This document shows, one piece after another, positions 1 to 64,000 of a DNA stretch of 64,000 bases; the first letter of the stretch is position 1, and each line of letters begins with the position of its first letter. The stretch is from Sabellastarte sp. h YS-2021 (lineage: Eukaryota; Annelida; Polychaeta; Sabellida; Sabellidae): contig OZ024927.1 in assembly GCA_964017235.1 (NCBI GenBank), forward strand, positions 27,361,160 to 27,425,159, given 5' to 3'. A program made the translations under genes and the position numbers. Under the pieces are notes generated by a model. It had not been told where the DNA came from and searched no databases. It saw only the letters and a program-made list of their open reading frames with translations.

Positions 1-375
1 GGTGAAATTCCGTGTGTTCGTTTGTCCGTTTTTCGTCCGTTTGTCTGTCCATCCATCTGTTTGTCCACATTTTCGTTTCCGGACTCTAACTTTAAAACGG
101 TTTGACCAATCAAATTCAAACTTCACAGGGAGATAGATCACCATCATAGCTAGGTGCCTTTCGAAATTGGTGAAATTCCGTCTGTTTGTTTGTCCGTTTT
201 TCCGTCCGTTTTTTCGTTTTTGTCCGTTTTTCTGTCCATCCATCTGTCCGTCCACATTTTTGTTTCCGGACTCTAACTCGAAAATGGTTACTCCAATCTA
301 ATTCAAACTTCACAGGGACATACATCACCATCATAGCTAGGTTCCTTTCGAAATTGGTGTAAATCCGTCTGTTCA
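1..375 (+). repeat. Minisatellite of element family C, partial
   Basis: Two units of about 188 bp, each with the phrase GGACTCTAAC (starts at 81 and 268), then a stretch matching the units at 11.2-12.0 kb, separated by T-rich GTCCGTTTGTC runs. The array enters from the left edge, so the left end of the element is not visible. The open frames here are repeat artefacts. Confidence 0.8.
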
Positions 376-758
376 TTTGTCTTGTTTTTACTTTACAAGT
401 CCTTCACAGAATAACAGGGTAATTAAATTGCCAGATAGTTTGTTGTTTTCATTCTGCATTTAGTCAAGTTACACACATTTTGTATGCAACAGTATGCCCC
501 AGTCATGAATGGCTAAAAGCTATCTACTTTTGCAGAAACTTTTGTCTGGGGTATTTTGTCTGAGATTAGGTGCATATTTCAGTGGGAGTTAACTGTTTAA
601 TTTAGTGTACTAAAGTGCTAAATATATGAATTGTAATCTTCTTCATTGTTTTCATTTCTTGTGATATATAACTTGTGTGATGTAATACATGGTAAAGGTA
701 GAATTAATACATGTCTGTATTGTAATGTTGATGTCTTGTTCGGTTTGGGTACATTTAT
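376..758. other. AT-rich sequence, nothing recognised
   Basis: No exon, RNA gene or inverted repeat could be supported here. It lies between two blocks of minisatellite, probably within the DHDDS intron upstream of the first visible exon. Confidence 0.5.
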
Positions 759-1376
759 AACCTGTAGAATTTTATATTTACCTCCGCCAAGGAGGTTATG
801 TTTTCGCCTGGGTTTGTTTGTGGGTTTGTGAGTTTGTTTGTGCGTTTGTGAACAAGATAACTCAAAAATTTATGGACAGATTTTGATGAATTTTTAGGTT
901 GATGTGTCCGACGTCCGTCTGTCCGTCCACATTTTTCGTTTCCAGACTCTATCTCGAAAACGGTTCGTCCAATCGAATTCAAACTTGACAGGGAGATAGA
1001 TCACCATCATAGCTAGGTTCCTTTCGAAATTGGAGTAATTCTGTCCGTTCGTTTGTCTGTTTTTTGTAACCTGTAGAATTTTATATTTACCTCCGCCAAG
1101 GAGGTTATGTTTTCGCCTGGGTTTGTTTGTGGGTTTGTGAGTTTGTTTGTGCGTTTGTGAACAAGATAACTCAAAAACTTATGGACAGATTTTGATGAAT
1201 TTTTAGGTTGATGTGTCCGACGTCCGTCTGTCCGTCCACATTTTTCGTTTCCAGACTCTATCTCGAAAACGGTTCGTCCAATCGAATTCAAACTTGACAG
1301 GGAGATAGATCACCATCATAGCTAGGTTCCTTTCGAAATTGCAGTAATTCTGTCCGTTCGTTTGTCTGTTTTTTGT
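759..1376 (+). repeat. 309-bp tandem duplication with CCTCCGCC hairpin (family L)
   Basis: Two near-identical units start with AACCTGTAGAATTTTAT at 759 and 1068. Each opens with a small hairpin (CCTCC-GCCAA-GGAGG), followed by a T/G-rich stretch, a GTCCG-rich spacer, and a family C unit. The second copy differs by only a few bases, so the duplication looks recent. Confidence 0.85.
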
Positions 1377-1710
1377 CCATTTGTCTGTTCATCAACATTT
1401 CTGTTTCCGGACTCTAACTCGAAAACACTGTGTCCAATCAACTTCAAACTAGACAGGGAGATACATCACTATCATAGCTGAGTTGCTTTCGAAATTTGTG
1501 TAATTCCGTCCTTTCGTTTGTCTGTTTATAGCATAGATACAATTATGTAACCTAGATTACAAGTTTTACGTTTCTTAGCACGTCTAACACATTCACCTTA
1601 ACTGGGTGACCTAACATTTCTTTCCTTGTTTCTAAGTGTAATTACAGCAGTCGCTAACCTTATTGCTGCCTGCGCAACCCGCCTTTTGGGGCATCTTTGA
1701 CCCTCTTGTT
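1377..1710 (+). mobile_element. 3' end of family C hairpin-ended element
   Basis: One more C unit, then a unique 3' segment (about 1529-1710) that matches 12011-12193 closely. Both copies stop being alike right after CCCTCTTGTT. The segment contains GCAACCCGCC, complementary to the hairpin arm at the left end of the intact copy (11211). This is the right terminus of the element. Confidence 0.7.
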
Positions 1711-1957
1711 TTGAAATAAGGTATGCTAAGAACTGGAAACAGTTGGCAAACTGGGTCCTATTAAAATATTGTTTATATCCATCAATGTAAAATCATTCAG
1801 CAGAATTCCAGGCTGCTTCTAGAGGGTGGGATACACAGTATCTCGCAAGTTTTAGTACTAACCCACAGTTCAGTAGATTTGGTGCATTTGGTAGAGAATA
1901 TAGTTGCACATGTTTTCAAAATGGATGTGCACTGATCTTCGGTGAGAAGCCTTTAAT

Positions 1958-3469
1958 TATGTCCACCCATTATTTTTGCTTTTTCCGCCGTCCGGCGTCA
2001 CACTTGGTTTCCAGACATTTTAGGCAACAGTTCTTATCCTATCTTTACCAAATTTGGCATGCAGGTTTATTCGGTTAATAGCTTGTATGGGATTGCTTTT
2101 GGTGATGATAGTTCTATAGCTAACTGAATAATAGCTACTTTGCTACTTTTGAGTATCTCTTTGGTTTCCAGACATTTTAAGGAATGCTATTAAGCCTATC
2201 TTTCTGAAATTTGGTATGGAGGTTCATTGGGTTAATAGCTTGTATGGGATTGCTTTTGGGGGGAATTGCTTCATAGATGAGTGAGTAATTAATTAAATAA
2301 ATGAGTAATTGGCTATTTTGAATACTGAAAAAGGCAAGTGTGCTCATATCTCCTAAACCGTGCCAGATAGAGCGATTTCGTCAAAATTTTCAACCCACAG
2401 GGTATCTAAGGAATGTAATCTTTGCAATTTTAAAAAAATTTTCCCCTCCCCAAAAATGGCGGCCATTTTGAATTTTCGAATTTTTCCCAAAAATGGCAAA
2501 ACACAAAATTGCTTCTATCTCCTTAACCGTGCGAGATAGAGCGATTTCGTCAAAATTTTCAACCCACAGGGTATCTAAGGAATGTACTCTTTGCAATTTA
2601 AAAAAAAAATTTCCCCTCCCCAAAAATGGCGGCCATTTTGAATTTTCGAATTTTTGCCAAAAATGGCAAAACACGAATTTCCTTCTATCTCCTTAACCGT
2701 GCGAGATAGAGCGATTTCGTCGAAATTTGTGACCCACAGGGTATCTAAGAAATGTACTCTTTGCAATTTTCAAAAAATTTTCCCCTCCCCAAAAATGGCG
2801 GCCATTTGGAATTGTCGAATTTTTCCCAAAAATGGCAAAACACAAAATTGCTTCTATCTCCTTAACCGTGTGAGATAGAGCAATTTCGTCGAAATTTTCG
2901 ACCCACAGGGTATCTGAGCAATGTACTCTTGGCAATTTTCAAAAAATTTTCCCCTCCCCACATATGGCGGCCATTTTGAATTTTCGAATTTTTGCCCAAA
3001 ATGGAAAAACACAAATTTGCTTCTATCTCCTTAACCGTGCAAAATAGAGTTATTTCGTTGAAATTTTCGACCCATAGGGTATCTAAGAAATGTACTCTTG
3101 GCAATTTTCAAAAAATTTTCCTCTTCCCAAAAATGGCGGCCATTTTGAATTTTTGAATTTTTGCCAAAAATAGAAAAACAGAAATTTGCTTCTATCTTCT
3201 TAACCGTGCGAGATAGAGTGACTTCGTCAAAATTTTCGACCCAACCAATGCAAAAAGGCATGAAGCTGAAATAATTTACATGTACACTAATAAATATTTA
3301 AGCATCATTGATATATTTTACAAATGAAACAGGGTCTTGTAAGACTACTGTACAATTTTGGCAAAAGGTTCATGGGGTGGACATTACACACGATAATGTG
3401 TGTTCTTCTATGCTATCCTGTTTCTATTCATATGTCGCAGCTACTATCAACAGGGCGTCCTATTTCTAG
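1958..3469 (+). mobile_element. Hairpin-ended element A/D, copy 1, with 169-bp satellite core
   Basis: The left end is ATGTCCACCC (1959). A GTCCG-containing lead segment follows, then about six 169-bp units (2340-3240), then a unique 3' part with the complementary GGGTGGACAT (3375-3384), a small hairpin (ACACAC/GTGTGT) and the terminus CTAG at 3466-3469. Copy 2 (15256-19849) diverges right after CTAGTTT, which fixes the right end. The left hairpin is reduced here: its second arm is missing, unlike copy 2. It lies in a DHDDS intron. A non-autonomous Helitron/Helentron-like element is my inference; it encodes no protein. Confidence 0.75.
2340..3240 (+). repeat. 169-bp tandem satellite, about 6 units
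   Basis: The unit begins near TATCTCCTTAACCGTGCGAG and contains AAAATGGCGGCCATTTTGAA, itself partly palindromic (GGCGGCC core). CCGTGC phase marks at about 2358 and 3203 give five intervals of 169 bp. The flanking units are more degenerate than the middle ones. Short open frames on both strands follow the repeat period and are not genes. Confidence 0.9.
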
Positions 3470-3696
3470 TTTTTTATTAAAAAGGCCACATTAGTCATAT
3501 TTTGTTTGAAAAATGACATTTCATGTGAAATCATTATGGAAATTTCAAAGTGGATAACGAAAATAGTCTGCCATTGCATGAGTCTGATGGTGTGATCTAC
3601 AATGCTTTGTTTATTTCATACAAATAAATGATTTTAGTACTTACACATTGACAGTTTTATCTTGTTTTGAACCTGTTTTGCCTTTTCTGTCCACAG
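3470..3696. other. Intron tail upstream of DHDDS exon
   Basis: AT-rich sequence without an identifiable repeat. It ends in a pyrimidine-rich tract and CCACAG, the splice acceptor of the exon starting at 3697. Confidence 0.6.
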
Positions 3697-3811
3697 TGAT
3701 ATCAACGAAAGTCTACTAGAAAGATGTTTCTATAGTAACAAGTCACCTGACCCAGACTTATTGGTTCGAACATCGGGAGAAGTGAGACTCAGTGACTTTT
3801 TGCTATGGCAG
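3697..3811 (+). CDS. DHDDS: DHDDS, cis-prenyltransferase region V exon (internal)
   Basis: Internal coding exon of dehydrodolichyl diphosphate synthase, the catalytic subunit of the ER cis-prenyltransferase that extends farnesyl diphosphate with isopentenyl diphosphate to make the polyprenyl precursor of dolichol, the lipid carrier for N-glycosylation. One base completes a codon from the previous exon; 38 codons follow. They contain [18 protein letters not shown] then LLWQ, the conserved region V of the family, whose RTSGE-x-R-x-S residues help bind diphosphate and Mg. The acceptor is TTTCTGTCCACAG, the donor CAG|GTACAC, and the exon ends in phase 0. The N-terminal catalytic part (region I aspartate) must lie left of the window. 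Family identity is firm because the next two exons continue the same protein in order. Confidence 0.95.
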
Positions 3812-3855
3812 GTACACTGCTTATGTTTTTCTGCATGTATATGTTACAAATATGT

Positions 3856-4226
3856 AAGGCTGTGACGAGTGGTTAAAATCCATCCCGGTACCCGAGCTAC
3901 GCAAATTCGTCTCGCAGTTCGGTATTCGCGTGTTTTAGTCTGCACGTTTTTTCCTCTCCATAAACAAAACGGTGGTTTCCGGAAACGATGTCTTATCAAA
4001 AGTTATTATATTGTTATAAAACGAGGAGTATTATATAAAATTTCCAAATATACAAAGAATTATGACATTTTGCAGTGTTGTCATTCTTTGTCATCATAAA
4101 AAACATGATAAAGTGGGCGACAATATAATATATTGTAATAGTTAGCGACGATTGGGTGGACCAGAAAGCACTCAAGATCTTCCCAAATTGACTCCACTCG
4201 CGAATACCGACCACCCGGTCGCAGCC
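3856..4226. mobile_element. MITE-like insertion with 12-bp flanking direct repeat
   Basis: About 371 bp bounded by inverted ends (GGCTGTGACGAGTGG at left, complement of GGCTGCGACCGGGTGG at right). It is flanked on both sides by the identical 12-mer TTACAAATATGT (3844-3855 and 4227-4238). The interior repeats the motif CGGTATTCGCG in inverted orientation. No coding potential. It sits in a DHDDS intron, 44 bp after the exon donor. The family is not recognised. Confidence 0.7.
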
Positions 4227-4238
4227 TTACAAATATGT

Positions 4239-4446
4239 GAAATCAGTAAATACGCGTATTCCCTAAAATTTTCAGTAAATTTTCACATATTTACTGAAAC
4301 TCAAACCAGTAAACTTGTGAAATAACATGGGTCATAAATCGGTAAATACACGCATTTACTGAAATTTTCAGGGAATACGCGTATTTACTGACCAAATCAG
4401 TAAATACGCGTATACATGTATTTACTGATTTCACATATTTACTGTA
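4239..4446. repeat. Fold-back repeat built of TCAGTAAATACGCGTATT
   Basis: A 39-nt arm at 4242-4280 recurs as its reverse complement at about 4347-4386 with two to three mismatches. A further palindrome at about 4395-4430 (CAGTAAATAC, spacer, GTATTTACTG) carries the same motif. The whole block can fold into one branched structure. No protein or RNA family recognised. Confidence 0.75.
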
Positions 4447-4756
4447 ACATATATAAAATGAACCCTGTCAAATTAAACCATAATGTACCGTAAAATATAT
4501 CAACTTAACCATGAGCCGATTTTATTTTGGCTATCACACTTAGCCCAGTCTCAGAGCTAGCCACTGTCCAAACTGACCATTTTGGCTCAGCAGAGTTTGG
4601 GGCTCAAAGTCATAAATAAATAATGAAATAAAATTAGTTAGTTTTCAAACAGATGTAAATGTGAAAATATATGCCTGTAAATGACTTCCTTTGTGCTCAT
4701 AATTATTTGCAGAAGAAACCTAAAAGCATTTAAAATTGTTAAAAATATATAATTTT

Positions 4757-5691
4757 TTAACCCCAGATCATAAAGGCTGGGTGTTATAGTCGTCCCCTGT
4801 GCCATCCTGGCAGCGGCAGCTAGCATAAAGCTTGTGGGTGTTCCACAGCCTAAACCCCTGCACGGATTTTCACCAAATATTCAGGATATGTTTACCCCAA
4901 GAGGATCTAGAGTGGAATAGGTTTTGGGGGGTATCCGGTAACAATGGCAACACTTTTAAGATTTTCAGGTCTTAAAGCTTGTGGGTGTTCCACAGCCTAA
5001 ACCCCTGCACGGATTTTCACCAAATTTTCAGGACATGTTTACCTCAAGAGGATCTAGAGCTGATTAGGTTTGGGGGGGTATCCGGTAACAACTGTTGCCA
5101 TAGCAACACTTTTAAGATTTTGGGGTTTTAAAGTTTGTGGGTGTTCCACAGCCTAAACCCATACATGGATTTTCACCAAATTTTCAGGATGTGTTTACCC
5201 CAAGAGGATCTACAGCTGATTAGGTTTTGGGGGGTGTCCAGCGGCAACTGTTGCCATGGCAACACTAAAATTTTGGTAAAATTTGGGGGTCTTATAGTTT
5301 CTTCTCAAATCTTTGATATTTTCTGTAACCTAAAATATTGCAGCTAGCTTCATCAGATTTGCACAAAATATAAATGGATAGGAAAGCTTGCCTGAGAGTA
5401 ATTGTGTCCTTGTTTTGGAAACAAAATGACTGCCATATCACATCTTTAATGCCAAATAGTAGGGTCATCATATCAAAAAGGCCTTATATCTCCCTTATAA
5501 TTGCTTCTAGGGCTACAAAATATGAAAACTACTTGTAAGAAATCATAGCCTGTGAATCTTTTGTACAACATCTCGTGGGTTCTCTGTGCTTCTTACAGCA
5601 GAAGTTGTTCCTAAGATTTAACTAAATCTCAATGTTTTTGGCCATTTAGCTGTACCTGCGGGCTGGGGTTCTTGCCTGCCAAGGCTGGCTA
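4757..5691 (+). mobile_element. Hairpin-ended element E, copy 1
   Basis: The left hairpin arm AACCCCAG and CTGGGTGTT (4759-4784) are followed by GTCGTCCCC, then about three units of 147-155 bp starting TTGTGGGTGTTCCACAGCC (near 4831, 4978, 5133), then a unique 3' segment. The right end has GGGCTGGGGTT (5660-5670), complementary to the hairpin arm of copy 2, a short hairpin and CTA at 5689-5691 followed by T. Copy 2 is the reverse complement at 34196-35316 and confirms both borders. No coding capacity. Confidence 0.75.
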
Positions 5692-6018
5692 TTTTTATTG
5701 ATTTATATGCAATGAATAAGCCTTTGGACTCTGATTTCAAAACATGAGACTCTTCTTGGTTGGTTTAAAGTTGAGTCCACGACTCGGCCAAATGTAATAA
5801 GCCCCTTTATGAAATTGCTCGTACTCACAATCCATAGGCTCACCAAAATGGTTTTGAATAGTTGAGCCAAAAGTGTGAGATTTGATCTTGAGACCAGGCT
5901 TAAACCCTTTCATACAATTTGCCTCAGGACTTCCAAGTACCTCAATGGACTTGATGTATATAACTACTTATAAGAGAGTTCTACATGAATAGTTTTAACT
6001 CTGTACATGCTGTAGATT

Positions 6019-6545
6019 ATGCCCCAGTCACACTAAAGGTGGTACATCCTGCAGTTAGAGGTTTTACTTGGTGGCGGAACCACCTACAAAGACGCCTTAT
6101 ACCTTCCGAGAATTAGTGTTTCCATCACACTACAGGTGGATATAATTTGCGGTTGGGTGAAAATGCCCCTGTCCTTCAACCTCTGTGTGTGATTTGTATG
6201 TGAAGTTGTGACACAGTGGCAAAATGTTCAATACATCAACATATATCATGGAATTACACCAAAAGATGACCAAGGCACGATCTTATATACACCGTGGACC
6301 TTCAGTTACCGTAACAAGAAATTCATAGCGAATACTCGCATTCATCTGCGCATGCTCACAGTTCCGAATTTAGAGGTGGAAATTTTGAAACAGTTTAAAA
6401 ATTCCGTAGGATGCTTAAGGATTGGGATGGTAGGACACTGACTCACAAGTTTCCAAACGGACCACAGGCAATTATCGAAGGACAGGAATGTTTCACCAGT
6501 CGCATACTACCGCGGGTTGTTCCACCTTTAGTGTAATTCAAGCCT
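6019..6545 (+). mobile_element. MITE with TIR ACACTAAAGGTGG
   Basis: The left end CCCCAGTCACACTAAAGGTGG and the right end, whose complement reads TACACTAAAGGTGGAAC, form an imperfect terminal inverted repeat. A diverged reverse-complement copy is present at about 25600-26010, which shows it is a dispersed repeat. The 77-codon open frame inside (6208-6441) has no recognisable domain and is not shared intact with the second copy. Confidence 0.65.
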
Positions 6546-6987
6546 CCTGGTGTTATCATAAAAATGTTTACAAAGGTATGCTTGTGGGGTAACAAGGATA
6601 ATTGCTATATCGGTGTCAATCCATGAAAATAAGAGAAATCCAGGACAAAATGTGTATCAAGTTGAGCATTTTCAACCACATGCAGCTGGTTTACAAGTGT
6701 TAGGGGACTCTTGAGACCCGAGAAACAATGTGTATGTTGTGTTCATCATAATGTAGAGCATTCATACAACTTGTCTGATAGAGCAGCAATTAACAGGTGT
6801 ATTTTACTTTATTTGTAAATTGTAACATTAGTTGATCATAATGATCTGTCATAAAGGACTTTTCAGATTGACAAAGTCAGCCCCCATGTACTAGTAATGA
6901 ATCCCACACAATTTTTTTGTATTCAAATTGTTGCTTGGTCAGTTTGCAATTGCTTGTTATAAATACACGGTTTCCATGTGTTTGTAG

Positions 6988-7095
6988 AGTTCTTTTTCCA
7001 TGCTGTCTTTCATGCAAGTTCTGTGGCCAGAGTTCAGTGTATGGCATCTCTACGCTGGTGTGCTCAGCTATCAAAAAAACTACCACACACTACAG
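6988..7095 (+). CDS. DHDDS: DHDDS, exon encoding the C-terminal catalytic-domain end
   Basis: This is the 36-codon exon following the region V exon. After the acceptor TTTGTAG at 6981-6987 it reads in phase 0 through QVLWPEFSVWHLYAG and ends at YHTLQ. It aligns with the QPVLWPEYTFWNLFEAIL segment known in vertebrate DHDDS, the last helix region of the prenyltransferase fold. The donor is CAG|GTAAAAG. The start at AGT rather than a later AG is chosen because it keeps frame with the previous phase-0 exon and restores the family spacing between LLWQ and VLWPE. A hAT-like element begins only 11 bp past the donor, leaving GTAAAAG intact. Confidence 0.95.
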
Positions 7096-7106
7096 GTAAA
7101 AGTATT

Positions 7107-9084
7107 TAGGGGTGCGACCGAGCAGTCGACACTCGCCAAGCGAGGCAAATTTCACAAAAATTCAATCCCAATTTTAAGGGTCGACTACTCGTATGCATAT
7201 AACAACCTATTGAAGCGGTTACGTTTTTTAGGAAATAAAAAATAAATAACATACCTTGATGGCATTAAATCGCATAATCCACCATTTTTAACATAATATT
7301 AAGTATATTATATGATGACATCAGCTAATTCAAGCGATTCAAAGCTTTTATTAGTCGAATCTTTGATTCGAGTTATGTACTGAGTTGCGGTCACGATTTT
7401 AAATTCGCCGTTTAAACCCTTAAATATCAATTCTGCATAATATTTTCTTCACATATCTGTACATAAAGGTGTATAATATACACTGTCATTTTGAAGATTT
7501 TTAATGCTTTTATTCAGTTATATTTTATAAAGTAAAAAGCTTGTCTAGCACTTCGTCTGGCTTTCTGAAAGAACCCGTATGTCCTAGAAACTATTGTTTT
7601 CCCTATTGTGATGGCCTACTCGAACGAGTCTTTTTTAACGGTTTCGTCTGCTGGTTTCTAGACGTAAACCCCCAATCAATTTATTTGTCTGCTGGTGTAT
7701 CACGCAGTCACTGTTAATGTAAAATTGTTGTCTGCGCATCTACCCATTTGTCAAACAAATAAACCGCAAAGAAATTAATGAATGAAGTGACGTCACGGTA
7801 GTACTATACATTTTTCGTTCAGCCAATCAGAATCGAGAATACCTCTGGCAGAGACAATGAAAATATTTCAAACTCCGTAGTTCTACATTCAACCACTCAA
7901 AGGCGCTTTTGCATGTCCTAGAAGTTATCATGTGATTTCATTTTTCTGTCAATCCGTTTCTTATCTTGGAAGAAGTTGTCTTCCAAATTGTTTTACAGTA
8001 TATTTACAAACTAAACCAGTTCGCTAATCTTATTTCCTGACAATATTTTATAAAATGGACATTTCGACAAAGATCAAATACTGTGTCCTCGATTCTGATT
8101 CTGATTGGCTAAACGACGAAATACTTCATTGGTAAAATACAGCATAATCTCTGGCTCCCTATTATCGCTTATTGTAGCTATCGTAATATTGTAGAAACAT
8201 CACACAAATATTTTATTTAAATACTTACAATTTGCTTCTGTAAAATATCCGTATACAGTACTATATATCCACGCTTCAAAATTGAAATATGTCTTCTCAT
8301 TTCAAAATCAAATTTCAAACTGCAAGTACGTGAACAGGAAATATGGTGGTAGTTTTCGTCTTAAACCAGCCTTGTAAAATATTGTCACGAAACCCCCACA
8401 AAGAACTGCCGTGACTGCGCATATTTGCTCATTAATATTAATGAGGCAAGTCCGTGAACAGGAAATGCACTGGTAGTTCTCATCTTAAACCAGCCTTGTA
8501 AAACTTCGCATCTACAGACCCTTCATATTTGTAAACCTTTCACATCGCATCACTACAAATACCCATATCGCTACACAAATCTGAAAACAACTCTGGAAGC
8601 GGTTTGCAAATGCGGGCGATAATACCGAGTTTAAAGATTTCAACACCCAGTGCTGCCCTAAGATTCGACTGTGTGGTTGGCAGAAGGCCAATCACTTCAC
8701 CCTTGTCTTTATATTTTTGTTGTTTACGGGAGTCACCATATTGGATGTTGTTTCCAATTTTAAGGGTCGACTATTCGTATGCATATAACAACCTATTGAA
8801 GCGGTTACGTTTTTTAGGAAATAAAAAATAAATAACATACCTTGCTGGCATTAAATCGCATAATCCACCATTTTTAACATAATATTAAGTATATTATATG
8901 ATGACATCAGCTAATTCAAGCGATTCAAAGCTTTTATCTTTATATTTTTGTTGTTTACGGGAGCCACCATATTGGATGTTGTTTCCTGTAATGGTGGATA
9001 CTAAACTTCGCGAGGGCTCGATGTCGAAGAGATTTTTTGTCCGTGAGCAATCGACCCGAATTATTTGTACTCGTCACACCCCTA
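7107..9084. mobile_element. hAT-like non-autonomous element, 1978 bp
   Basis: Termini TAGGGGTGCGAC and GTCACACCCCTA form an inverted repeat typical of hAT elements. They are flanked by the 8-bp duplication AAAGTATT (7099-7106 and 9085-9092). Internal segments near 7185-7330 and 8757-8935 are direct copies of each other (TTTTAAGGGTCGACTAYTCG onward), so the element contains an internal duplication. No transposase frame is seen. A much older copy of both ends is at 14106 and 20530. Confidence 0.85.
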
Positions 9085-9092
9085 AAAGTATT

Positions 9093-10210
9093 TGCAAATT
9101 TTAACGACATTTATTTTTATGATGGCACAGATTCTATAGTTTTATTGGTGACCTGTAGCATTCCATTCCAGGGATGCAGTTGAGTTATGGTGGATGCACC
9201 TCTTGATAATGGTGTACCTTAAATCAACATAACGGAGCAAGGCACCCCAAAACATGAGGAACATTGTATGTACTAGACCTCACACCAGTTTTGAAAATCA
9301 AATCCTGTTTTTGGACTTTGAAAGAGAATGAAATTTACGATTTTGTTGTTAAATAATTTCGTGAAAATTAACCACACATGTACATTAGCTATAATTCAAA
9401 CAGGAACTGTCTTCATGAGATATTTTGAAGTTTTTAAACTTCATTTCCAAAGAATTTAAAGTACAAATGTGAGATATTTTCTCAAATTTATATGTTTTTA
9501 TATTGCTTTGATAAAATATTAACCAGTAGCCTAAAATAATGTTCCACATGTTCAATAACTGGTACTTAAATGTTCTTTACAGATTTCGTTATTTCTACCA
9601 AAATGAAAATAAATGGGGTTTACCAGTATACTGTTAACATCACTAATATATACTTTATTTAACACAGAAAAAGCTCTGTGATAAACTATTACGACATACA
9701 TTACACATCAAATTATACCTTGTTGTTTCTTTTACAAAAACCATGGGTCAGAGGAACTACCAGGTGTTACACTTCCAGCTGTATGGTTTATTTGTAGAAA
9801 TAAGTTGGTGGCCCTTGTATTGTGAGCATTTTAATGAAATACTGTGAAGACACTTCTACTGCCATCTTAATTGTCAACATTATGCGTTTGTATATATATT
9901 TAATATTTCCTCCCAAATGACGACTTTCAGCCTTATTCCCAACCTTATGTTTGGTCTGTTTTCATAAAACTGAGCATAAACACCCAGTAAAAAGCCTTGA
10001 AAGCAATAGGACTATGATGATGTGGAAAATTAGCAGTTTGTCAGTATTAGGTTACCAAGTTTCCCGTCACTGATCAGACTTTGTTGCGAAACAAGGTACA
10101 ATAACAGGAATGGAATACTCATGGGGTAAAAATGTTAAATAGTGTTTAAATCCATAAATTAGTTAGGTAAACCTTGATGTAACTTTATTTATTTTCACAA
10201 AAATTTATGT
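9093..10210. other. Intron sequence, nothing recognised
   Basis: AT-rich DHDDS intron between the hAT-like element and the next hairpin-ended element. I see no exon-like frame with family similarity, tandem array or inverted repeat. Confidence 0.5.
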
Positions 10211-11210
10211 TTTTTAGGGTATTGTTTTCACCCATGGTGTCTGGATGGGCGGGCGGCAGGAAAAGTTTGTCCAGCCTGTATCTCAGAAACTGTAAGGTGT
10301 AGGAAGTTGATACTTGGTAGGGACATTGGTAAGGGGTATAGGTGTGCAACGTCATGGTCTGACCTTGATTTGACCTTGCCGCAGTGACCTTGACCTATAA
10401 AATCTTGTCCGGGCTATATCTCGGAAACTGTAAGGTGTAGGAAGTTGATACTTCTACGGACATCGGTTTTGGGGTTGTAGGTGTGCAATGTCATGGGGTG
10501 ACCTTGATTTGACCTTTGACCCTTGCTGTAGTGACCTTGACCTATAAAATCTTCACCAGGCTATATCTCTGAAAGCGTAAGGTGTAGGAAGTTGATACTT
10601 GGCAGGGACATTGGTTGGGGGTTGTAGGTGTGCATTGTCATGATGTGACCTTGATTTGACCTTTGACTTTGCTGTAATGCCCTTGACCTATAAAATCTTG
10701 TGTGGGCTATATCTCGGAAACTGTAAGGTGTAGGAAGTTGATACTTGGTAGGCACATTGGTTAGGGGGTGTAGCTGTGCAGCATCTTGATTTGACCTTGC
10801 TGTACTGATCTTAACCTATAAAAGCTTGTCCGGGCTATATCTCAGAAACAGTAAGGTGTAGGAAGTTGATACTTGGTAGGGACATTGGTTATGGGGGTAG
10901 GTGTGCAACATCATGGTGTGACCTTGATTTGACCTTTGAGCTTGCCGTAGTGACCTTGACCTATAAAATCTTGTCCGGGCTATATCTCAGAAAGCGTAAG
11001 GTGTAGAAAGTTGATACTTAGTAGGGACATTGGTTGGGGGGATGTAGGTGTGCAATGTCATGGTGTGACCTTGATTTGACATTTGATCTTGCCATAGTGA
11101 CCTTGACCTTTACAATTTTGTCCAGGGAATATCTCTGAAACTGTAAAGTGTAGGAAGTTGATGGTTCGTAGGGACATTGCTTAGGGGTTGTAGGTGTGCA
11201 TCATAGTTTT

Positions 11211-12193
11211 TAGGTGGGTTGCATGTAACCAACCCGCCAGTTAGATTGATGTGTCCGACGTCCGTCTGTCCGTCCACATTTTTCGTTTCCGGAATCTAAT
11301 TCCAAAATGGTTTGTCCAATCGAATTCAAACTTGACAGGGACATATATCACCATCATAGCTAGGTCCCTTTCGAAATTGGTGTAATTCCGTCTGTTCGTT
11401 TGTCTGTTTTTTGTCCGTTTGTCCATCCATCTGTCCGTCCACATTTTTGTTTCCGGACTCTAACTCGAAAACGGTTTGTCCAATCGAATCAAACTTGACA
11501 GGGAGATAGATCACCATCATAGCTAGGTTCCTTTCGAAATTGGTGTAATTCTGTCTGTTCGTTTGTCTGTTTTTTGTCTGTTTGTCCGTCAAAATTTCTG
11601 TTTCCGGACTCTAACTCGAAAACGGTTTGTCCAATCAAATTCAAACTTGACAGGGAGATAGATCACCATCATAGCTAGGTTCCTTTTGAAATTGGTGTTA
11701 TTCCGTCTGTTCGTTTGTCTGTTTTTTGTCTGTTTGTCCGTCAGAATTTCCGTTTCTGGACTCTAACTCGAAAACGGTTTGTCCAATAAAATTCAAACTT
11801 GACAGGGAGATAGATCACCATCATAGCTAGGTACCTTTCGAAATTGGTGTAATTCCGTCTGTTTGTTTGTTCGTCAACATTTCCGTTTCCGGACTCTAAC
11901 TCAAAAACGCTTTGTCCAATCGAATTCAGAATTCGACAGGGAGATACATCACCATCATAGCTAAGTTGCTTTTGAAATTGGTGTAATTCTGTCCTTTCGT
12001 TTCTCCGTTTATAGCATAGATACAATTATGTAACCTAGATTACAAGTTTTATGTTTCTTAGCACATCTAACACATTCACCCTAACTGGGTGACCTAACAT
12101 TTCTTTCCTTGTTTCTAAATGTAATTACAGCAGTCGCAAACCTTATTGCTGCTTGCGCAACCCACCTTTTGGGGCATCTTTGACCCTCTTGTT
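11211..12193 (+). mobile_element. Family C hairpin-ended element nested in B
   Basis: The left hairpin arms GGTGGGTT and AACCCGCC (11213-11238) are followed by GTGTCCGACGTCCGTC and about five minisatellite units with TAACTCGAAAACGGTTTGTC. The unique 3' end matches 1529-1710 and carries GCGCAACCCGCC, the complement of the hairpin's first arm, ending CCCTCTTGTT. It interrupts the B element: B-specific 3' sequence resumes directly at 12194. Confidence 0.75.
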
Positions 12194-12285
12194 AGTTTAC
12201 TGATTAATGCTGTCATCTTGCAATTGAATTGTCTTGTTTTAATACTTCATCTTTGCATACATTTTGATTCACTAAGATGTTTTAT

Positions 12286-12806
12286 TATCCACCACGCAAC
12301 GTATTTGACCTAAATACGGGGAAATACAGACCGGGATGTATTTTTTTTGTATACACCGGCGCCCCGGTACTATGAATATTGAGTGTGGATAACTTTTATT
12401 TTTTCAACAATATCTCGGAAAGTATGTAACTTAAAAATATGTATAATATATCATTAGAAAGGTGTTATTCTAGCGCTTCTGCTCATGTATGTTGCATAAA
12501 TATCCATGCAGAAATGACTGAGATATTGCCAGGTAAAGAATGAAGTTTTTATATTCAGTATTGCTCATGCTTTTTGACAGACTTTTTCACGTTCTCTCAT
12601 TAAATATTCATATTATTTTACCCATAAATCACATAAAATGGTGGATAATAAAAGTAAAACATCCCTCATCAGACGTATACAGAAAAAATATATCACTCAT
12701 GAAGATTAACAATATAATACTCGTGCTGCGCACTCGTATAATATTGTTATCTTCATTCGTGATATATTTTTTCTGTATACGTCATTCGGGACGTTTTCCT
12801 ATTATT
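12286..12806. mobile_element. Fold-back insertion nested in B
   Basis: The inserted DNA is bounded by the B sequence TATTA on both sides. Its right part (about 12643-12806) is a large imperfect hairpin: arms of roughly 80 nt around a short centre near 12725, containing CGTATACAGAAAAAATATAT and its complement. The left part starts TTATCCACCA and the complement TGGTGGATAA occurs at about 12633-12642. The 92-codon open frame at 12540-12818 runs through the hairpin and is not credible as a gene. Confidence 0.65.
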
Positions 12807-12951
12807 TTCTCTACTTAAACATCATTTAGACCTTAATATAACTGACACTGCTGTGAAAGTATCCAGATCTTTGTACTGTTTCATTACTTCTATATCTCAT
12901 GGTGTTGAAACTATTTCCCCAGGCTGTGGGATACCGGCATCTCTGATGCTA

Positions 12952-13221
12952 TTTTAATGTTATTCAGTATATTGGTGTACATCAGCTATCAAATTTGCTT
13001 TACTTGTACTTTCAGTTGGTGGCAGCTGAAAGACAGTTTGCTAGATTTGCGTCACTTGTTGCCAAATTAATTCCATGTCCTGTTTTGCTCCCAAGTCGTC
13101 CCAAGTTTTGATCTCGTTTTATATTCCAAATGATGGAACTTTATTTTGACCTTTGTGTCAGTCATTGTATGTTAAAGACAGCAGAAGTAAACTCTATCAT
13201 ACACATGAAATATATTTACAG
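12952..13221. other. Intron tail upstream of last DHDDS exon
   Basis: Single-copy-looking intron sequence ending ATATATTTACAG, the acceptor of the terminal coding exon. Confidence 0.55.
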
Positions 13222-13491
13222 AAAGCCAGAGAAAGGCACAGACTAGATGTTGAGGAAACACAGAGGTTGTCAGACTATCAGAGTATAAGAGATGAAGATA
13301 AAAAGAAAGAGAATGGTCTAGTCAGAGAAACAACGTCCCAGACCACAGAGCAAAGGGTGCAGAGATATGCCCAACAACGTAAACAGAGGGAGGAGACATT
13401 CCTACAGCATGTACAGAACAAACGGGAAGCATATCTACAGGGACTATACAACAGGTCACACCGGACTGCAGTGCATAATGATGAGGAATGA
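13222..13491 (+). CDS. DHDDS: DHDDS, terminal coding exon
   Basis: After the acceptor TTTACAG it reads in phase 0 KARERHRLDVEETQRL and ends with TGA at 13489-13491, giving 89 residues. The segment is strongly charged, rich in R, E, K and Q, and predicted helical, with the QKAR start and a final LQHVQNKREAYLQGL that match the C-terminal coil of animal DHDDS (family spacing QKARDMY and FLQALELKRADWL). In the human enzyme this region packs against the NgBR/NUS1 partner and the membrane. The open frame extends upstream to 13153, but that part is intronic because the phase-0 join to the previous exon restores the family sequence exactly. Confidence 0.95.
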   Translation, partial: KARERHRLDVEETQRLSDYQSIRDEDKKKENGLVRETTSQTTEQRVQRYAQQRKQREETFLQHVQNKREAYLQGLYNRSHRTAVHNDEE

Positions 13492-13790
13492 GAGAAAGAT
13501 GTGTAGGAAATAAGTGTAAGAAAATATAGGATAGTTGAAAAGGTTTTGTCATATTAAGAAAGTAGCCCAGGGTCCATTTTTAGCAAAACTGTAAAACATA
13601 GGGTTGTTTTATAATTTCTGAAAACGTTACATGAATACAAATTTACACATTCCAAAAAAGAATAATGACAAATTAAATACAAAAAATAGCATTTTTTTTT
13701 GTCAAGCAACTCTATTTTTGTTGAAAAAGCTTTTATTAAATTACACTTGTATGTCACTTTTCAGAAATTCTTATTTCTAAAACTTTGTCT

Positions 13791-13796
13791 AATAAA
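13791..13796 (+). promoter_or_regulatory. Candidate poly(A) signal of DHDDS
   Basis: AATAAA about 300 nt after the stop codon, within an AT-rich 3' region. It is the first canonical hexamer I see on the + strand after the stop; assignment is inference. Confidence 0.45.
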
Positions 13797-14305
13797 AAGC
13801 TGATTTCTCATGAAATTTTTAGGGAAGCATAAGTTTAAGACTAAGAATGTTGATAAATATGGGCCATGGTTTGCTCGCTAGTATTTGCAGTTTCTTATTT
13901 ATGGCTCATTCATATAGTTTCTTGTGGTCGTTTCAACACATATTTGAATTTTGGTTCACGATCAGGTCCTTCTCACTTCATAAATGAAAAAAAATCACGT
14001 CTGGCATGTACATTTTAGTTTAGCATATGAGAGGTCATGGCAGGTTTTTCTAACAGTTTGAAAAGCTGCCCATATGTTGAATGCATCCCATCTTACAGAT
14101 ACTACTTGAGGTGCAACCGAGTAATTGACACTCAAATATATAAGTCAAATTTCATGGAAATTTAATCCCAATATTAAGAGTCAAGTGCTCATATATCTAT
14201 AAACTACCATCTAACTGATTAAGTTTTCCCATAGCAAAACATTAGCTGGACGCCTTACTTACATTAAATCATATGCACCATTTTTTGAAAATAATATTTA
14301 AGCAT

Positions 14306-15250
14306 CCCTTGAATAGGGGGACGCTTATTGGTTTCACCCCAAGTTTTCAGCCACACTACACTGCCACAGTATTCTCTAAGTGAAATATCTCCTTCACTTT
14401 TAGGTTTATCAAAATGATTTGTGACAGTTATAATCTACGCTACACTGCCACAGTATTCTCTAAGTGAAATATCTCCTTCACTATAAGGTTCAAGATCACA
14501 TGATCAAAAATAATTTTTTTTCTTGAACTTGTCACCAGATTATCTCAGAAAGTACTATATAGAGATCTTAATAATTTGGCAAGTGCTTTCCTACATCAAA
14601 ATCTAGGCATCAGTTGAATGCGGTATCAATCGGGATATAATTGACTGATTGAAAGCTGATTGATTTTTGATTAGTAAAAAAATATGCTGAAATTAGCCGT
14701 TTTGGGCACATATTGTGCATATCTACTCACATTGAGAACGTTACACAGGTTCAATATGTTAATGAAGCATAAAAATTGACTTTGTAGCTTCAAGCATTAG
14801 ATCATGATGTTACAGTTACCTTAAATTCAGTCAAATCAGGTGTCTTTGGTATGAAACCACATCACCCATCAAACTGAGGTCATGAAGTTGCATTTCTTGT
14901 ATTTTCAAGTGTATCTACAAAACTATCTACAAATCTATTGCCTGAAATCCTGTGAATTATTCTTCATGACTATTCAAACCAAAGGATGTGGCATTTTGCT
15001 CCCTTCTTGCCTTTCAAAATCAATTTTATGACCCTAAATGGGTCAGATTTTCACTTATTGCTTAATGTCTCTCTTTATTATTGCAATTAGAACTTTGGAA
15101 TGTATTGGGAAGTAATAGGACACCAGGGCTTGGAATTCTAAAATTGCCAATAAATTCTCCCTCCAGTGCCCCCCTCCTCCCCCTCCTCCTCCTTCATGAC
15201 TATTCAAACCTAGGGATGTGGGTTTTTGCTTCCTTTTGGCCTTTGAATGT
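14306..15250 (+). repeat. Nested DNA left of the satellite element
   Basis: It opens with an imperfect hairpin (AAGCATCCCT and AGGGGGACGCTT). Two copies of CACTGCCACAGTATTCTCTA (near 14353 and 14434) form a short tandem repeat of about 81 bp. TTCATGACTATTCAAACC occurs twice (about 14967 and 15193). The phrase ATGACCCTAAATGGGTCAGA at about 15028 recurs at 19860 on the far side of the A/D element. It may be the left part of a larger element whose right end is near 20330, where GGTTTTTGC-CTTT-GCAAAACC is followed by CTAG. Confidence 0.45.
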
Positions 15251-15255
15251 ATATT

Positions 15256-18200
15256 TATGTCCACCCCCCTGGGGGGTGGATATATTATTTTTGCTTTTTT
15301 CGCCGTCCGATGTCCGATGTCCGGCGTCCGGCGTCCGGCGTCCGATGTCCGGCGTCACGCATGGTTTCCGCTCATTTAAAGGAAAAGTATTAGAGCTATT
15401 GTCACCAAATTTGGTATGCAGGCTTATTGGGTCAGTAGCTTGCTTGGGATTGCTTTTGGCTGTTGTACCTCTTTTGCTTACTGAGTAATACTTAAGTACA
15501 GCTATTTTCAGTACCCATTGGTTTCCGTGCATTTAAGCCAAAATAATTAAAGATATTTTACTACAATTTTGAATACAAGATTGTTATGTCCATAGCTCGC
15601 TTGGTATTGCATTTGGGACTGATAGCTTTGTCAGTACATGAGTAATAGCCATTTAGGTACTTCATTGTGTATTTTCAGTACTACTTTTGAGTAATTTGCT
15701 TGTATCTCCTTAACCGTGCAAGATAGAGCGATTTTGGCAAAATTTTCGACCCGCAGGGTATCTGAGGAGTGTACTCTTTGCAATTTTCAAAAAATTTTCC
15801 CCTCCCCAAAAATGGCGGCCATTTTGAATTTTCGAATTTTTGCCAAAAATGGCAAAACACTAATTTGCTTCTATCTCCTTAACCGTGCGAGATAGAGCGA
15901 TTTCGGCAAAATTTTCGACCCACAGGGTATCTGAGGAGTGTACTCTTTGCAATTTTCAAAAAATTTTCCCCTCCCCAAAAATGGCGGCCATTTTGAATTT
16001 TCGAATTTTTGCCAAAAATGGCAAAACACAAATTTCCCTCTATCTCTTTAACCGTGTGAGATAGAGCGATTTCGTCGAAATTTTCAACCCACAGGGTATC
16101 TAAGGAGTGTACTCTTTGCAATTTTCAAAAAATTTTCCCCTCCCCAAAAATGGCGGCCATTTTGAATTTTCGAATTTTTGCCAAAAATGGCAAAACACAA
16201 ATTTGCTTCTATCTCCTTAACCGTGCGAGATAGAGCGATTTCGTCGAAATTTTCGACCCACAGGGTATCTAAGGAATGTAATATTTGCAATTTTCAAAAA
16301 ATTTTCCCCTCCCTAAAAATGGCGGCCATTTTAAATTTTCGAACTTTTGCCAAAAATGGCAAAACACAAATTTGCTTCTATCTCCTTAACCGTGCGAGAT
16401 AGAGCGATTTCGTCAAAATTTTCGACCCACAGGGTATCTGAGGAGTGTACTCTTTGCAATATTCAAAAAATTTTCCCCTCCCCAAAAATGGCGGCCATTT
16501 TGAATTTTCGAATTTTTGCCAAAAATGGCAAAACACAAATTTGCTTCTATCTCCTTAACCGTGCGAGATAGAGCGATTTCGTCAAAATTTTCGACCCACA
16601 GGGTATCTGAGGAGTGTACTCTTTGCAATTTTCAAAAAATTTTCCCCTCCCCAAAAATGGCGGCCATTTTGAATTTTCGAATTTTTGCCAAAAATGGCAA
16701 AACACTAATTTGCTTCTATCTCCTTAACCGTGCGAGATAGAGCGATTTCGGCAAAATTTTCGACCCACAGGGTATCTGAGGAGTGTACTCTTTGCAATTT
16801 TCAAAAAATTTTCCCCTCCCCAAAAATGGCGGCCATTTTGAATTTTCGAATTTTTGCCAAAAATGGCAAAACACAAATTTCCCTCTATCTCCTTAACCGT
16901 GCGAGATAGAGCGATTTCGTCGAAATTTTCGACCCACAGGGTATCTGAGGAGTGTACTCTTTGCAATTTTCAAAAAATTTTCCCCTCCCCAAAAATGGCG
17001 GCCATTTTGAATTTTCGAATTTTTGCCAAAAATGGCAAAACACAAATTTCCCTCTATCTCCTTAACCGTGCGAGATAGAGCGATTTCGTCGAAATTTTCA
17101 ACCCACAGGGTATCTAAGGAGTGTACTCTTTGCAATTTTCAAAAAATTTTCCCCTCCCTAAAAATGGCGGCCATTTTGAATTTTCGAATTTTTGCCAAAA
17201 ATGGCAAAACACAAATTTGCTTCTATCTCCTTAACCGTGCGAGATAGAGCGATTTCGTCGAAATTTTCGACCCACAGGGTATCTAAGGAATGTAATATTT
17301 GCAATTTTCAAAAAATTTTCCCCTCCCTAAAAATGGCGGCCATTTTAAATTTTCGAATTTTTGCCAAAAATGGCAAAACACAAATTTGCTTCTATCTCCT
17401 TAACCGTGCGAGATAGAGCGATTTCGTCAAAATTTTCGACCCACAGGGTATCTGAGGAGTGTACTCTTTGCAATTTTAAAAAAATTTTCCCCTCCCCATA
17501 AATGGCGGCCATTTTGAATTTTCGAATTTTTGCCAAAAATGGCAAAACACTAATTTGCTTCTATCTCCTTAACCGTGCGAGATAGAGCGATTTCGGCAAA
17601 ATTTTCGACCCACAGGGTATCTAAGGAATGTAATATTTGCAATTTTCCAAAAATTTTCCCCTCCCCAAAAATGGCGGCCATTTTGAATTTTCGAATTTTT
17701 GCCAAAAATGGCAAAACACAAATTTCCTTCTATCTCCTTAACCGTGCGAGATAGAGCGATTTCGTCGAAATTTTCAACCCACAGGGTATCTAAGCAATGT
17801 AATATTTGCAATCTTCCAAAAATTTTCCCCTCCCCAAAAATGGCGGCCATTTTGAATTTTCGAATTTTTGCCAAAAATGGCAAAACACAAATTTGCTTCT
17901 ATCTCCTTAACCGTGCGAGATAGAGTGATATCGTCGAAATTTTCGACCTACAGGGTATCTAAGGAATGCAATCTTTGCAATCTTCAAAAAATTTTCCCCT
18001 CCCCAAAAATGGCGGCCATTTTGAATTTTCGAATTTTTGCCAAAAATGGCAAAACACAAATTTGCTTCTATCTCCTTAACCGTGCCAGATAGAGCGATTT
18101 CGTCGAAATTTTCGACCCACAGGGTATCTGAGCATTGTACTCTTGGTAATTTTTAAAAAATTTTCCCCTCCCCAAAAATGGCGGCCATTTTGAATTTTCG

Positions 18201-19849
18201 AATTTTTGCCAAAAATGGCAAAACACAAATTTGCTTCTATCTCCTTAAGCGTGCGAGATAGAGCGATTTTGTCGAAATTTTCGACCCACAGGGTATCTAA
18301 GGAATGCAATCTTTGCAATTTTCAAAAAATTTTCCCCTCCCCAAAAATGGCGGCCATTTTGAATTTTCGAATTTTTGCCAAAAATGGCAAAACACAAATT
18401 TGCTTCTATCTCCTTAACCGTGCGAGATAGAGCGATTTCGTTGAAATTTTCGACCCACAGGGTATCTAAGGAATGTAATATTTGCAATTTTCAAAAAATT
18501 TTCCCCTCCCTAAAAATGGCGGCCATTTTAAATTTTCGAATTTTTGCCAAAAATGGCAAAACACAAATTTGCTTCTATCTCCTTAACCGTGCGAGATAGA
18601 GCGATTTCGTCAAAATTTTCGACCCACAGGGTATCTGAGGAGTGTACTCTTTGCAATTTTCAAAAAATTTTCCCCTCCCCAAAAATGGCGGCCATTTTGA
18701 ATTTTCGAATTTTTGCCAAAAATGGCAAAACACTAATTTGCTTCTATCTCCTTAACCGTGCGAGATAGAGCGATTTCGGCAAAATTTTCGACCCACAGGG
18801 TATCTGAGGAGTGTACTCTTGCAATTTTCAAAAAATTTTCCCCTCCCCAAAAATGGCGGCCATTTTGAATTTTCGAATTTTTGCCAAAAATGGCAAAACA
18901 CAAATTTCCTTCTATCTCCTTAACCGTGTGAGATAGAGCGATTTCGTCGAAATTTTCAACCCACAGGGTATCTAAGGAATGTAATATTTGCAATTTTCCA
19001 AAAATTTTCCCCTCCCCAAAAATGGCGGCCATTTTGAATTTTCGAATTTTTGCCAAAAATGGCAAAACACAAATTTGCTTCTATCTCCTTAACCGTGCGA
19101 GATAGAGTGATATCGTCGAAATTTTCGACCTACAGGGTATCTAAGGAATGCAATCTTTGCAATCTTCCAAAAATTTTCCCCTCCCCAAAAATGGCGGCCA
19201 TTTTGAATTTTCAAATTTTTGCCAAAAATGGCAAAACACAAATTTGCTTCTATCTCCTTAACCATGCGAGATAGAGCGATTTCGTCGAAATTTTTCAACC
19301 CACAGGGTATCTAAGGAATGTAATCTTTGCAATTTTCAAAAAAATTTCCCCTCCCCAAAAATGGCAGCCATTTTGAATTTTCGAATTTTTGCTTAAAATG
19401 GAAAAACACAAACTGGCCTTAACCGTGCAAAATAGAGTTATTTTGTTGAAATTTTCGACCCATAGGGTATCTAAGAAATGTACTCTTGGCAATTTTCAAA
19501 AAAATTTCCTTTTCCCAAAAATGGCGGCCATTTTGAATTTTCAAATTTTTGCCAAAAATAGAAAAACAGGAATTTGCTTCTATCTTCTTAACCGTGCAAG
19601 ATAGAGTGATTTCGTCAAAATTTTCAACCCAACCAATGCAAAAAGGCATGAAGCTGAAATAATTTACATCTACACTAACAAATATTTAAGCATCATTGAT
19701 ATATTTTACAAATGAAACAGGGTCTTGTAAGACTACTGTACAATTTGGGCAAAAGGTTCATGGGTGGACATTACACATGATAATGTGTGTTCTTCTATGC
19801 TATCCTGTTTCTATTCGCATCTACTATCAACAGGGCGGCCTATTTCTAG
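15256..19849 (+). mobile_element. Hairpin-ended element A/D, copy 2, 4.6 kb
   Basis: The left hairpin has arms TCCACCCCC and GGGGGTGGA (15260-15280). It is followed by repeated GTCCGATGTCCGGCGTCC, a lead segment shared with copy 1, 24 satellite units, and a right part with GGGTGGACAT (19762-19771) complementary to the left arm. A hairpin ACACAT-GATA-ATGTGT (19773-19788) and terminal CTAG (19846-19849) before TTT close the element. Copies 1 and 2 differ mainly in array length (6 against 24 units). Non-coding. Confidence 0.8.
15695..19630 (+). repeat. 169-bp tandem satellite, about 24 units
   Basis: CCGTGC phase marks run from 15714 to 19592, which is 23 intervals of 169 bp with few indels. 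Variants (TCGGCAAAATTTTCGACCC, TTTGCAATCTTCC, ATTTTAAATTTTCG) recur in the same order in several blocks, indicating block duplication. Open frames of 74-110 codons on both strands are periodic artefacts of the 169-bp unit. Confidence 0.95.
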
Positions 19850-19992
19850 TTTATATAATGTATGACCCTAAATGGGTCAGATATTCAACTTATTGCTTTA
19901 TATCTCTTCAATTATTGCAGTTAGAGCTTGGGGATGCAATGGGAGGAAATCAGAAACCAACGCCTTTGACTCCAAACAAACATCAAGTCTGC

Positions 19993-20044
19993 CCCCCCCC
20001 CCCCCCCCCCCCCCCCTCCCCCCCCCCCCCCCCCCCCCCCCCCC
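19993..20044. repeat. Poly-C tract
   Basis: About 50 C with a single T, followed by GGGTCAAACC. It creates a poly-proline open frame that is not a gene. The length may be unreliable in assembly. Confidence 0.9.
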
Positions 20045-20643
20045 GGGTCAAACCAGGGTCATTTTTGGCACTATATCTTCAAAAATATTGCCTTCTAAAG
20101 AACTTATCGAATTTTGAATTTGCCCCCCCCATCTTAAGGTCAGTTTTATGAGCCTTTTGATTTCATGGTTTACTTAACTTTATATACCTCTTAATGTGAC
20201 TTGTAGGTATGTATTTCTGCGACAACCCAATTTTCATGTATTTTACAAGCTTTATCTTAACATATTTTTTTTTTACCGTTATTCACTTTCTGCTTTAGAG
20301 CGCTGGTTTTTGCCTTTGCAAAACCTTTTTCTAGTCAATATTTAATATGATATTAGGTATTCCAACGATTCAAGGCTTTTATCTGTATACATTTTTTCGT
20401 TTATGGGAGCTGCTATATTGGATGTTGTGTCCTGTCAAGGTGCATACTAAGCTTTGTAGGCGCTCAATGTAAAGCCAAAATTTCATCCATGATGAATTAA
20501 CCCCAGTTATTTGTGCTCGTCACACCCCTAGATACTACCAATACATGAAGTGCATGAAGCCACAAACGAGCCCAGACAATTAAAATATGATGCATCTGTA
20601 GGTAGCTTGTAAGCCCAGCAGGAAAAAGGGTGATCAAGGTATT

Positions 20644-20757
20644 ACACTTTAAACTTACCTAGATTCAAAAATAACTGTAACACTTTAAACTTACCTAGAT
20701 TGAAAAATAACTGTAACACTTTAAACTTACCTAGATTGAAAAATAACTGTAACACTT
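20644..20757 (+). repeat. 36-bp minisatellite, about 3 units
   Basis: ACACTTTAAACTTACCTAGA starts at 20644, 20680 and 20716 with near-perfect copies; a fourth is truncated. Confidence 0.9.
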
Positions 20758-22500
20758 GTGTTTGGCAGTAGAAGGCTTAAAGCTGTATGTTAGTAGAACA
20801 AAGAAATTAGCTCTGAGATATATCAAAAATAGGAACTTCTTCTCACTTGTTTGGAAATTAAGATTATTGAACGGTGAAAACAGAACAAGCACTGCCATTA
20901 AAATCTGTCCAAAACCCTTTGGTTGGAAGTGAACAATTTGTTCAAGTCCTAGTATTTCTGTACCCATGTGTTTATTGTAGGCCGTGTTTTCTTATGCCAA
21001 ATCATCAAGAGTGGCTTTAGAATTAGGCCTAACATCTTTTGCTGCACATTCCTAGAGTTAATATATGTCAGAGATGTAGTTCTGTAAGTCACTCATACAC
21101 AGTAGATAAAGTGCAATAGTATAAATTTATTAGCAAATGATGATTTTTGTGATTCTGATTATTAAATGTTATGGGTTGTTTTGCTTTTATTTTATTCGTG
21201 TGTCTCAAGTAGGATATTTCAGGACATGAAGTCTTCTGTTTTTTGTGAAGTTTAAGTCTTATAAAACAGGATTAGAGGAAGTTTATTACTCTGAAGATAA
21301 ATGAATCACAAGGTCTCACCCTGTAGACTTTATATTTCAAATATCTTCTAAGGGATATTATCTGCCAGAAGATAGTTATTATCTTTGTTTGTGGGCAGGG
21401 ATTATTTATTGGGATTTCAGTATCAGTGTTATCAGTGTGATGATAATAGTATTTCATAATTTATTTTCATTTAGTCATGTTGGAATATTTACTTGTTGAT
21501 GATCTTTCATAAAATTTAATCAATTTTTACAATTTTGTGTGATCTTTTTAAATACCTTTTGTATGAACATAACTTCATTTTGAGAAAATAACCAGTCATT
21601 TTGAAATGATACATTTTCAGGTATGAAGTGGTATGTTAGTGTAGACAAAACTGGAAACCAAATAAGATTTTGAATATCACATTGAAATAATACGTTGATC
21701 CTTTTACATAACATCCACACATATTCACATTAACTGTTTTCCCATCTGGAAATTTTTTTTGTTAGAGCACTTGTTATCCAAAGGTATTTTTTTCCAGAGT
21801 TTAATGACATATACATTTAAGGTTTTTGAAATGACATTTTAATTGTATTAAATGTACTTCATAATCTAAACAATTACTTTTGTTGACACCATTGGGTCAA
21901 AAACAGAGATTATTAAGGCATCTTAAAATCAGTAAAATCAGAGTATAACACTACAGTTTCTTATTTTCAAGATGTTTGTGTGGGTTTTTTTTTGTTTGTG
22001 TGTGTGGAGGGTGTGCATGCCTGCATGTTTGTGTGAAGAACTTACAATGGCATCACAAAGACTCCATAGTAAGGCCTATTTACTTGTGATCAGTCAAGCA
22101 TTTGTATATCAGTTACCTCATGTCAACCTAATTTAAGTCATTTAAAACATAATCACGCATGAGGAAGGATGTGCCCTGTGAAAGTATCTGAAATTATAGT
22201 GTGCCAGTTCATTTCTTCTTATGTAGATGTGTTTTTCAAATATGTATAACTTTTCTGTTTACTATGACCTGTGGTTATTTCAGAGTGACAATTAAACAGT
22301 GCCCATTACTGTGACATTGTTAGTTTTTGTTATGTTTCATACGGGGTAGTATATGGAAATAAAATTCTGTCTTGTTGAAAGCAGGGTCAGTGCAATTTCG
22401 TACTTTTTATGTTTCAGTTATGATGCAACTACATTATTAGCAAATAAAATGTGTTAAAATGACGCCAGGAAGAGTGATAATTTTGCACTCAAGATCTGTT
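20758..22500. other. Intergenic AT-rich sequence
   Basis: No gene, tandem array or long inverted repeat recognised. Short open frames on both strands lack domain features. It lies between the convergent DHDDS and TMEM161 genes. Confidence 0.5.
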
Positions 22501-23156
22501 TTTACCTCGCGGCCTTTAAAGTGGGAAAAATCTTCTTGGGGCAATATCTGAGAAACCATAAGGTGTAGGAAGTTGATACTTAGTGAAGATATAGGTCAGG
22601 GGTGTTGGTGTGCAATGTCATGGTCTCACCTTGATTTCACATTTGACCTTGCCAGTGACCTTGACCTTTAAAATTTTGTCTGCACTATATCTTGGAAAAT
22701 GGATGCAGTGTCATAGTGTGACCTTGAATATATTGTGTTGCCATATTTGAGACATATTCTATCACAAAGATATGTGGATTGCTGCTAAAGATTATAAAAT
22801 GTACTCTTACCTAGTTCTTCTATCTCCATTGACAGCTATACTTCAGTTAATAAAATTTCCAGCCTTATAACTTATACTTAGTAATGCTGTCATTTTGCTA
22901 TTGAATTGTCTTGTTTGATACTTTGTTTTTACATACATTTTCTCTCACTTAAATGTTATTATCTCCTGCTGGGCCACCTGGTGGAAGATTAGAAATTACG
23001 TGTGGTATGTGTGCGTGTGTCACTCGGTTTTCCCTTGAGAGGATGGATGTGATGTCTTACGCTAAAATAATTTTAGTTCAGTATCTTATGACCTCCAGTT
23101 TTTTTCAGCTATTTTCTGTTTTTATAAAGAGAACAATGAGTAAATAGCTCAATAGC

Positions 23157-23787
23157 TAATGCCCAGGTCACACAGTGGCGAGGGTGCTACGATATCTGCA
23201 AATATAGAAGAACAGAGGCGACTTCAAATTCGCCAGAATTCGCCAAAAAAAGGCAGGAAAGTGTAGTCACGTGATAAAAGATCTTCATACTTCTGCGACC
23301 CCTCTACGATGCCTTTCAAATGTCCTGAGACAAAGCAAGAATATACAAAGAATACCCTACGAACTGGTGAGGATATCTGGTGAATTTACCCACGAATCAG
23401 CTACAAGTAGGGGAGAATGAATGCGATATTTGAGGAATCTTCTACGACAAAGAAAGAATCAGTTGAGAACAAGGAAGAATATTTGGCGAATTTACGGAGA
23501 ACAAGAAGGTAGTACGATTTGCTGGAGAATGTCCTACCACAGAGCTACGATGTAGAAGAATCTGCTACCAATAGTGGCAAATTCTAATGGCGAACTAAAA
23601 AATGGCCACGAATCAGCGAATACCGGCGATAGTTTTGAACAGTTTGAAACTGTCGTAGCTAGATGACGATCCATGGAGAATGTTGGAGAACAGTGAAGAT
23701 GGACCAAGAATATGCTACCAACAAGGACGAATTTCAGGATCGCGCATATTCACCACTAAACATCGCCACAGTGTGACCTGGGCATTA
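23157..23787. mobile_element. MITE with TIR AATGCCCAGGTCACAC
   Basis: Ends AATGCCCAGGTCACACAGTGG and, in complement, AATGCCCAGGTCACACTGTGG give a terminal inverted repeat of about 25 bp with one or two mismatches. TA flanks both sides, so the target duplication may be TA. The interior is rich in GAATNTNCTACGA-like short motifs but has no open frame of note. It is nested in B copy 2. Confidence 0.8.
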
Positions 23788-23789
23788 GT

Positions 23790-24130
23790 GAAGTGAGATT
23801 TATCTCGAGAACTGTAAAGAGTTAGAAATGTCATTTATAGTCTGCAGTTAAAGCAATTTTGGGAAAAATTTGGACCACCTGGGTACTAAGGACTACTCCT
23901 TTATGGCCTCTGAATAGCATAGAATTTTCAAAATTTTGGTCATCATTTTGATTTTTGTTGGAAATGGAAAATGTCATTTTTCTCAAAAATCATTAGAGAT
24001 GGAGTGATTTCAGGTAAAATTTGGACCCTCCGGGTACTAAGGACTAGTCCTTTAAGGTCTGTGAAAAGTTTAGAATTTTTCGAATTTCAGCCGCCATCTT
24101 GAAATCTGGTGGAAATCAGAAATGTCATTC
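23790..24130 (+). repeat. Two degenerate tandem units (family F)
   Basis: Two copies of a unit near 160 bp carrying TTTGGACC and GGGTACTAAGGACTA, and in the second CCGCCATCTTGAAATC, reminiscent of the 169-bp satellite. It begins with TATCTCGAGAACTGTAAAGA (23801). It belongs to the insertion inside B copy 2. Confidence 0.6.
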
Positions 24131-24422
24131 CCCTCAAAATCCATGTTAGTCTTCCTTTTCTGGTGGAAGCATCTGGCCACAGATGAGTCCTTGGTCTAGT
24201 TGATTTTCTGTGTCGTGGCAAATTTTCAGAGCTCTAGCTTTATATTTGTACATTTAATGTTTAATCCCCCGTAGCAGATCATACCATTGTGGTGGGCTTG
24301 TTTCTGATGAACCTTTACAAAATTTACAGATTTGTTCTGAAAGTCTCCTGATCTTTGTACAGCGTCACCTCTCCTATAACTCGTGTCCAACGCTATTTCC
24401 CCAGGCTGCATCACTGATGCTA

Positions 24423-25599
24423 TTTCAAACCATTACTCATACTAAGTCTACATTTTTAAAGTGAAATATGCCAAAAACAGACTCATTTTTACAAAGGTTA
24501 GGATTCTTTGCTTACTTGTAAAGCAATTCAGTTAATAAATCACAGAAATTGAACCAGTTCTTTGAAATAAACTGAAAATAGAGACAAAATCACCGGTAAT
24601 GATGTACATTTTCCTGCTCACTTGTAGCCTTAATTTATATCTTAAAATTTTTTTAAAACTAATGAAAAAAGTAGTCTTTGCTCAATTTTGTATTCCAGTT
24701 GTCGTTTCCCAATTTTCTACAGGGTACCAGAGTAATCTCTCAGACACATTTAAAGTAGTAATGAGGGGGGTTTCACCAGGGGTTTATTTAAACCTGCCTT
24801 CAATTAAAACCCAGGCAATATTCCCAAAATTTAAAGGTTATTCTGTTGATTACAACGAACACGGAACAAGTTTATCCAGTACTTGAAGGTCTTGAGCAAA
24901 TCATACAGTGTCTCATACTTTTGAAACTCCAACAGGTTGGGACAGTTAAAGTTTGTTCAGATAACAGGTTTGCAATATATATTATAGTTTAGTACAAAAT
25001 ACTAAGGAAATGCACATCTGGGAGGGTGGAAATGAGTCCATAAACTTGAATATTCAGATAATGGGATAGATTTTGAAATTAAACGGTCATTACTAGCTAC
25101 AATATAAAACAACTTGGATTGTAGCACAACTTGAAGAGCAAGCAACAGCTTCTTAGGGAAAAGTTAGACAGTTTGTACACAATGCAAGGTTAAGTTTTGA
25201 GCCCTTGCCAAAAGTTATATATAATGCGCCCAAGTAGACAATGTAGAAATCTAATGTAAACTTATCATTGAAAATTACTCAAAGAAAAGGCCAAGGTTGA
25301 ACTTTCAGGTATAATGTTCCAACTTCAAGATCAGCATGTTAGAATATAAAACATACATTCAGTAGAATCACTTTTGTCCAACTATGTTAGGACGGGCAAA
25401 TTTGTTCCACTAATAGAATATTCATAGCAACAAAAAAAAAAGTATTCCAGTATTAAGCAGAGGTAATGGGCAAGTTTCACGGTAGTAAAAGTTCATAGAT
25501 TAAAGGTTTGTATAGTCTGGCTAATGGAAGGTCTGCTGTTTTAAACTTGAAACAAGTCACTCTCTCAGGCTCTCGGCAATATCTCCCATGGATGGAACA
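24423..25599. other. Intergenic, nothing recognised
   Basis: AT-rich. The 95-codon frame at 24599-24886 shows a hydrophobic start but no family motif, splice context or repeat support, so I do not call it a gene. Confidence 0.4.
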
Positions 25600-26010
25600 C
25601 TAAATTGCATAAAGTTGTCGGCGAAACGCCCGTCCTTCAACTACCGTCTGAGGTTCATATGCGACCTTGTGAAGCAGTAGCCAATGTCTATGATGCGATG
25701 TCCAGTGCACATTCTAAGGAAGTTCTAAATTCCCGCCTCTGAATTTGGTATTGTGGGCATGCGCAGATGAATTTCTTGCTTTGGTAACTGAATGTGTAGT
25801 CAACTATCATCTTTGATGTAACATGGCGTCATAAGGCGAAGGTCAACAGCGTTTCAGCAGCGCCTATAGCCGTGGCTTATACAGCCTGTAGTGTGATAAA
25901 AATACCAAATTTTGGAAGACAGGAGGTGTCCATGGACGCAGTTCTGCCGCCGAGTAAAACCTCTAGCCACGGGATGTACCGCCTGGACTGTGACCGAGAC
26001 ATAACAATCT
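25600..26010 (-). mobile_element. MITE, diverged reverse copy of the 6.0-6.5 kb element
   Basis: Read on the - strand from about 26010, it follows the 6019-6545 element through GGTACATCC, AGAGGTTTTACT-GG-GGCAGAAC and the GCGCATGC region. The copies are substantially diverged, so the family is old. The right border is uncertain. Confidence 0.6.
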
Positions 26011-26861
26011 TGTCGATTTCAGTGATCAAAAATATACATACATAAACCCTTGAACCATTCCCTTAAGCCATAAGACATCAGCACCAGTAACTCTATATAG
26101 ATACAGGTCTGCCTTCTTGGACAGGGGGGGTTCATTTTCGAACACTGACAAAGTTGATTCACACTGGCTGTTGGCACACGGTAAAAAAACTTACAGGTTT
26201 ATATTACTTTCTTCAAAAGAAACAATTGAAATTCTTGTCAAATTGTGCAATCCTACAGTTAACTACCCATGGTTACCTGAAAATACTGGGAGAGCAGGTA
26301 AGTTGAAATAGCCGATGGTTTATAAAATAGAAGAGTTGAAACACATTAAGAAAGTGCAAATTGTGTGAATTTGGCAGAAAACCAGCTTTTCGGAACTGTA
26401 ACTTCAGATAATTGAGTTGTTCCTGTGTGATGACAATATTTACTGTACAGAATGCCATTTTTAGGAAAATTTTACCTTTTAAATCCAAACTTTTTTGGCA
26501 CAGCAAAATATTTACACTTGGTGGGAAAAGAAATCCATGTAGCAGCCACTACCAACTTTTGCGGCAGAAGAAAGCACTAATGTGCAGTGCAAAAATAGAC
26601 ACAATGGCAAATGTTCTCTTCATGACTGAATTCATCTACCTACCCACAGTAAAGAATGGGATTCAATAGCATCTCACTTGTAATAATACAAGTTTTCTTT
26701 TTGTGAAACATTTCACTTCCAATCTAGAAACATTCCTTTTCAGTGAATACAAAATAAAAAAATACGGCAGTTTTAAAGTTTATTTGTACAACTTTTTCAC
26801 ACAAAGAAACAAAACATACTGGTGAAAACAATAAGAAAACCTTATTATCAAATGTAAAAAA
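26011..26861. other. Intergenic, nothing recognised
   Basis: Short unremarkable open frames only. No repeat with a second copy in the window was found. Confidence 0.4.
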
Positions 26862-28018
26862 TAGCATCAGAGATGCCCGTACCCCACAGCCTGGGGAAAT
26901 AGTTTTCAACACCAAGATATAGAAGTAGTGAAACAGCACAAAGATCTGGATACTTTCAGAGCAGTGTCAGTTATATTAAGCTCCAAATAATCTTTAAGTA
27001 GAGAAAATAACATCTAAGAGAAAGAAAATGTATGTAAAGATAAAGTATTAAAACAAGACAATTCAATAGCAAGGTAACAGCATTAATCAGTACAGTAAAA
27101 AATTATGAAGTTGTAGAATTGATTAATTGGAGAATAGCTGTCAATGGAAAAAGCACAAGTATGTAAAATTGCATAAAATAATCAGTTGCAGAAATCCATA
27201 TATCTTTGTCATAAGAGAAATGTGTCTCAAATATGGTAGGTGAACACTTTAGCAGAGCCAAAGTTAAAGGTCACACCATGATGCACACCTACGCCCCCTA
27301 ACCAATGTCCCTACCAAGTGTCAACCTTTTACACCTTGTAGAATCAAAGAAATAACCCAGATAAGATTTTAAAACTAAGTCACTATGACAAGGTCAAAGG
27401 TTAAATCAAGGCCACACCATAACGTTGCACACCTACAGGCCCTAACCAATGTCCCTACCAAGTATCAACTTCCTACACCTTACAGTTGCCAAGATATAAC
27501 CCGGACAGATTTTATAGGTCAAGGTCACTACAGCAGGGTCAAAGTTCAACTCAAGGTCACACCATGATGTGACACCCCTTAATTTCCAACCAAGTAACAA
27601 CTTCCTACACCTTATGGTTTCCGAGATATAGCCCGGACAAGATTTTCAAACTCAAGGTCACTACGGCAAGGTCAAAGATCAAATCAAGCTCACACCATGA
27701 CATTACACACCTACTGCCCCTAACCAATGTCCCTACCAAGTATCAACTTCCTACACCTTATGGTTTCTGAGATACAGCCCGGACAAACTTTTTGGACAAG
27801 ATTTTATAGGCCAAGGTCACTATGGCAAGGTCAAATCAAGGTCACACCATTATGTTGCATACCTACACCCCCTAACCAATGTCCCTACCAAGTATCAACT
27901 TCCTACACCTTACGGTTTCTGAGATACAGCCCGGACAAACTTTTCCCACCGCCCGAACGCCCATCCGGACACCATGGGTAAAAACAATACCCCGACAGCC
28001 CTTAAGGGCTGTGGGGTA
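26862..28018 (-). mobile_element. Hairpin-ended element B, copy 3
   Basis: The left end on the - strand is a strong hairpin at 27988-28018 (arms TACCCCACAGCCC and GGGCTGTCGGGGTA), followed by a GTCCGGATGGGCG spacer and about five units of near 146 bp. The unique 3' region holds GGCTGTGGGGTA (near 26881-26892), the complement of the first hairpin arm. A hairpin GCATC-TCT-GATGC and terminal CTA at 26862, followed by T, close it. This copy best shows the whole layout without insertions. Confidence 0.8.
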
Positions 28019-28361
28019 AAAACTACTACTCATACAAGGTAAATGGAATATATGAATCATACTGCTTGAAAATAACTGGTTATTCCATATTGTCCCAGAG
28101 GTAAAACACAGGAGTGAAAAACAGTGCAAAATATTAAACCAGTTGGTTGCACAACTAGTGATATAATTTTTATGTTAAGTAACATGGTGAAACTCAATGT
28201 TAACCCAGATTTCTTTGATATTGTGTATGAATTTTTAGTTGTACTAATACAAATTTTACACAATATCTCCCATACTACAGGGATTGAAGCATTATTTGAC
28301 CAATCCCGACTATAGAAGTGCAGCCCAAGCTCACCTGGGACTGACATTCCCCTAACTGAAA

Positions 28362-28668
28362 CAGGGTTCCCACTGCACAGGGAAAACAGGGAAAATTGTG
28401 AAAAGTAATTCCAGACAGGGAAAACACAGGGAATTTGAAAATTTTGGAAAAACACAGGGAAAACACAGGGAATTTGAAAATTTCAGAATGATTTTGAAGA
28501 GTAACAGCCATTTGCATTCACGGGCCGCGGGTCGCGACTCGCAGGTCACATTTGATGTTTTGGCTTGATTGTGTTTGATTTTTTTATTTATAAAATCCAC
28601 TGGGAAAAATATAAACTTCACACGGAAAACACAGGGAATTTAAATTGGAAAAGGGAGTGGGAACCATG
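28362..28668. mobile_element. hAT-like MITE with CAGGGTTCCCACT ends
   Basis: The left end CAGGGTTCCCACT pairs with the right end AGTGGGAACCATG with one mismatch. The interior has repeated ACAGGGAAAACACAGGGAAT motifs. Target duplication is imperfect (TGAAA seen on both sides). Terminal sequence of this kind is common in hAT elements. Confidence 0.65.
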
Positions 28669-30099
28669 TGAAAGACAATATAATTTTTATTGGTATTTTT
28701 TTTCTAATTTTCAATGACATTTGACAACTAATAATCAGTCAGTTTCTTTCATCACCCACATTTACTTCAATGGTACTTTCAGTTAAATCACACTGAATGC
28801 AAGTACTCTAATTTCAAGTCTGTCTTTAATACAGATACATGGCTTCATTTTTACCCCACTTTAAAAGCAATATCAAATTGAAGAAAAGATAATGTTCTAA
28901 AGCTTTTAAACCATATTTTTCTGATTTCTTAGATTCTGGTGATTTTTAAGAGTAAGTTTTGTATCATAAACTCTGCCTGTTGTGAGCAGGTCTACTCAGT
29001 TTTGGCAAAAGTCGAACAATCTGATTTTGTAAAATCAACACCGTCCTTATTCCTGTACTTTGCATAAGTAAACTACTCAATACACTGCCCACTGACAACT
29101 AGATAATACGTGCATATGACACACAAAAAACACACAAGAACAAATAAATATTAACACACTTGACTACATTTATAGCACCAATAATTATTTGACTGTTCTA
29201 CTCTTCAAAGAAACTTTCATGTGAAATTTAGTGGCTCGGTTCTGAAATAATGAGGTCATTTCTTTAAAAGTTTAGCTGTGATAAAAGTTAGTACTTAATC
29301 ACAAACAAATGGTGTAATTCTAGTGAGCCTGTGCCAGGATCCCTCGAAAATTTCTCCTCAACTTGCCGACATTCCAACTCCCACAACGACAAAGATGTAT
29401 TAAACATGGCAACAGTAAAATTGTTTTATGACTTTTTGACACGCATAATTCAGTAAAGTTCTATATATTTAGCAAAGCTAAGTACCTTTTTGAATCATGG
29501 GTAAGATAGTCACCACATCAGTTATTGCTGCAATGTTTGTAGAAGTTCGATAGTTCATCTGTTTACTGCACCAAAAACAGAGTCTGGTTCACACATACAA
29601 CCTGACCACTAATAATTAATAAATAAATTTCAATACAGAAAAACACAATTGGATATTATTATGTTTTGAAAATGTACCTATCTTAAATTAATACTCAACA
29701 AATATTTAAAACAATATGAAAAAAAATGGCAATTTTTAAGCCTGAATACCTCTATAACCATTTGCACAGAAGTTACCAAACAAATTTCAATGACTTTCCA
29801 GGACAAAATATTAGTTTTCTAGACACAATTACTATGTGTATGCCCAACCTTTAAGTTAATAACTTTCTATGTTCCAACCTTCATCTCCCTACACAGCTAA
29901 TCACTTCCACATCGACGTTCACCAATTTTAAACAAGTGAACCTAAATGTTGAAGAAATTACCATGCATTAGAATGTAAAAACACAAAAAAAAAACACTTA
30001 GTATTAACGCAACAACTTGATATTAAAAATATCAAGACTTTTCCAAGACTTTCCATAACTTATCATGAGGACACAAAAAATACTGCACACATGGTTTGA
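28669..30099. other. Intergenic, nothing recognised
   Basis: AT-rich sequence with many A-runs. No coding frame or repeat assigned. Confidence 0.4.
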
Positions 30100-30336
30100 T
30101 TTATTTTATTAGGTTTAATGCTGCTTTCAACACATTGCAAATGTTATATCACGACTAGTAGTTTTTTGGGCAGAGGAAACCAGTACATAATAGTTCACGA
30201 AGATTCTGCCCTGTAAACTGCCAGGAATCGGTAAGCAACTACCAAGTTTCCCAAATAGGGTCGGGTCCAGTGATCAGACCGCTGACCTCAGAAGTGGGAG
30301 GTGAATATTTTACCCACTACTCCACAGAGCCAACCT
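30100..30336 (-). mobile_element. tRNA-derived SINE
   Basis: Read on the - strand, the head GGCTCTGTGGAGTAGTGGGT resembles a tRNA 5' half with a box A-like TGGAGTAGTGGG, and GGTCTGATCACTGG lies where box B would be. A body with TTGGTAGTTGCTTACCGAT follows, and the tail ends TTAAACCTAATAAAATAAAT. This matches the plan of tRNA-headed SINEs common in molluscs. No target duplication was established. Confidence 0.6.
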
Positions 30337-31891
30337 ATTGCACACATGGATACGTACACTTATGTAACATACGCAGAAAGTACTGACAAAACTCCAGTGA
30401 AAACACAATAAATTTACCATTTAGAAATAACTTATGCCTTGTGCCGAGGATGTTTTTACAGCGTCTAAAAATATCACAACTACACCTGAAATCCACAAAG
30501 TTCAATGTACAACACATAACAAATGCCAATGCATGTAATTGTAACAGAATTTTAAATATATAAACACTTGTTTTAAATCACTGCTATGTACATTTGAATG
30601 CCAGTCAGTTGATAAACTAAAAAATTGTAATGATACACTTGCAAGTACAATTACATATGAACAGACAAAGCTTGACTGAATTCCTGAAAAAACACAACGC
30701 AATCATTGAAACTACAGCTTGTAAAAATTCTCTGTGTACCTTGCTCATATTTTTATGAAGTCTCCAAGAAGACTCAATATTTTTGTAAACCTTTCCTCCA
30801 CACGTGTATTTTCCTCATACACATGGAATTCCCATATAACTATAGAATGTTGATAAAACAGTAAAAACACACATGGAGAAGTTAATAAGGTAATTACAGA
30901 AAAAGATTGAAACTCACCCCCGTGACCAAGTGGAAGTATTTCAGTATTTTATCTATATACCCGCTATAAATTGAATTGAAATACTACTCACAGACAACAT
31001 CTATACAATATGTACATGCATAACCACACAAAATTTGACCCCTGACTAGAAATATTGAGAACTGCAATGTCAACAAAGACATTCACCTCTATAAAGGATA
31101 TCATATTTAAAGGTCCTATTTCTTTAAATTCTCTTGCTGCTATTTCCACTGAGCATTTCGGATTATTATTTGCAAATCATCAATACAATTACTTGCACTG
31201 TAATGTATAAACACTGGTACAAATGCTTAAGTTCACAGAATATAAGAAATGCCATACAAAATATGGTAAAACAAACAGAACGCAATAATATGTATTAGAA
31301 ATGTCTTATGACATTTGTAATTATTTTTAAAGCTCTCACTAACTACAATAACTTACACAACTTTCAACACACAATCAAATGAGATCCACAATATTTCCTT
31401 ATACACATTTATATCTCCATCAAAGTGTGTTCTTTGCCATTATTATCAGGGCAACAAAATGCTCTCTTCATGGTTTGAATTTTTTATTTCAATACCATAA
31501 GTATGTTATCAGATCATCCTTGGAGTGATTAACACTGGTCAAGTTAATCAGAAAGTTACAAGCCACAACTATAGGAACTCGGTAATCTACAAACCCTCAA
31601 AGAAACAAAAATTTATTTCATAAATAGCCTTGAAAGAAATTACCATCAAGGTATGATACTTAATACAGTTGATAAAATTTGCCACATAGGCAATACCCTC
31701 ATTTACTGTTGATTTATAATTAATTGCTTATCATTTGCTTAATTGTATAATTATTAATTAACTTTTGGCAACTTCTAAATGAAAAATTTCCATAAATTTG
31801 GCTTTTCTCTGAACAATATAGGTAGATGCCCCAGTCTCGAATTTTACAGATTATGGCATACATTTCTTAATCTATACAGTCAGTATTTGAA
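30337..31891. other. 3' flank / 3' UTR region of TMEM161
   Basis: AT-rich and largely A-rich on the + strand. A - strand AATAAA lies at 31612-31617, about 275 nt after the TMEM161 stop, a candidate poly(A) signal. No other gene seen. Confidence 0.4.
31612..31617 (-). promoter_or_regulatory. Candidate poly(A) signal of TMEM161
   Basis: TTTATT on the + strand, AATAAA on the - strand, about 275 nt beyond the stop. Other hexamers occur further downstream, so the choice is tentative. Confidence 0.3.
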
Positions 31892-33236
31892 TCACACATT
31901 GAAATAAGAATAGTACATGAGACCAAACACTGAAGTGGTGAACCAGGTGGTACAGATCCACCACACTGCAAAAGATAGGAGTCCCCTGAAGTACAAGGGA
32001 GTGAAGACCTGCTTGAGACTTGCTAAAGCCAGAGAGAAATGGGAAGCCACACTAGTAACTGAGTCTCCGGCTAGTTCTGTTAAATTAACCTGCTGGGCGA
32101 CCACCGAGGCAGTTGTGAGATTCCTTTCTGGCAGAGGGATATAAAACAGTGGACTGAATGAGAAATTTCCTAGGGTTTTGAGCAATAGAGTACAATATAA
32201 GAGCAGTATAATGGGTGCCAGGTACTGTAAGGTAACTACACATAGGTAGTAAAAGACCCGTGCAACCATCCTCTGAAGTTCCACAGAGCTGATACGACCA
32301 GCCTCACTTCTCAAAGCATGCACTCGCACACAGGCCAAGTTCAGATGTGACTGCAAATGTGTCCAACATAGGAGGAACCTAAGTAAGCAAAAGACAAGAA
32401 CGAGCATGATTCTTACAGTTTCAAATGTCTCGCCATCAATTAATTGTTCTCCTTTGTATTTTCTGTTGACTAAGTACTCCCTAGAAATTGGTTTCACCCA
32501 CATCAACACAATGAGGGCAGGAAACATTATGTTAATATTTAGACACAGCTGTTTCAGAGGGTTGTCGGAGGCATATGTCATTGAGTCTGAATGCATCTTT
32601 GCCAGCCTCAACCCCGGGAAGGTCATAAATGCCCCGACTAATGCACACATGATAGCCAAGATGATTCTGAAGGTCAACAGAGTTGTTGGACCAGATGAAT
32701 CCATGCCCTGTGCTGCTAAGAACTGTGTGGCTTCTTTGGTGAAATTCATATGACCCCTGACCAGTCCAAACTCCAGAGTATCCTCATCAACAATCAAAAT
32801 CCCCATGGCCAGAACAAGAAAAAAGAAGCCAAACATGACACAGAGCATCCTCTCTCCTCCATCATCCATGCGGAAATACATTGAGGTCAGCGAAAACAGG
32901 ACCTTGATGCAGAAGCCCAAAACAAGCATACACCACATCATGCTAAGGTTTAGCTCATTCTGAGGCTGTACCAGCGCATAGTAGACTTCGGTCATAAAAT
33001 AGATGAAGATACCAACAAAGGAGAAATCCACAAGCCACTGAAATTCTGTGTAAAAATGTAGAGGTAGAACATCTATTGGCCGTACAGGGGCCCCTTCTAG
33101 TTGGATTGGTGTGTTCTTAGGGACAGTGAATGTGTCATCTTTGTTTTTCTTTGCATCATTTCGGCGACCTTTCTTTGAACCACTTGCTATGACACCTGCT
33201 AGAGACTTGAGTTCTTCATCTGTAGGGTGTAAATAT
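31892..33236 (-). CDS. TMEM161: TMEM161 (A/B-type), main coding exon
   Basis: Second coding exon of a TMEM161 family multi-pass membrane protein. After the acceptor TGTTTCAG it completes an Arg codon split from the first exon and reads YLHPTDEELKSLAG through FYTEFQWLVDF, then hydrophobic segments at roughly residues 108-127, 137-159, 168-187, 227-247, 269-287, 311-328, 366-393 and 456-483 of the assembled protein. Family signatures include DGGERMLCVMFGFFFLV, FPGLRLAKMH, WVKPI, EAGRISSVELQRMVARVFYY, LLLKTLGN and FRGLLSF. The stop is TGA at 31892-31894. The assembled protein is 485 residues, the usual family length. TMEM161B is linked in vertebrates to heart rhythm and cortical development; its biochemical activity is unknown. 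An in-frame GTG at 33031 is not the start. Confidence 0.97.
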
Positions 33237-34195
33237 CTGAAACAAAATGAGGATGCTATACTTCAAAATATTTCAAAGATCAAATTAAAAGTTTGTGCTA
33301 TCTGCCAAAATACACCTCATGAATAACTGCAAAGTCCTCCAGTATCTCAGCATTGAGAGCATTTTACTGAAACACAATTTTACAACTGCCATCTCACTTG
33401 TTAACACATGTAATTGGAGGGAAACTTTAAATATTGGAAACAAACTATTACATGTATATTTCTAAAGAAATTGCACACTTTTTGTCCACACTACTGTACA
33501 TTTGGGAACTTGAAATTTCTTTGCGAGGAAACTGTCACTATGGGTTCCATTAGTTTCACTTCCTGTCAGTGGCCTATTTGTTTTGGGTTGTACTAGAACA
33601 CATATTTTACTTTTGCAATCCTGGAATCAGAACAGTTTTGTATTGGCAGCCTCCTGATCCTTGTTACCAACCCATCCCATATAGTGACCACACTTTAACC
33701 TTGTATATTTTAAGATGCTGGCAATAAACAGTCATATTTATTAAAATGGTACCTTCAATCAAATGTTACACCTCATGTTCAGTCAAGCCTGTAAAATACT
33801 ACTCATAATTTTGTGACGGCAAGACAAAGCCTCCCACAGCAAGCAGTGTCAAAGGATTGGGATATGTAACTTTGAAGGGAAGTAACATACAATATAATTC
33901 CTTTAACCACTAAAGGTTATACTTTTGAGCATAAATGTCACTGTATAAAGTAATTATTATAACTTTTATTGAACTAAATGAAGTATGACTACATACAGGA
34001 GGAGACTGAATGACAGAGAAGGATATGTATGAAGAACAATAAACCATATCAGAATTTTAGGTAAACGGAACAAGTTCTACATTTGAACATAAAATAACAT
34101 TGTACTCAAAAAAATGTCTTAATAGTCTAGAAGAATAATTCTATGATCCTTATGGTATTTCTACTTTACTACATACACAGCAAAATACAAGAAAA
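33237..34195. other. TMEM161 intron 1, proximal part
   Basis: AT-rich intron next to the splice acceptor. The segment at about 34110-34190 resembles 35555-35645 (TAGTCT-AAGAATAATTC...GCAAAATACAA), suggesting an old duplication on either side of the E element. Confidence 0.45.
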
Positions 34196-35316
34196 TAGCC
34201 AGCCTCGGCAGGCAAGAACCCCAGCCCGCAGGTACAGTTAAATGGCCAACAACATTAAGATTTAGTTAAATCTTAGGAACAACTTCTGTTGTAAGAAGTA
34301 CAGAGAACCCACGAGATGTTCTACAAAAGATTCACAGGCCATGATTTCTTACAAGTAGTTTTCATATTTTGTAGCCCTAGAAGCAATTATAAGGGAGATA
34401 TAAGGCCTTTTTGATATGATGACTGTCCTATTTGACATTAAAGATGTGTTATGGCAGTCAAGTTGTTTCCAAAACAAGGACACAATTACTCTCAGGCAAG
34501 CTTTCCTATCCATTTACATTTTGTGCAAATCTGATGAAGCTAGCTGCAATATTTTAGGTTACAGGAATATGAAAAGATTTGAGAAGAAACTTTAAGGCCC
34601 GAAAATCTTAAAAGTGTTGCCATGGCAACAGTTGTTACCGGATACACCCCAAAACCTAATCAACTCTAGATCCTCTTCAAGTAAACATATTCTAAAGATT
34701 TGGTGAAAATTCGTGCAGGGGTTCAGTCTGTAGAACACCCACAAACTTTAAGACCCGAAAGTCTTAAACGTGTTGCCATGGCAACAGTTGTTACCAGATG
34801 CCAACCAAAACCTAATCAGCTCTAGATCCTCTTGGGGTAAACATCCCCTGAAAATTTGGTAAAAATCTGTGAAGGGGTTTAGGCTGTGGAACACCCGCAA
34901 ACTTTAAGATCCAAAAATCTTAAAAGTGTTGCCATGGCAACAGTTGTTACTGGATACCCCCCCAAACCTAATCAGCTCTAGATCCCCTTGGGGGTAAATA
35001 TCCCCTGAAAATTTGGTGAAAATCCGTGCAGGGGTTTAGTCGGTTGAACACCCACAAATTTTAAGACCTGAAAATCTTGAAAGTGTTGCTATGGCAACAG
35101 TTGTTACTGGATACCCCCGAAAACCTAATCAGCTCTAGATCCTCTTAATATAAATATACCCTGAAAATTTGGTGGAAATCCGTGCAGGGGTTTAGTCTGT
35201 GGAACACCCACAAACTTTAAGACTTGAAAATCTTAAAAGTGCTGCCATGCCATGGCCGACGCCGACCAGACGGCGCAGGGGATGACTATAACCCCAGGCT
35301 TTATGGGCTGGGGTTA
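34196..35316 (-). mobile_element. Hairpin-ended element E, copy 2
   Basis: Reverse-complement copy of 4757-5691 with about five units. On the - strand it starts AACCCCAGCCC-ATAAA-GCCTGGGGTT (near 35316), then a GTCTGGTCGGCGTCGG spacer, then units of about 147-155 bp. The unique 3' segment ends GGGCTGGGGTTC, hairpin GCCT-GCCG-AGGC and TGGCTA (34196) before TTTT. It lies in TMEM161 intron 1, antisense to nothing but sharing the gene's strand. Confidence 0.8.
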
Positions 35317-36250
35317 AAAAGTGAATCTGAATGACCCAAGTTTGACCTTGGAGGATTCAGCATTCAGGAGGCGAATTGGAGAAGTTTTTCAGAATTGCAG
35401 CCCCATGGTTTCCTTATACCTCCCAACATAATCCAAGCCTCTAAGTGCAATAATATAAGAGATATTAAGCAACAACTGAAATTCTGGCTCAACTTCTATG
35501 ACTCATTTAAGATCATAGAAGTGACCTCAAAAAACAACAACAGAGCAAAAAGCCACATGACAAGGTCTGAATAGTCTTAAGAATAATTCAATGAAGCTTG
35601 ATAAGATTCCAGGTAATATTTTTCCAGATACACTGCAAAATACAACAAAAACTAGAAAAAGGTTTTTGCTAACAAAAACGAGCAGCCCAGATGGAGACTT
35701 AGAGTTAATAAAGCTGTAGTAGTTGTGGTATGAGACTGTAAGGAGAAGGTAAGCTTTACTGTGTTTTGTATCTGAAAATGGATTGGAAAGTGGATTATCT
35801 AAAAACTGTATCAGTTGTAGTATTAGACTGTAAGCAGAATAACAGCATGCACAGCTAGGCTTGATAAAGCTCAGTGAGAGTGAACCTTTCCATTTTTTTT
35901 CAGTTTTTTTTTTTTTTTTTTTGCAAGACAGAAAAGATACACACATTGCACACATATTCTCCTCTTTGTTTGAATGGGGGGGAGGGGGGAAGTGAGACTT
36001 CCAACACACACACATAATCACACTTCCCCATCTCACTTCCCCCCATTCCCCATACACAGAGGCAATTCTTTTCTCACATGCATTTTTATTTGAGTGAGGG
36101 GACTGGGGGTGGGGAGGGGGGGGGGGGCAGATCTGTGCAGAAAAAACTGCCTCTTCCTCACTCCCCTCACTGAAATAAAATGCAGGTGAGAAAAAGATTA
36201 TTTACTGCAGTAGAATGTTTAGGTTTTACAGCAATTACTTAATTATGTAA
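35317..36250. other. TMEM161 intron 1, low-complexity stretch
   Basis: Contains a T18 run (near 35905), a CACACACA stretch and G/C-runs around 35977-36128. The 176-codon minus frame here is built from these runs and is not a gene. Confidence 0.5.
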
Positions 36251-36690
36251 GGGGCTACAGTTCTGAAATTTTACTATGTTATAACTGACACAAAACTACA
36301 TCAAAAACACAATTAAAAAATGCTCTAAATGTAATACTTTTTCAAGTTATAAGTGATTTATTGTATGAATACATGTATTTTAAGGCATCAAAAATTCATA
36401 AAAAATAATTAAGAAAGATCCAGGCCTTATATTCCCACAAGGGAATCTACTGGTGGCCTAGTATATAAAAGTGTTGAAATTTTCAGACTTTGGGTGGGGG
36501 TACCTCTCTTCAAATGGCTCTGGGGAAAAAACGAACAGACAGATCTGCATGGATTTTACGATTTATCATCCTCGATAGATAAGGTCTCTTTTTTTTTAAA
36601 AAAACAGCATGTTTCTGGGTCTTGTAGTTTTGAAGAAAGCTGCAGAGTGATAACATAATGTTAGCTGACTGACAAGTCAGCTAACATAAA
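36251..36690 (-). mobile_element. Family K element, 5' part (copy 2)
   Basis: The left hairpin at 36659-36686 has 12-bp arms TGTTAGCTGACT and AGTCAGCTAACA around GACA. Downstream on the - strand it matches 56.5-57.07 kb (ATCCTCGATAGATAAGG, CTTGTAGTTTTG, TTCAAGTTATAAGTGATTTA). The right end was not located, so the copy may be truncated. Confidence 0.65.
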
Positions 36691-36699
36691 AACAGGAAT

Positions 36700-37690
36700 T
36701 TTAAGGAAAAAGGTCATTAAAAGTCTTCCTTCAACTTAATCAATGTGTCAAGTTGACACTGATGTCATTGAACAGTATGTCAGTTGGGAGCTGAAAATCC
36801 TCATTTTTACTTCAAGGTGGCCATGACTGTACTTGTATTGGAACTCCAAGGTGGAAAGAAAATAAGAATGTCCCTATTTACATCTTTAATAAGTTTGCAA
36901 AATTTAACTGAGGTCAGCTGAACAATACGATAGCTCGAAAGTAATTACTCCATAATTTCACTGCCAGGTGACCATAACTTCATTCATATTGGGACTTTAA
37001 GGTGACCATAAAATAAGAATGTCCCTTTTGTCACCCTTTATAAGTGCATAAAGTCTAGCTGAGGTCAGTTGAACAATAAGATAGCTGGAGGCTGAAAACT
37101 TCCTTTTTTCACTGTAAGGTGACCATAACTTCATTCATATTACGACTTTAAGGTGACCATAAAATGAGAATGTCCCTTTCTGCCAACCTTTATAAATGTG
37201 CCAAGTTTTATTTTAAAAATTTAAATATTAACTGAGCTTAGGGCTGAAAACCCCTACATTTTAAGTTTAAGATGGCCATAACATCATTAATATTTAAATC
37301 ATAAGGTACTAAGAGTCTTTTTTTCATCTACTTCGGTATCAATATAAACTAGATATGGAAAAAAAGATGGCCAGATGGCTTTATTCCAAATTTTACAACT
37401 TTGGGGGGGGGGGGGGCATAGCTCCAATTATATTAACAGTTTAAGGTCACCATACAGTCAGGATAATCCTTTGGTAAATCTTAATATATATGCCATGTTT
37501 GGTTGAAAAAAAGTAAAAAACTAAGTGAACTGGAGGGCTAAAACCCCCTTTTTTGACATTAAGGTGACCTTAAGATTGCAGATACAGGGCTAAAACTTCG
37601 GCATGCAAAAGATTATCATAAGGTAGCTGAATAAGTTATTCCAACAAAACACTGAAATCCTGACCGTTTTTGAGATACAGACCAAGTACC
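36700..37690 (-). repeat. Degenerate tandem array H, about 150-bp unit
   Basis: AAGGTGACCATAACTTCATT recurs at about 36965 and 37116 with weaker copies up to about 37560. The segment at 37666-37677 is TATCTCAAAAAC on the - strand. Includes a G12 run near 37405. Confidence 0.65.
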
Positions 37691-37940
37691 CATTTAAAAA
37701 ATATTTTTGAAAATAAAATGCCTCCCATTCAGGCATCTATGGTCCGATTGGTGAGAAACTCCTTTTCGACCTGCGGATATAGGTCTAGAATGTACCTGAT
37801 AAATTTTATAGCACAGGTGTGTCTGTTTTTTTCCGAAACGCGATGACAGCGTCTTTTTCAAAAATGCTTACCTTAAGTAAAGCTTAAGGTCTCTGCAAAG
37901 TATCCCCAAAATTTTTCCCGCCCTTATAGTTGTAAAGAAA

Positions 37941-38382
37941 GATTAGAAGGAAAGAAAAATTTGAAAGCCCAAAAAGTTATTCATGGGAGTCCATAATCCA
38001 GCGGCGTCAGTGATCAGTCGAACTTACGTGAAAACTAGACCTAGTGCATCGGAGAACCAATGCAAATTGTATCCACCATAAAGACAATGCACCAAAACCT
38101 CTAGGACCAATAATGTATGTTGTATCCTGTATGTTGGTTTACCATCCCAAACCACTAGGAAGATTAGAAGGAAAGAAAAATTTGAAAGCCCAAGAAGTTA
38201 TTCATGGGAGTCCATAATCCAGCGGCGTCAGTGATCAGTCGAACTTACGTGAAAACTAGACCTAGCGCATCGGAGAACCGATGCAAATTGTATCCACCGT
38301 AAAGACAATGCACCAAAACCTCTAGGACCAATAATGTATGTTGTATCCTGTATGTTGGTTTACCATCCCAAACCACTAGGAT
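37941..38382. repeat. 221-bp direct duplication of family I 3' end
   Basis: Units start GATTAGAAGGAAAGAAAAAT at 37941 and 38162 and are nearly identical. Each contains the 3' hairpin (GCATCGG-AGAA-CCGATGC or its one-mismatch version) and ATTGTATCCACC. Thus the terminal piece of element I is present twice in tandem. Confidence 0.85.
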
Positions 38383-40718
38383 CAATAATAAGCGAGTTAT
38401 AAGCACTTTTAAGTTTGGCTGTCCTCATTTGACCTTGAAGGTGGGGCCCAAGGTCAAATCCGACCACACCACAAGATTCCCAGCCCATGATTTTCTATAT
38501 GCTGGTTTACCATCCCAAACCTCTAGGACCAATAATAAGCGAGTTATAAGCACTTTTAAGTTTGGCTGTCCTCGTTTGACCTTGAAGAAGGGGCCCAAGA
38601 TCAAATCCGACCATGACAGAACATTCCCCGCCCATGATTTCCTATATGTTGGTTTACCATCCCAAACCTCTAGGACCAATAATAAGCGAGTTATAAGCAC
38701 TTTTAAGTTTGGTTGTCCTCGTTGGACCTTGAATGAGGGGCCCAAGGTCAAATCCGACCATACCAGAAGAATCCCAGCCCATGATTTCCTATAGGTTGGT
38801 TTACCATCCCAAACCTCTAGGACCAATGATAAGCGAGTTATAGGCACTTTAACCTTTGGCTATCCTCGTTTGACCTTGAAGGAGGGGCCCAAGATCAAAT
38901 CCGACCATGACAGAACATTCCCCGCCCATGATTTCCTATATGTTGGTTTACCATCCCAAACCTCTAGGACCAATAATAAGCGAGTTATAAGCACTTTTAA
39001 GTTTGGTTGTCCTCGTTGGACCTTGAATGAGGGGCCCAAGGTCAAATCCGACCACACCAGAAGAATCCCAGCCCATGATTTCCTATAGGTTGGTTTACCA
39101 TCCCAAACCTCTAGGACCAATGATAAGCGAGTTATAGGCACTTTAACCTTTGGCTATCCTCGTTTGACCTTGAAGGAGGGGCCCAAGGTCAAATCCGACC
39201 ACGCAAGAAGATTCCCAGCCCATGATTTCCTATAGGTTGGTTTACCATCCCAAACCTCTAGGACCAATAATAAGCGAGTTATAAGCACTTTTAGGTTTGG
39301 CTGTAATCATTTGACCTTGAAGGAGGGGCCCAAGGTCAAATCCGACCACACCAGAAGAATCCCAGCCCATGATTTCCTATAGGTTGGTTTACCATCCCAA
39401 ACCTCTAGGACCAATAATAAGCGAGTTATAGGCACTTTAACCTTTGGCTATCCTCGTTTGACCTTGAAGGAGGGGCCCAAGGTCAAATCCGACCACGCCA
39501 GAAGATTCCCAGCCCATGATTTCCTATAGGTTGGTTTACCATCCCAAACCTTTAGGATCAATAATAAGCAAGTTATAAGCACTTTTAGGTTTGGCTGTAA
39601 TCATTTGATCTTGAAGGAGGGGCCCAAGGTCAAATCCGACCACACCATAAGATTCCCAGCCCATGATTTCCCATATGCTGGTTTACCATCCCAAACCTCT
39701 AGGACTAATAATAAGCGAGTTATAAGCACTTTTAAGTTTGGCTGTCCTCGTTTGACCTTGAATGAGGGGCCCAAGGTCAAATCCGACCACACCAGAAGAT
39801 TCCCAGCCCATGATTTTCTATATGTTGGTTTACCATCCCAAACCTCTAGGACCAATAATAAGAGAGTTATAGGCACTTTTACCTTTGGCTATCCTCGTTT
39901 GACCTTGAAGGAGGGGCCCAAGGTCAAATCCGACCACATCAGAAGATTCCCAGCCCATGATTTCCTATATGCTGGTTTACCATCACAAACCTCTAGGACC
40001 AATAATAAGCGAGTTATAAGCACTTTTAAGTTTGGCTGTCCTCGTTTGACCTTGAAGGAGGGGCCCAAGGTCAAATCCAACCACGCCAGAAGATTCCCAG
40101 CCCATGATTTCCTATATGTTGGTTTACCATCCCAAACCTCTAGGATCGATAATAAGCGAGTTATAAGCACTTTTAAGTTCTGCTATCCTCGTTTGACCTT
40201 GAAGGAGGGGTCCAAGGTCAAATATGACCACATCAGAAGATTCGCAGCACATGATTTCCTATAGGTTGGCTTCACATTGCAAACCTCTAGGACCAATAAT
40301 AAGGGAGATATAGGCACTTTTAAAGTCCGCTATGTGGGTTACTTCGGCACTCCGTGGATGACCTTGAATTAGGAGCTTCAAGGTCAAATGTGTGCAAGGT
40401 TGTAGAGGACATGTATATGTGTCATACATATCACCTATGAAGAGATTCAACCTTCTACCTATGAGGAACAGCCAGTAGAAAAATGTAGATTATTTTCAAA
40501 GAAATGCCCGTGGCGGCCATCTTGTTTTTCAGAATGAGGCTATTTTCCTTCCCAGAGAAGCTTACCCCCCAATGAAGATATCCTGCAAATTTGGTGAACC
40601 TAGCTGCTGTTGTTTTCCTCTTAGAGCGTTAACGCCGAAAATCTCTCTACGCGCGGCGGCGGCGGCGCAGCGGACGCTAAACCAAAGTATCCACCGGATG
40701 CTTCCGGTGGATACAATA
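38256..40718 (-). mobile_element. Hairpin-ended element I, 2.46 kb
   Basis: On the - strand the left hairpin is at 40687-40714 (12-bp arms GTATCCACCGGA and TCCGGTGGATAC, loop AGCA). Next come GCGTCCGCTGCGCCGCCGCC, a unique lead, about 13 units of 147 bp, and CGGTGGATACAAT (38287-38299), complementary to the left arm. A perfect 7-bp-stem hairpin (38267-38284) and CTAG (38256-38259) before TTTT end it. It occupies most of the distal TMEM161 intron 1. Confidence 0.85.
38384..40310 (-). repeat. 147-bp tandem array, about 13 units
   Basis: AATAATAAGCGAGTTATAAG recurs every 147 bp (38384, 38531, and on). Because 147 is divisible by three, frames stay open across units and give spurious ORFs up to 219 codons on both strands. 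The unit carries AAGGTCAAATCCGACCA and CCATCCCAAACCTCTAGGAC. Confidence 0.95.
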
Positions 40719-40795
40719 AATAAGCGGCCCGTCAGCTTTACGACCTAGTTTAAGGAAGAATACTGGTGTTCTATCAATAATCCTAATTCACCTTA

Positions 40796-40954
<159 letters not shown>

Positions 40955-41519
40955 TCAGGGTCAAGAGTAAACTCTATAGTGTAGTAAATGTCATTGTTCA
41001 ATGGGGCTTTGTGGTACAGCAATCAAAACGAGTGCTTCCTGTCTTAGTTGACAGGCTTTCCATTAGCATACTTATATGATAAACTTATGGTACACCAAGA
41101 TACAAAAGAAGGAAAATAGTATTAGAGATGCCCAAAGCCCACAGCCAGGGGAACTAGAGTTCGGACACCATGAGATACAGAAAACATGAAACAGTACAAA
41201 CATCAGCAGACTTCAGAACAGTATAAGCTATGTAAAGGACAAATAAGGCTTGAGAGAGAGAAAATGTAAGTAAAGACAAAAGTATTAAGGCAAGACAATT
41301 CAATAGCAAGAATACTGTATTAATTAGCAAACTAAAGTTATAAATATTTTAACTGAAGTATGGCTGTCAATGGTGATTAAACTCCTCGGTAACAGTTCTG
41401 ATAATCAGTTGCAGCAATGCATATGTCATTCTGACAGGGGAAATATGTCTCATATTTAATGTGGTTGGTACTTCATATTGGAACCCACAAAATTATTATG
41501 AAGGACCATTTTACATTTT

Positions 41520-42575
41520 ATGGACTGTTGTAGAGGGAGAGGTCTATCTAAGTAATTTAAATGGGAAGAGTGTGTTAGAGGTGTGGTAGAGCTCTAAAAT
41601 AGTTGTATATTTGAGTGGAACTCGACCACATTTTAGGGGGTGTGGTATAGTAAGAGGTCTATCCCAGTAATTTCAATGGGGAGAGCACAGTAGAGGTGTG
41701 GTAGAGATTGGTAGAGGTTTGATATAGTTATATATTTGAGTGGACCTCTGCCACATTTTAGGGGGTTTGGTACAGGTAGAGGTCCATCCCAGTAATTTGT
41801 ATTAGAAGGGTGTGGTAGAGGTGTGGTAGACGTCAGATACAGTTATACATATCAGTGGACCTCTGCCACATTTTAGGTAAAGGTAGAGGTCTATCCCAGT
41901 AATTTCAATGGGAAGAGAATGGTAGATGTGTGGTAGAGATATGGTAGATATCTGACAGAGTTATACATTTGATTGGACCTCTACCACATTTTAGGGGGTT
42001 TGGAAGAGGTAGAGGTCTATCCCAGTAATTTGTATTGGAAGGTAGTGTTGGTATCAAATAAAAATATGTATATCGATATCAAACCAAATTTTTACCTTCT
42101 GTATCGATCGATATTGAAATATCGGGCATGAGATGCTTTCCTGGGGGACACCTTCCAAACTCTTTTGCAAGGTTTAGTAGTGTCTCGAAAAGTAAAACTT
42201 ACCGAAAATGATATAAAAATCAATATAATCTTCAAATTGTGTACTTAATCTTAATGGAAGACAGCAGAGATGAATCTATTTTGTGGTATGTTCCGATATT
42301 GATATTGTACCCTACATTATTAATATCGGCAAATTTAGCAAGAAATGATAAATATTTCAATATCAATAAACAATACCAGCACTACTGGAAGGACATGGCA
42401 GAGGTGTGGTAGAAATGTGGTCGAGGTCTGATGTAATTATAGATTTGACTGGACCTCTACCACATTTCAGGGGGCGTGGTAGAGGTCTACCCCAGTAATT
42501 TGTATTGGAAGGACGTGGTACAGGTGTGATGAAAGTCTGATATAGTTATACATTTGATTGGACCTCTACCACATT
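41520..42575. repeat. GTGGTAGAGGT minisatellite inserted in B
   Basis: Units of about 107-125 bp with GTGGTAGAGGT, its near complement ACCTCTACCACATTT, and TATCCCAGTAATTT. Direct and inverted motifs alternate, so each unit can fold on itself. It is interrupted by the MITE at 42043-42384. Confidence 0.8.
42043..42384. mobile_element. hAT-like MITE, 342 bp
   Basis: Terminal inverted repeat TAGTGTTGGTAT / ATACCAGCACTA (one mismatch) flanked by TTGGAAGG (42035-42042) and CTGGAAGG (42385-42392), an 8-bp target duplication with one mismatch. Interior AT-rich with ATCGATATC motifs. No frame. Confidence 0.8.
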
Positions 42576-44109
42576 TTACACTTCATGGTTCAGAGATATT
42601 GCCTAGACAAAATTTTACGGTCAAGGTCCCTACGGCAAGATCAAAGGTCAAATCAAGGTGACACCATGACATTGCACACCTACAACCCCCAACCAATGTC
42701 CTTACCAAGTATCAACTTCCTACACCTTAAGGTTGCCGAGATATAGCCCCGACAATATATTATAGGTCAAAGTCACTACGACAAGGTCAAAGGTCAAATC
42801 AAGGTCACACCATGACGTTGCACACCTACACCCCCTAACCAATGTCCCTACCAAGTATCAACTTCCTATATCTTACAGTTTCCAAGATATAGCCCGGACA
42901 AGATTTTATAGGTCAAGGTCACTACGGCAAGGTCAAATCAAGGTCAGACCATGACGTTGCACCCCCTAACCAATGTCCCTACCAAGTATCAACTTCCTAC
43001 ATCTTACAGTTTCCAAGATATAGCCCGGACAAGATTTTATAGGTCAAGGTCACTACAGCAAGGTCAAATCAAGGTCACACCAAGACGTTTGCACACCTAC
43101 ACCCCCCTAACCAATGTCCCTACCAAGTATCAACTTCCTACACCTTACGGTTTCCGAGATATAGCCCGGACAAGATTTTATAGGTCAAGGTCACTACGGC
43201 AAGGTCAAAGGTCAAATCCTGGTCAGACCATGACGTTGCACACCTACACCTCCTAACCAATGTCCCTACCAAGTATCAACTTCCTACACCTTACAGTTTC
43301 CGAGATACAGTCCGGACAAGATTTTATAGGTCAAGGTCACTACAGCAAGGTCAAATCAACGTCACACCAAGACGTTGCACACCTACACCCCCTAACCAAT
43401 GTCCCTACCAAGTATCAACTTCCTACACCTTACGGTTTCCGACATATAGCCCGGACAAGATTTTATAGGTCAAGGTCACTACAGCAAGGTCAAATCAAGG
43501 TCACACCAAGACGTTTGCACACCTACACCCCCCTAACCAATGTCCCTACCAAGTATCAACTTCCTACACCTTACGGTTTCCGAGATATAGCCCGGACAAG
43601 ATTTTATAGGTCAAGGTCACTACGGCAAGGTCAAAGGTCAAATCAAGGTCAGACTATGACGTTGCACAACTACACCCCCTAACCAATGTCCCTACCAAGT
43701 ATCAACTTCCTACACCTTACAGTTTCCGAGATATAGCCCGGACAAGATTTTCAAACTCAAGGTCACTACGGCAAGGTCAAAGGTCAAATCAAGGTCAGGC
43801 CATGACGTTGCACACCTACACCCCCTAACCAATGTCCCTACCAAGTATCAACTTCCTACACCTTACGGTTTCTGAGATACAGCCCGGACAAACTATTTCC
43901 CGCCACCCGCCCATCCGGACACCATGGGTGAAAACAATACCCCGACAGCCCTTAAGGGCTGTGGGGTAAAAAGGATTTATTTTCACTCAGTAATGTTTGT
44001 ATGTTGAAGGGGAATATGAGAGAATATGGGTGAATACATTTGTAGGTATTTGTATTTGAGGCAAATCTCCAGTTTTATGTCTGGTTGTGCCACGGCTCTA
44101 CACGCAAGT

Positions 44110-44405
44110 ACTGCCTTGCTACCAATTATCACTGGGTACCAATTTCCGCCAACAAGAAGTAAAATGTTCATATTTCGTTAGCAGCTAAATATCTTCAAAG
44201 TCTTTTGATATGTATTTGTTCGAATCAGTTTGAAAATAGTTATATCGTATTTACTACACTTGGAAGGTACTACCAATCAGTTTGGAAATAGTCATATCAT
44301 ATTTACTACACTTGGAAGATACTATTTGACAAGTTATGTCTATCTGAATTTTGCCTGGTGGTAATTAGTACCCAGCGATAATTGGTAGCAAGGCAGTAAA
44401 GTATA
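44110..44405. repeat. Fold-back repeat, about 45-bp arms
   Basis: TACTGCCTTGCTACCAATTA with the following bases (44114-44160) recurs inverted at about 44357-44400 with few mismatches. Between the arms a 54-bp direct repeat (TTTACTACACTTGGAAGRTA at about 44250 and 44304) is present. It could be a MITE with long arms. Confidence 0.75.
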
Positions 44406-45390
44406 AGCCAAATCACGGTTTCGGCTGCGCATGCTCTAGCACACATCCTTGAAGGGTCAAGTGGGTAAAAACAAACGTCTGTATTTGAACCAGGAAGTGA
44501 TTTTTATATGGTGAAAAAACAAATTAATAGATCTCTTCTCATATAACAAACAAAATACTTTATTTTACTTTAAAATAAATATATATTGAGGTACAAAACT
44601 GGCACTTTTTACTCGTAAGCGAAATTTTTAAATATTTTATGGTATTATTTTATGAAAACTATGAAACCTAAAAATATGATATATACATCATTAGAAAGAT
44701 ATTTTAACAGAGCTTCTGCTCGTTTTTGTTGCATTAAAATCCATGCAGGAAATGGCGGAGAAATTGCAAGCTAAAAATTAAAATATGGATTTTTAAATAT
44801 TCATTGCTGCCCCTATATACTTACTTCTTCAATGTTTAAATTTTAAATATCGACTTCAAAGTAATCAAATACGAAAGAACTGATGTAAATATATGGGGAT
44901 TTTCTCAAATATGTTTACAAAAAATGGACAATATTTAATTATTTGATGATGAAAGACCTCAAACCTCGATTTTTGAAGGTATTTTTAACTCTATTAGTGT
45001 ACCAGTATCGCAAGCTTCAGTGTAGACAAAAATAAATTTACATTCACTCAGAGTCCTAAAATATGGTAGAAATGTCGAAAACTGTGAATACTTGTTCCAT
45101 GTGTACTTGAGGTCCTCATTGACTTTAAGTACCAATACAAAAAGTAAAAAATACCCACTGTATGAGACAGATTGCTGAAGAAAAATTGTATTAATACATT
45201 AAAGAGGTCTTTTTTCCATATGCTAATGGCCAAAAATATTGTAAGTTGATCACCATTTAGTTATCATCTGACTCACTATGGTCGCCCTTACAAGTAGTAA
45301 CCAAGCCCAGTATTTACTTCAGGGATCAGTTTGGAACTGGCCAAGCTACACGACAATAAACAATCAAATACCCAGAGTATTGCAACATTG
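44406..45390. other. AT-rich sequence, mostly unassigned
   Basis: A segment at about 44455-44510 (AAGTGGGTAAAAACAAACGT...ACCAGGAAGTG) recurs inverted at about 57385-57430, so at least part is a dispersed repeat. No gene seen. Confidence 0.45.
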
Positions 45391-45484
45391 CAGTGTTCGC
45401 TCTCAAGCGCATTTTCGCGAGTTTATACACACTCTGGGGTGAGTTGTCGCAAAAGCAACTCACCAACGCGTCTGTGCTGCCGCT

Positions 45485-46030
45485 GCCAGGCGAAACACTC
45501 AAAACTGACTGAAGAAATTCATCTATTATCGGAAGCGACGACGTACATGTTTCCTCATAGAAATGGGTGAGAAAAGCATGAAAAGCAGTTTATTTTATTT
45601 TATATATCCAGCTAACAATAATTCACGTGAGAATTCGGGTATTCTCGCGAGATTTCCATGCTTTTTGTCGATTTTAAAACTCGTCTTCTGCTTATAGTGC
45701 CACAGGCGAAACAGTCGAAACAACTACTGACCAAAAAAATCGTCTATTATCAGAAACGACGATGTACATATTTCCTCATAGAAATAGGTGAGAAAGACAT
45801 GAAAGCGAGTATATTTTACTTGATACACCCAGCTAACAGTAATTCACTCGAGAATTCGGGTATTCTCACGAGATTTCCGTGCTTTATGTCTAATTTTTAA
45901 CTCGTCTTCTGCATATTGTGTCACAGGCGAAACAGTCGAAACAACTACTGACCAAAGAAATTTGTCTGTTATCGGAAGAGACAAAATGTATATTTCTTCA
46001 AAGAAAAGATAAGAAATGCAATTTATTTAT
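45485..46030 (+). repeat. 216-221-bp tandem repeat, about 2.6 units
   Basis: CAGGCGAAACA marks lie at about 45488, 45704 and 45925. Units contain TTATCGGAAGCGACGACGTA and GAATTCGGGTATTCTCGCGA. The small frames at 45331 and 45658 come from successive units and differ, so they are not a gene family. Confidence 0.8.
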
Positions 46031-46116
46031 TTATTTGATGAATCCAGATAACAGTAGAATAATAATAAAAAAAAATAAATAAAAAAACCAGTAGCACCCA
46101 GCCGTTAAGCCATTAA

Positions 46117-46596
46117 CCCTTTCGCTACTGAAGGATCATTATTCTGGGGGACTGTAGCCATATGACGTCATATCACGTCAAAAACGCCAATACAGTAAAA
46201 CATTAACTCACTACCTTATGCACTTTATTTGCGGTATTTTTCGGCATATTTCATCAGGAATTGATGAAAGTCGAATGGGAAAATTCGTGGGAATTCCCCA
46301 AATAAAAATAACCACGAGTAAACAATATGCAGGTATATGCGATAAATACGGCAATATATACAAAAACCAGTTAAAATGGCTGAAAATGTTGAAATAATGT
46401 GAAAATAAAGCAGAACCTATATATAGTTTACTTAAGCAATCGTTTTAATACTGATACACCAAAGAAAACCTATTGCAGTATACCGAAGGGAAAGAAGAAA
46501 TCAATATTATTGCCGTTGACCCTGTGTCGACAGACATGGTACCTTGTAATACACATTACCGTTGACTGCTTGACGTCATAGATGGTAGCGAAAGGG
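46117..46596. mobile_element. piggyBac-like MITE with TTAA target site
   Basis: Ends CCCTTTCGCTAC and GTAGCGAAAGGG are perfect inverted repeats, flanked by TTAA at 46113-46116 and 46597-46600. The CCC-starting TIR with TTAA duplication is the piggyBac signature. TGACGTCA-type palindromes occur near both ends (ATATGACGTCATAT at about 46161 and TGACGTCATA at 46571). 480 bp, no transposase. Confidence 0.85.
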
Positions 46597-46712
46597 TTAA
46601 GATGTGGTTTACAAGTGAAATTTTAAAAAAATAAAAGACAAATAAAAACAGCATTAAATAGTTATTTATTTGAACTTTTAGTTTAGCATCTATTTCTTAT
46701 TATTTAAATAAA

Positions 46713-49700
46713 CTAGATTGGGCCAACTCGGCGCCAACATATCCCCAGACAGGTCATCACTCACGCCACAGGTTTTGATCGGGAATTTTTTATTTAATCC
46801 ATTTGTTGTATGCCATAAATATTGGGAAAAGTTATATGAACTTCAGCACATCAATCTACTAAGTTTATATCTTCCCAAGGAAGATGGTGTATCCCCAGAC
46901 GTCGAATACATAACTCAACAGATCATATTTTCAATCTTCCTGCAATGATAACTCTGAACCTATTTTCAAAGTATTTAAATGATTGATGATTGAATGTCCA
47001 TTCTAAATTAATAATCTCAAAAGAGCATATCTCTTTCTATATTTGTTGACAAATAAAATATTATTTTTAACTCAACTCGTCATACTTTTCAATCTTCCTG
47101 CAAAGGGTAACTCTGAACGTATTTTCAAAGTATTTAAATGATTGATGATTGAATGTCCATTCTAAATTCATAATTCCAAAAGCGTATCTCTGTTTCTATA
47201 TTTGTTCACAAATAAAATATTATTTAAAAATCATATATTATTTATATTATTATTTTATTATATTATTTTTAGAATTTGCATTGTTTTTCAGTTATTCATT
47301 TCCTCAATTCCTATATATGTGGTCCATATATATGCAACCTAAATATGTGACACAATCTCAGTTCTGACTCCCTTTGTCTTAGATAATTAGATAATGAAGC
47401 AAACACCACCTCCCACCCCCACCCCACCTCTCTCCCCTTCTCCACACCTCTCTCACTATTACAGAAGATCTGTATACCTTTGTTTATTTAGTGTCACTCA
47501 ATAGCTGGAGGTCCCAGAGGTGGGTGGGGGATGGGGGGTGGGACTACAAAGAGATGGAGTGCTGCAGCACAAATGGTAAACAAACACTTATAATATAAAA
47601 GGGGTAATCAAATACAAAAAGCTCAGTTAATCTTATCACTAAAATAAAATCAAATATATAAATAAGGAATGTCCAACAGGAAGATTATATACCTCCAGAA
47701 TTAAATATAAATTATCAAACGACAAGAACAGATTTATAATAATAATTCAGAATTGAGAATTTTAAGTATGTGATTATCAATTGAAATGAGTTCGTAACTG
47801 TAGGAGCTGTGTCAAAATTAAGGCAAGTTGAATAAAACTGGGCTAGTTGAGGGTTAAAAATCCCCTATTTTTACTACATAAGGCTATAATTTCATTAATA
47901 TTTGGGACTTAAAGCTCACCAGAAAATAACAGTGTCCATTTTGCCTACTTGAATATGTTTAACCAGTTTCATATTAAAAAGTTAAAAACTCAGCAAGCAG
48001 AGAGATAACACACAAAAATAAGTTCTTACAAGCCTAAGATAGCCATAACATTATTAATATTCAAAATTTAAATAGACAGGCACTTCCTTTGAAAAATTCA
48101 AAGATTTCAGCTCTATGAGCCACATAGTTTGACAGTTACAGGGCTTTAAAGTGGCATAATATCCATAAATTGGGTCTCTGTGGGCATTTTACAATTGTTT
48201 AAGAGACCTTAGCAATTAAACTACAGAACTGAAACTTTTTGGGGGACATACACAACAAACAAAAATTATATATAATACAGTTTAAGACTTGTCACACTAA
48301 GCATTTCCAAATAACAGGGCAAAATACAGAAAAAAATGTCAAAAAAGGTCACTTGGGCAAGTGTCTATGGCCCTCATACACAGTTTAAATGTCTACTAAA
48401 AGCCTTAATTTTCGGCAGATGTGAAAAGGACATAATAATGCATTCCCAGATGGGATTTCAGCTCAATCAATCACATAGTTTAACAGTCACAGGGCTTAAA
48501 GGTGGCAAAAACTCCAAATATTGGGTCTCTGTGGGCCTTTTAGAGATCTCGATGTGGCCTTCAAATTAAAGCATCAGACTTAAAATCTGCTACATACTAA
48601 GACTACACATAGAATATGTATCTAATACTAAAGTTTGAAACTTCTCAGATTCACCATTTCCAAGTTACAGAGCAAAATATATGAAAAATGTCTTAAAACG
48701 GTCACTCGGGTGGGTGTTAATGGTCCTCATACACAGTTTAAATGTCTACTTGAAGCCTTGATTTTTGGCACATGTAAAAAGAACATAATAATGTATTCCC
48801 AGATGAGATTTCAGCTCTATCAGTCACATAGTTTAACAGTCATGGGCCTTAAAACTGGCAAAAAGTCCAAATAGTGGGTCTCTATGGGGCCTTTTAGAGA
48901 CCTCAATGTGGCCTTCAAATTAAAGCTTCAGACTTAAAATTTGTCACATACTAAGATTACACATAGAATATGTAGCTAATACAGTTTGAAACTTCTCAGA
49001 CTTACCATTTCCAAGTTACAGGGCAAAATATGTGAAAAATGTCTAAAAAGGGTCACTCGGGTGGGGATTTATGGTCCTCAAACACAGGTTAAATGTCTAC
49101 TTAAAGCCTTGATTTTCGGCACATGTAAAAAGGACATAATAATGCATTCCCAGATGGGATTTCAGCTCCATCAATAACATAGTTTAACAGTCACAGGGCT
49201 TAAAGGTGGCAAAAAGTCCATATATTGGGTCTTTGGGAGCCCGTCAGAGACCTCAATTTGACCTTCAAATTAAAGCTTCAGACTTAAAATCTGTTACATA
49301 CTAACATTACACATAGAATATATATCTAATACAGTTTGAAACTTCTCACACTTACCATTTCAAAGTTACAGAGCAAAATATGTGAAAAATGTCTTAAAAG
49401 GGTCACTCGGGTGGGTGTTTATGGTCCTCATACATGGGTTAAATGTCTATTAAAGGCCTAAATTTTGGAGTACATAAAAGAAAAACATATTGATATATTC
49501 TCAGATGATATTTCACTTAGATGAGAGACATAGTTTGAAAGCTACAGTGCTTGAAGATGGCAAAAAGTCCATAAATTGGGTCTCTGTGGGCAATTTTGAG
49601 ATCTTAAGTCGGCCTAACAGGTAAACCTACAGCCTTTAAATTTTTCACAGACAAGGGTTACATATAAGAGTTACATCTAGTGCAGTTTGAGACTCATCAG

Positions 49701-50140
49701 AATTACCACTTCCAAATTATAGGGCAAAATAAGTTAAAAATATAGGAAAAAAGTCCTAAGTGGGGTCTTTATGGGCCTCAAAGACAATTTTCTCCTCCAC
49801 TTAAAGTCTTGATTTTCGGCACATGTACTAAGAATATATTAATGTGTTCTCAGGTAAAATTTGAGGCAGATAAGCCTCATAGTTTGTGACCTAGACGGCT
49901 CTAAGTGGCCAAAAGTGCAATTTCTGACCTTAAGGTGGCCATAAGTTCTTTATTATTGGGACTTTAAGGTCACCTTAAAATAGGGATATTCCTTTGGGCA
50001 TCCTTAACATGTATACCAAGTTTGAAAAAAAAATATTAATCTGTTTTTGAGTTATCGCGTCCACAAGGAAATTTCTACAGCGGCGGCGGCGCGACGGACC
50101 TGAATCCAATATATCCCCAACTTTCGTCTGGGGATATAAT
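46713..50140 (-). mobile_element. Hairpin-ended element J, copy a, 3.4 kb
   Basis: On the - strand the left end is ATTATATCCCCAGAC with a hairpin (arms ATATCCCCA/TGGGGATAT, 50108-50137), then GTCCGTCGCGCCGCCGCCGC, TAACTCAAAAAC (50043-50054), units of about 351 bp (48.3-49.8 kb), and a unique AT-rich 3' part. GTCTGGGGATAT (46739-46750) is complementary to the left arm, followed by a bulged hairpin TTGGCGCC/GGCCCAA and CTAG (46713-46716) before TTT. Copy b diverges at both ends, which defines the borders. Short frames such as 48336-48569 are repeat artefacts. Confidence 0.8.
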
Positions 50141-50811
50141 AACTGAGATTTTATGCAGTCCCAAATTGGAACTAAATATTTCAAAATATCTTGACGCAAA
50201 ACATGTCTCACATTTTTTCACAGTTGTCTCGCCTTTTCAAGTGAAGGGAGACAGTCTGTCTCGCATTCATTTTTGACGAGAGCGAACACTGACATTGGTC
50301 CAAAGTTGGCCCAACAGAGGTCAGATCTAAAGATTAGCAGCCCAAAACAGTCGATAGAAAGCCACAGATAGCCCAATATCTTGGCCCAAGGGTAGCAGAA
50401 ACTGACCATGCATATATTGCAAATAGCCAATGTCGGTCAGATGGTGTCATATGCTACAAGTGTACATAAGAGTACTCAGAGTGCACATACCTCCACCAAG
50501 GCCCATCAAAAGAAAAATCATAGAAATCCTTCAAAAATTGAAATAATTTAATGGCACCATTATGATTAATGAAAGAGTACAGTTAAAAGCATAAGCAACC
50601 TAAAAACCTTTGCCCTGGGATTGAACCCAGTTAACATACCCTTTATATTAGTGAATAAATAACAATATAATTGTTATTAATTAATATATAATATATATTA
50701 TATATATAGAAAAACAATACATATCCTACATCTATACTGATATAATATTAAATACCATATCTCAAAAATACTATGACTCAAATATAAGCCATGTGTGTTC
50801 ACAGGTAGAAA
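50141..50811. other. Spacer between J copies a and b
   Basis: Contains the right end of the putative hAT-like element (to 50291) and then unassigned AT-rich DNA with a (TA)n stretch near 50680-50710. Confidence 0.5.
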
Positions 50812-53800
50812 CTAGATTGGGCCAACTCGGCGCCAACATATCCCCAGACAGGTCATCACTCACGCCACAGGTTTTGATCGGGAATTTTTTAAAACATAAT
50901 TACCCATTATTATATGAACTTCAGCACATCAATCTACTCTGTTTATATCTCCCCAAGGAAGATGGTGTATCCCCAGACGCCGAATACATAACTCAAATTA
51001 TATTTTCAATCTTCCTGCAATGATAACTCTAAACCTATTTTCAAAGTATTTAAATGATTGATGATTGAATGTCCATTCTAAAATAATAATCCCAAAAGAG
51101 CATATCTGTTTCTATATTTGTTGACAAATAAAATATTATTTTTAACTCAACTCATCATATTTTTCAATCTTCCTTCAAAGTATTTAAATGATTGATGATT
51201 CAATGTCCATTCTAAAATTCATAATCCCAAAAGCGCATATCTGTTTCTATATTTGTTCACAAATAAAATATTATTTAAAAAAAAATTATTTATATTATTA
51301 TTTTATTATATTATTTTTAGAATTTGCAAATTGTTTTCAGTTATTCATTTCCTCTATACATATATATGCAACCTAAATATGTGACACAATCTCAGTTCTG
51401 ACTCCCCTTTGTGTTATATGTAATGAAGCCCACCACCTCCCACCCCCACCCCTCTCCCCTTCTCCACACCTCTCTCACTATTACACAAGATCTGCAACCC
51501 CATTGAGTTCTTTGTTTCTCATCTGATATCATTAAATACCTTTGTTTATTTAGTGTCACTCAATATAGCTGGAGGTCCCAGAGGTGGGTGGGGGGAATCC
51601 GGGTGGGGGATGTGGGTTGAGTATAAATGGTAAACAAACAATCTATATAAAAGGGGTACTCAAATACAAAAAGAATTGAGAATTTTAAGTATGTGATTAT
51701 CAACTGAAATGAGTTCATAACTGTAGGAGCTGTGCCAAAATTAACTGAGGCAAGTTGAATAAAACTGGGCTAGTTGAGGGTTAAAAATCCCCTAGTTTTA
51801 CTACATAAGGATATAATTTCATTAATATTGGGACTTAAAGCTCACTTAAAGTGTCCATTTTGTCTACTTGAATATGTTTAACCAGTTTCATTTTAAAAAG
51901 TGAAAAACTCAGCAAGCAGAGGTATAACACACAAAAATAAGTTCTTAAAAGACTAAGATAGCCATAACATTATTAATATTCAAAATTTAAATAGACAGGC
52001 ATTTCCTTTTAAAAATTCAAAGATTTCAGCTCTATAACCCACATAGTTTGACAGTTACTGGGCTTTAAAGTGGCATAATATCCATAAATTGGGTTTCTGT
52101 GGGCATTTTACAATTGTTAAAGAGACCATAGCAATTAAACTACAGATCTGAAACTTTTTGGGGGACATACATAACAAACAAAAATTATATATAATACAGT
52201 TTAAGACTTGTCACACTAAGCATTTCCAAATAACAGGGCAAAATACGGAAAAAATGTCAAAAAAGGCACTTGGGCGAGTGTCTATGGCCCTCATACACAG
52301 GTTAAATGTCTACTAAAAACCTTGATTTTCGGCATATGTAAAAAGGACATAATAATGCATTCCCAGATGGGATTTCAGCTCCATCAATCACATAGTTTAA
52401 CAGTAACAGGGCTTAAAGGTGGTAAAAAGTCCAAATATTGGGTCATTGTGGGCCTTTTAGAGATCTCGATGTGGCTTTCAAATTAAAGCTTCAGACTTAA
52501 AATTTGTTACATACTAAGATTACACATAGAATATGTATCTAATAAAGTTTGAAACTTCTCAGACTTACCATTTCCAAGTTACAGAGCAAAATATGTGAAA
52601 AATGTCTTAAAAGGGTCACTCAGGTGGGTGTTTAAGGTCCTCATACACAGGTTAAATGTCTACTTGAAGCCTTGATTTTTGGCACATGTAAAAAGAACAT
52701 AATAATGTATTCCCAGATGAGATTTCAGCTCTATCAGTCACATAGTTTAACAGTCACAGGCCTTAAAATTGGCAAAAAATCCAAATACTGGGTCTTTATG
52801 GGCCCTTCTAGAGACCTAAATGTGGCCTTCAAATTAAAGCTTCAGACTTAAAATTTGTCACATACTAAGATTACACATAGAATATGCATCTAATACAGTT
52901 TGAAACTTCTTAGACTTACCATTTCCAAGTTACAGGGAAAAATATGTGAAAATGTCTAAAAATGGTCACTCGGGTGGGGATTTATGGTCCTCATACACAG
53001 GTTAAATGTCTTCTTAAAGCCTTAATTTTTGGCACATATAAAAATAACATACTAATATCTTCTCAGATAGGATTTGAGCTCTATCAGTCACATAGTTTGA
53101 CAGTCACAGGGCTTAAAAGTAGGAAAAAGTCCAAATATTGGGTCTTTGGGAGCCTTTTAGAGACCTCAATTTGACCTTCAAAATTAAAGCTTCAGACTTA
53201 AAATCTGTTACATACTAAGATTACACACAGAATATATATCTAATACAGTTTGAAACTTCTCAGACTTACCATTTCCAAGTTACAGGGAAAAAGATGTGAA
53301 AAATGTCTTATAAGGGTCACTCGGGTGGGTGTTTATGGTCCTGATACACAGGTTAACTGTCTATTAAAGGCCTAAATGTTGGGGCACATATAAGAAAACA
53401 CATAGATATATTCCCAGATGATATTTAACTTAGATGAGAGACATAGTTTGAAAGCTACAGTGCTTGAAAGTGGCAAAAAGTGCATAAATTGAGTCTCTGT
53501 GGGCACTTTTGAGACCTTAAGTCGACCCCTTTGGGTAAACCTACAGCCCTAAAATTTTCTACAGACAAGGATTACATATCAAAGTTATACCTAGCGCAGT
53601 TTGAGACTCATCAGAATTATCACTTCCAAATTATAGGGCAAAATATGTGAAAAGTATAGCAAAAAATCCCTAAGTGGGGGTATTTATGGACCTCAAACAC
53701 AATTTTCTCCTCAACTTAAAGTCATGATTTTCGGCACATGTACTAAGAACATATTAATGTGTTGTCAGGTAAAATTTCAGCCAGCTGAGCATCATAGTTT

Positions 53801-54058
53801 GTGACCTACAGGGCTCTAAGTGGCCAAAAGTGCAATTTCTGACCTTAAGGTGGCCATAAGTTCTTTTTTACTGGGAGTTTAAGGTCACCTTAAAATAGGG
53901 ATCTTCCTTTGGGCACCCTTAACATGTGTACCAAGTTTGAAAAAAAAATATTAATTTGTTTTTGAGTTATCGCGTCCACAAGGAAATTTCTACGGCGGCG
54001 GCGGCGGCGCGACGGACCTGAATCCAATATATCCCCGACTTTCGTCTGGGGATATAAT
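50812..54058 (-). mobile_element. Hairpin-ended element J, copy b, 3.2 kb
   Basis: Same layout as copy a: left hairpin at about 54028-54056, GCGGCGGCGGCGCGACGGAC on the + strand beside it, TAACTCAAAAAC (53958-53969 on the - strand), about four units near 351 bp, complementary ATATCCCCAGAC at 50838-50849, and CTAG at 50812-50815. Differences from copy a are mostly small indels, so the two insertions are related but not a recent duplication. Confidence 0.8.
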
Positions 54059-54284
54059 TATGTATAGGTTCCTAAATTAACGGGGGTTAGAAAAGTCTTG
54101 TTATTGTAAGGTACTGATCTTTTGAACGGACATTAAGTGCTATAAAAGTTTATTAGGTTTAGAATAAAAATCGTCATAAGTGTAACACATATTTATTTTC
54201 TTTATATTTTGTTTCTATTTTTTCCATGAGGCACATTTGACAATCATTATCCATCATGTAGTTTCAATAATAAGTCAAATATAT

Positions 54285-57070
54285 AACAAGAGGAGAGTGC
54301 CCGTGAACGGGCACTGTGTCAGCTGACTGAATGTTTTTGATTTGTGATGGTGATAATGAGAGGAAAGCATAATTATCAGGGAAAGGGCTGTACAGAAATA
54401 CAGTAAATGGTAACTGAACAGCATGTTCGAAAGATATTCCGAAGCTGACAGAAGAAAAGGACAAAAAAGTTGTGCCCTGCAAATGGTATTATGAAATAAA
54501 GTAACAAGGTAATTGTTTAAGTGTAAAAAGTAGGTTACAAATATTTAAAGAAATACTATAAATCCAATATCCTCGTTCGACCATGAAGAAGGGGTCCAAA
54601 GGTCAAATCTGACCATACCAAAAGATTCCCAGCCAAAGAATTTAGGATGGTTTACCATCCCAAACCTCTCAGACCAATAATAAGTGAGTCATAGGCACTT
54701 TTTAAGTTTGGCTATCCTTGTTTGACCTTGAAGGAGGGGTCCAAGGTCAAATCAGACCACACAAAAAATTCCCAGCCCATGATTTCCTGTAGCTTGTTTA
54801 CCATCCCAAACTTGTAGGACCAATAATAAGCGAGTTCTAAGCAATTGTAAGTTTGGCTATCCTCAATTGACCTTGAAGGAGGGGTCCCAGGTCAAATCCG
54901 ACCACACCAAAAGATTCCCAGCCCATGATTTTCTATAGGTTGGTTTTCCATTCCAAACCTCTAGGACCAATAATAAGCGAGTTATAAGCATTTTAAGTTT
55001 GGCTATCCTCATTTGACCTTGAAGGAGGGGTCCAAGGTGAAATCCGACCACACCAAAAAATTCCCAGCTCATGATTTTCTATAGGTTGGTTTTCATTCCA
55101 ACCTCTAGGACCAATAATAAGCGAGTTATAAGCACTTTCATGTTTGGCTATCCTCATTTGACCTTGAAGGAGGGTTCCAAGGTCAAATCGGACCATATTA
55201 ACAGATTCCCAGCCCATGATTTCCTACAGGTTGGATACAATGATTTACTCAACAGTGAGAACCTGAAAGAAGCTATTGCTCAGCTATGCCATGACATAGA
55301 GGTCTGCAATTTCAATATGTTATAGCTGACCAAAACGTCTGTGAATAACATATTTAACAAAATACTCTAAATGTAATAGTTTTCAAGTTACAACTGATTT
55401 ACTCAACAGTGAGAACCTCAAAGTAACTATTACTCAGCTATGCAATGAGCTACATGTCTGAATTTTTGCTCTGTTATAGCTGACCTAAAAGTAGGTGAAC
55501 AACATATTTAAGCAAAATACTGTAAATGCAATAGTTTTCAAGTTACAACTGATTTACTCAATAGTGAGAACCTGAAAATAGCTATTGCTCCACTATGCCA
55601 TGAGCTATAGGTCTGTAATTTCACTATGTTATAGCTGACCCAAAAGTAGGTGAACAATATATTTTAACAAAATACTCCAAATGCAATATTTTTCAAGTTA
55701 TAGCTGATTTACTCAACAGGCAGTGCCTGAGAATAGCTATTGCTCAGTTGTGCCATGAGCTACAGGTCTGTAATTTCACTATGTTATAGCTGACCCAAAA
55801 GTAGCTGAATAACATATTTGCACAAATTTCTGTAAAGGCAATAGTTTTCCAATTACAACTGATTTACTCAACAGTGAGAACTTCAAAGTAGCTATTACTC
55901 AGCTATGCAATGAGCCACAGGTCTGGAACTTCACTATATTATAGCTGACCCCAAAATAGGTGAATAACATATTGCAACAAAATACTCTAAATGCAATATT
56001 TTTCAAGTTATAAGTGATTTACTCAACAGTGATAACCTAAAAGTAGCTATTACTCAACTATGCCATGAGCTACAGGTCTGAAATTTTACTATGTTATAGC
56101 TGACCCAAAAGTAGCTGAATAACATATTTATACTAAATTCTCTAAATGCAATAGTTTTCAAATTACAAGTGATTTACTCAACATTGAGAACTTCAAAGTA
56201 GCTATTACTCAGCTATGCCATGAGCTACAGGTCTGAAATTTTACTATGTTATAGCTGACCCAAAAGTAGGTGAACAACATATTTATATGAAATTCTCTAA
56301 ATGCAATAGTTTTGAAGTTATAAGCGATTTACTCAATAGTGATAACCTAAAAGTAGCTATTACTCAGCTATGCCATGAGCTACAGGTCTAAAATTTTACT
56401 ATGTTATAGCTGACCCAAAAGTAGCTGAATAACATATTTATACGAAATTCTGTAAATGCAATAGTTTTTAAGTTACAAGTGATTCTACTCATGATGGAAG
56501 TTACTGAAAAGCCCAAAAGTAGCTATTACTCACTTAGCTATTGAGACAGGCACCCAACTTACTCACCATATTGTAGCTATGAAAAAAGTAGCTGAATAAC
56601 ATATTTTAACAAAATGCTCTAAATGCAACACTTTTCAAGTTATAAATGATTTTGTGCATGATTTCATGAATTTTAATGCATTAAAAATTATTAAAAAAAT
56701 TTATTAAAAAAAAAGTAAGACAGATCCAGGTCTCATACTCACACAAGAGAATCTACCTGTGGCCTAGTACATATATGCAAGATATGAGAGAAATCCCTGC
56801 AATAGTCACTGAGAAAATTGTGATTAAGTGTTGAAATTTTCACACTTTTGGTGGCGGTAGACCCCTTGTAATGTCTCTAGCAAACAGACGAACAGACAGA
56901 TTTGCATGCCTTGAACAATTTTTCATCCTCGATAGATAAGGTATCTTTTAAAAAAAACAGCACGTCTCTAGGCCTTGTAGTTTTGGAGGAGAAGTTGTTC
57001 ACGCGGACGCGGACGCCCACGCCGCAGAGTGACGACATAATGTCAGCTGACTGACAAGTCAGCTGACATA
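54285..57070 (-). mobile_element. Hairpin-ended element K, chimeric core
   Basis: On the - strand the left hairpin at 57041-57068 has 12-bp arms (TGTCAGCTGACT/AGTCAGCTGACA, loop TGTC), then GGCGTGGGCGTCCGCGTCC, a lead segment and about nine 155-bp units. Four or five family I units (54560-55235) follow. AGTCAGCTGACA (54317-54328) is complementary to the left arm. A perfect 8-bp-stem hairpin AGTGCCCG-TTCA-CGGGCACT (54296-54315) and CCTCTTGTT end it. The terminus resembles family C (CCCTCTTGTT) rather than the CTAG group. Confidence 0.8.
55242..56500 (-). repeat. 155-bp tandem array (K core), about 9 units
   Basis: GATTTACTCAACAGTGAGAA at 55242, 55396 and 55551 and onward every 154-155 bp, with TATGTTATAGCTGACC in each unit. 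Units are moderately diverged and fade after about 56500. Confidence 0.9.
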
Positions 57071-58151
57071 AAAATAACACCAAAAAAAAATGTCATAAGG
57101 GCACTAATGGATGTAAAACTATGTTTCTAATGATTTATACAGTTTCAGAAATATTAGCACTGATGTTAAATTTTTAGAGTAGACAGATTTGAATACGTAG
57201 TATTCACCAGTAGTGGGCGAAAATAGGTGATATCTTATAAAAACAGCTGCAAATATCTTGCATAAATCCCACATTGTACACAGAACTAATTTATTTAATT
57301 TATTACACTATTTCCATTATAATTTTTATGATTAACGGTCGTATATAAATAGTATTGAGATGAATTATATTTTTGGCCACTTCCTGGTTCTTCTGTTTGT
57401 TTTTACCCACTTCCCCTTCCAAGGCCGTTTGCGAAATCGAGGCATTTGAAACTGTGAATTCGCGTATCCTCGATGGACGGGTATTCGATATGATAACGTA
57501 AATTTTTACGAAGTGACTCCTGTGACGGCATCGTGGTTATAGGTTTTTCGTATAGAGCATTGTTTAAATATATGTTGTTATTTAGTTTGTGCGATTTTGA
57601 TATTTACCCTATTTAAATTTGAAAGATCTGAAGACTGTTTATCTCTATGACCGTCTATCTTTGTGACCACAGTCACTGTGTGACTGTGTGACATAAATTT
57701 TATGCATATACTATAATAGAGCTACAAGTTTGGCAACTTACAGATCTGTCATATTTTCACCCTCTGTCATTTCATCAGCAATAATCCTTTTGATGATCTA
57801 TGTCCCTACTGGTCCACCATAAAGATGTAGATGACCTGTGCTCTTTTGGTCAATGACCATGTGAGTGAACTCAGTGCAAACCTGCACTACAATATTGGTC
57901 ACTGAAATTTGGTTTTATACATTTTGGCATATTGTGTACATGTTGCTTTGGAGTTAAAATAGAACTGTGAGGAAATTATCAACAAAATCAAATGAGTTGC
58001 TTCTTATGGCATATGTTTTGAAAATAAATTGCAAACCAATCATGTATATTTTCTTCTTTGAACTAGCAAGATTTTTTGGTATTAAAAGTTCTTTGAGATT
58101 TATTCTGATAGATCAGGTGATTTCTATGCTGGAGTAATGTCACATGATCCT
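57071..58151. other. Intergenic, mostly unassigned
   Basis: About 57385-57430 is the inverted copy of a segment at 44.46 kb. The rest shows no gene, array or inverted repeat that I can support. Confidence 0.45.
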
Positions 58152-58402
58152 CAGCGTTCGACAGTAATGCTGTCCCCCTGGTCCATGGCCAGTAGAATTT
58201 TCTGAGGACTTGCATAGTTTAAAAGTTACTGGCCCCTTTTGCCAGTAGATTTTATTCAACACTTTCACTTGAGACATTGAATAAAATTGGGTGCTTTTAT
58301 TTTGCATAATTAATGACCACCACAAAATCTAAAGGACCGGTAGATCTCTCCAGTTACTGGCCCTGTCGTCCAGTGTACATTTCTTGTTAGTGTCGAACAC
58401 TG
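58152..58402. mobile_element. hAT-like MITE, 251 bp
   Basis: Ends CAGCGTTCGACA and TGTCGAACACTG (inverted, one mismatch) are flanked by a perfect 8-bp duplication ATGATCCT (58144-58151 and 58403-58410). The interior has several CCAGTAACTGG-like words in both orientations. It lies 28 bp from the DIRS terminus. Confidence 0.9.
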
Positions 58403-58429
58403 ATGATCCTCCACAAATTCAGATACCAG

Positions 58430-58500
58430 AAAATTTCATATTTTTAAATGTAAAATCCATTTTTATGAATAAAAATGTATATACTTACCATATGAAAACA
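58430..58500 (-). repeat. Right terminal repeat end of DIRS element (71 nt)
   Basis: The 71 nt at 58430-58500 are the exact reverse complement of 58729-58799, by letter-by-letter check. The outer part (about 30 nt, including TTTAAATGTAAAATCC) has no counterpart in the neighbouring half of the internal complementary region, as expected of a right repeat that is longer than the left one. Confidence 0.85.
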
Positions 58501-58728
58501 CTTGGGTAAGCTTTGCTTGACATTCGGTGACCGCCACGTACACCGTACATAGAATTTAAACTATGAGGGGAGACCCTCTTTAAACCTATATACTTGCTGC
58601 CCTTTGACCCCTGGTGACCAAGTTCACTCTGCCATGCGCATTAATGCAGAAATAGTTCATTCTTTTTGTGAATAAACCTAGATGCTGGAAAAAGGCCTAA
58701 AAGCGGGGCAGGCGGGAGGGTGATTTGC

Positions 58729-58860
58729 TGTTTTCATATGGTAAGTATATACATTTTTATTCATAAAAATGGATTTTACATTTAAAAATATGAAATTTTA
58801 TTTCATAAAAATGTAAATATACTGTACCATATGAAAACACTTGGGTTGAATGCCCACATG
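58729..58860 (-). repeat. Internal complementary region of DIRS element
   Basis: 58729-58799 is complementary to the right terminus. The adjoining 58800-58860 contains ATATACTGTACCATATGAAA then ACACTTGGGTTG, similar but not identical to the terminal repeat at 58480-58506. In DIRS elements this region is complementary to the joined outer ends of both terminal repeats and templates completion of the circular DNA. The second half therefore predicts the left end of the element. Confidence 0.8.
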
Positions 58861-59143
58861 GAAGGATGGTGGGAAAAAAGACAGACTAAGGAGGAAACCA
58901 CCCATGGTTAAAGTGCACTAAAAAAAAGGAAAATTCCTGGTGCATAACCAAAAACCCCTGTGATGAAGGTGCAACTTGACTAAGTGTGAAGTAGTTAACT
59001 ACTTATTACCTTCAGCACTGCTGTCTACACCCAAGAGGTCAGCTCTAAGAGGATAAGCACAAAAGTGTCAAAACCCAGAAGATGTGCCAAAAGTACACTA
59101 CCAAGCACGGTCCCAAAAAAGGAAGTCCCCAAAAAAAGGAATA

Positions 59144-59195
59144 CCCCCCCCCCCCCCCCCCCCCCCCCTTTCTGAGGCTAAGAAGCCTCAGAAAG
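59144..59195 (-). other. Hairpin and G25 tract just after the YR stop
   Basis: 59168-59195 is a perfect hairpin: 12-bp arms CTTTCTGAGGCT and AGCCTCAGAAAG around four bases. It starts 19 nt after the recombinase stop codon in transcript orientation. It abuts 25 consecutive C (59144-59168), G25 in the transcript. Confidence 0.8.
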
Positions 59196-59213
59196 GATCA
59201 AGAAAAAGGAAGA

Positions 59214-60290
59214 TCAAGTAGAAAGGGAGACTACACGTTGTGCAGCCACAATATCTCCCAATCTATAGGTATCCTCAAGATTCTTGAGAGCCACATTCCT
59301 AAAGTAGAAGGATGTAAAAGTGGAATGGCTCTTCCACGTGCAGGATCTCATGATATCAAGGAGTGGGATTCCACCCTTAAAGGACCAGGACGCAGCCTGT
59401 GCCCTTACATCATGAGCCTTAACACCATGAAGAGATGCATTCTCTGTGGAACAGTTCTTAAGGGTGAAATGGATTAAGTCTTTAATCCAATTAGAAATCG
59501 TCTGGGCAGCGATATCACCCTGTTTTGACTTCAAGAGTGAAACAAAGAGAAGAGATCTACCCTGCCTGAGGTCAGAAGTCCTAGCCAAATAATGTCTAAG
59601 GGCTCTGACAGGACATAGAGACCTATCTTCTGTATCCTGTTGACCAAGGCACTTAGTCAAAGCAGGAATTTTAATTTCCGAAAAAATTGAAGCACCCTCT
59701 GAAGCTAACTGGTTCTTAGCCAGAAAAGCAGGATCTGTTTTAAGGATGACCTTTGACCATCCTTTAGAGTGAGAACAACCCTTAAAAGTAAAGGCATGAA
59801 TCTCACTCCTTCTCCTTCCAGATGCAAGGGCAATAAGAAAAACCGTCTTCCAAGTGAGGAACTTTGGCTCAGCAAGAGACAAAGGTTCAAAAGGAGCCTT
59901 GGTAAGAGCCTGCAAAACCAAGGTCAAGTCCCAGGAAGGAATGTGACGAGTAGCCTTAGGCCTGGACTTGTAAAAGCTCTGAATGAGTCTTTTGAGCTCC
60001 TTATTAGAACCCAACTCCAAGTCTGCATCAAGCTTCATGGAGAGAGCTGACCTATATCCCTCTATAGTCTGAGGAAGTAATTTCTTTTCAGAGAAAAGAA
60101 ATAAGAAAAACTCAGCTATGATGGGGACAGTAGGGTGCATGGCAGAGAAGCCATGTTCCTCACACCAAGTGCAGAAAGGGTTCCACTTTGCTTCATACAC
60201 TGATTTAGAAGACTTTCTAATAGGACTCAAAATCCTATTAGTCACTTCCTGAGAAAACCCTTTTTTCTCTAGGGAGACTTCAGCCAAAAG
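59214..60290 (-). CDS. DIRS tyrosine recombinase (YR) domain
   Basis: The enzyme would insert the circular DIRS DNA by recombination, without target duplication. Its N-terminal helical part begins near SLEKKGFSQEV and SVYEAKWNPFCTWCEEHG. The catalytic part shows the first Arg in LASGRRRSEIHAF, His-x-x-Arg in KAHDVRAQAASW, the Trp in SCTWKSHSTF and the nucleophile Tyr in SFYFRNVALKNL (about residue 944 of the open frame). The stop is at 59214. The same frame stays open back to 62135, overlapping RT/RNase H for about 620 codons, but I find no Met between about residue 86 of that frame and the domain. How the protein starts is therefore unclear: readthrough of gag, a -1 shift from the RT frame, or a spliced RNA are options. 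The domain itself looks intact. Confidence 0.9.
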   Translation of the reverse strand, partial: LLAEVSLEKKGFSQEVTNRILSPIRKSSKSVYEAKWNPFCTWCEEHGFSAMHPTVPIIAEFFLFLFSEKKLLPQTIEGYRSALSMKLDADLELGSNKELKRLIQSFYKSRPKATRHIPSWDLTLVLQALTKAPFEPLSLAEPKFLTWKTVFLIALASGRRRSEIHAFTFKGCSHSKGWSKVILKTDPAFLAKNQLASEGASIFSEIKIPALTKCLGQQDTEDRSLCPVRALRHYLARTSDLRQGRSLLFVSLLKSKQGDIAAQTISNWIKDLIHFTLKNCSTENASLHGVKAHDVRAQAASWSFKGGIPLLDIMRSCTWKSHSTFTSFYFRNVALKNLEDTYRLGDIVAAQRVVSLST

Positions 60291-62296
60291 GCATGAAGGT
60301 TTAGACTCCTTAGATTTTGATGAAACACCTCGAGATGAGGTTGCTTTAAGAGATTTTCTTTTAGAGGAAGAACGATTGGTTTTCTTATTGACAGTGCCAA
60401 TAGATCCTGAAGCCACTCTTTGGTTTCCCAGAGAGGTGCTACAAGAAGCATCCTGCAGCTCTGAGAGTTGATTAACTTCTTGACCACAAGTGGACAAAGA
60501 GCTGTAGGAGGGAAGGAGTAGAGATGAAGACCGGACCAATTCATCTCCAGGGCATCTACTGCCAGAGCCTTGGGATCTGGCACTGGAGAAACATACTGGG
60601 GAAGCTTGTGATTGAATCTTGTTGCAAAGAGATCTATTTGAGGTTGGAAGTCTATTTGTGACAGCCAGCTGAAGATCTTGGGATTGAGAGACCACTCTGT
60701 ATGAAGGGTCTGTTGAGACCTGGAGAGTTGGTCTGCTACAAGATTCATGACCCCTGGAACGTGTCTTGCTGTAAGAACAACCTTGTTCTTGCGACAGAAG
60801 GCAAACAGATGCCAAGTCAGGGCAAACATGTCCCAGGAGCGAGTGCCCCCTAGTTTGTTTATGTAAGCACAGACAGTGGTGTTGTCTGAGGCTACCTGAA
60901 TAATCCTCTGATGAAGGGATAACTGAGGGACAAAGATCTTGAGAGCCAGGAGCACAGCCTTGAGCTCCAGAATATTGATATGTAGTTTGAACTGCTGAGT
61001 CGACCAATGACCTTGAGCAATCATGTGAGCACAATGAGCTCCCCAACCCTGAGCTGAGGCATCCGTGTAAATGGATGTTACATACTTGGGTGGGTGCAGT
61101 GGAGCTTGCGCCATGACATTGTTCCTTAGTAACCACCACCTTAGATGAACCTTCATTGAAGGGTCCAAGGTGAATGGAGAATCCAGGGTACCTTTTAGGT
61201 GGCAATTGTAATTTCTCCTGAGATGAAACTGAAGGTGTCGCATATGAAGGCGACCCTGAGGTACTAACTTCTCTGTGGAAGCTAGTAGACCCAAAAGGTG
61301 CATAGCCTGGCGTGGAGTAGTATGGGGGTTGAAAAGCAGAGGATGAATAGCCTCCTGAATGGACAGGAATCTGGCCTCTGTTGGATAACAAACCCCCTTG
61401 GACAGGTCGAAAACCTGGCCCAGGAAGGTGAAAACTTGCTTTGGAAGCAAATCTGACTTCTCCCTGTTTACAATCCACCCCAGCTTGTGAGTCAACTCCA
61501 ACAAAGTTAGAGTTGCAGACTGAGCCTCCTGACAACTGTTGGCTTTGATAAGCCAATCGTCTAGGTACATGTGAACTGAGATGCCCAACCTCAAGGCCAT
61601 CCTTTTCACTTCCTTGACTAAGGTAGTGAATTCCCTGGGAGCTGTGGCTAGGCCAAAAGGCATAGCCACAAACTGGTACACTTTGCCCAAGACTTGAAAT
61701 CTGAGCAGTTTGTGAACCGTAGGAGCCATGGGAACGTGGAAGTAAGCATCCTTGAGGTCCAGAGAAGTTGTCCACTGGCCAACTTGAAGGAAGTTTCTGA
61801 TGGACTGAGTAGTTTCCATCTTGAAAGTGGGGAAGTCCAGATAAAGATTTAAATAACTCAAATCTATTACTGGCCTCCATCCTCCAGTCTTCTTTGCCAC
61901 CAGGAAAAGTCTGCTGTAGAAAGCCAGGGATGTAGAATCCCTGACCTCCTGGATTGCTCCTTTGAGCAGCATATCTACAACAGCTTGGCAAAGAACTAGA
62001 TTCTTCTCTAGGGAAGAATACTGGCTGTTTATCAAAGGAACCCTGGATAAAGGAATTCGAACTGAACCTACTGGAAGCTGAAGTCCCAATTCCAGGGTCT
62101 TGATTACAGAAGGATGGGCCCCTAGAAACTTCCAATTGAGATGGAAATAGCCCAGTCGACCTCCCACTGGCAAAGTGGTGGGGTCTGGAGGTATGAGTGG
62201 AACCTTGGACAGTTCCAAGGTCACTCTTACCTCCTGTAGGACATCATTGTTGAGATTGAGGCTTTTTGCCCCTACCCCTGGAAGACTTTCCACCAC
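60269..62296 (-). CDS. DIRS reverse transcriptase / RNase H
   Basis: 675 codons in frame. The RT part shows RLFLVAKKTGGWRPVIDLSYLN (about 129-150), LDLKDAYFHVPM (179-190, first catalytic Asp), QFVAMPFGLATAPREF (208-223) and YLDD (244-247, the two metal-binding Asp), then FLGQVFD. The RNase H part has the four acidic residues at TDAS (Asp412), ILELKA (Glu444), SDNTT (Asp471) and VADQLSR (Asp522). RNA is copied to DNA and the RNA strand removed. The first Met overlaps the gag-like frame by 53 nt. The last codons overlap the YR domain in a frame displaced by one base. No stop or obvious frameshift is present, so this reading frame is potentially functional. Confidence 0.95.
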   Translation of the reverse strand: MVESLPGVGAKSLNLNNDVLQEVRVTLELSKVPLIPPDPTTLPVGGRLGYFHLNWKFLGAHPSVIKTLELGLQLPVGSVRIPLSRVPLINSQYSSLEKNLVLCQAVVDMLLKGAIQEVRDSTSLAFYSRLFLVAKKTGGWRPVIDLSYLNLYLDFPTFKMETTQSIRNFLQVGQWTTSLDLKDAYFHVPMAPTVHKLLRFQVLGKVYQFVAMPFGLATAPREFTTLVKEVKRMALRLGISVHMYLDDWLIKANSCQEAQSATLTLLELTHKLGWIVNREKSDLLPKQVFTFLGQVFDLSKGVCYPTEARFLSIQEAIHPLLFNPHTTPRQAMHLLGLLASTEKLVPQGRLHMRHLQFHLRRNYNCHLKGTLDSPFTLDPSMKVHLRWWLLRNNVMAQAPLHPPKYVTSIYTDASAQGWGAHCAHMIAQGHWSTQQFKLHINILELKAVLLALKIFVPQLSLHQRIIQVASDNTTVCAYINKLGGTRSWDMFALTWHLFAFCRKNKVVLTARHVPGVMNLVADQLSRSQQTLHTEWSLNPKIFSWLSQIDFQPQIDLFATRFNHKLPQYVSPVPDPKALAVDALEMNWSGLHLYSFPPTALCPLVVKKLINSQSCRMLLVAPLWETKEWLQDLLALSIRKPIVLPLKENLLKQPHLEVFHQNLRSLNLHAFWLKSP

Positions 62297-62852
62297 GTGG
62301 TTTCTTGGAACCTCGAAAGGAACCAGAACCAGAAGTAGAACCCTTCTGAAATTTCCTATCTTGAGAATCCCTGTCTTGGGATTGTTGTCTTTTGAAAGAC
62401 TTGCCCCTGGATGCAGAAGCAGAAAGTTTTTTGGACACTCCCTTAGTCAGGACAGTCTGGAACTGTTCCTGCTTATACTCTTTAGTGTGAGAAGAAAGAG
62501 CCTTCAAGGCAAATTCACCAAAGAGGGAGGGACCATAGATAGGATGAGACCTAAGCTCCCTAACAATATGATCTGGCACATGTTTAGGGACTGTGGAAAG
62601 GAAAGAATCCCTCCTTGCCAAGGTCACAGTAGAGACAGAATGGGTGATGGAAGCCAACAAATCAATTAAGAGAAACTTCACCTGATTGATCAGCAAAGAA
62701 TTGACGTCCAAGGCCTGCTGAATGTCCAGAGAAAGGTTAGACTCAGTTTGGTCAACCAACTTCACTAAGTTGGTATGATTGACCGCTAAAGCCTCTCGAT
62801 AGAAGTCTAGGGAATTCAGAATCATTAAATCTGACCTAAGACTCAAGGGCAT
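62244..62852 (-). CDS. DIRS gag-like protein, C-terminal frame
   Basis: About 202 codons starting near MPLSLRSDLMILNSLDFYRE. It has a helical middle and a basic, Gly/Ser/Arg-rich tail (GKSFKRQQSQDRDSQ, RGGKSSRGRGKKPQSQQ) like nucleic-acid-binding tails of gag proteins. It overlaps the preceding frame (62836-63444) by 17 nt in a different frame, which suggests a frame break within one ancestral ORF. Its stop TGA lies at 62244, and the same frame then remains open into the YR frame. Known DIRS elements carry a gag-like ORF at this place; sequence similarity was not tested. Confidence 0.7.
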   Translation of the reverse strand: MPLSLRSDLMILNSLDFYREALAVNHTNLVKLVDQTESNLSLDIQQALDVNSLLINQVKFLLIDLLASITHSVSTVTLARRDSFLSTVPKHVPDHIVRELRSHPIYGPSLFGEFALKALSSHTKEYKQEQFQTVLTKGVSKKLSASASRGKSFKRQQSQDRDSQDRKFQKGSTSGSGSFRGSKKPRGGKSSRGRGKKPQSQQ

Positions 62853-63444
62853 GAGCTGTACTTCTGGACAAGTAAATCTCCTTTTTGGGAGATGGCAAAC
62901 CTGACCCCTGATCCGGATCTTTCAAAAGATCAGTCCAGACATCAGAAGCCATGGGTCTGTACCTGGCAAAGCTAAGCTTTGAGGGTTTGTTAGGGAAAAT
63001 TCCCAACTTCCTCAACTTAGTTTGGGAAGCTCCCACATTAGAAGAGCGTGAATGCAAATCAGATAGATACGCATCAGCCATCTTGAAGGAACTCCTCAGT
63101 CTAGAACTAATGGGGAGACTCATGGGTGAGGATTTTGATTGGTCGGGGTAGAGGTCCGAGCAATCCTCGGGATCGTGATTCTGAACAGAAGGCCTGGAAA
63201 TCTTATCTGATAAGCCTAAAGCCTCCCTGTAGTCCCTATTGACCGACTGGACGTAAGGGATGTTTGGCATTGAATCTACGACCTGCAGCTCAGCCTCAAG
63301 ATTAACCTGAGACTGAGTCTGAAGTGAGTCCTGAGAATCATTAAAAATCGCACCCGAAGGTTGCGACAGATCCTGACTAGCCATTGGCTGTTGTGTAACA
63401 GCAGGGTTGGCAATACCCTGAACCCTATCTAACATGGAAGACAT
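62836..63444 (-). CDS. DIRS gag-like protein, middle frame
   Basis: 202 codons starting MSSMLDRVQGIANPAV. It is rich in Ser, Gln, Asp and Pro in the first half, then SPMSLPISSRLRSSFKMADA and an LRKLGIFPNK segment. It shares its frame with the upstream piece, separated only by the TAG at 63511. It ends HALES-stop, where the next frame begins. It has no recognised domain; the role is inferred from position upstream of RT. Confidence 0.65.
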   Translation of the reverse strand: MSSMLDRVQGIANPAVTQQPMASQDLSQPSGAIFNDSQDSLQTQSQVNLEAELQVVDSMPNIPYVQSVNRDYREALGLSDKISRPSVQNHDPEDCSDLYPDQSKSSPMSLPISSRLRSSFKMADAYLSDLHSRSSNVGASQTKLRKLGIFPNKPSKLSFARYRPMASDVWTDLLKDPDQGSGLPSPKKEIYLSRSTAHALES

Positions 63445-63510
63445 GAAAGATGAGAAAGTGTTGAAGAAATCAGCCTGAGGCTGATAAGGGGGCCTGTGAA
63501 AAGATTGGTC

Positions 63511-63834
63511 CTAAACAGGGTAGCCTGCCGGCACCGGGACAGCCTGAATGGGCTGAGCTGAGGGAACAAAGTTACCCACAGAACCCGGTTGCTGGGAAAT
63601 CGGTCTACCCAAAGAATTTGAAGAATTCACAGACCAAGATGACATTACACAGGATTGAGGGGGTAAAGGCAAACCAGTCACTGGACGTGACTCCACCGGT
63701 GGGGATTGAGTAACCCCCAAAAGCCAACTAGTGCATGCTTCTAAAGAAGTCATACTAGGCAGTAAGCCCGAAGGCAAGGTGGAAAAACACGAGCCAGAAG
63801 AAACTGAAGTACCGGTAGTAAGGGGAGGATCCAT
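63511..63834 (-). pseudogene. DIRS gag-like protein, N-terminal piece ended by TAG
   Basis: ATG at 63834 starts MDPPLTTGTSVSSG, a Ser/Thr/Pro-rich region, and stops at TAG 63511-63513 (GYPV then stop). The same frame continues after the stop without another interruption into the ATG-led piece at 63444. Either the stop inactivates this copy or the downstream ATG is the working start. The 5' leader right of 63834 is AT-rich and shows no frame of note. Confidence 0.55.
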
Positions 63835-64000
63835 AAGGAACCGAGTATGGTAGGTAGTTGTGAAAAAACAAAAATATTTGAATTTTGTGACACTTGTGAA
63901 AAAGTATTGCTCTGAAAACAAAGTACACAATATAAACATGTATAATAAAGCAAATGAATAAGTAAATATGCTGTACTCACTGAAAGAATGACTATTCTTC

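Follow-up and report, generated by a model that had tools for sequence, protein, structure and literature searches.

The window, that is, the 64,000-nt stretch of the Sabellastarte sp. contig OZ024927.1 that was analyzed, is crowded with several families of small mobile elements whose sequences look unrelated, while the layout of their ends is common to all (Table 1). Self-comparison of the window placed the repeat copies of family A at 2 and 15–20 kb, of B at 10–13, 22–24, 27–28 and 41–44 kb, of C at 1 and 11–12 kb, of E at 5 and 34–35 kb, of J at 47–50 and 51–54 kb, and of K at 36 and 54–57 kb, with family I present in a single copy. A tandem core array, which the earlier note had ascribed to each of the seven named families, was recovered in every one of them by Tandem Repeats Finder, with units of 169 bp (A/D), ~147 bp (B), 152 bp (C), 156 bp (E), 147 bp (I), 351 bp (J) and 155 plus 145 bp (K). 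The quoted arm motifs were also all found at the expected positions. Several element copies have lost parts.

Table 1. Elements of the seven families in the window (positions are those of the window; a slash marks the element border).
Element	Position	Strand	Description
A1	1959..3469	+	Family A/D, 169-bp tandem core; 5' hairpin lacks its second arm
A2	15257..19849	+	Family A/D, 5' hairpin ATGTCCACCC.., 23-copy 169-bp core, 3' GGGTGGACAT, possible 6-bp stem, CTAG end
B1	10217..12950	+	Family B without first 5' arm; contains C2 and another insert (~12285-12805)
B2	22.5-24.4 kb		Family B; no defined 5' end, not in 5'-end counts
B3	26862..28017	-	Complete family B; arm ACCCCACAGCC, 3' GGCTGTGGGGTA, GCATC hairpin, CTA/TTTT
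B4	41117..43967	-	Family B, degenerate 3' end; foreign minisatellite inside (~41.5-42.6 kb)
C1	1205..1708 (start approximate)	+	Family C without 5' hairpin, 3' end intact; follows a different hairpin-bearing 5' end
C2	11212..12191	+	Family C nested in B1; 5' hairpin AGGTGGGTTGC, 3' GCAACCCACCT, CTCTTG/TT
E1	4759..5691	+	Family E, 156-bp core
E2	34196..35315	-	Family E; arm AACCCCAGCCC, 3' GGGCTGGGGTT, CTA/TTTT
I	38256..40717	-	12-bp 5' hairpin, 147-bp core (13.5 copies), 3' CGGTGGATACAAT, 7-bp hairpin, CTAG
J1	46713..50137	-	Arm ATATCCCCAGAC, 351-bp core, 3' GTCTGGGGATAT, CTAG
J2	50812..54055	-	Second family J element; flanks differ from J1 flanks
K1	54287..57069	-	13-bp 5' hairpin, 155-bp core then directly I-type ~145-bp array, 3' AGTCAGCTGACA, 8-bp hairpin, CTCTTG/TT
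K2	36230..36693	-	5' part of another K element; hairpin with a paired C-G to T-A change; no 3' end

The proposal that each family begins with a hairpin held for at least one copy of each of the seven but not for every copy, the structure being present at 11 of the 14 named-family ends: 17 nt are missing after the first arm in A1, the first arm is gone in B1, and the hairpin is absent in C1. Because the hairpin is missing there, these three were left out of the folding set; B2, whose 5' end is undefined, was not counted. The hairpin between the first and second arms formed in all 11 folded ends (A2, B3, B4, C2, E1, E2, I, J1, J2, K1 and K2), and eight 5' hairpins folded against shuffles gave z values from -1.7 to -6.1. 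The hairpins of K1 and K2 differ by the one paired change listed in Table 1, and the hairpin is kept.

The complement of the first arm, reported near the far end of each family, was indeed found there in all seven, in at least one copy, with a length of 13 nt in I, 12 nt in B3, J1, J2 and K1, 11 nt in C2 and E2, 10 nt in A2, 9 nt in B4 and 8 nt in E1. The best ungapped score was 8–13 in 21 same-family pairs, against a mean of 5.9 and a maximum of 10 in 122 cross-family pairs, and the 3' end of the own family was the best match for 11 out of 11 5' ends. In nine tests with 500 shuffles each (B4 was left out), the observed score was reached by 0–2 of the 500 shuffles in eight; E1 (38 of 500) is alone in having its complement within the shuffle range. 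Erosion has affected the 3' complement of B1 and that of B4. When computed with DNA parameters, the hairpin is at none of the 11 5' ends more stable than the duplex between the arm and the 3' repeat; the margin is narrow in K2, for which the 3' end of K1 was used (-13.0 for the duplex versus -12.9 for the hairpin). As a test of specificity these energies are imperfect because GC-rich ends cross-pair: A2, E1 and E2 (3 of 11) each obtain a better score with a 3' end from outside their own family.

Large as the tandem cores are, the notion that they represent stand-alone satellite arrays with chance palindromes alongside and no mobile unit is contradicted by a cognate complement exceeding shuffles in all of the tests but one, by the families A, E and J, each with two copies that agree at both ends and not in their flanks, and by the location of C2 within B1; its probability is negligible. 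Another possibility is that the families are cut-and-paste MITEs that a DDE transposase moves and whose terminal inverted repeats are imperfect, since the 5' arm and the 3' repeat are inverted copies of 8–13 nt, as in short terminal inverted repeats. However, the 3' repeat is sub-terminal, lying ~18–31 nt inside the border in six families and ~78 nt inside it in A/D (hand count), the latter distance exceeding the published ranges. Moreover, an element with true terminal inverted repeats within the window (23156–23788) looks different.

The second short hairpin, placed by the earlier note at every 3' end, is the least secure feature of the layout. It proved clear in B, I and K, with 2 (B1), 5 (I) and 4 (K1) of 200 shuffles folding at least as well. 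It did not go beyond shuffles in A/D, C and J (21 of 200 for A2, 22 for C2 and 27 for J1) and was unsupported in E (43 for E1 and 50 for E2); the degenerate 3' end of B4 was equalled or surpassed by 144 of 200. The 6-bp stem of A/D sits ~60 nt from the border. Thus, the layout proposed as common to seven families stood in its core, the 5' hairpin and the 3' complement, and the full version holds in three, as the 3' hairpin is supported only in those.

A blind structural scan of the window was run at two settings. The strict one gave six matches, four at A2, K1 and I (twice) and two spurious, with one match in 20 shuffles. The looser one gave 25, of which seven fell at A2, K1, J1, J2, I (twice) and E2 and 18 were spurious, 15 of these involving tandem arrays; its controls gave a mean of 0.25 per shuffle and six matches in the reversed, not complemented, window. 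Families B and C were both missed by the scan. Since arrays and the reversed control also give matches, the counts are not clean and were rejected as evidence.

Alignment of the copies showed abrupt borders at both ends in A, E and J and at the compared ends in B, C and K. The copies of family A have the 5' end TTATGTCCACCC in common and stop at CTAG/TT, those of E have TTTTTAACCCC and CTATTTT, and those of J have TTATATCCCC and CTAGTTT. The 5' ends of family B (B3 and B4) have TTTTTACCCC in common and those of K TTTTTATGT, and the 3' ends of C terminate at CTCTTGTT. Overall, the 3' ends read as had been stated: CTAG/TT in A, I and J, CTA/TTTT in B and E, and CTCTTG/TT in C and K. The presence of CTAG before T in three families, together with a good upstream hairpin in I, is reminiscent of canonical Helitron1 (5'-TC, CTRR-3', A/T target). 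At the place of CTRR, A, I and J have CTAG, and the other four families have CTA (B, E) or CTTG (C, K). However, no delimited 5' end starts with TC, and all 11 are preceded by T instead of A. In addition, the elements here possess a 5' hairpin and asymmetric inverted repeats, both absent from Helitron1 as described in PMC3627910, making a Helitron1 origin very unlikely.

The neighbors at both borders were at least TT in all 11 delimited elements, and no target duplication of constant length was present across them, the border repeats varying from 0 to 6 nt. Direct repeats were absent at three borders and 3–6 nt long, of varying length, at eight, while repeats of at least 3 nt occurred in 14% of random pairs; in our reading, this excess results from the T-rich flanks. 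Although direct repeats at 8 of 11 borders would suit the MITE explanation, they are T- or AT-rich and of variable length, and together with the inward position of the 3' repeat this renders a cut-and-paste origin highly improbable. The 6-nt border repeat of C2 was taken as chance because the repeat lengths differ among elements. The insertion of C2 in B1 was also tried as a test for an empty site. Its two junctions agree with B3, but ~170 bp of B3 between them are absent from B1, so that C2/B1 offers no clean empty site; its right-hand start fitted poorly in the multiple alignment.

The GTCC/CpG-rich spacer described behind the hairpin was present in most elements, but E2 is without GTCC and K2 showed nothing of it. 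Taken together, the 5' hairpin, the asymmetric sub-terminal repeat, the T-rich site without constant target duplication, the tandem core, the GTCC-rich spacer and, in three of the seven families, the 3' hairpin support the HINE/pearl-like reading that had been put forward. At least seven families are very probably non-autonomous rolling-circle transposons of the Helitron2/Helentron type (HINEs; 'pearl'-like with tandem cores). They fit the published description of Cg_HINE, Helitron2 and HINE elements, spacer included, and are therefore filed, on structure, as new HINE families, their likeness to Cg_HINE being one of published layout and not of compared sequence identity.

In the description of Helitron2 (PMC3627910), both ends have hairpins and the inverted repeats are asymmetric, the 5' repeat being located inside its hairpin and the 3' repeat directly preceding the hairpin at its own end. 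The families studied here resemble it in the 5' hairpin, asymmetric inverted repeats (8–15 bp in Helitron2), the preference for T at the 5' end and the pairing-switch model. They differ in having no Rep/Hel coding (Pfam search of window ORFs of at least 110 aa), in a 3' hairpin that is weak or unsupported in four families, and in the 3' repeat of A/D, which is farther from the end (PMC3627910). Membership in the Helitron2 class is compatible with a weak 3' hairpin, because among the Fusarium Helitron2-group elements, which have related ends, some are without it (PMC5148889). According to Thomas and co-workers, HINE ends are closely similar to Helitron2 ends (PMC4067079). With HINE/DINE-1 elements, the families here share palindromic sub-terminal inverted repeats (subTIRs), as in mite HINEs, insertion at TT or T-rich sites, a non-coding nature and optional tandem repeats, but the 3' repeat is closer to the border than the 38–60 nt given for HINE/DINE-1, A/D excepted (PMC4067079).

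A matching layout is that of the 11 Cg_HINE elements of the Pacific oyster (Crassostrea gigas), which form unrelated families in one genome (Vojvoda Zeljko and co-workers, PMC7492417). Several of these carry a GTCC/GTCY/GTCK microsatellite, their tandem cores are 138–181 bp, and two have double arrays. The likeness covers the 5' subTIR with its complementary inverted repeat, the 3' subTIR with a palindrome, T-rich sites without target site duplication, the GTCC-type microsatellite, the tandem core, several unrelated families per genome and two-array elements (PMC7492417). Unlike Cg_HINE, the J core unit is ~351 bp, and the 3' hairpin is supported in only three of seven families (PMC7492417). 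The bivalve pearl elements (Gaffney 2003, via PMC7492417 and PMC11136912), with ~160 bp tandem cores flanked on both sides by conserved termini, are likened here by layout and not by compared sequence. The shared end layout is thus already described for Helitron2/Helentron and their short oyster derivatives, and the window is a good but ordinary example of it.

Bao and Jurka noted compensatory changes and proposed that the 5' hairpin is destroyed when the two repeats pair with each other as replication ends (PMC3627910). By extension of their model, a Rep/helicase supplied in trans would nick the 5' end, and rolling-circle replication would peel off one strand. The 3' repeat would then pair with the 5' arm and displace the 5' hairpin, helping to mark the end point, whereby the 3' hairpin, where present, may assist termination; the peeled strand would insert into T-rich DNA. 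The same plan of base pairing at the ends of seven families unrelated in sequence supports, independently and in compact form, the end model published for Helitron2.

No match to Rep or a PIF1-like helicase was found by Pfam in the 21 stop-to-stop ORFs of at least 110 aa in the window. Above the curated cut-off, the ORFs matched TMEM161 and reverse transcriptase, and below it Phage_integrase, in the retrotransposon. Further matches below the cut-off came from two ORFs in the I array, one also antisense (weak VIF, thiamin pyrophosphokinase, Kelch_HCF and CO_deh_flav_C), and from 19690–20148 (PRIMA1); these are weak and were taken as chance. A single Helentron-type replicase had been suggested for all families. 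Their 3' ends fall into three classes (CTAG, CTA and CTCTTG), a division under which the families could have more than one replicase partner. Likewise, none of 10 autonomous oyster elements could be linked to the Cg_HINEs by their authors (PMC7492417).

Self-comparison also revealed that an array of 145–147 bp occurs in both I and K in the same orientation; in K, it directly adjoins the 155-bp array of K itself. Outside the array, comparison of the I and K flanks gave no similarity above chance, and the phases of the two arrays differ at start and end. A comparison of 13 units from I with 2 from K, the latter taken from a single K copy, gave a unit identity of 0.91 for the 78 pairs inside I, 0.87 for the 26 mixed I–K pairs and 0.855 for the only pair inside K. 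Each Cg_HINE array cluster is tied to one specific flank pair, whereas the I-type array here lies in two unrelated flank pairs (PMC7492417); the sharing is therefore a small departure, on one K copy. Core arrays may tentatively be regarded as modules exchangeable between unrelated HINE families, a reading to which we give slightly less than an even chance. The common array suggests a route by which satellite-like repeats could be spread by elements of this kind. Existing knowledge of the class is altered neither by this array nor by the base-pairing plan of the seven families. In element I, moreover, the 3' end and its flank are repeated in a 221-bp tandem copy.

A probable further element, L, is nested in the copy of the HINE-type family B at 22.5–24.4 kb (see the table). 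Its core has a 151-bp tandem unit at 23865–24139; its imperfect inverted repeat was spotted by eye and is absent from the repeat-finder output. An insert at 23156–23788 carries 26-nt inverted repeats (CTAATGCCCAGGTCACACAGTGGCGA) and is MITE-like.

The insert that distinguishes B1, the family B element without the first 5' arm, from the complete copy B3 may be another element with asymmetric repeats, this one lacking an array; a hairpin whose arms measure 35 nt comes after the repeat pair. Its borders show a possible short TATTA repeat, so that other transposon classes are also possible for this insert. The sequence of C1, a family C copy without the 5' hairpin, lies downstream of a hairpin-bearing 5' end of a different type, which likely represents a separate family into which C1 is nested.

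Positions and defining traits of the additional features
Feature	Position	Strand	Details
Candidate element L	22961–24300		5' ATCTCCTGCTGGG; 3' CCCCCGTAGCAGAT, then CTTG|TTT
Insert in B1 relative to B3	12285–12805		TTTTATTATCCACCA/TGGTGGATAATAAAA separated by 344 nt
5' end with hairpin, distinct from the family of C1	754–1376		ACCTCCGCCAAGGAGGT; two 309-bp tandem copies
Tandem duplication	37939–38381		221 bp, 98%; covers 3' border of element I and its flank
Retrotransposon	58430–63510		reverse transcriptase ORF, Pfam E 1.7e-18
Exon, TMEM161 family protein	31892–33262	minus	Pfam E 3.4e-174

The retrotransposon has a perfect 71-nt inverted repeat at 58430/58729 and an overlapping ORF with a tyrosine-recombinase match of 16.2 bits, below the Pfam cut-off of 27.1; we would guess that it is DIRS-like. 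The TMEM161 exon is consistent with an animal genome.
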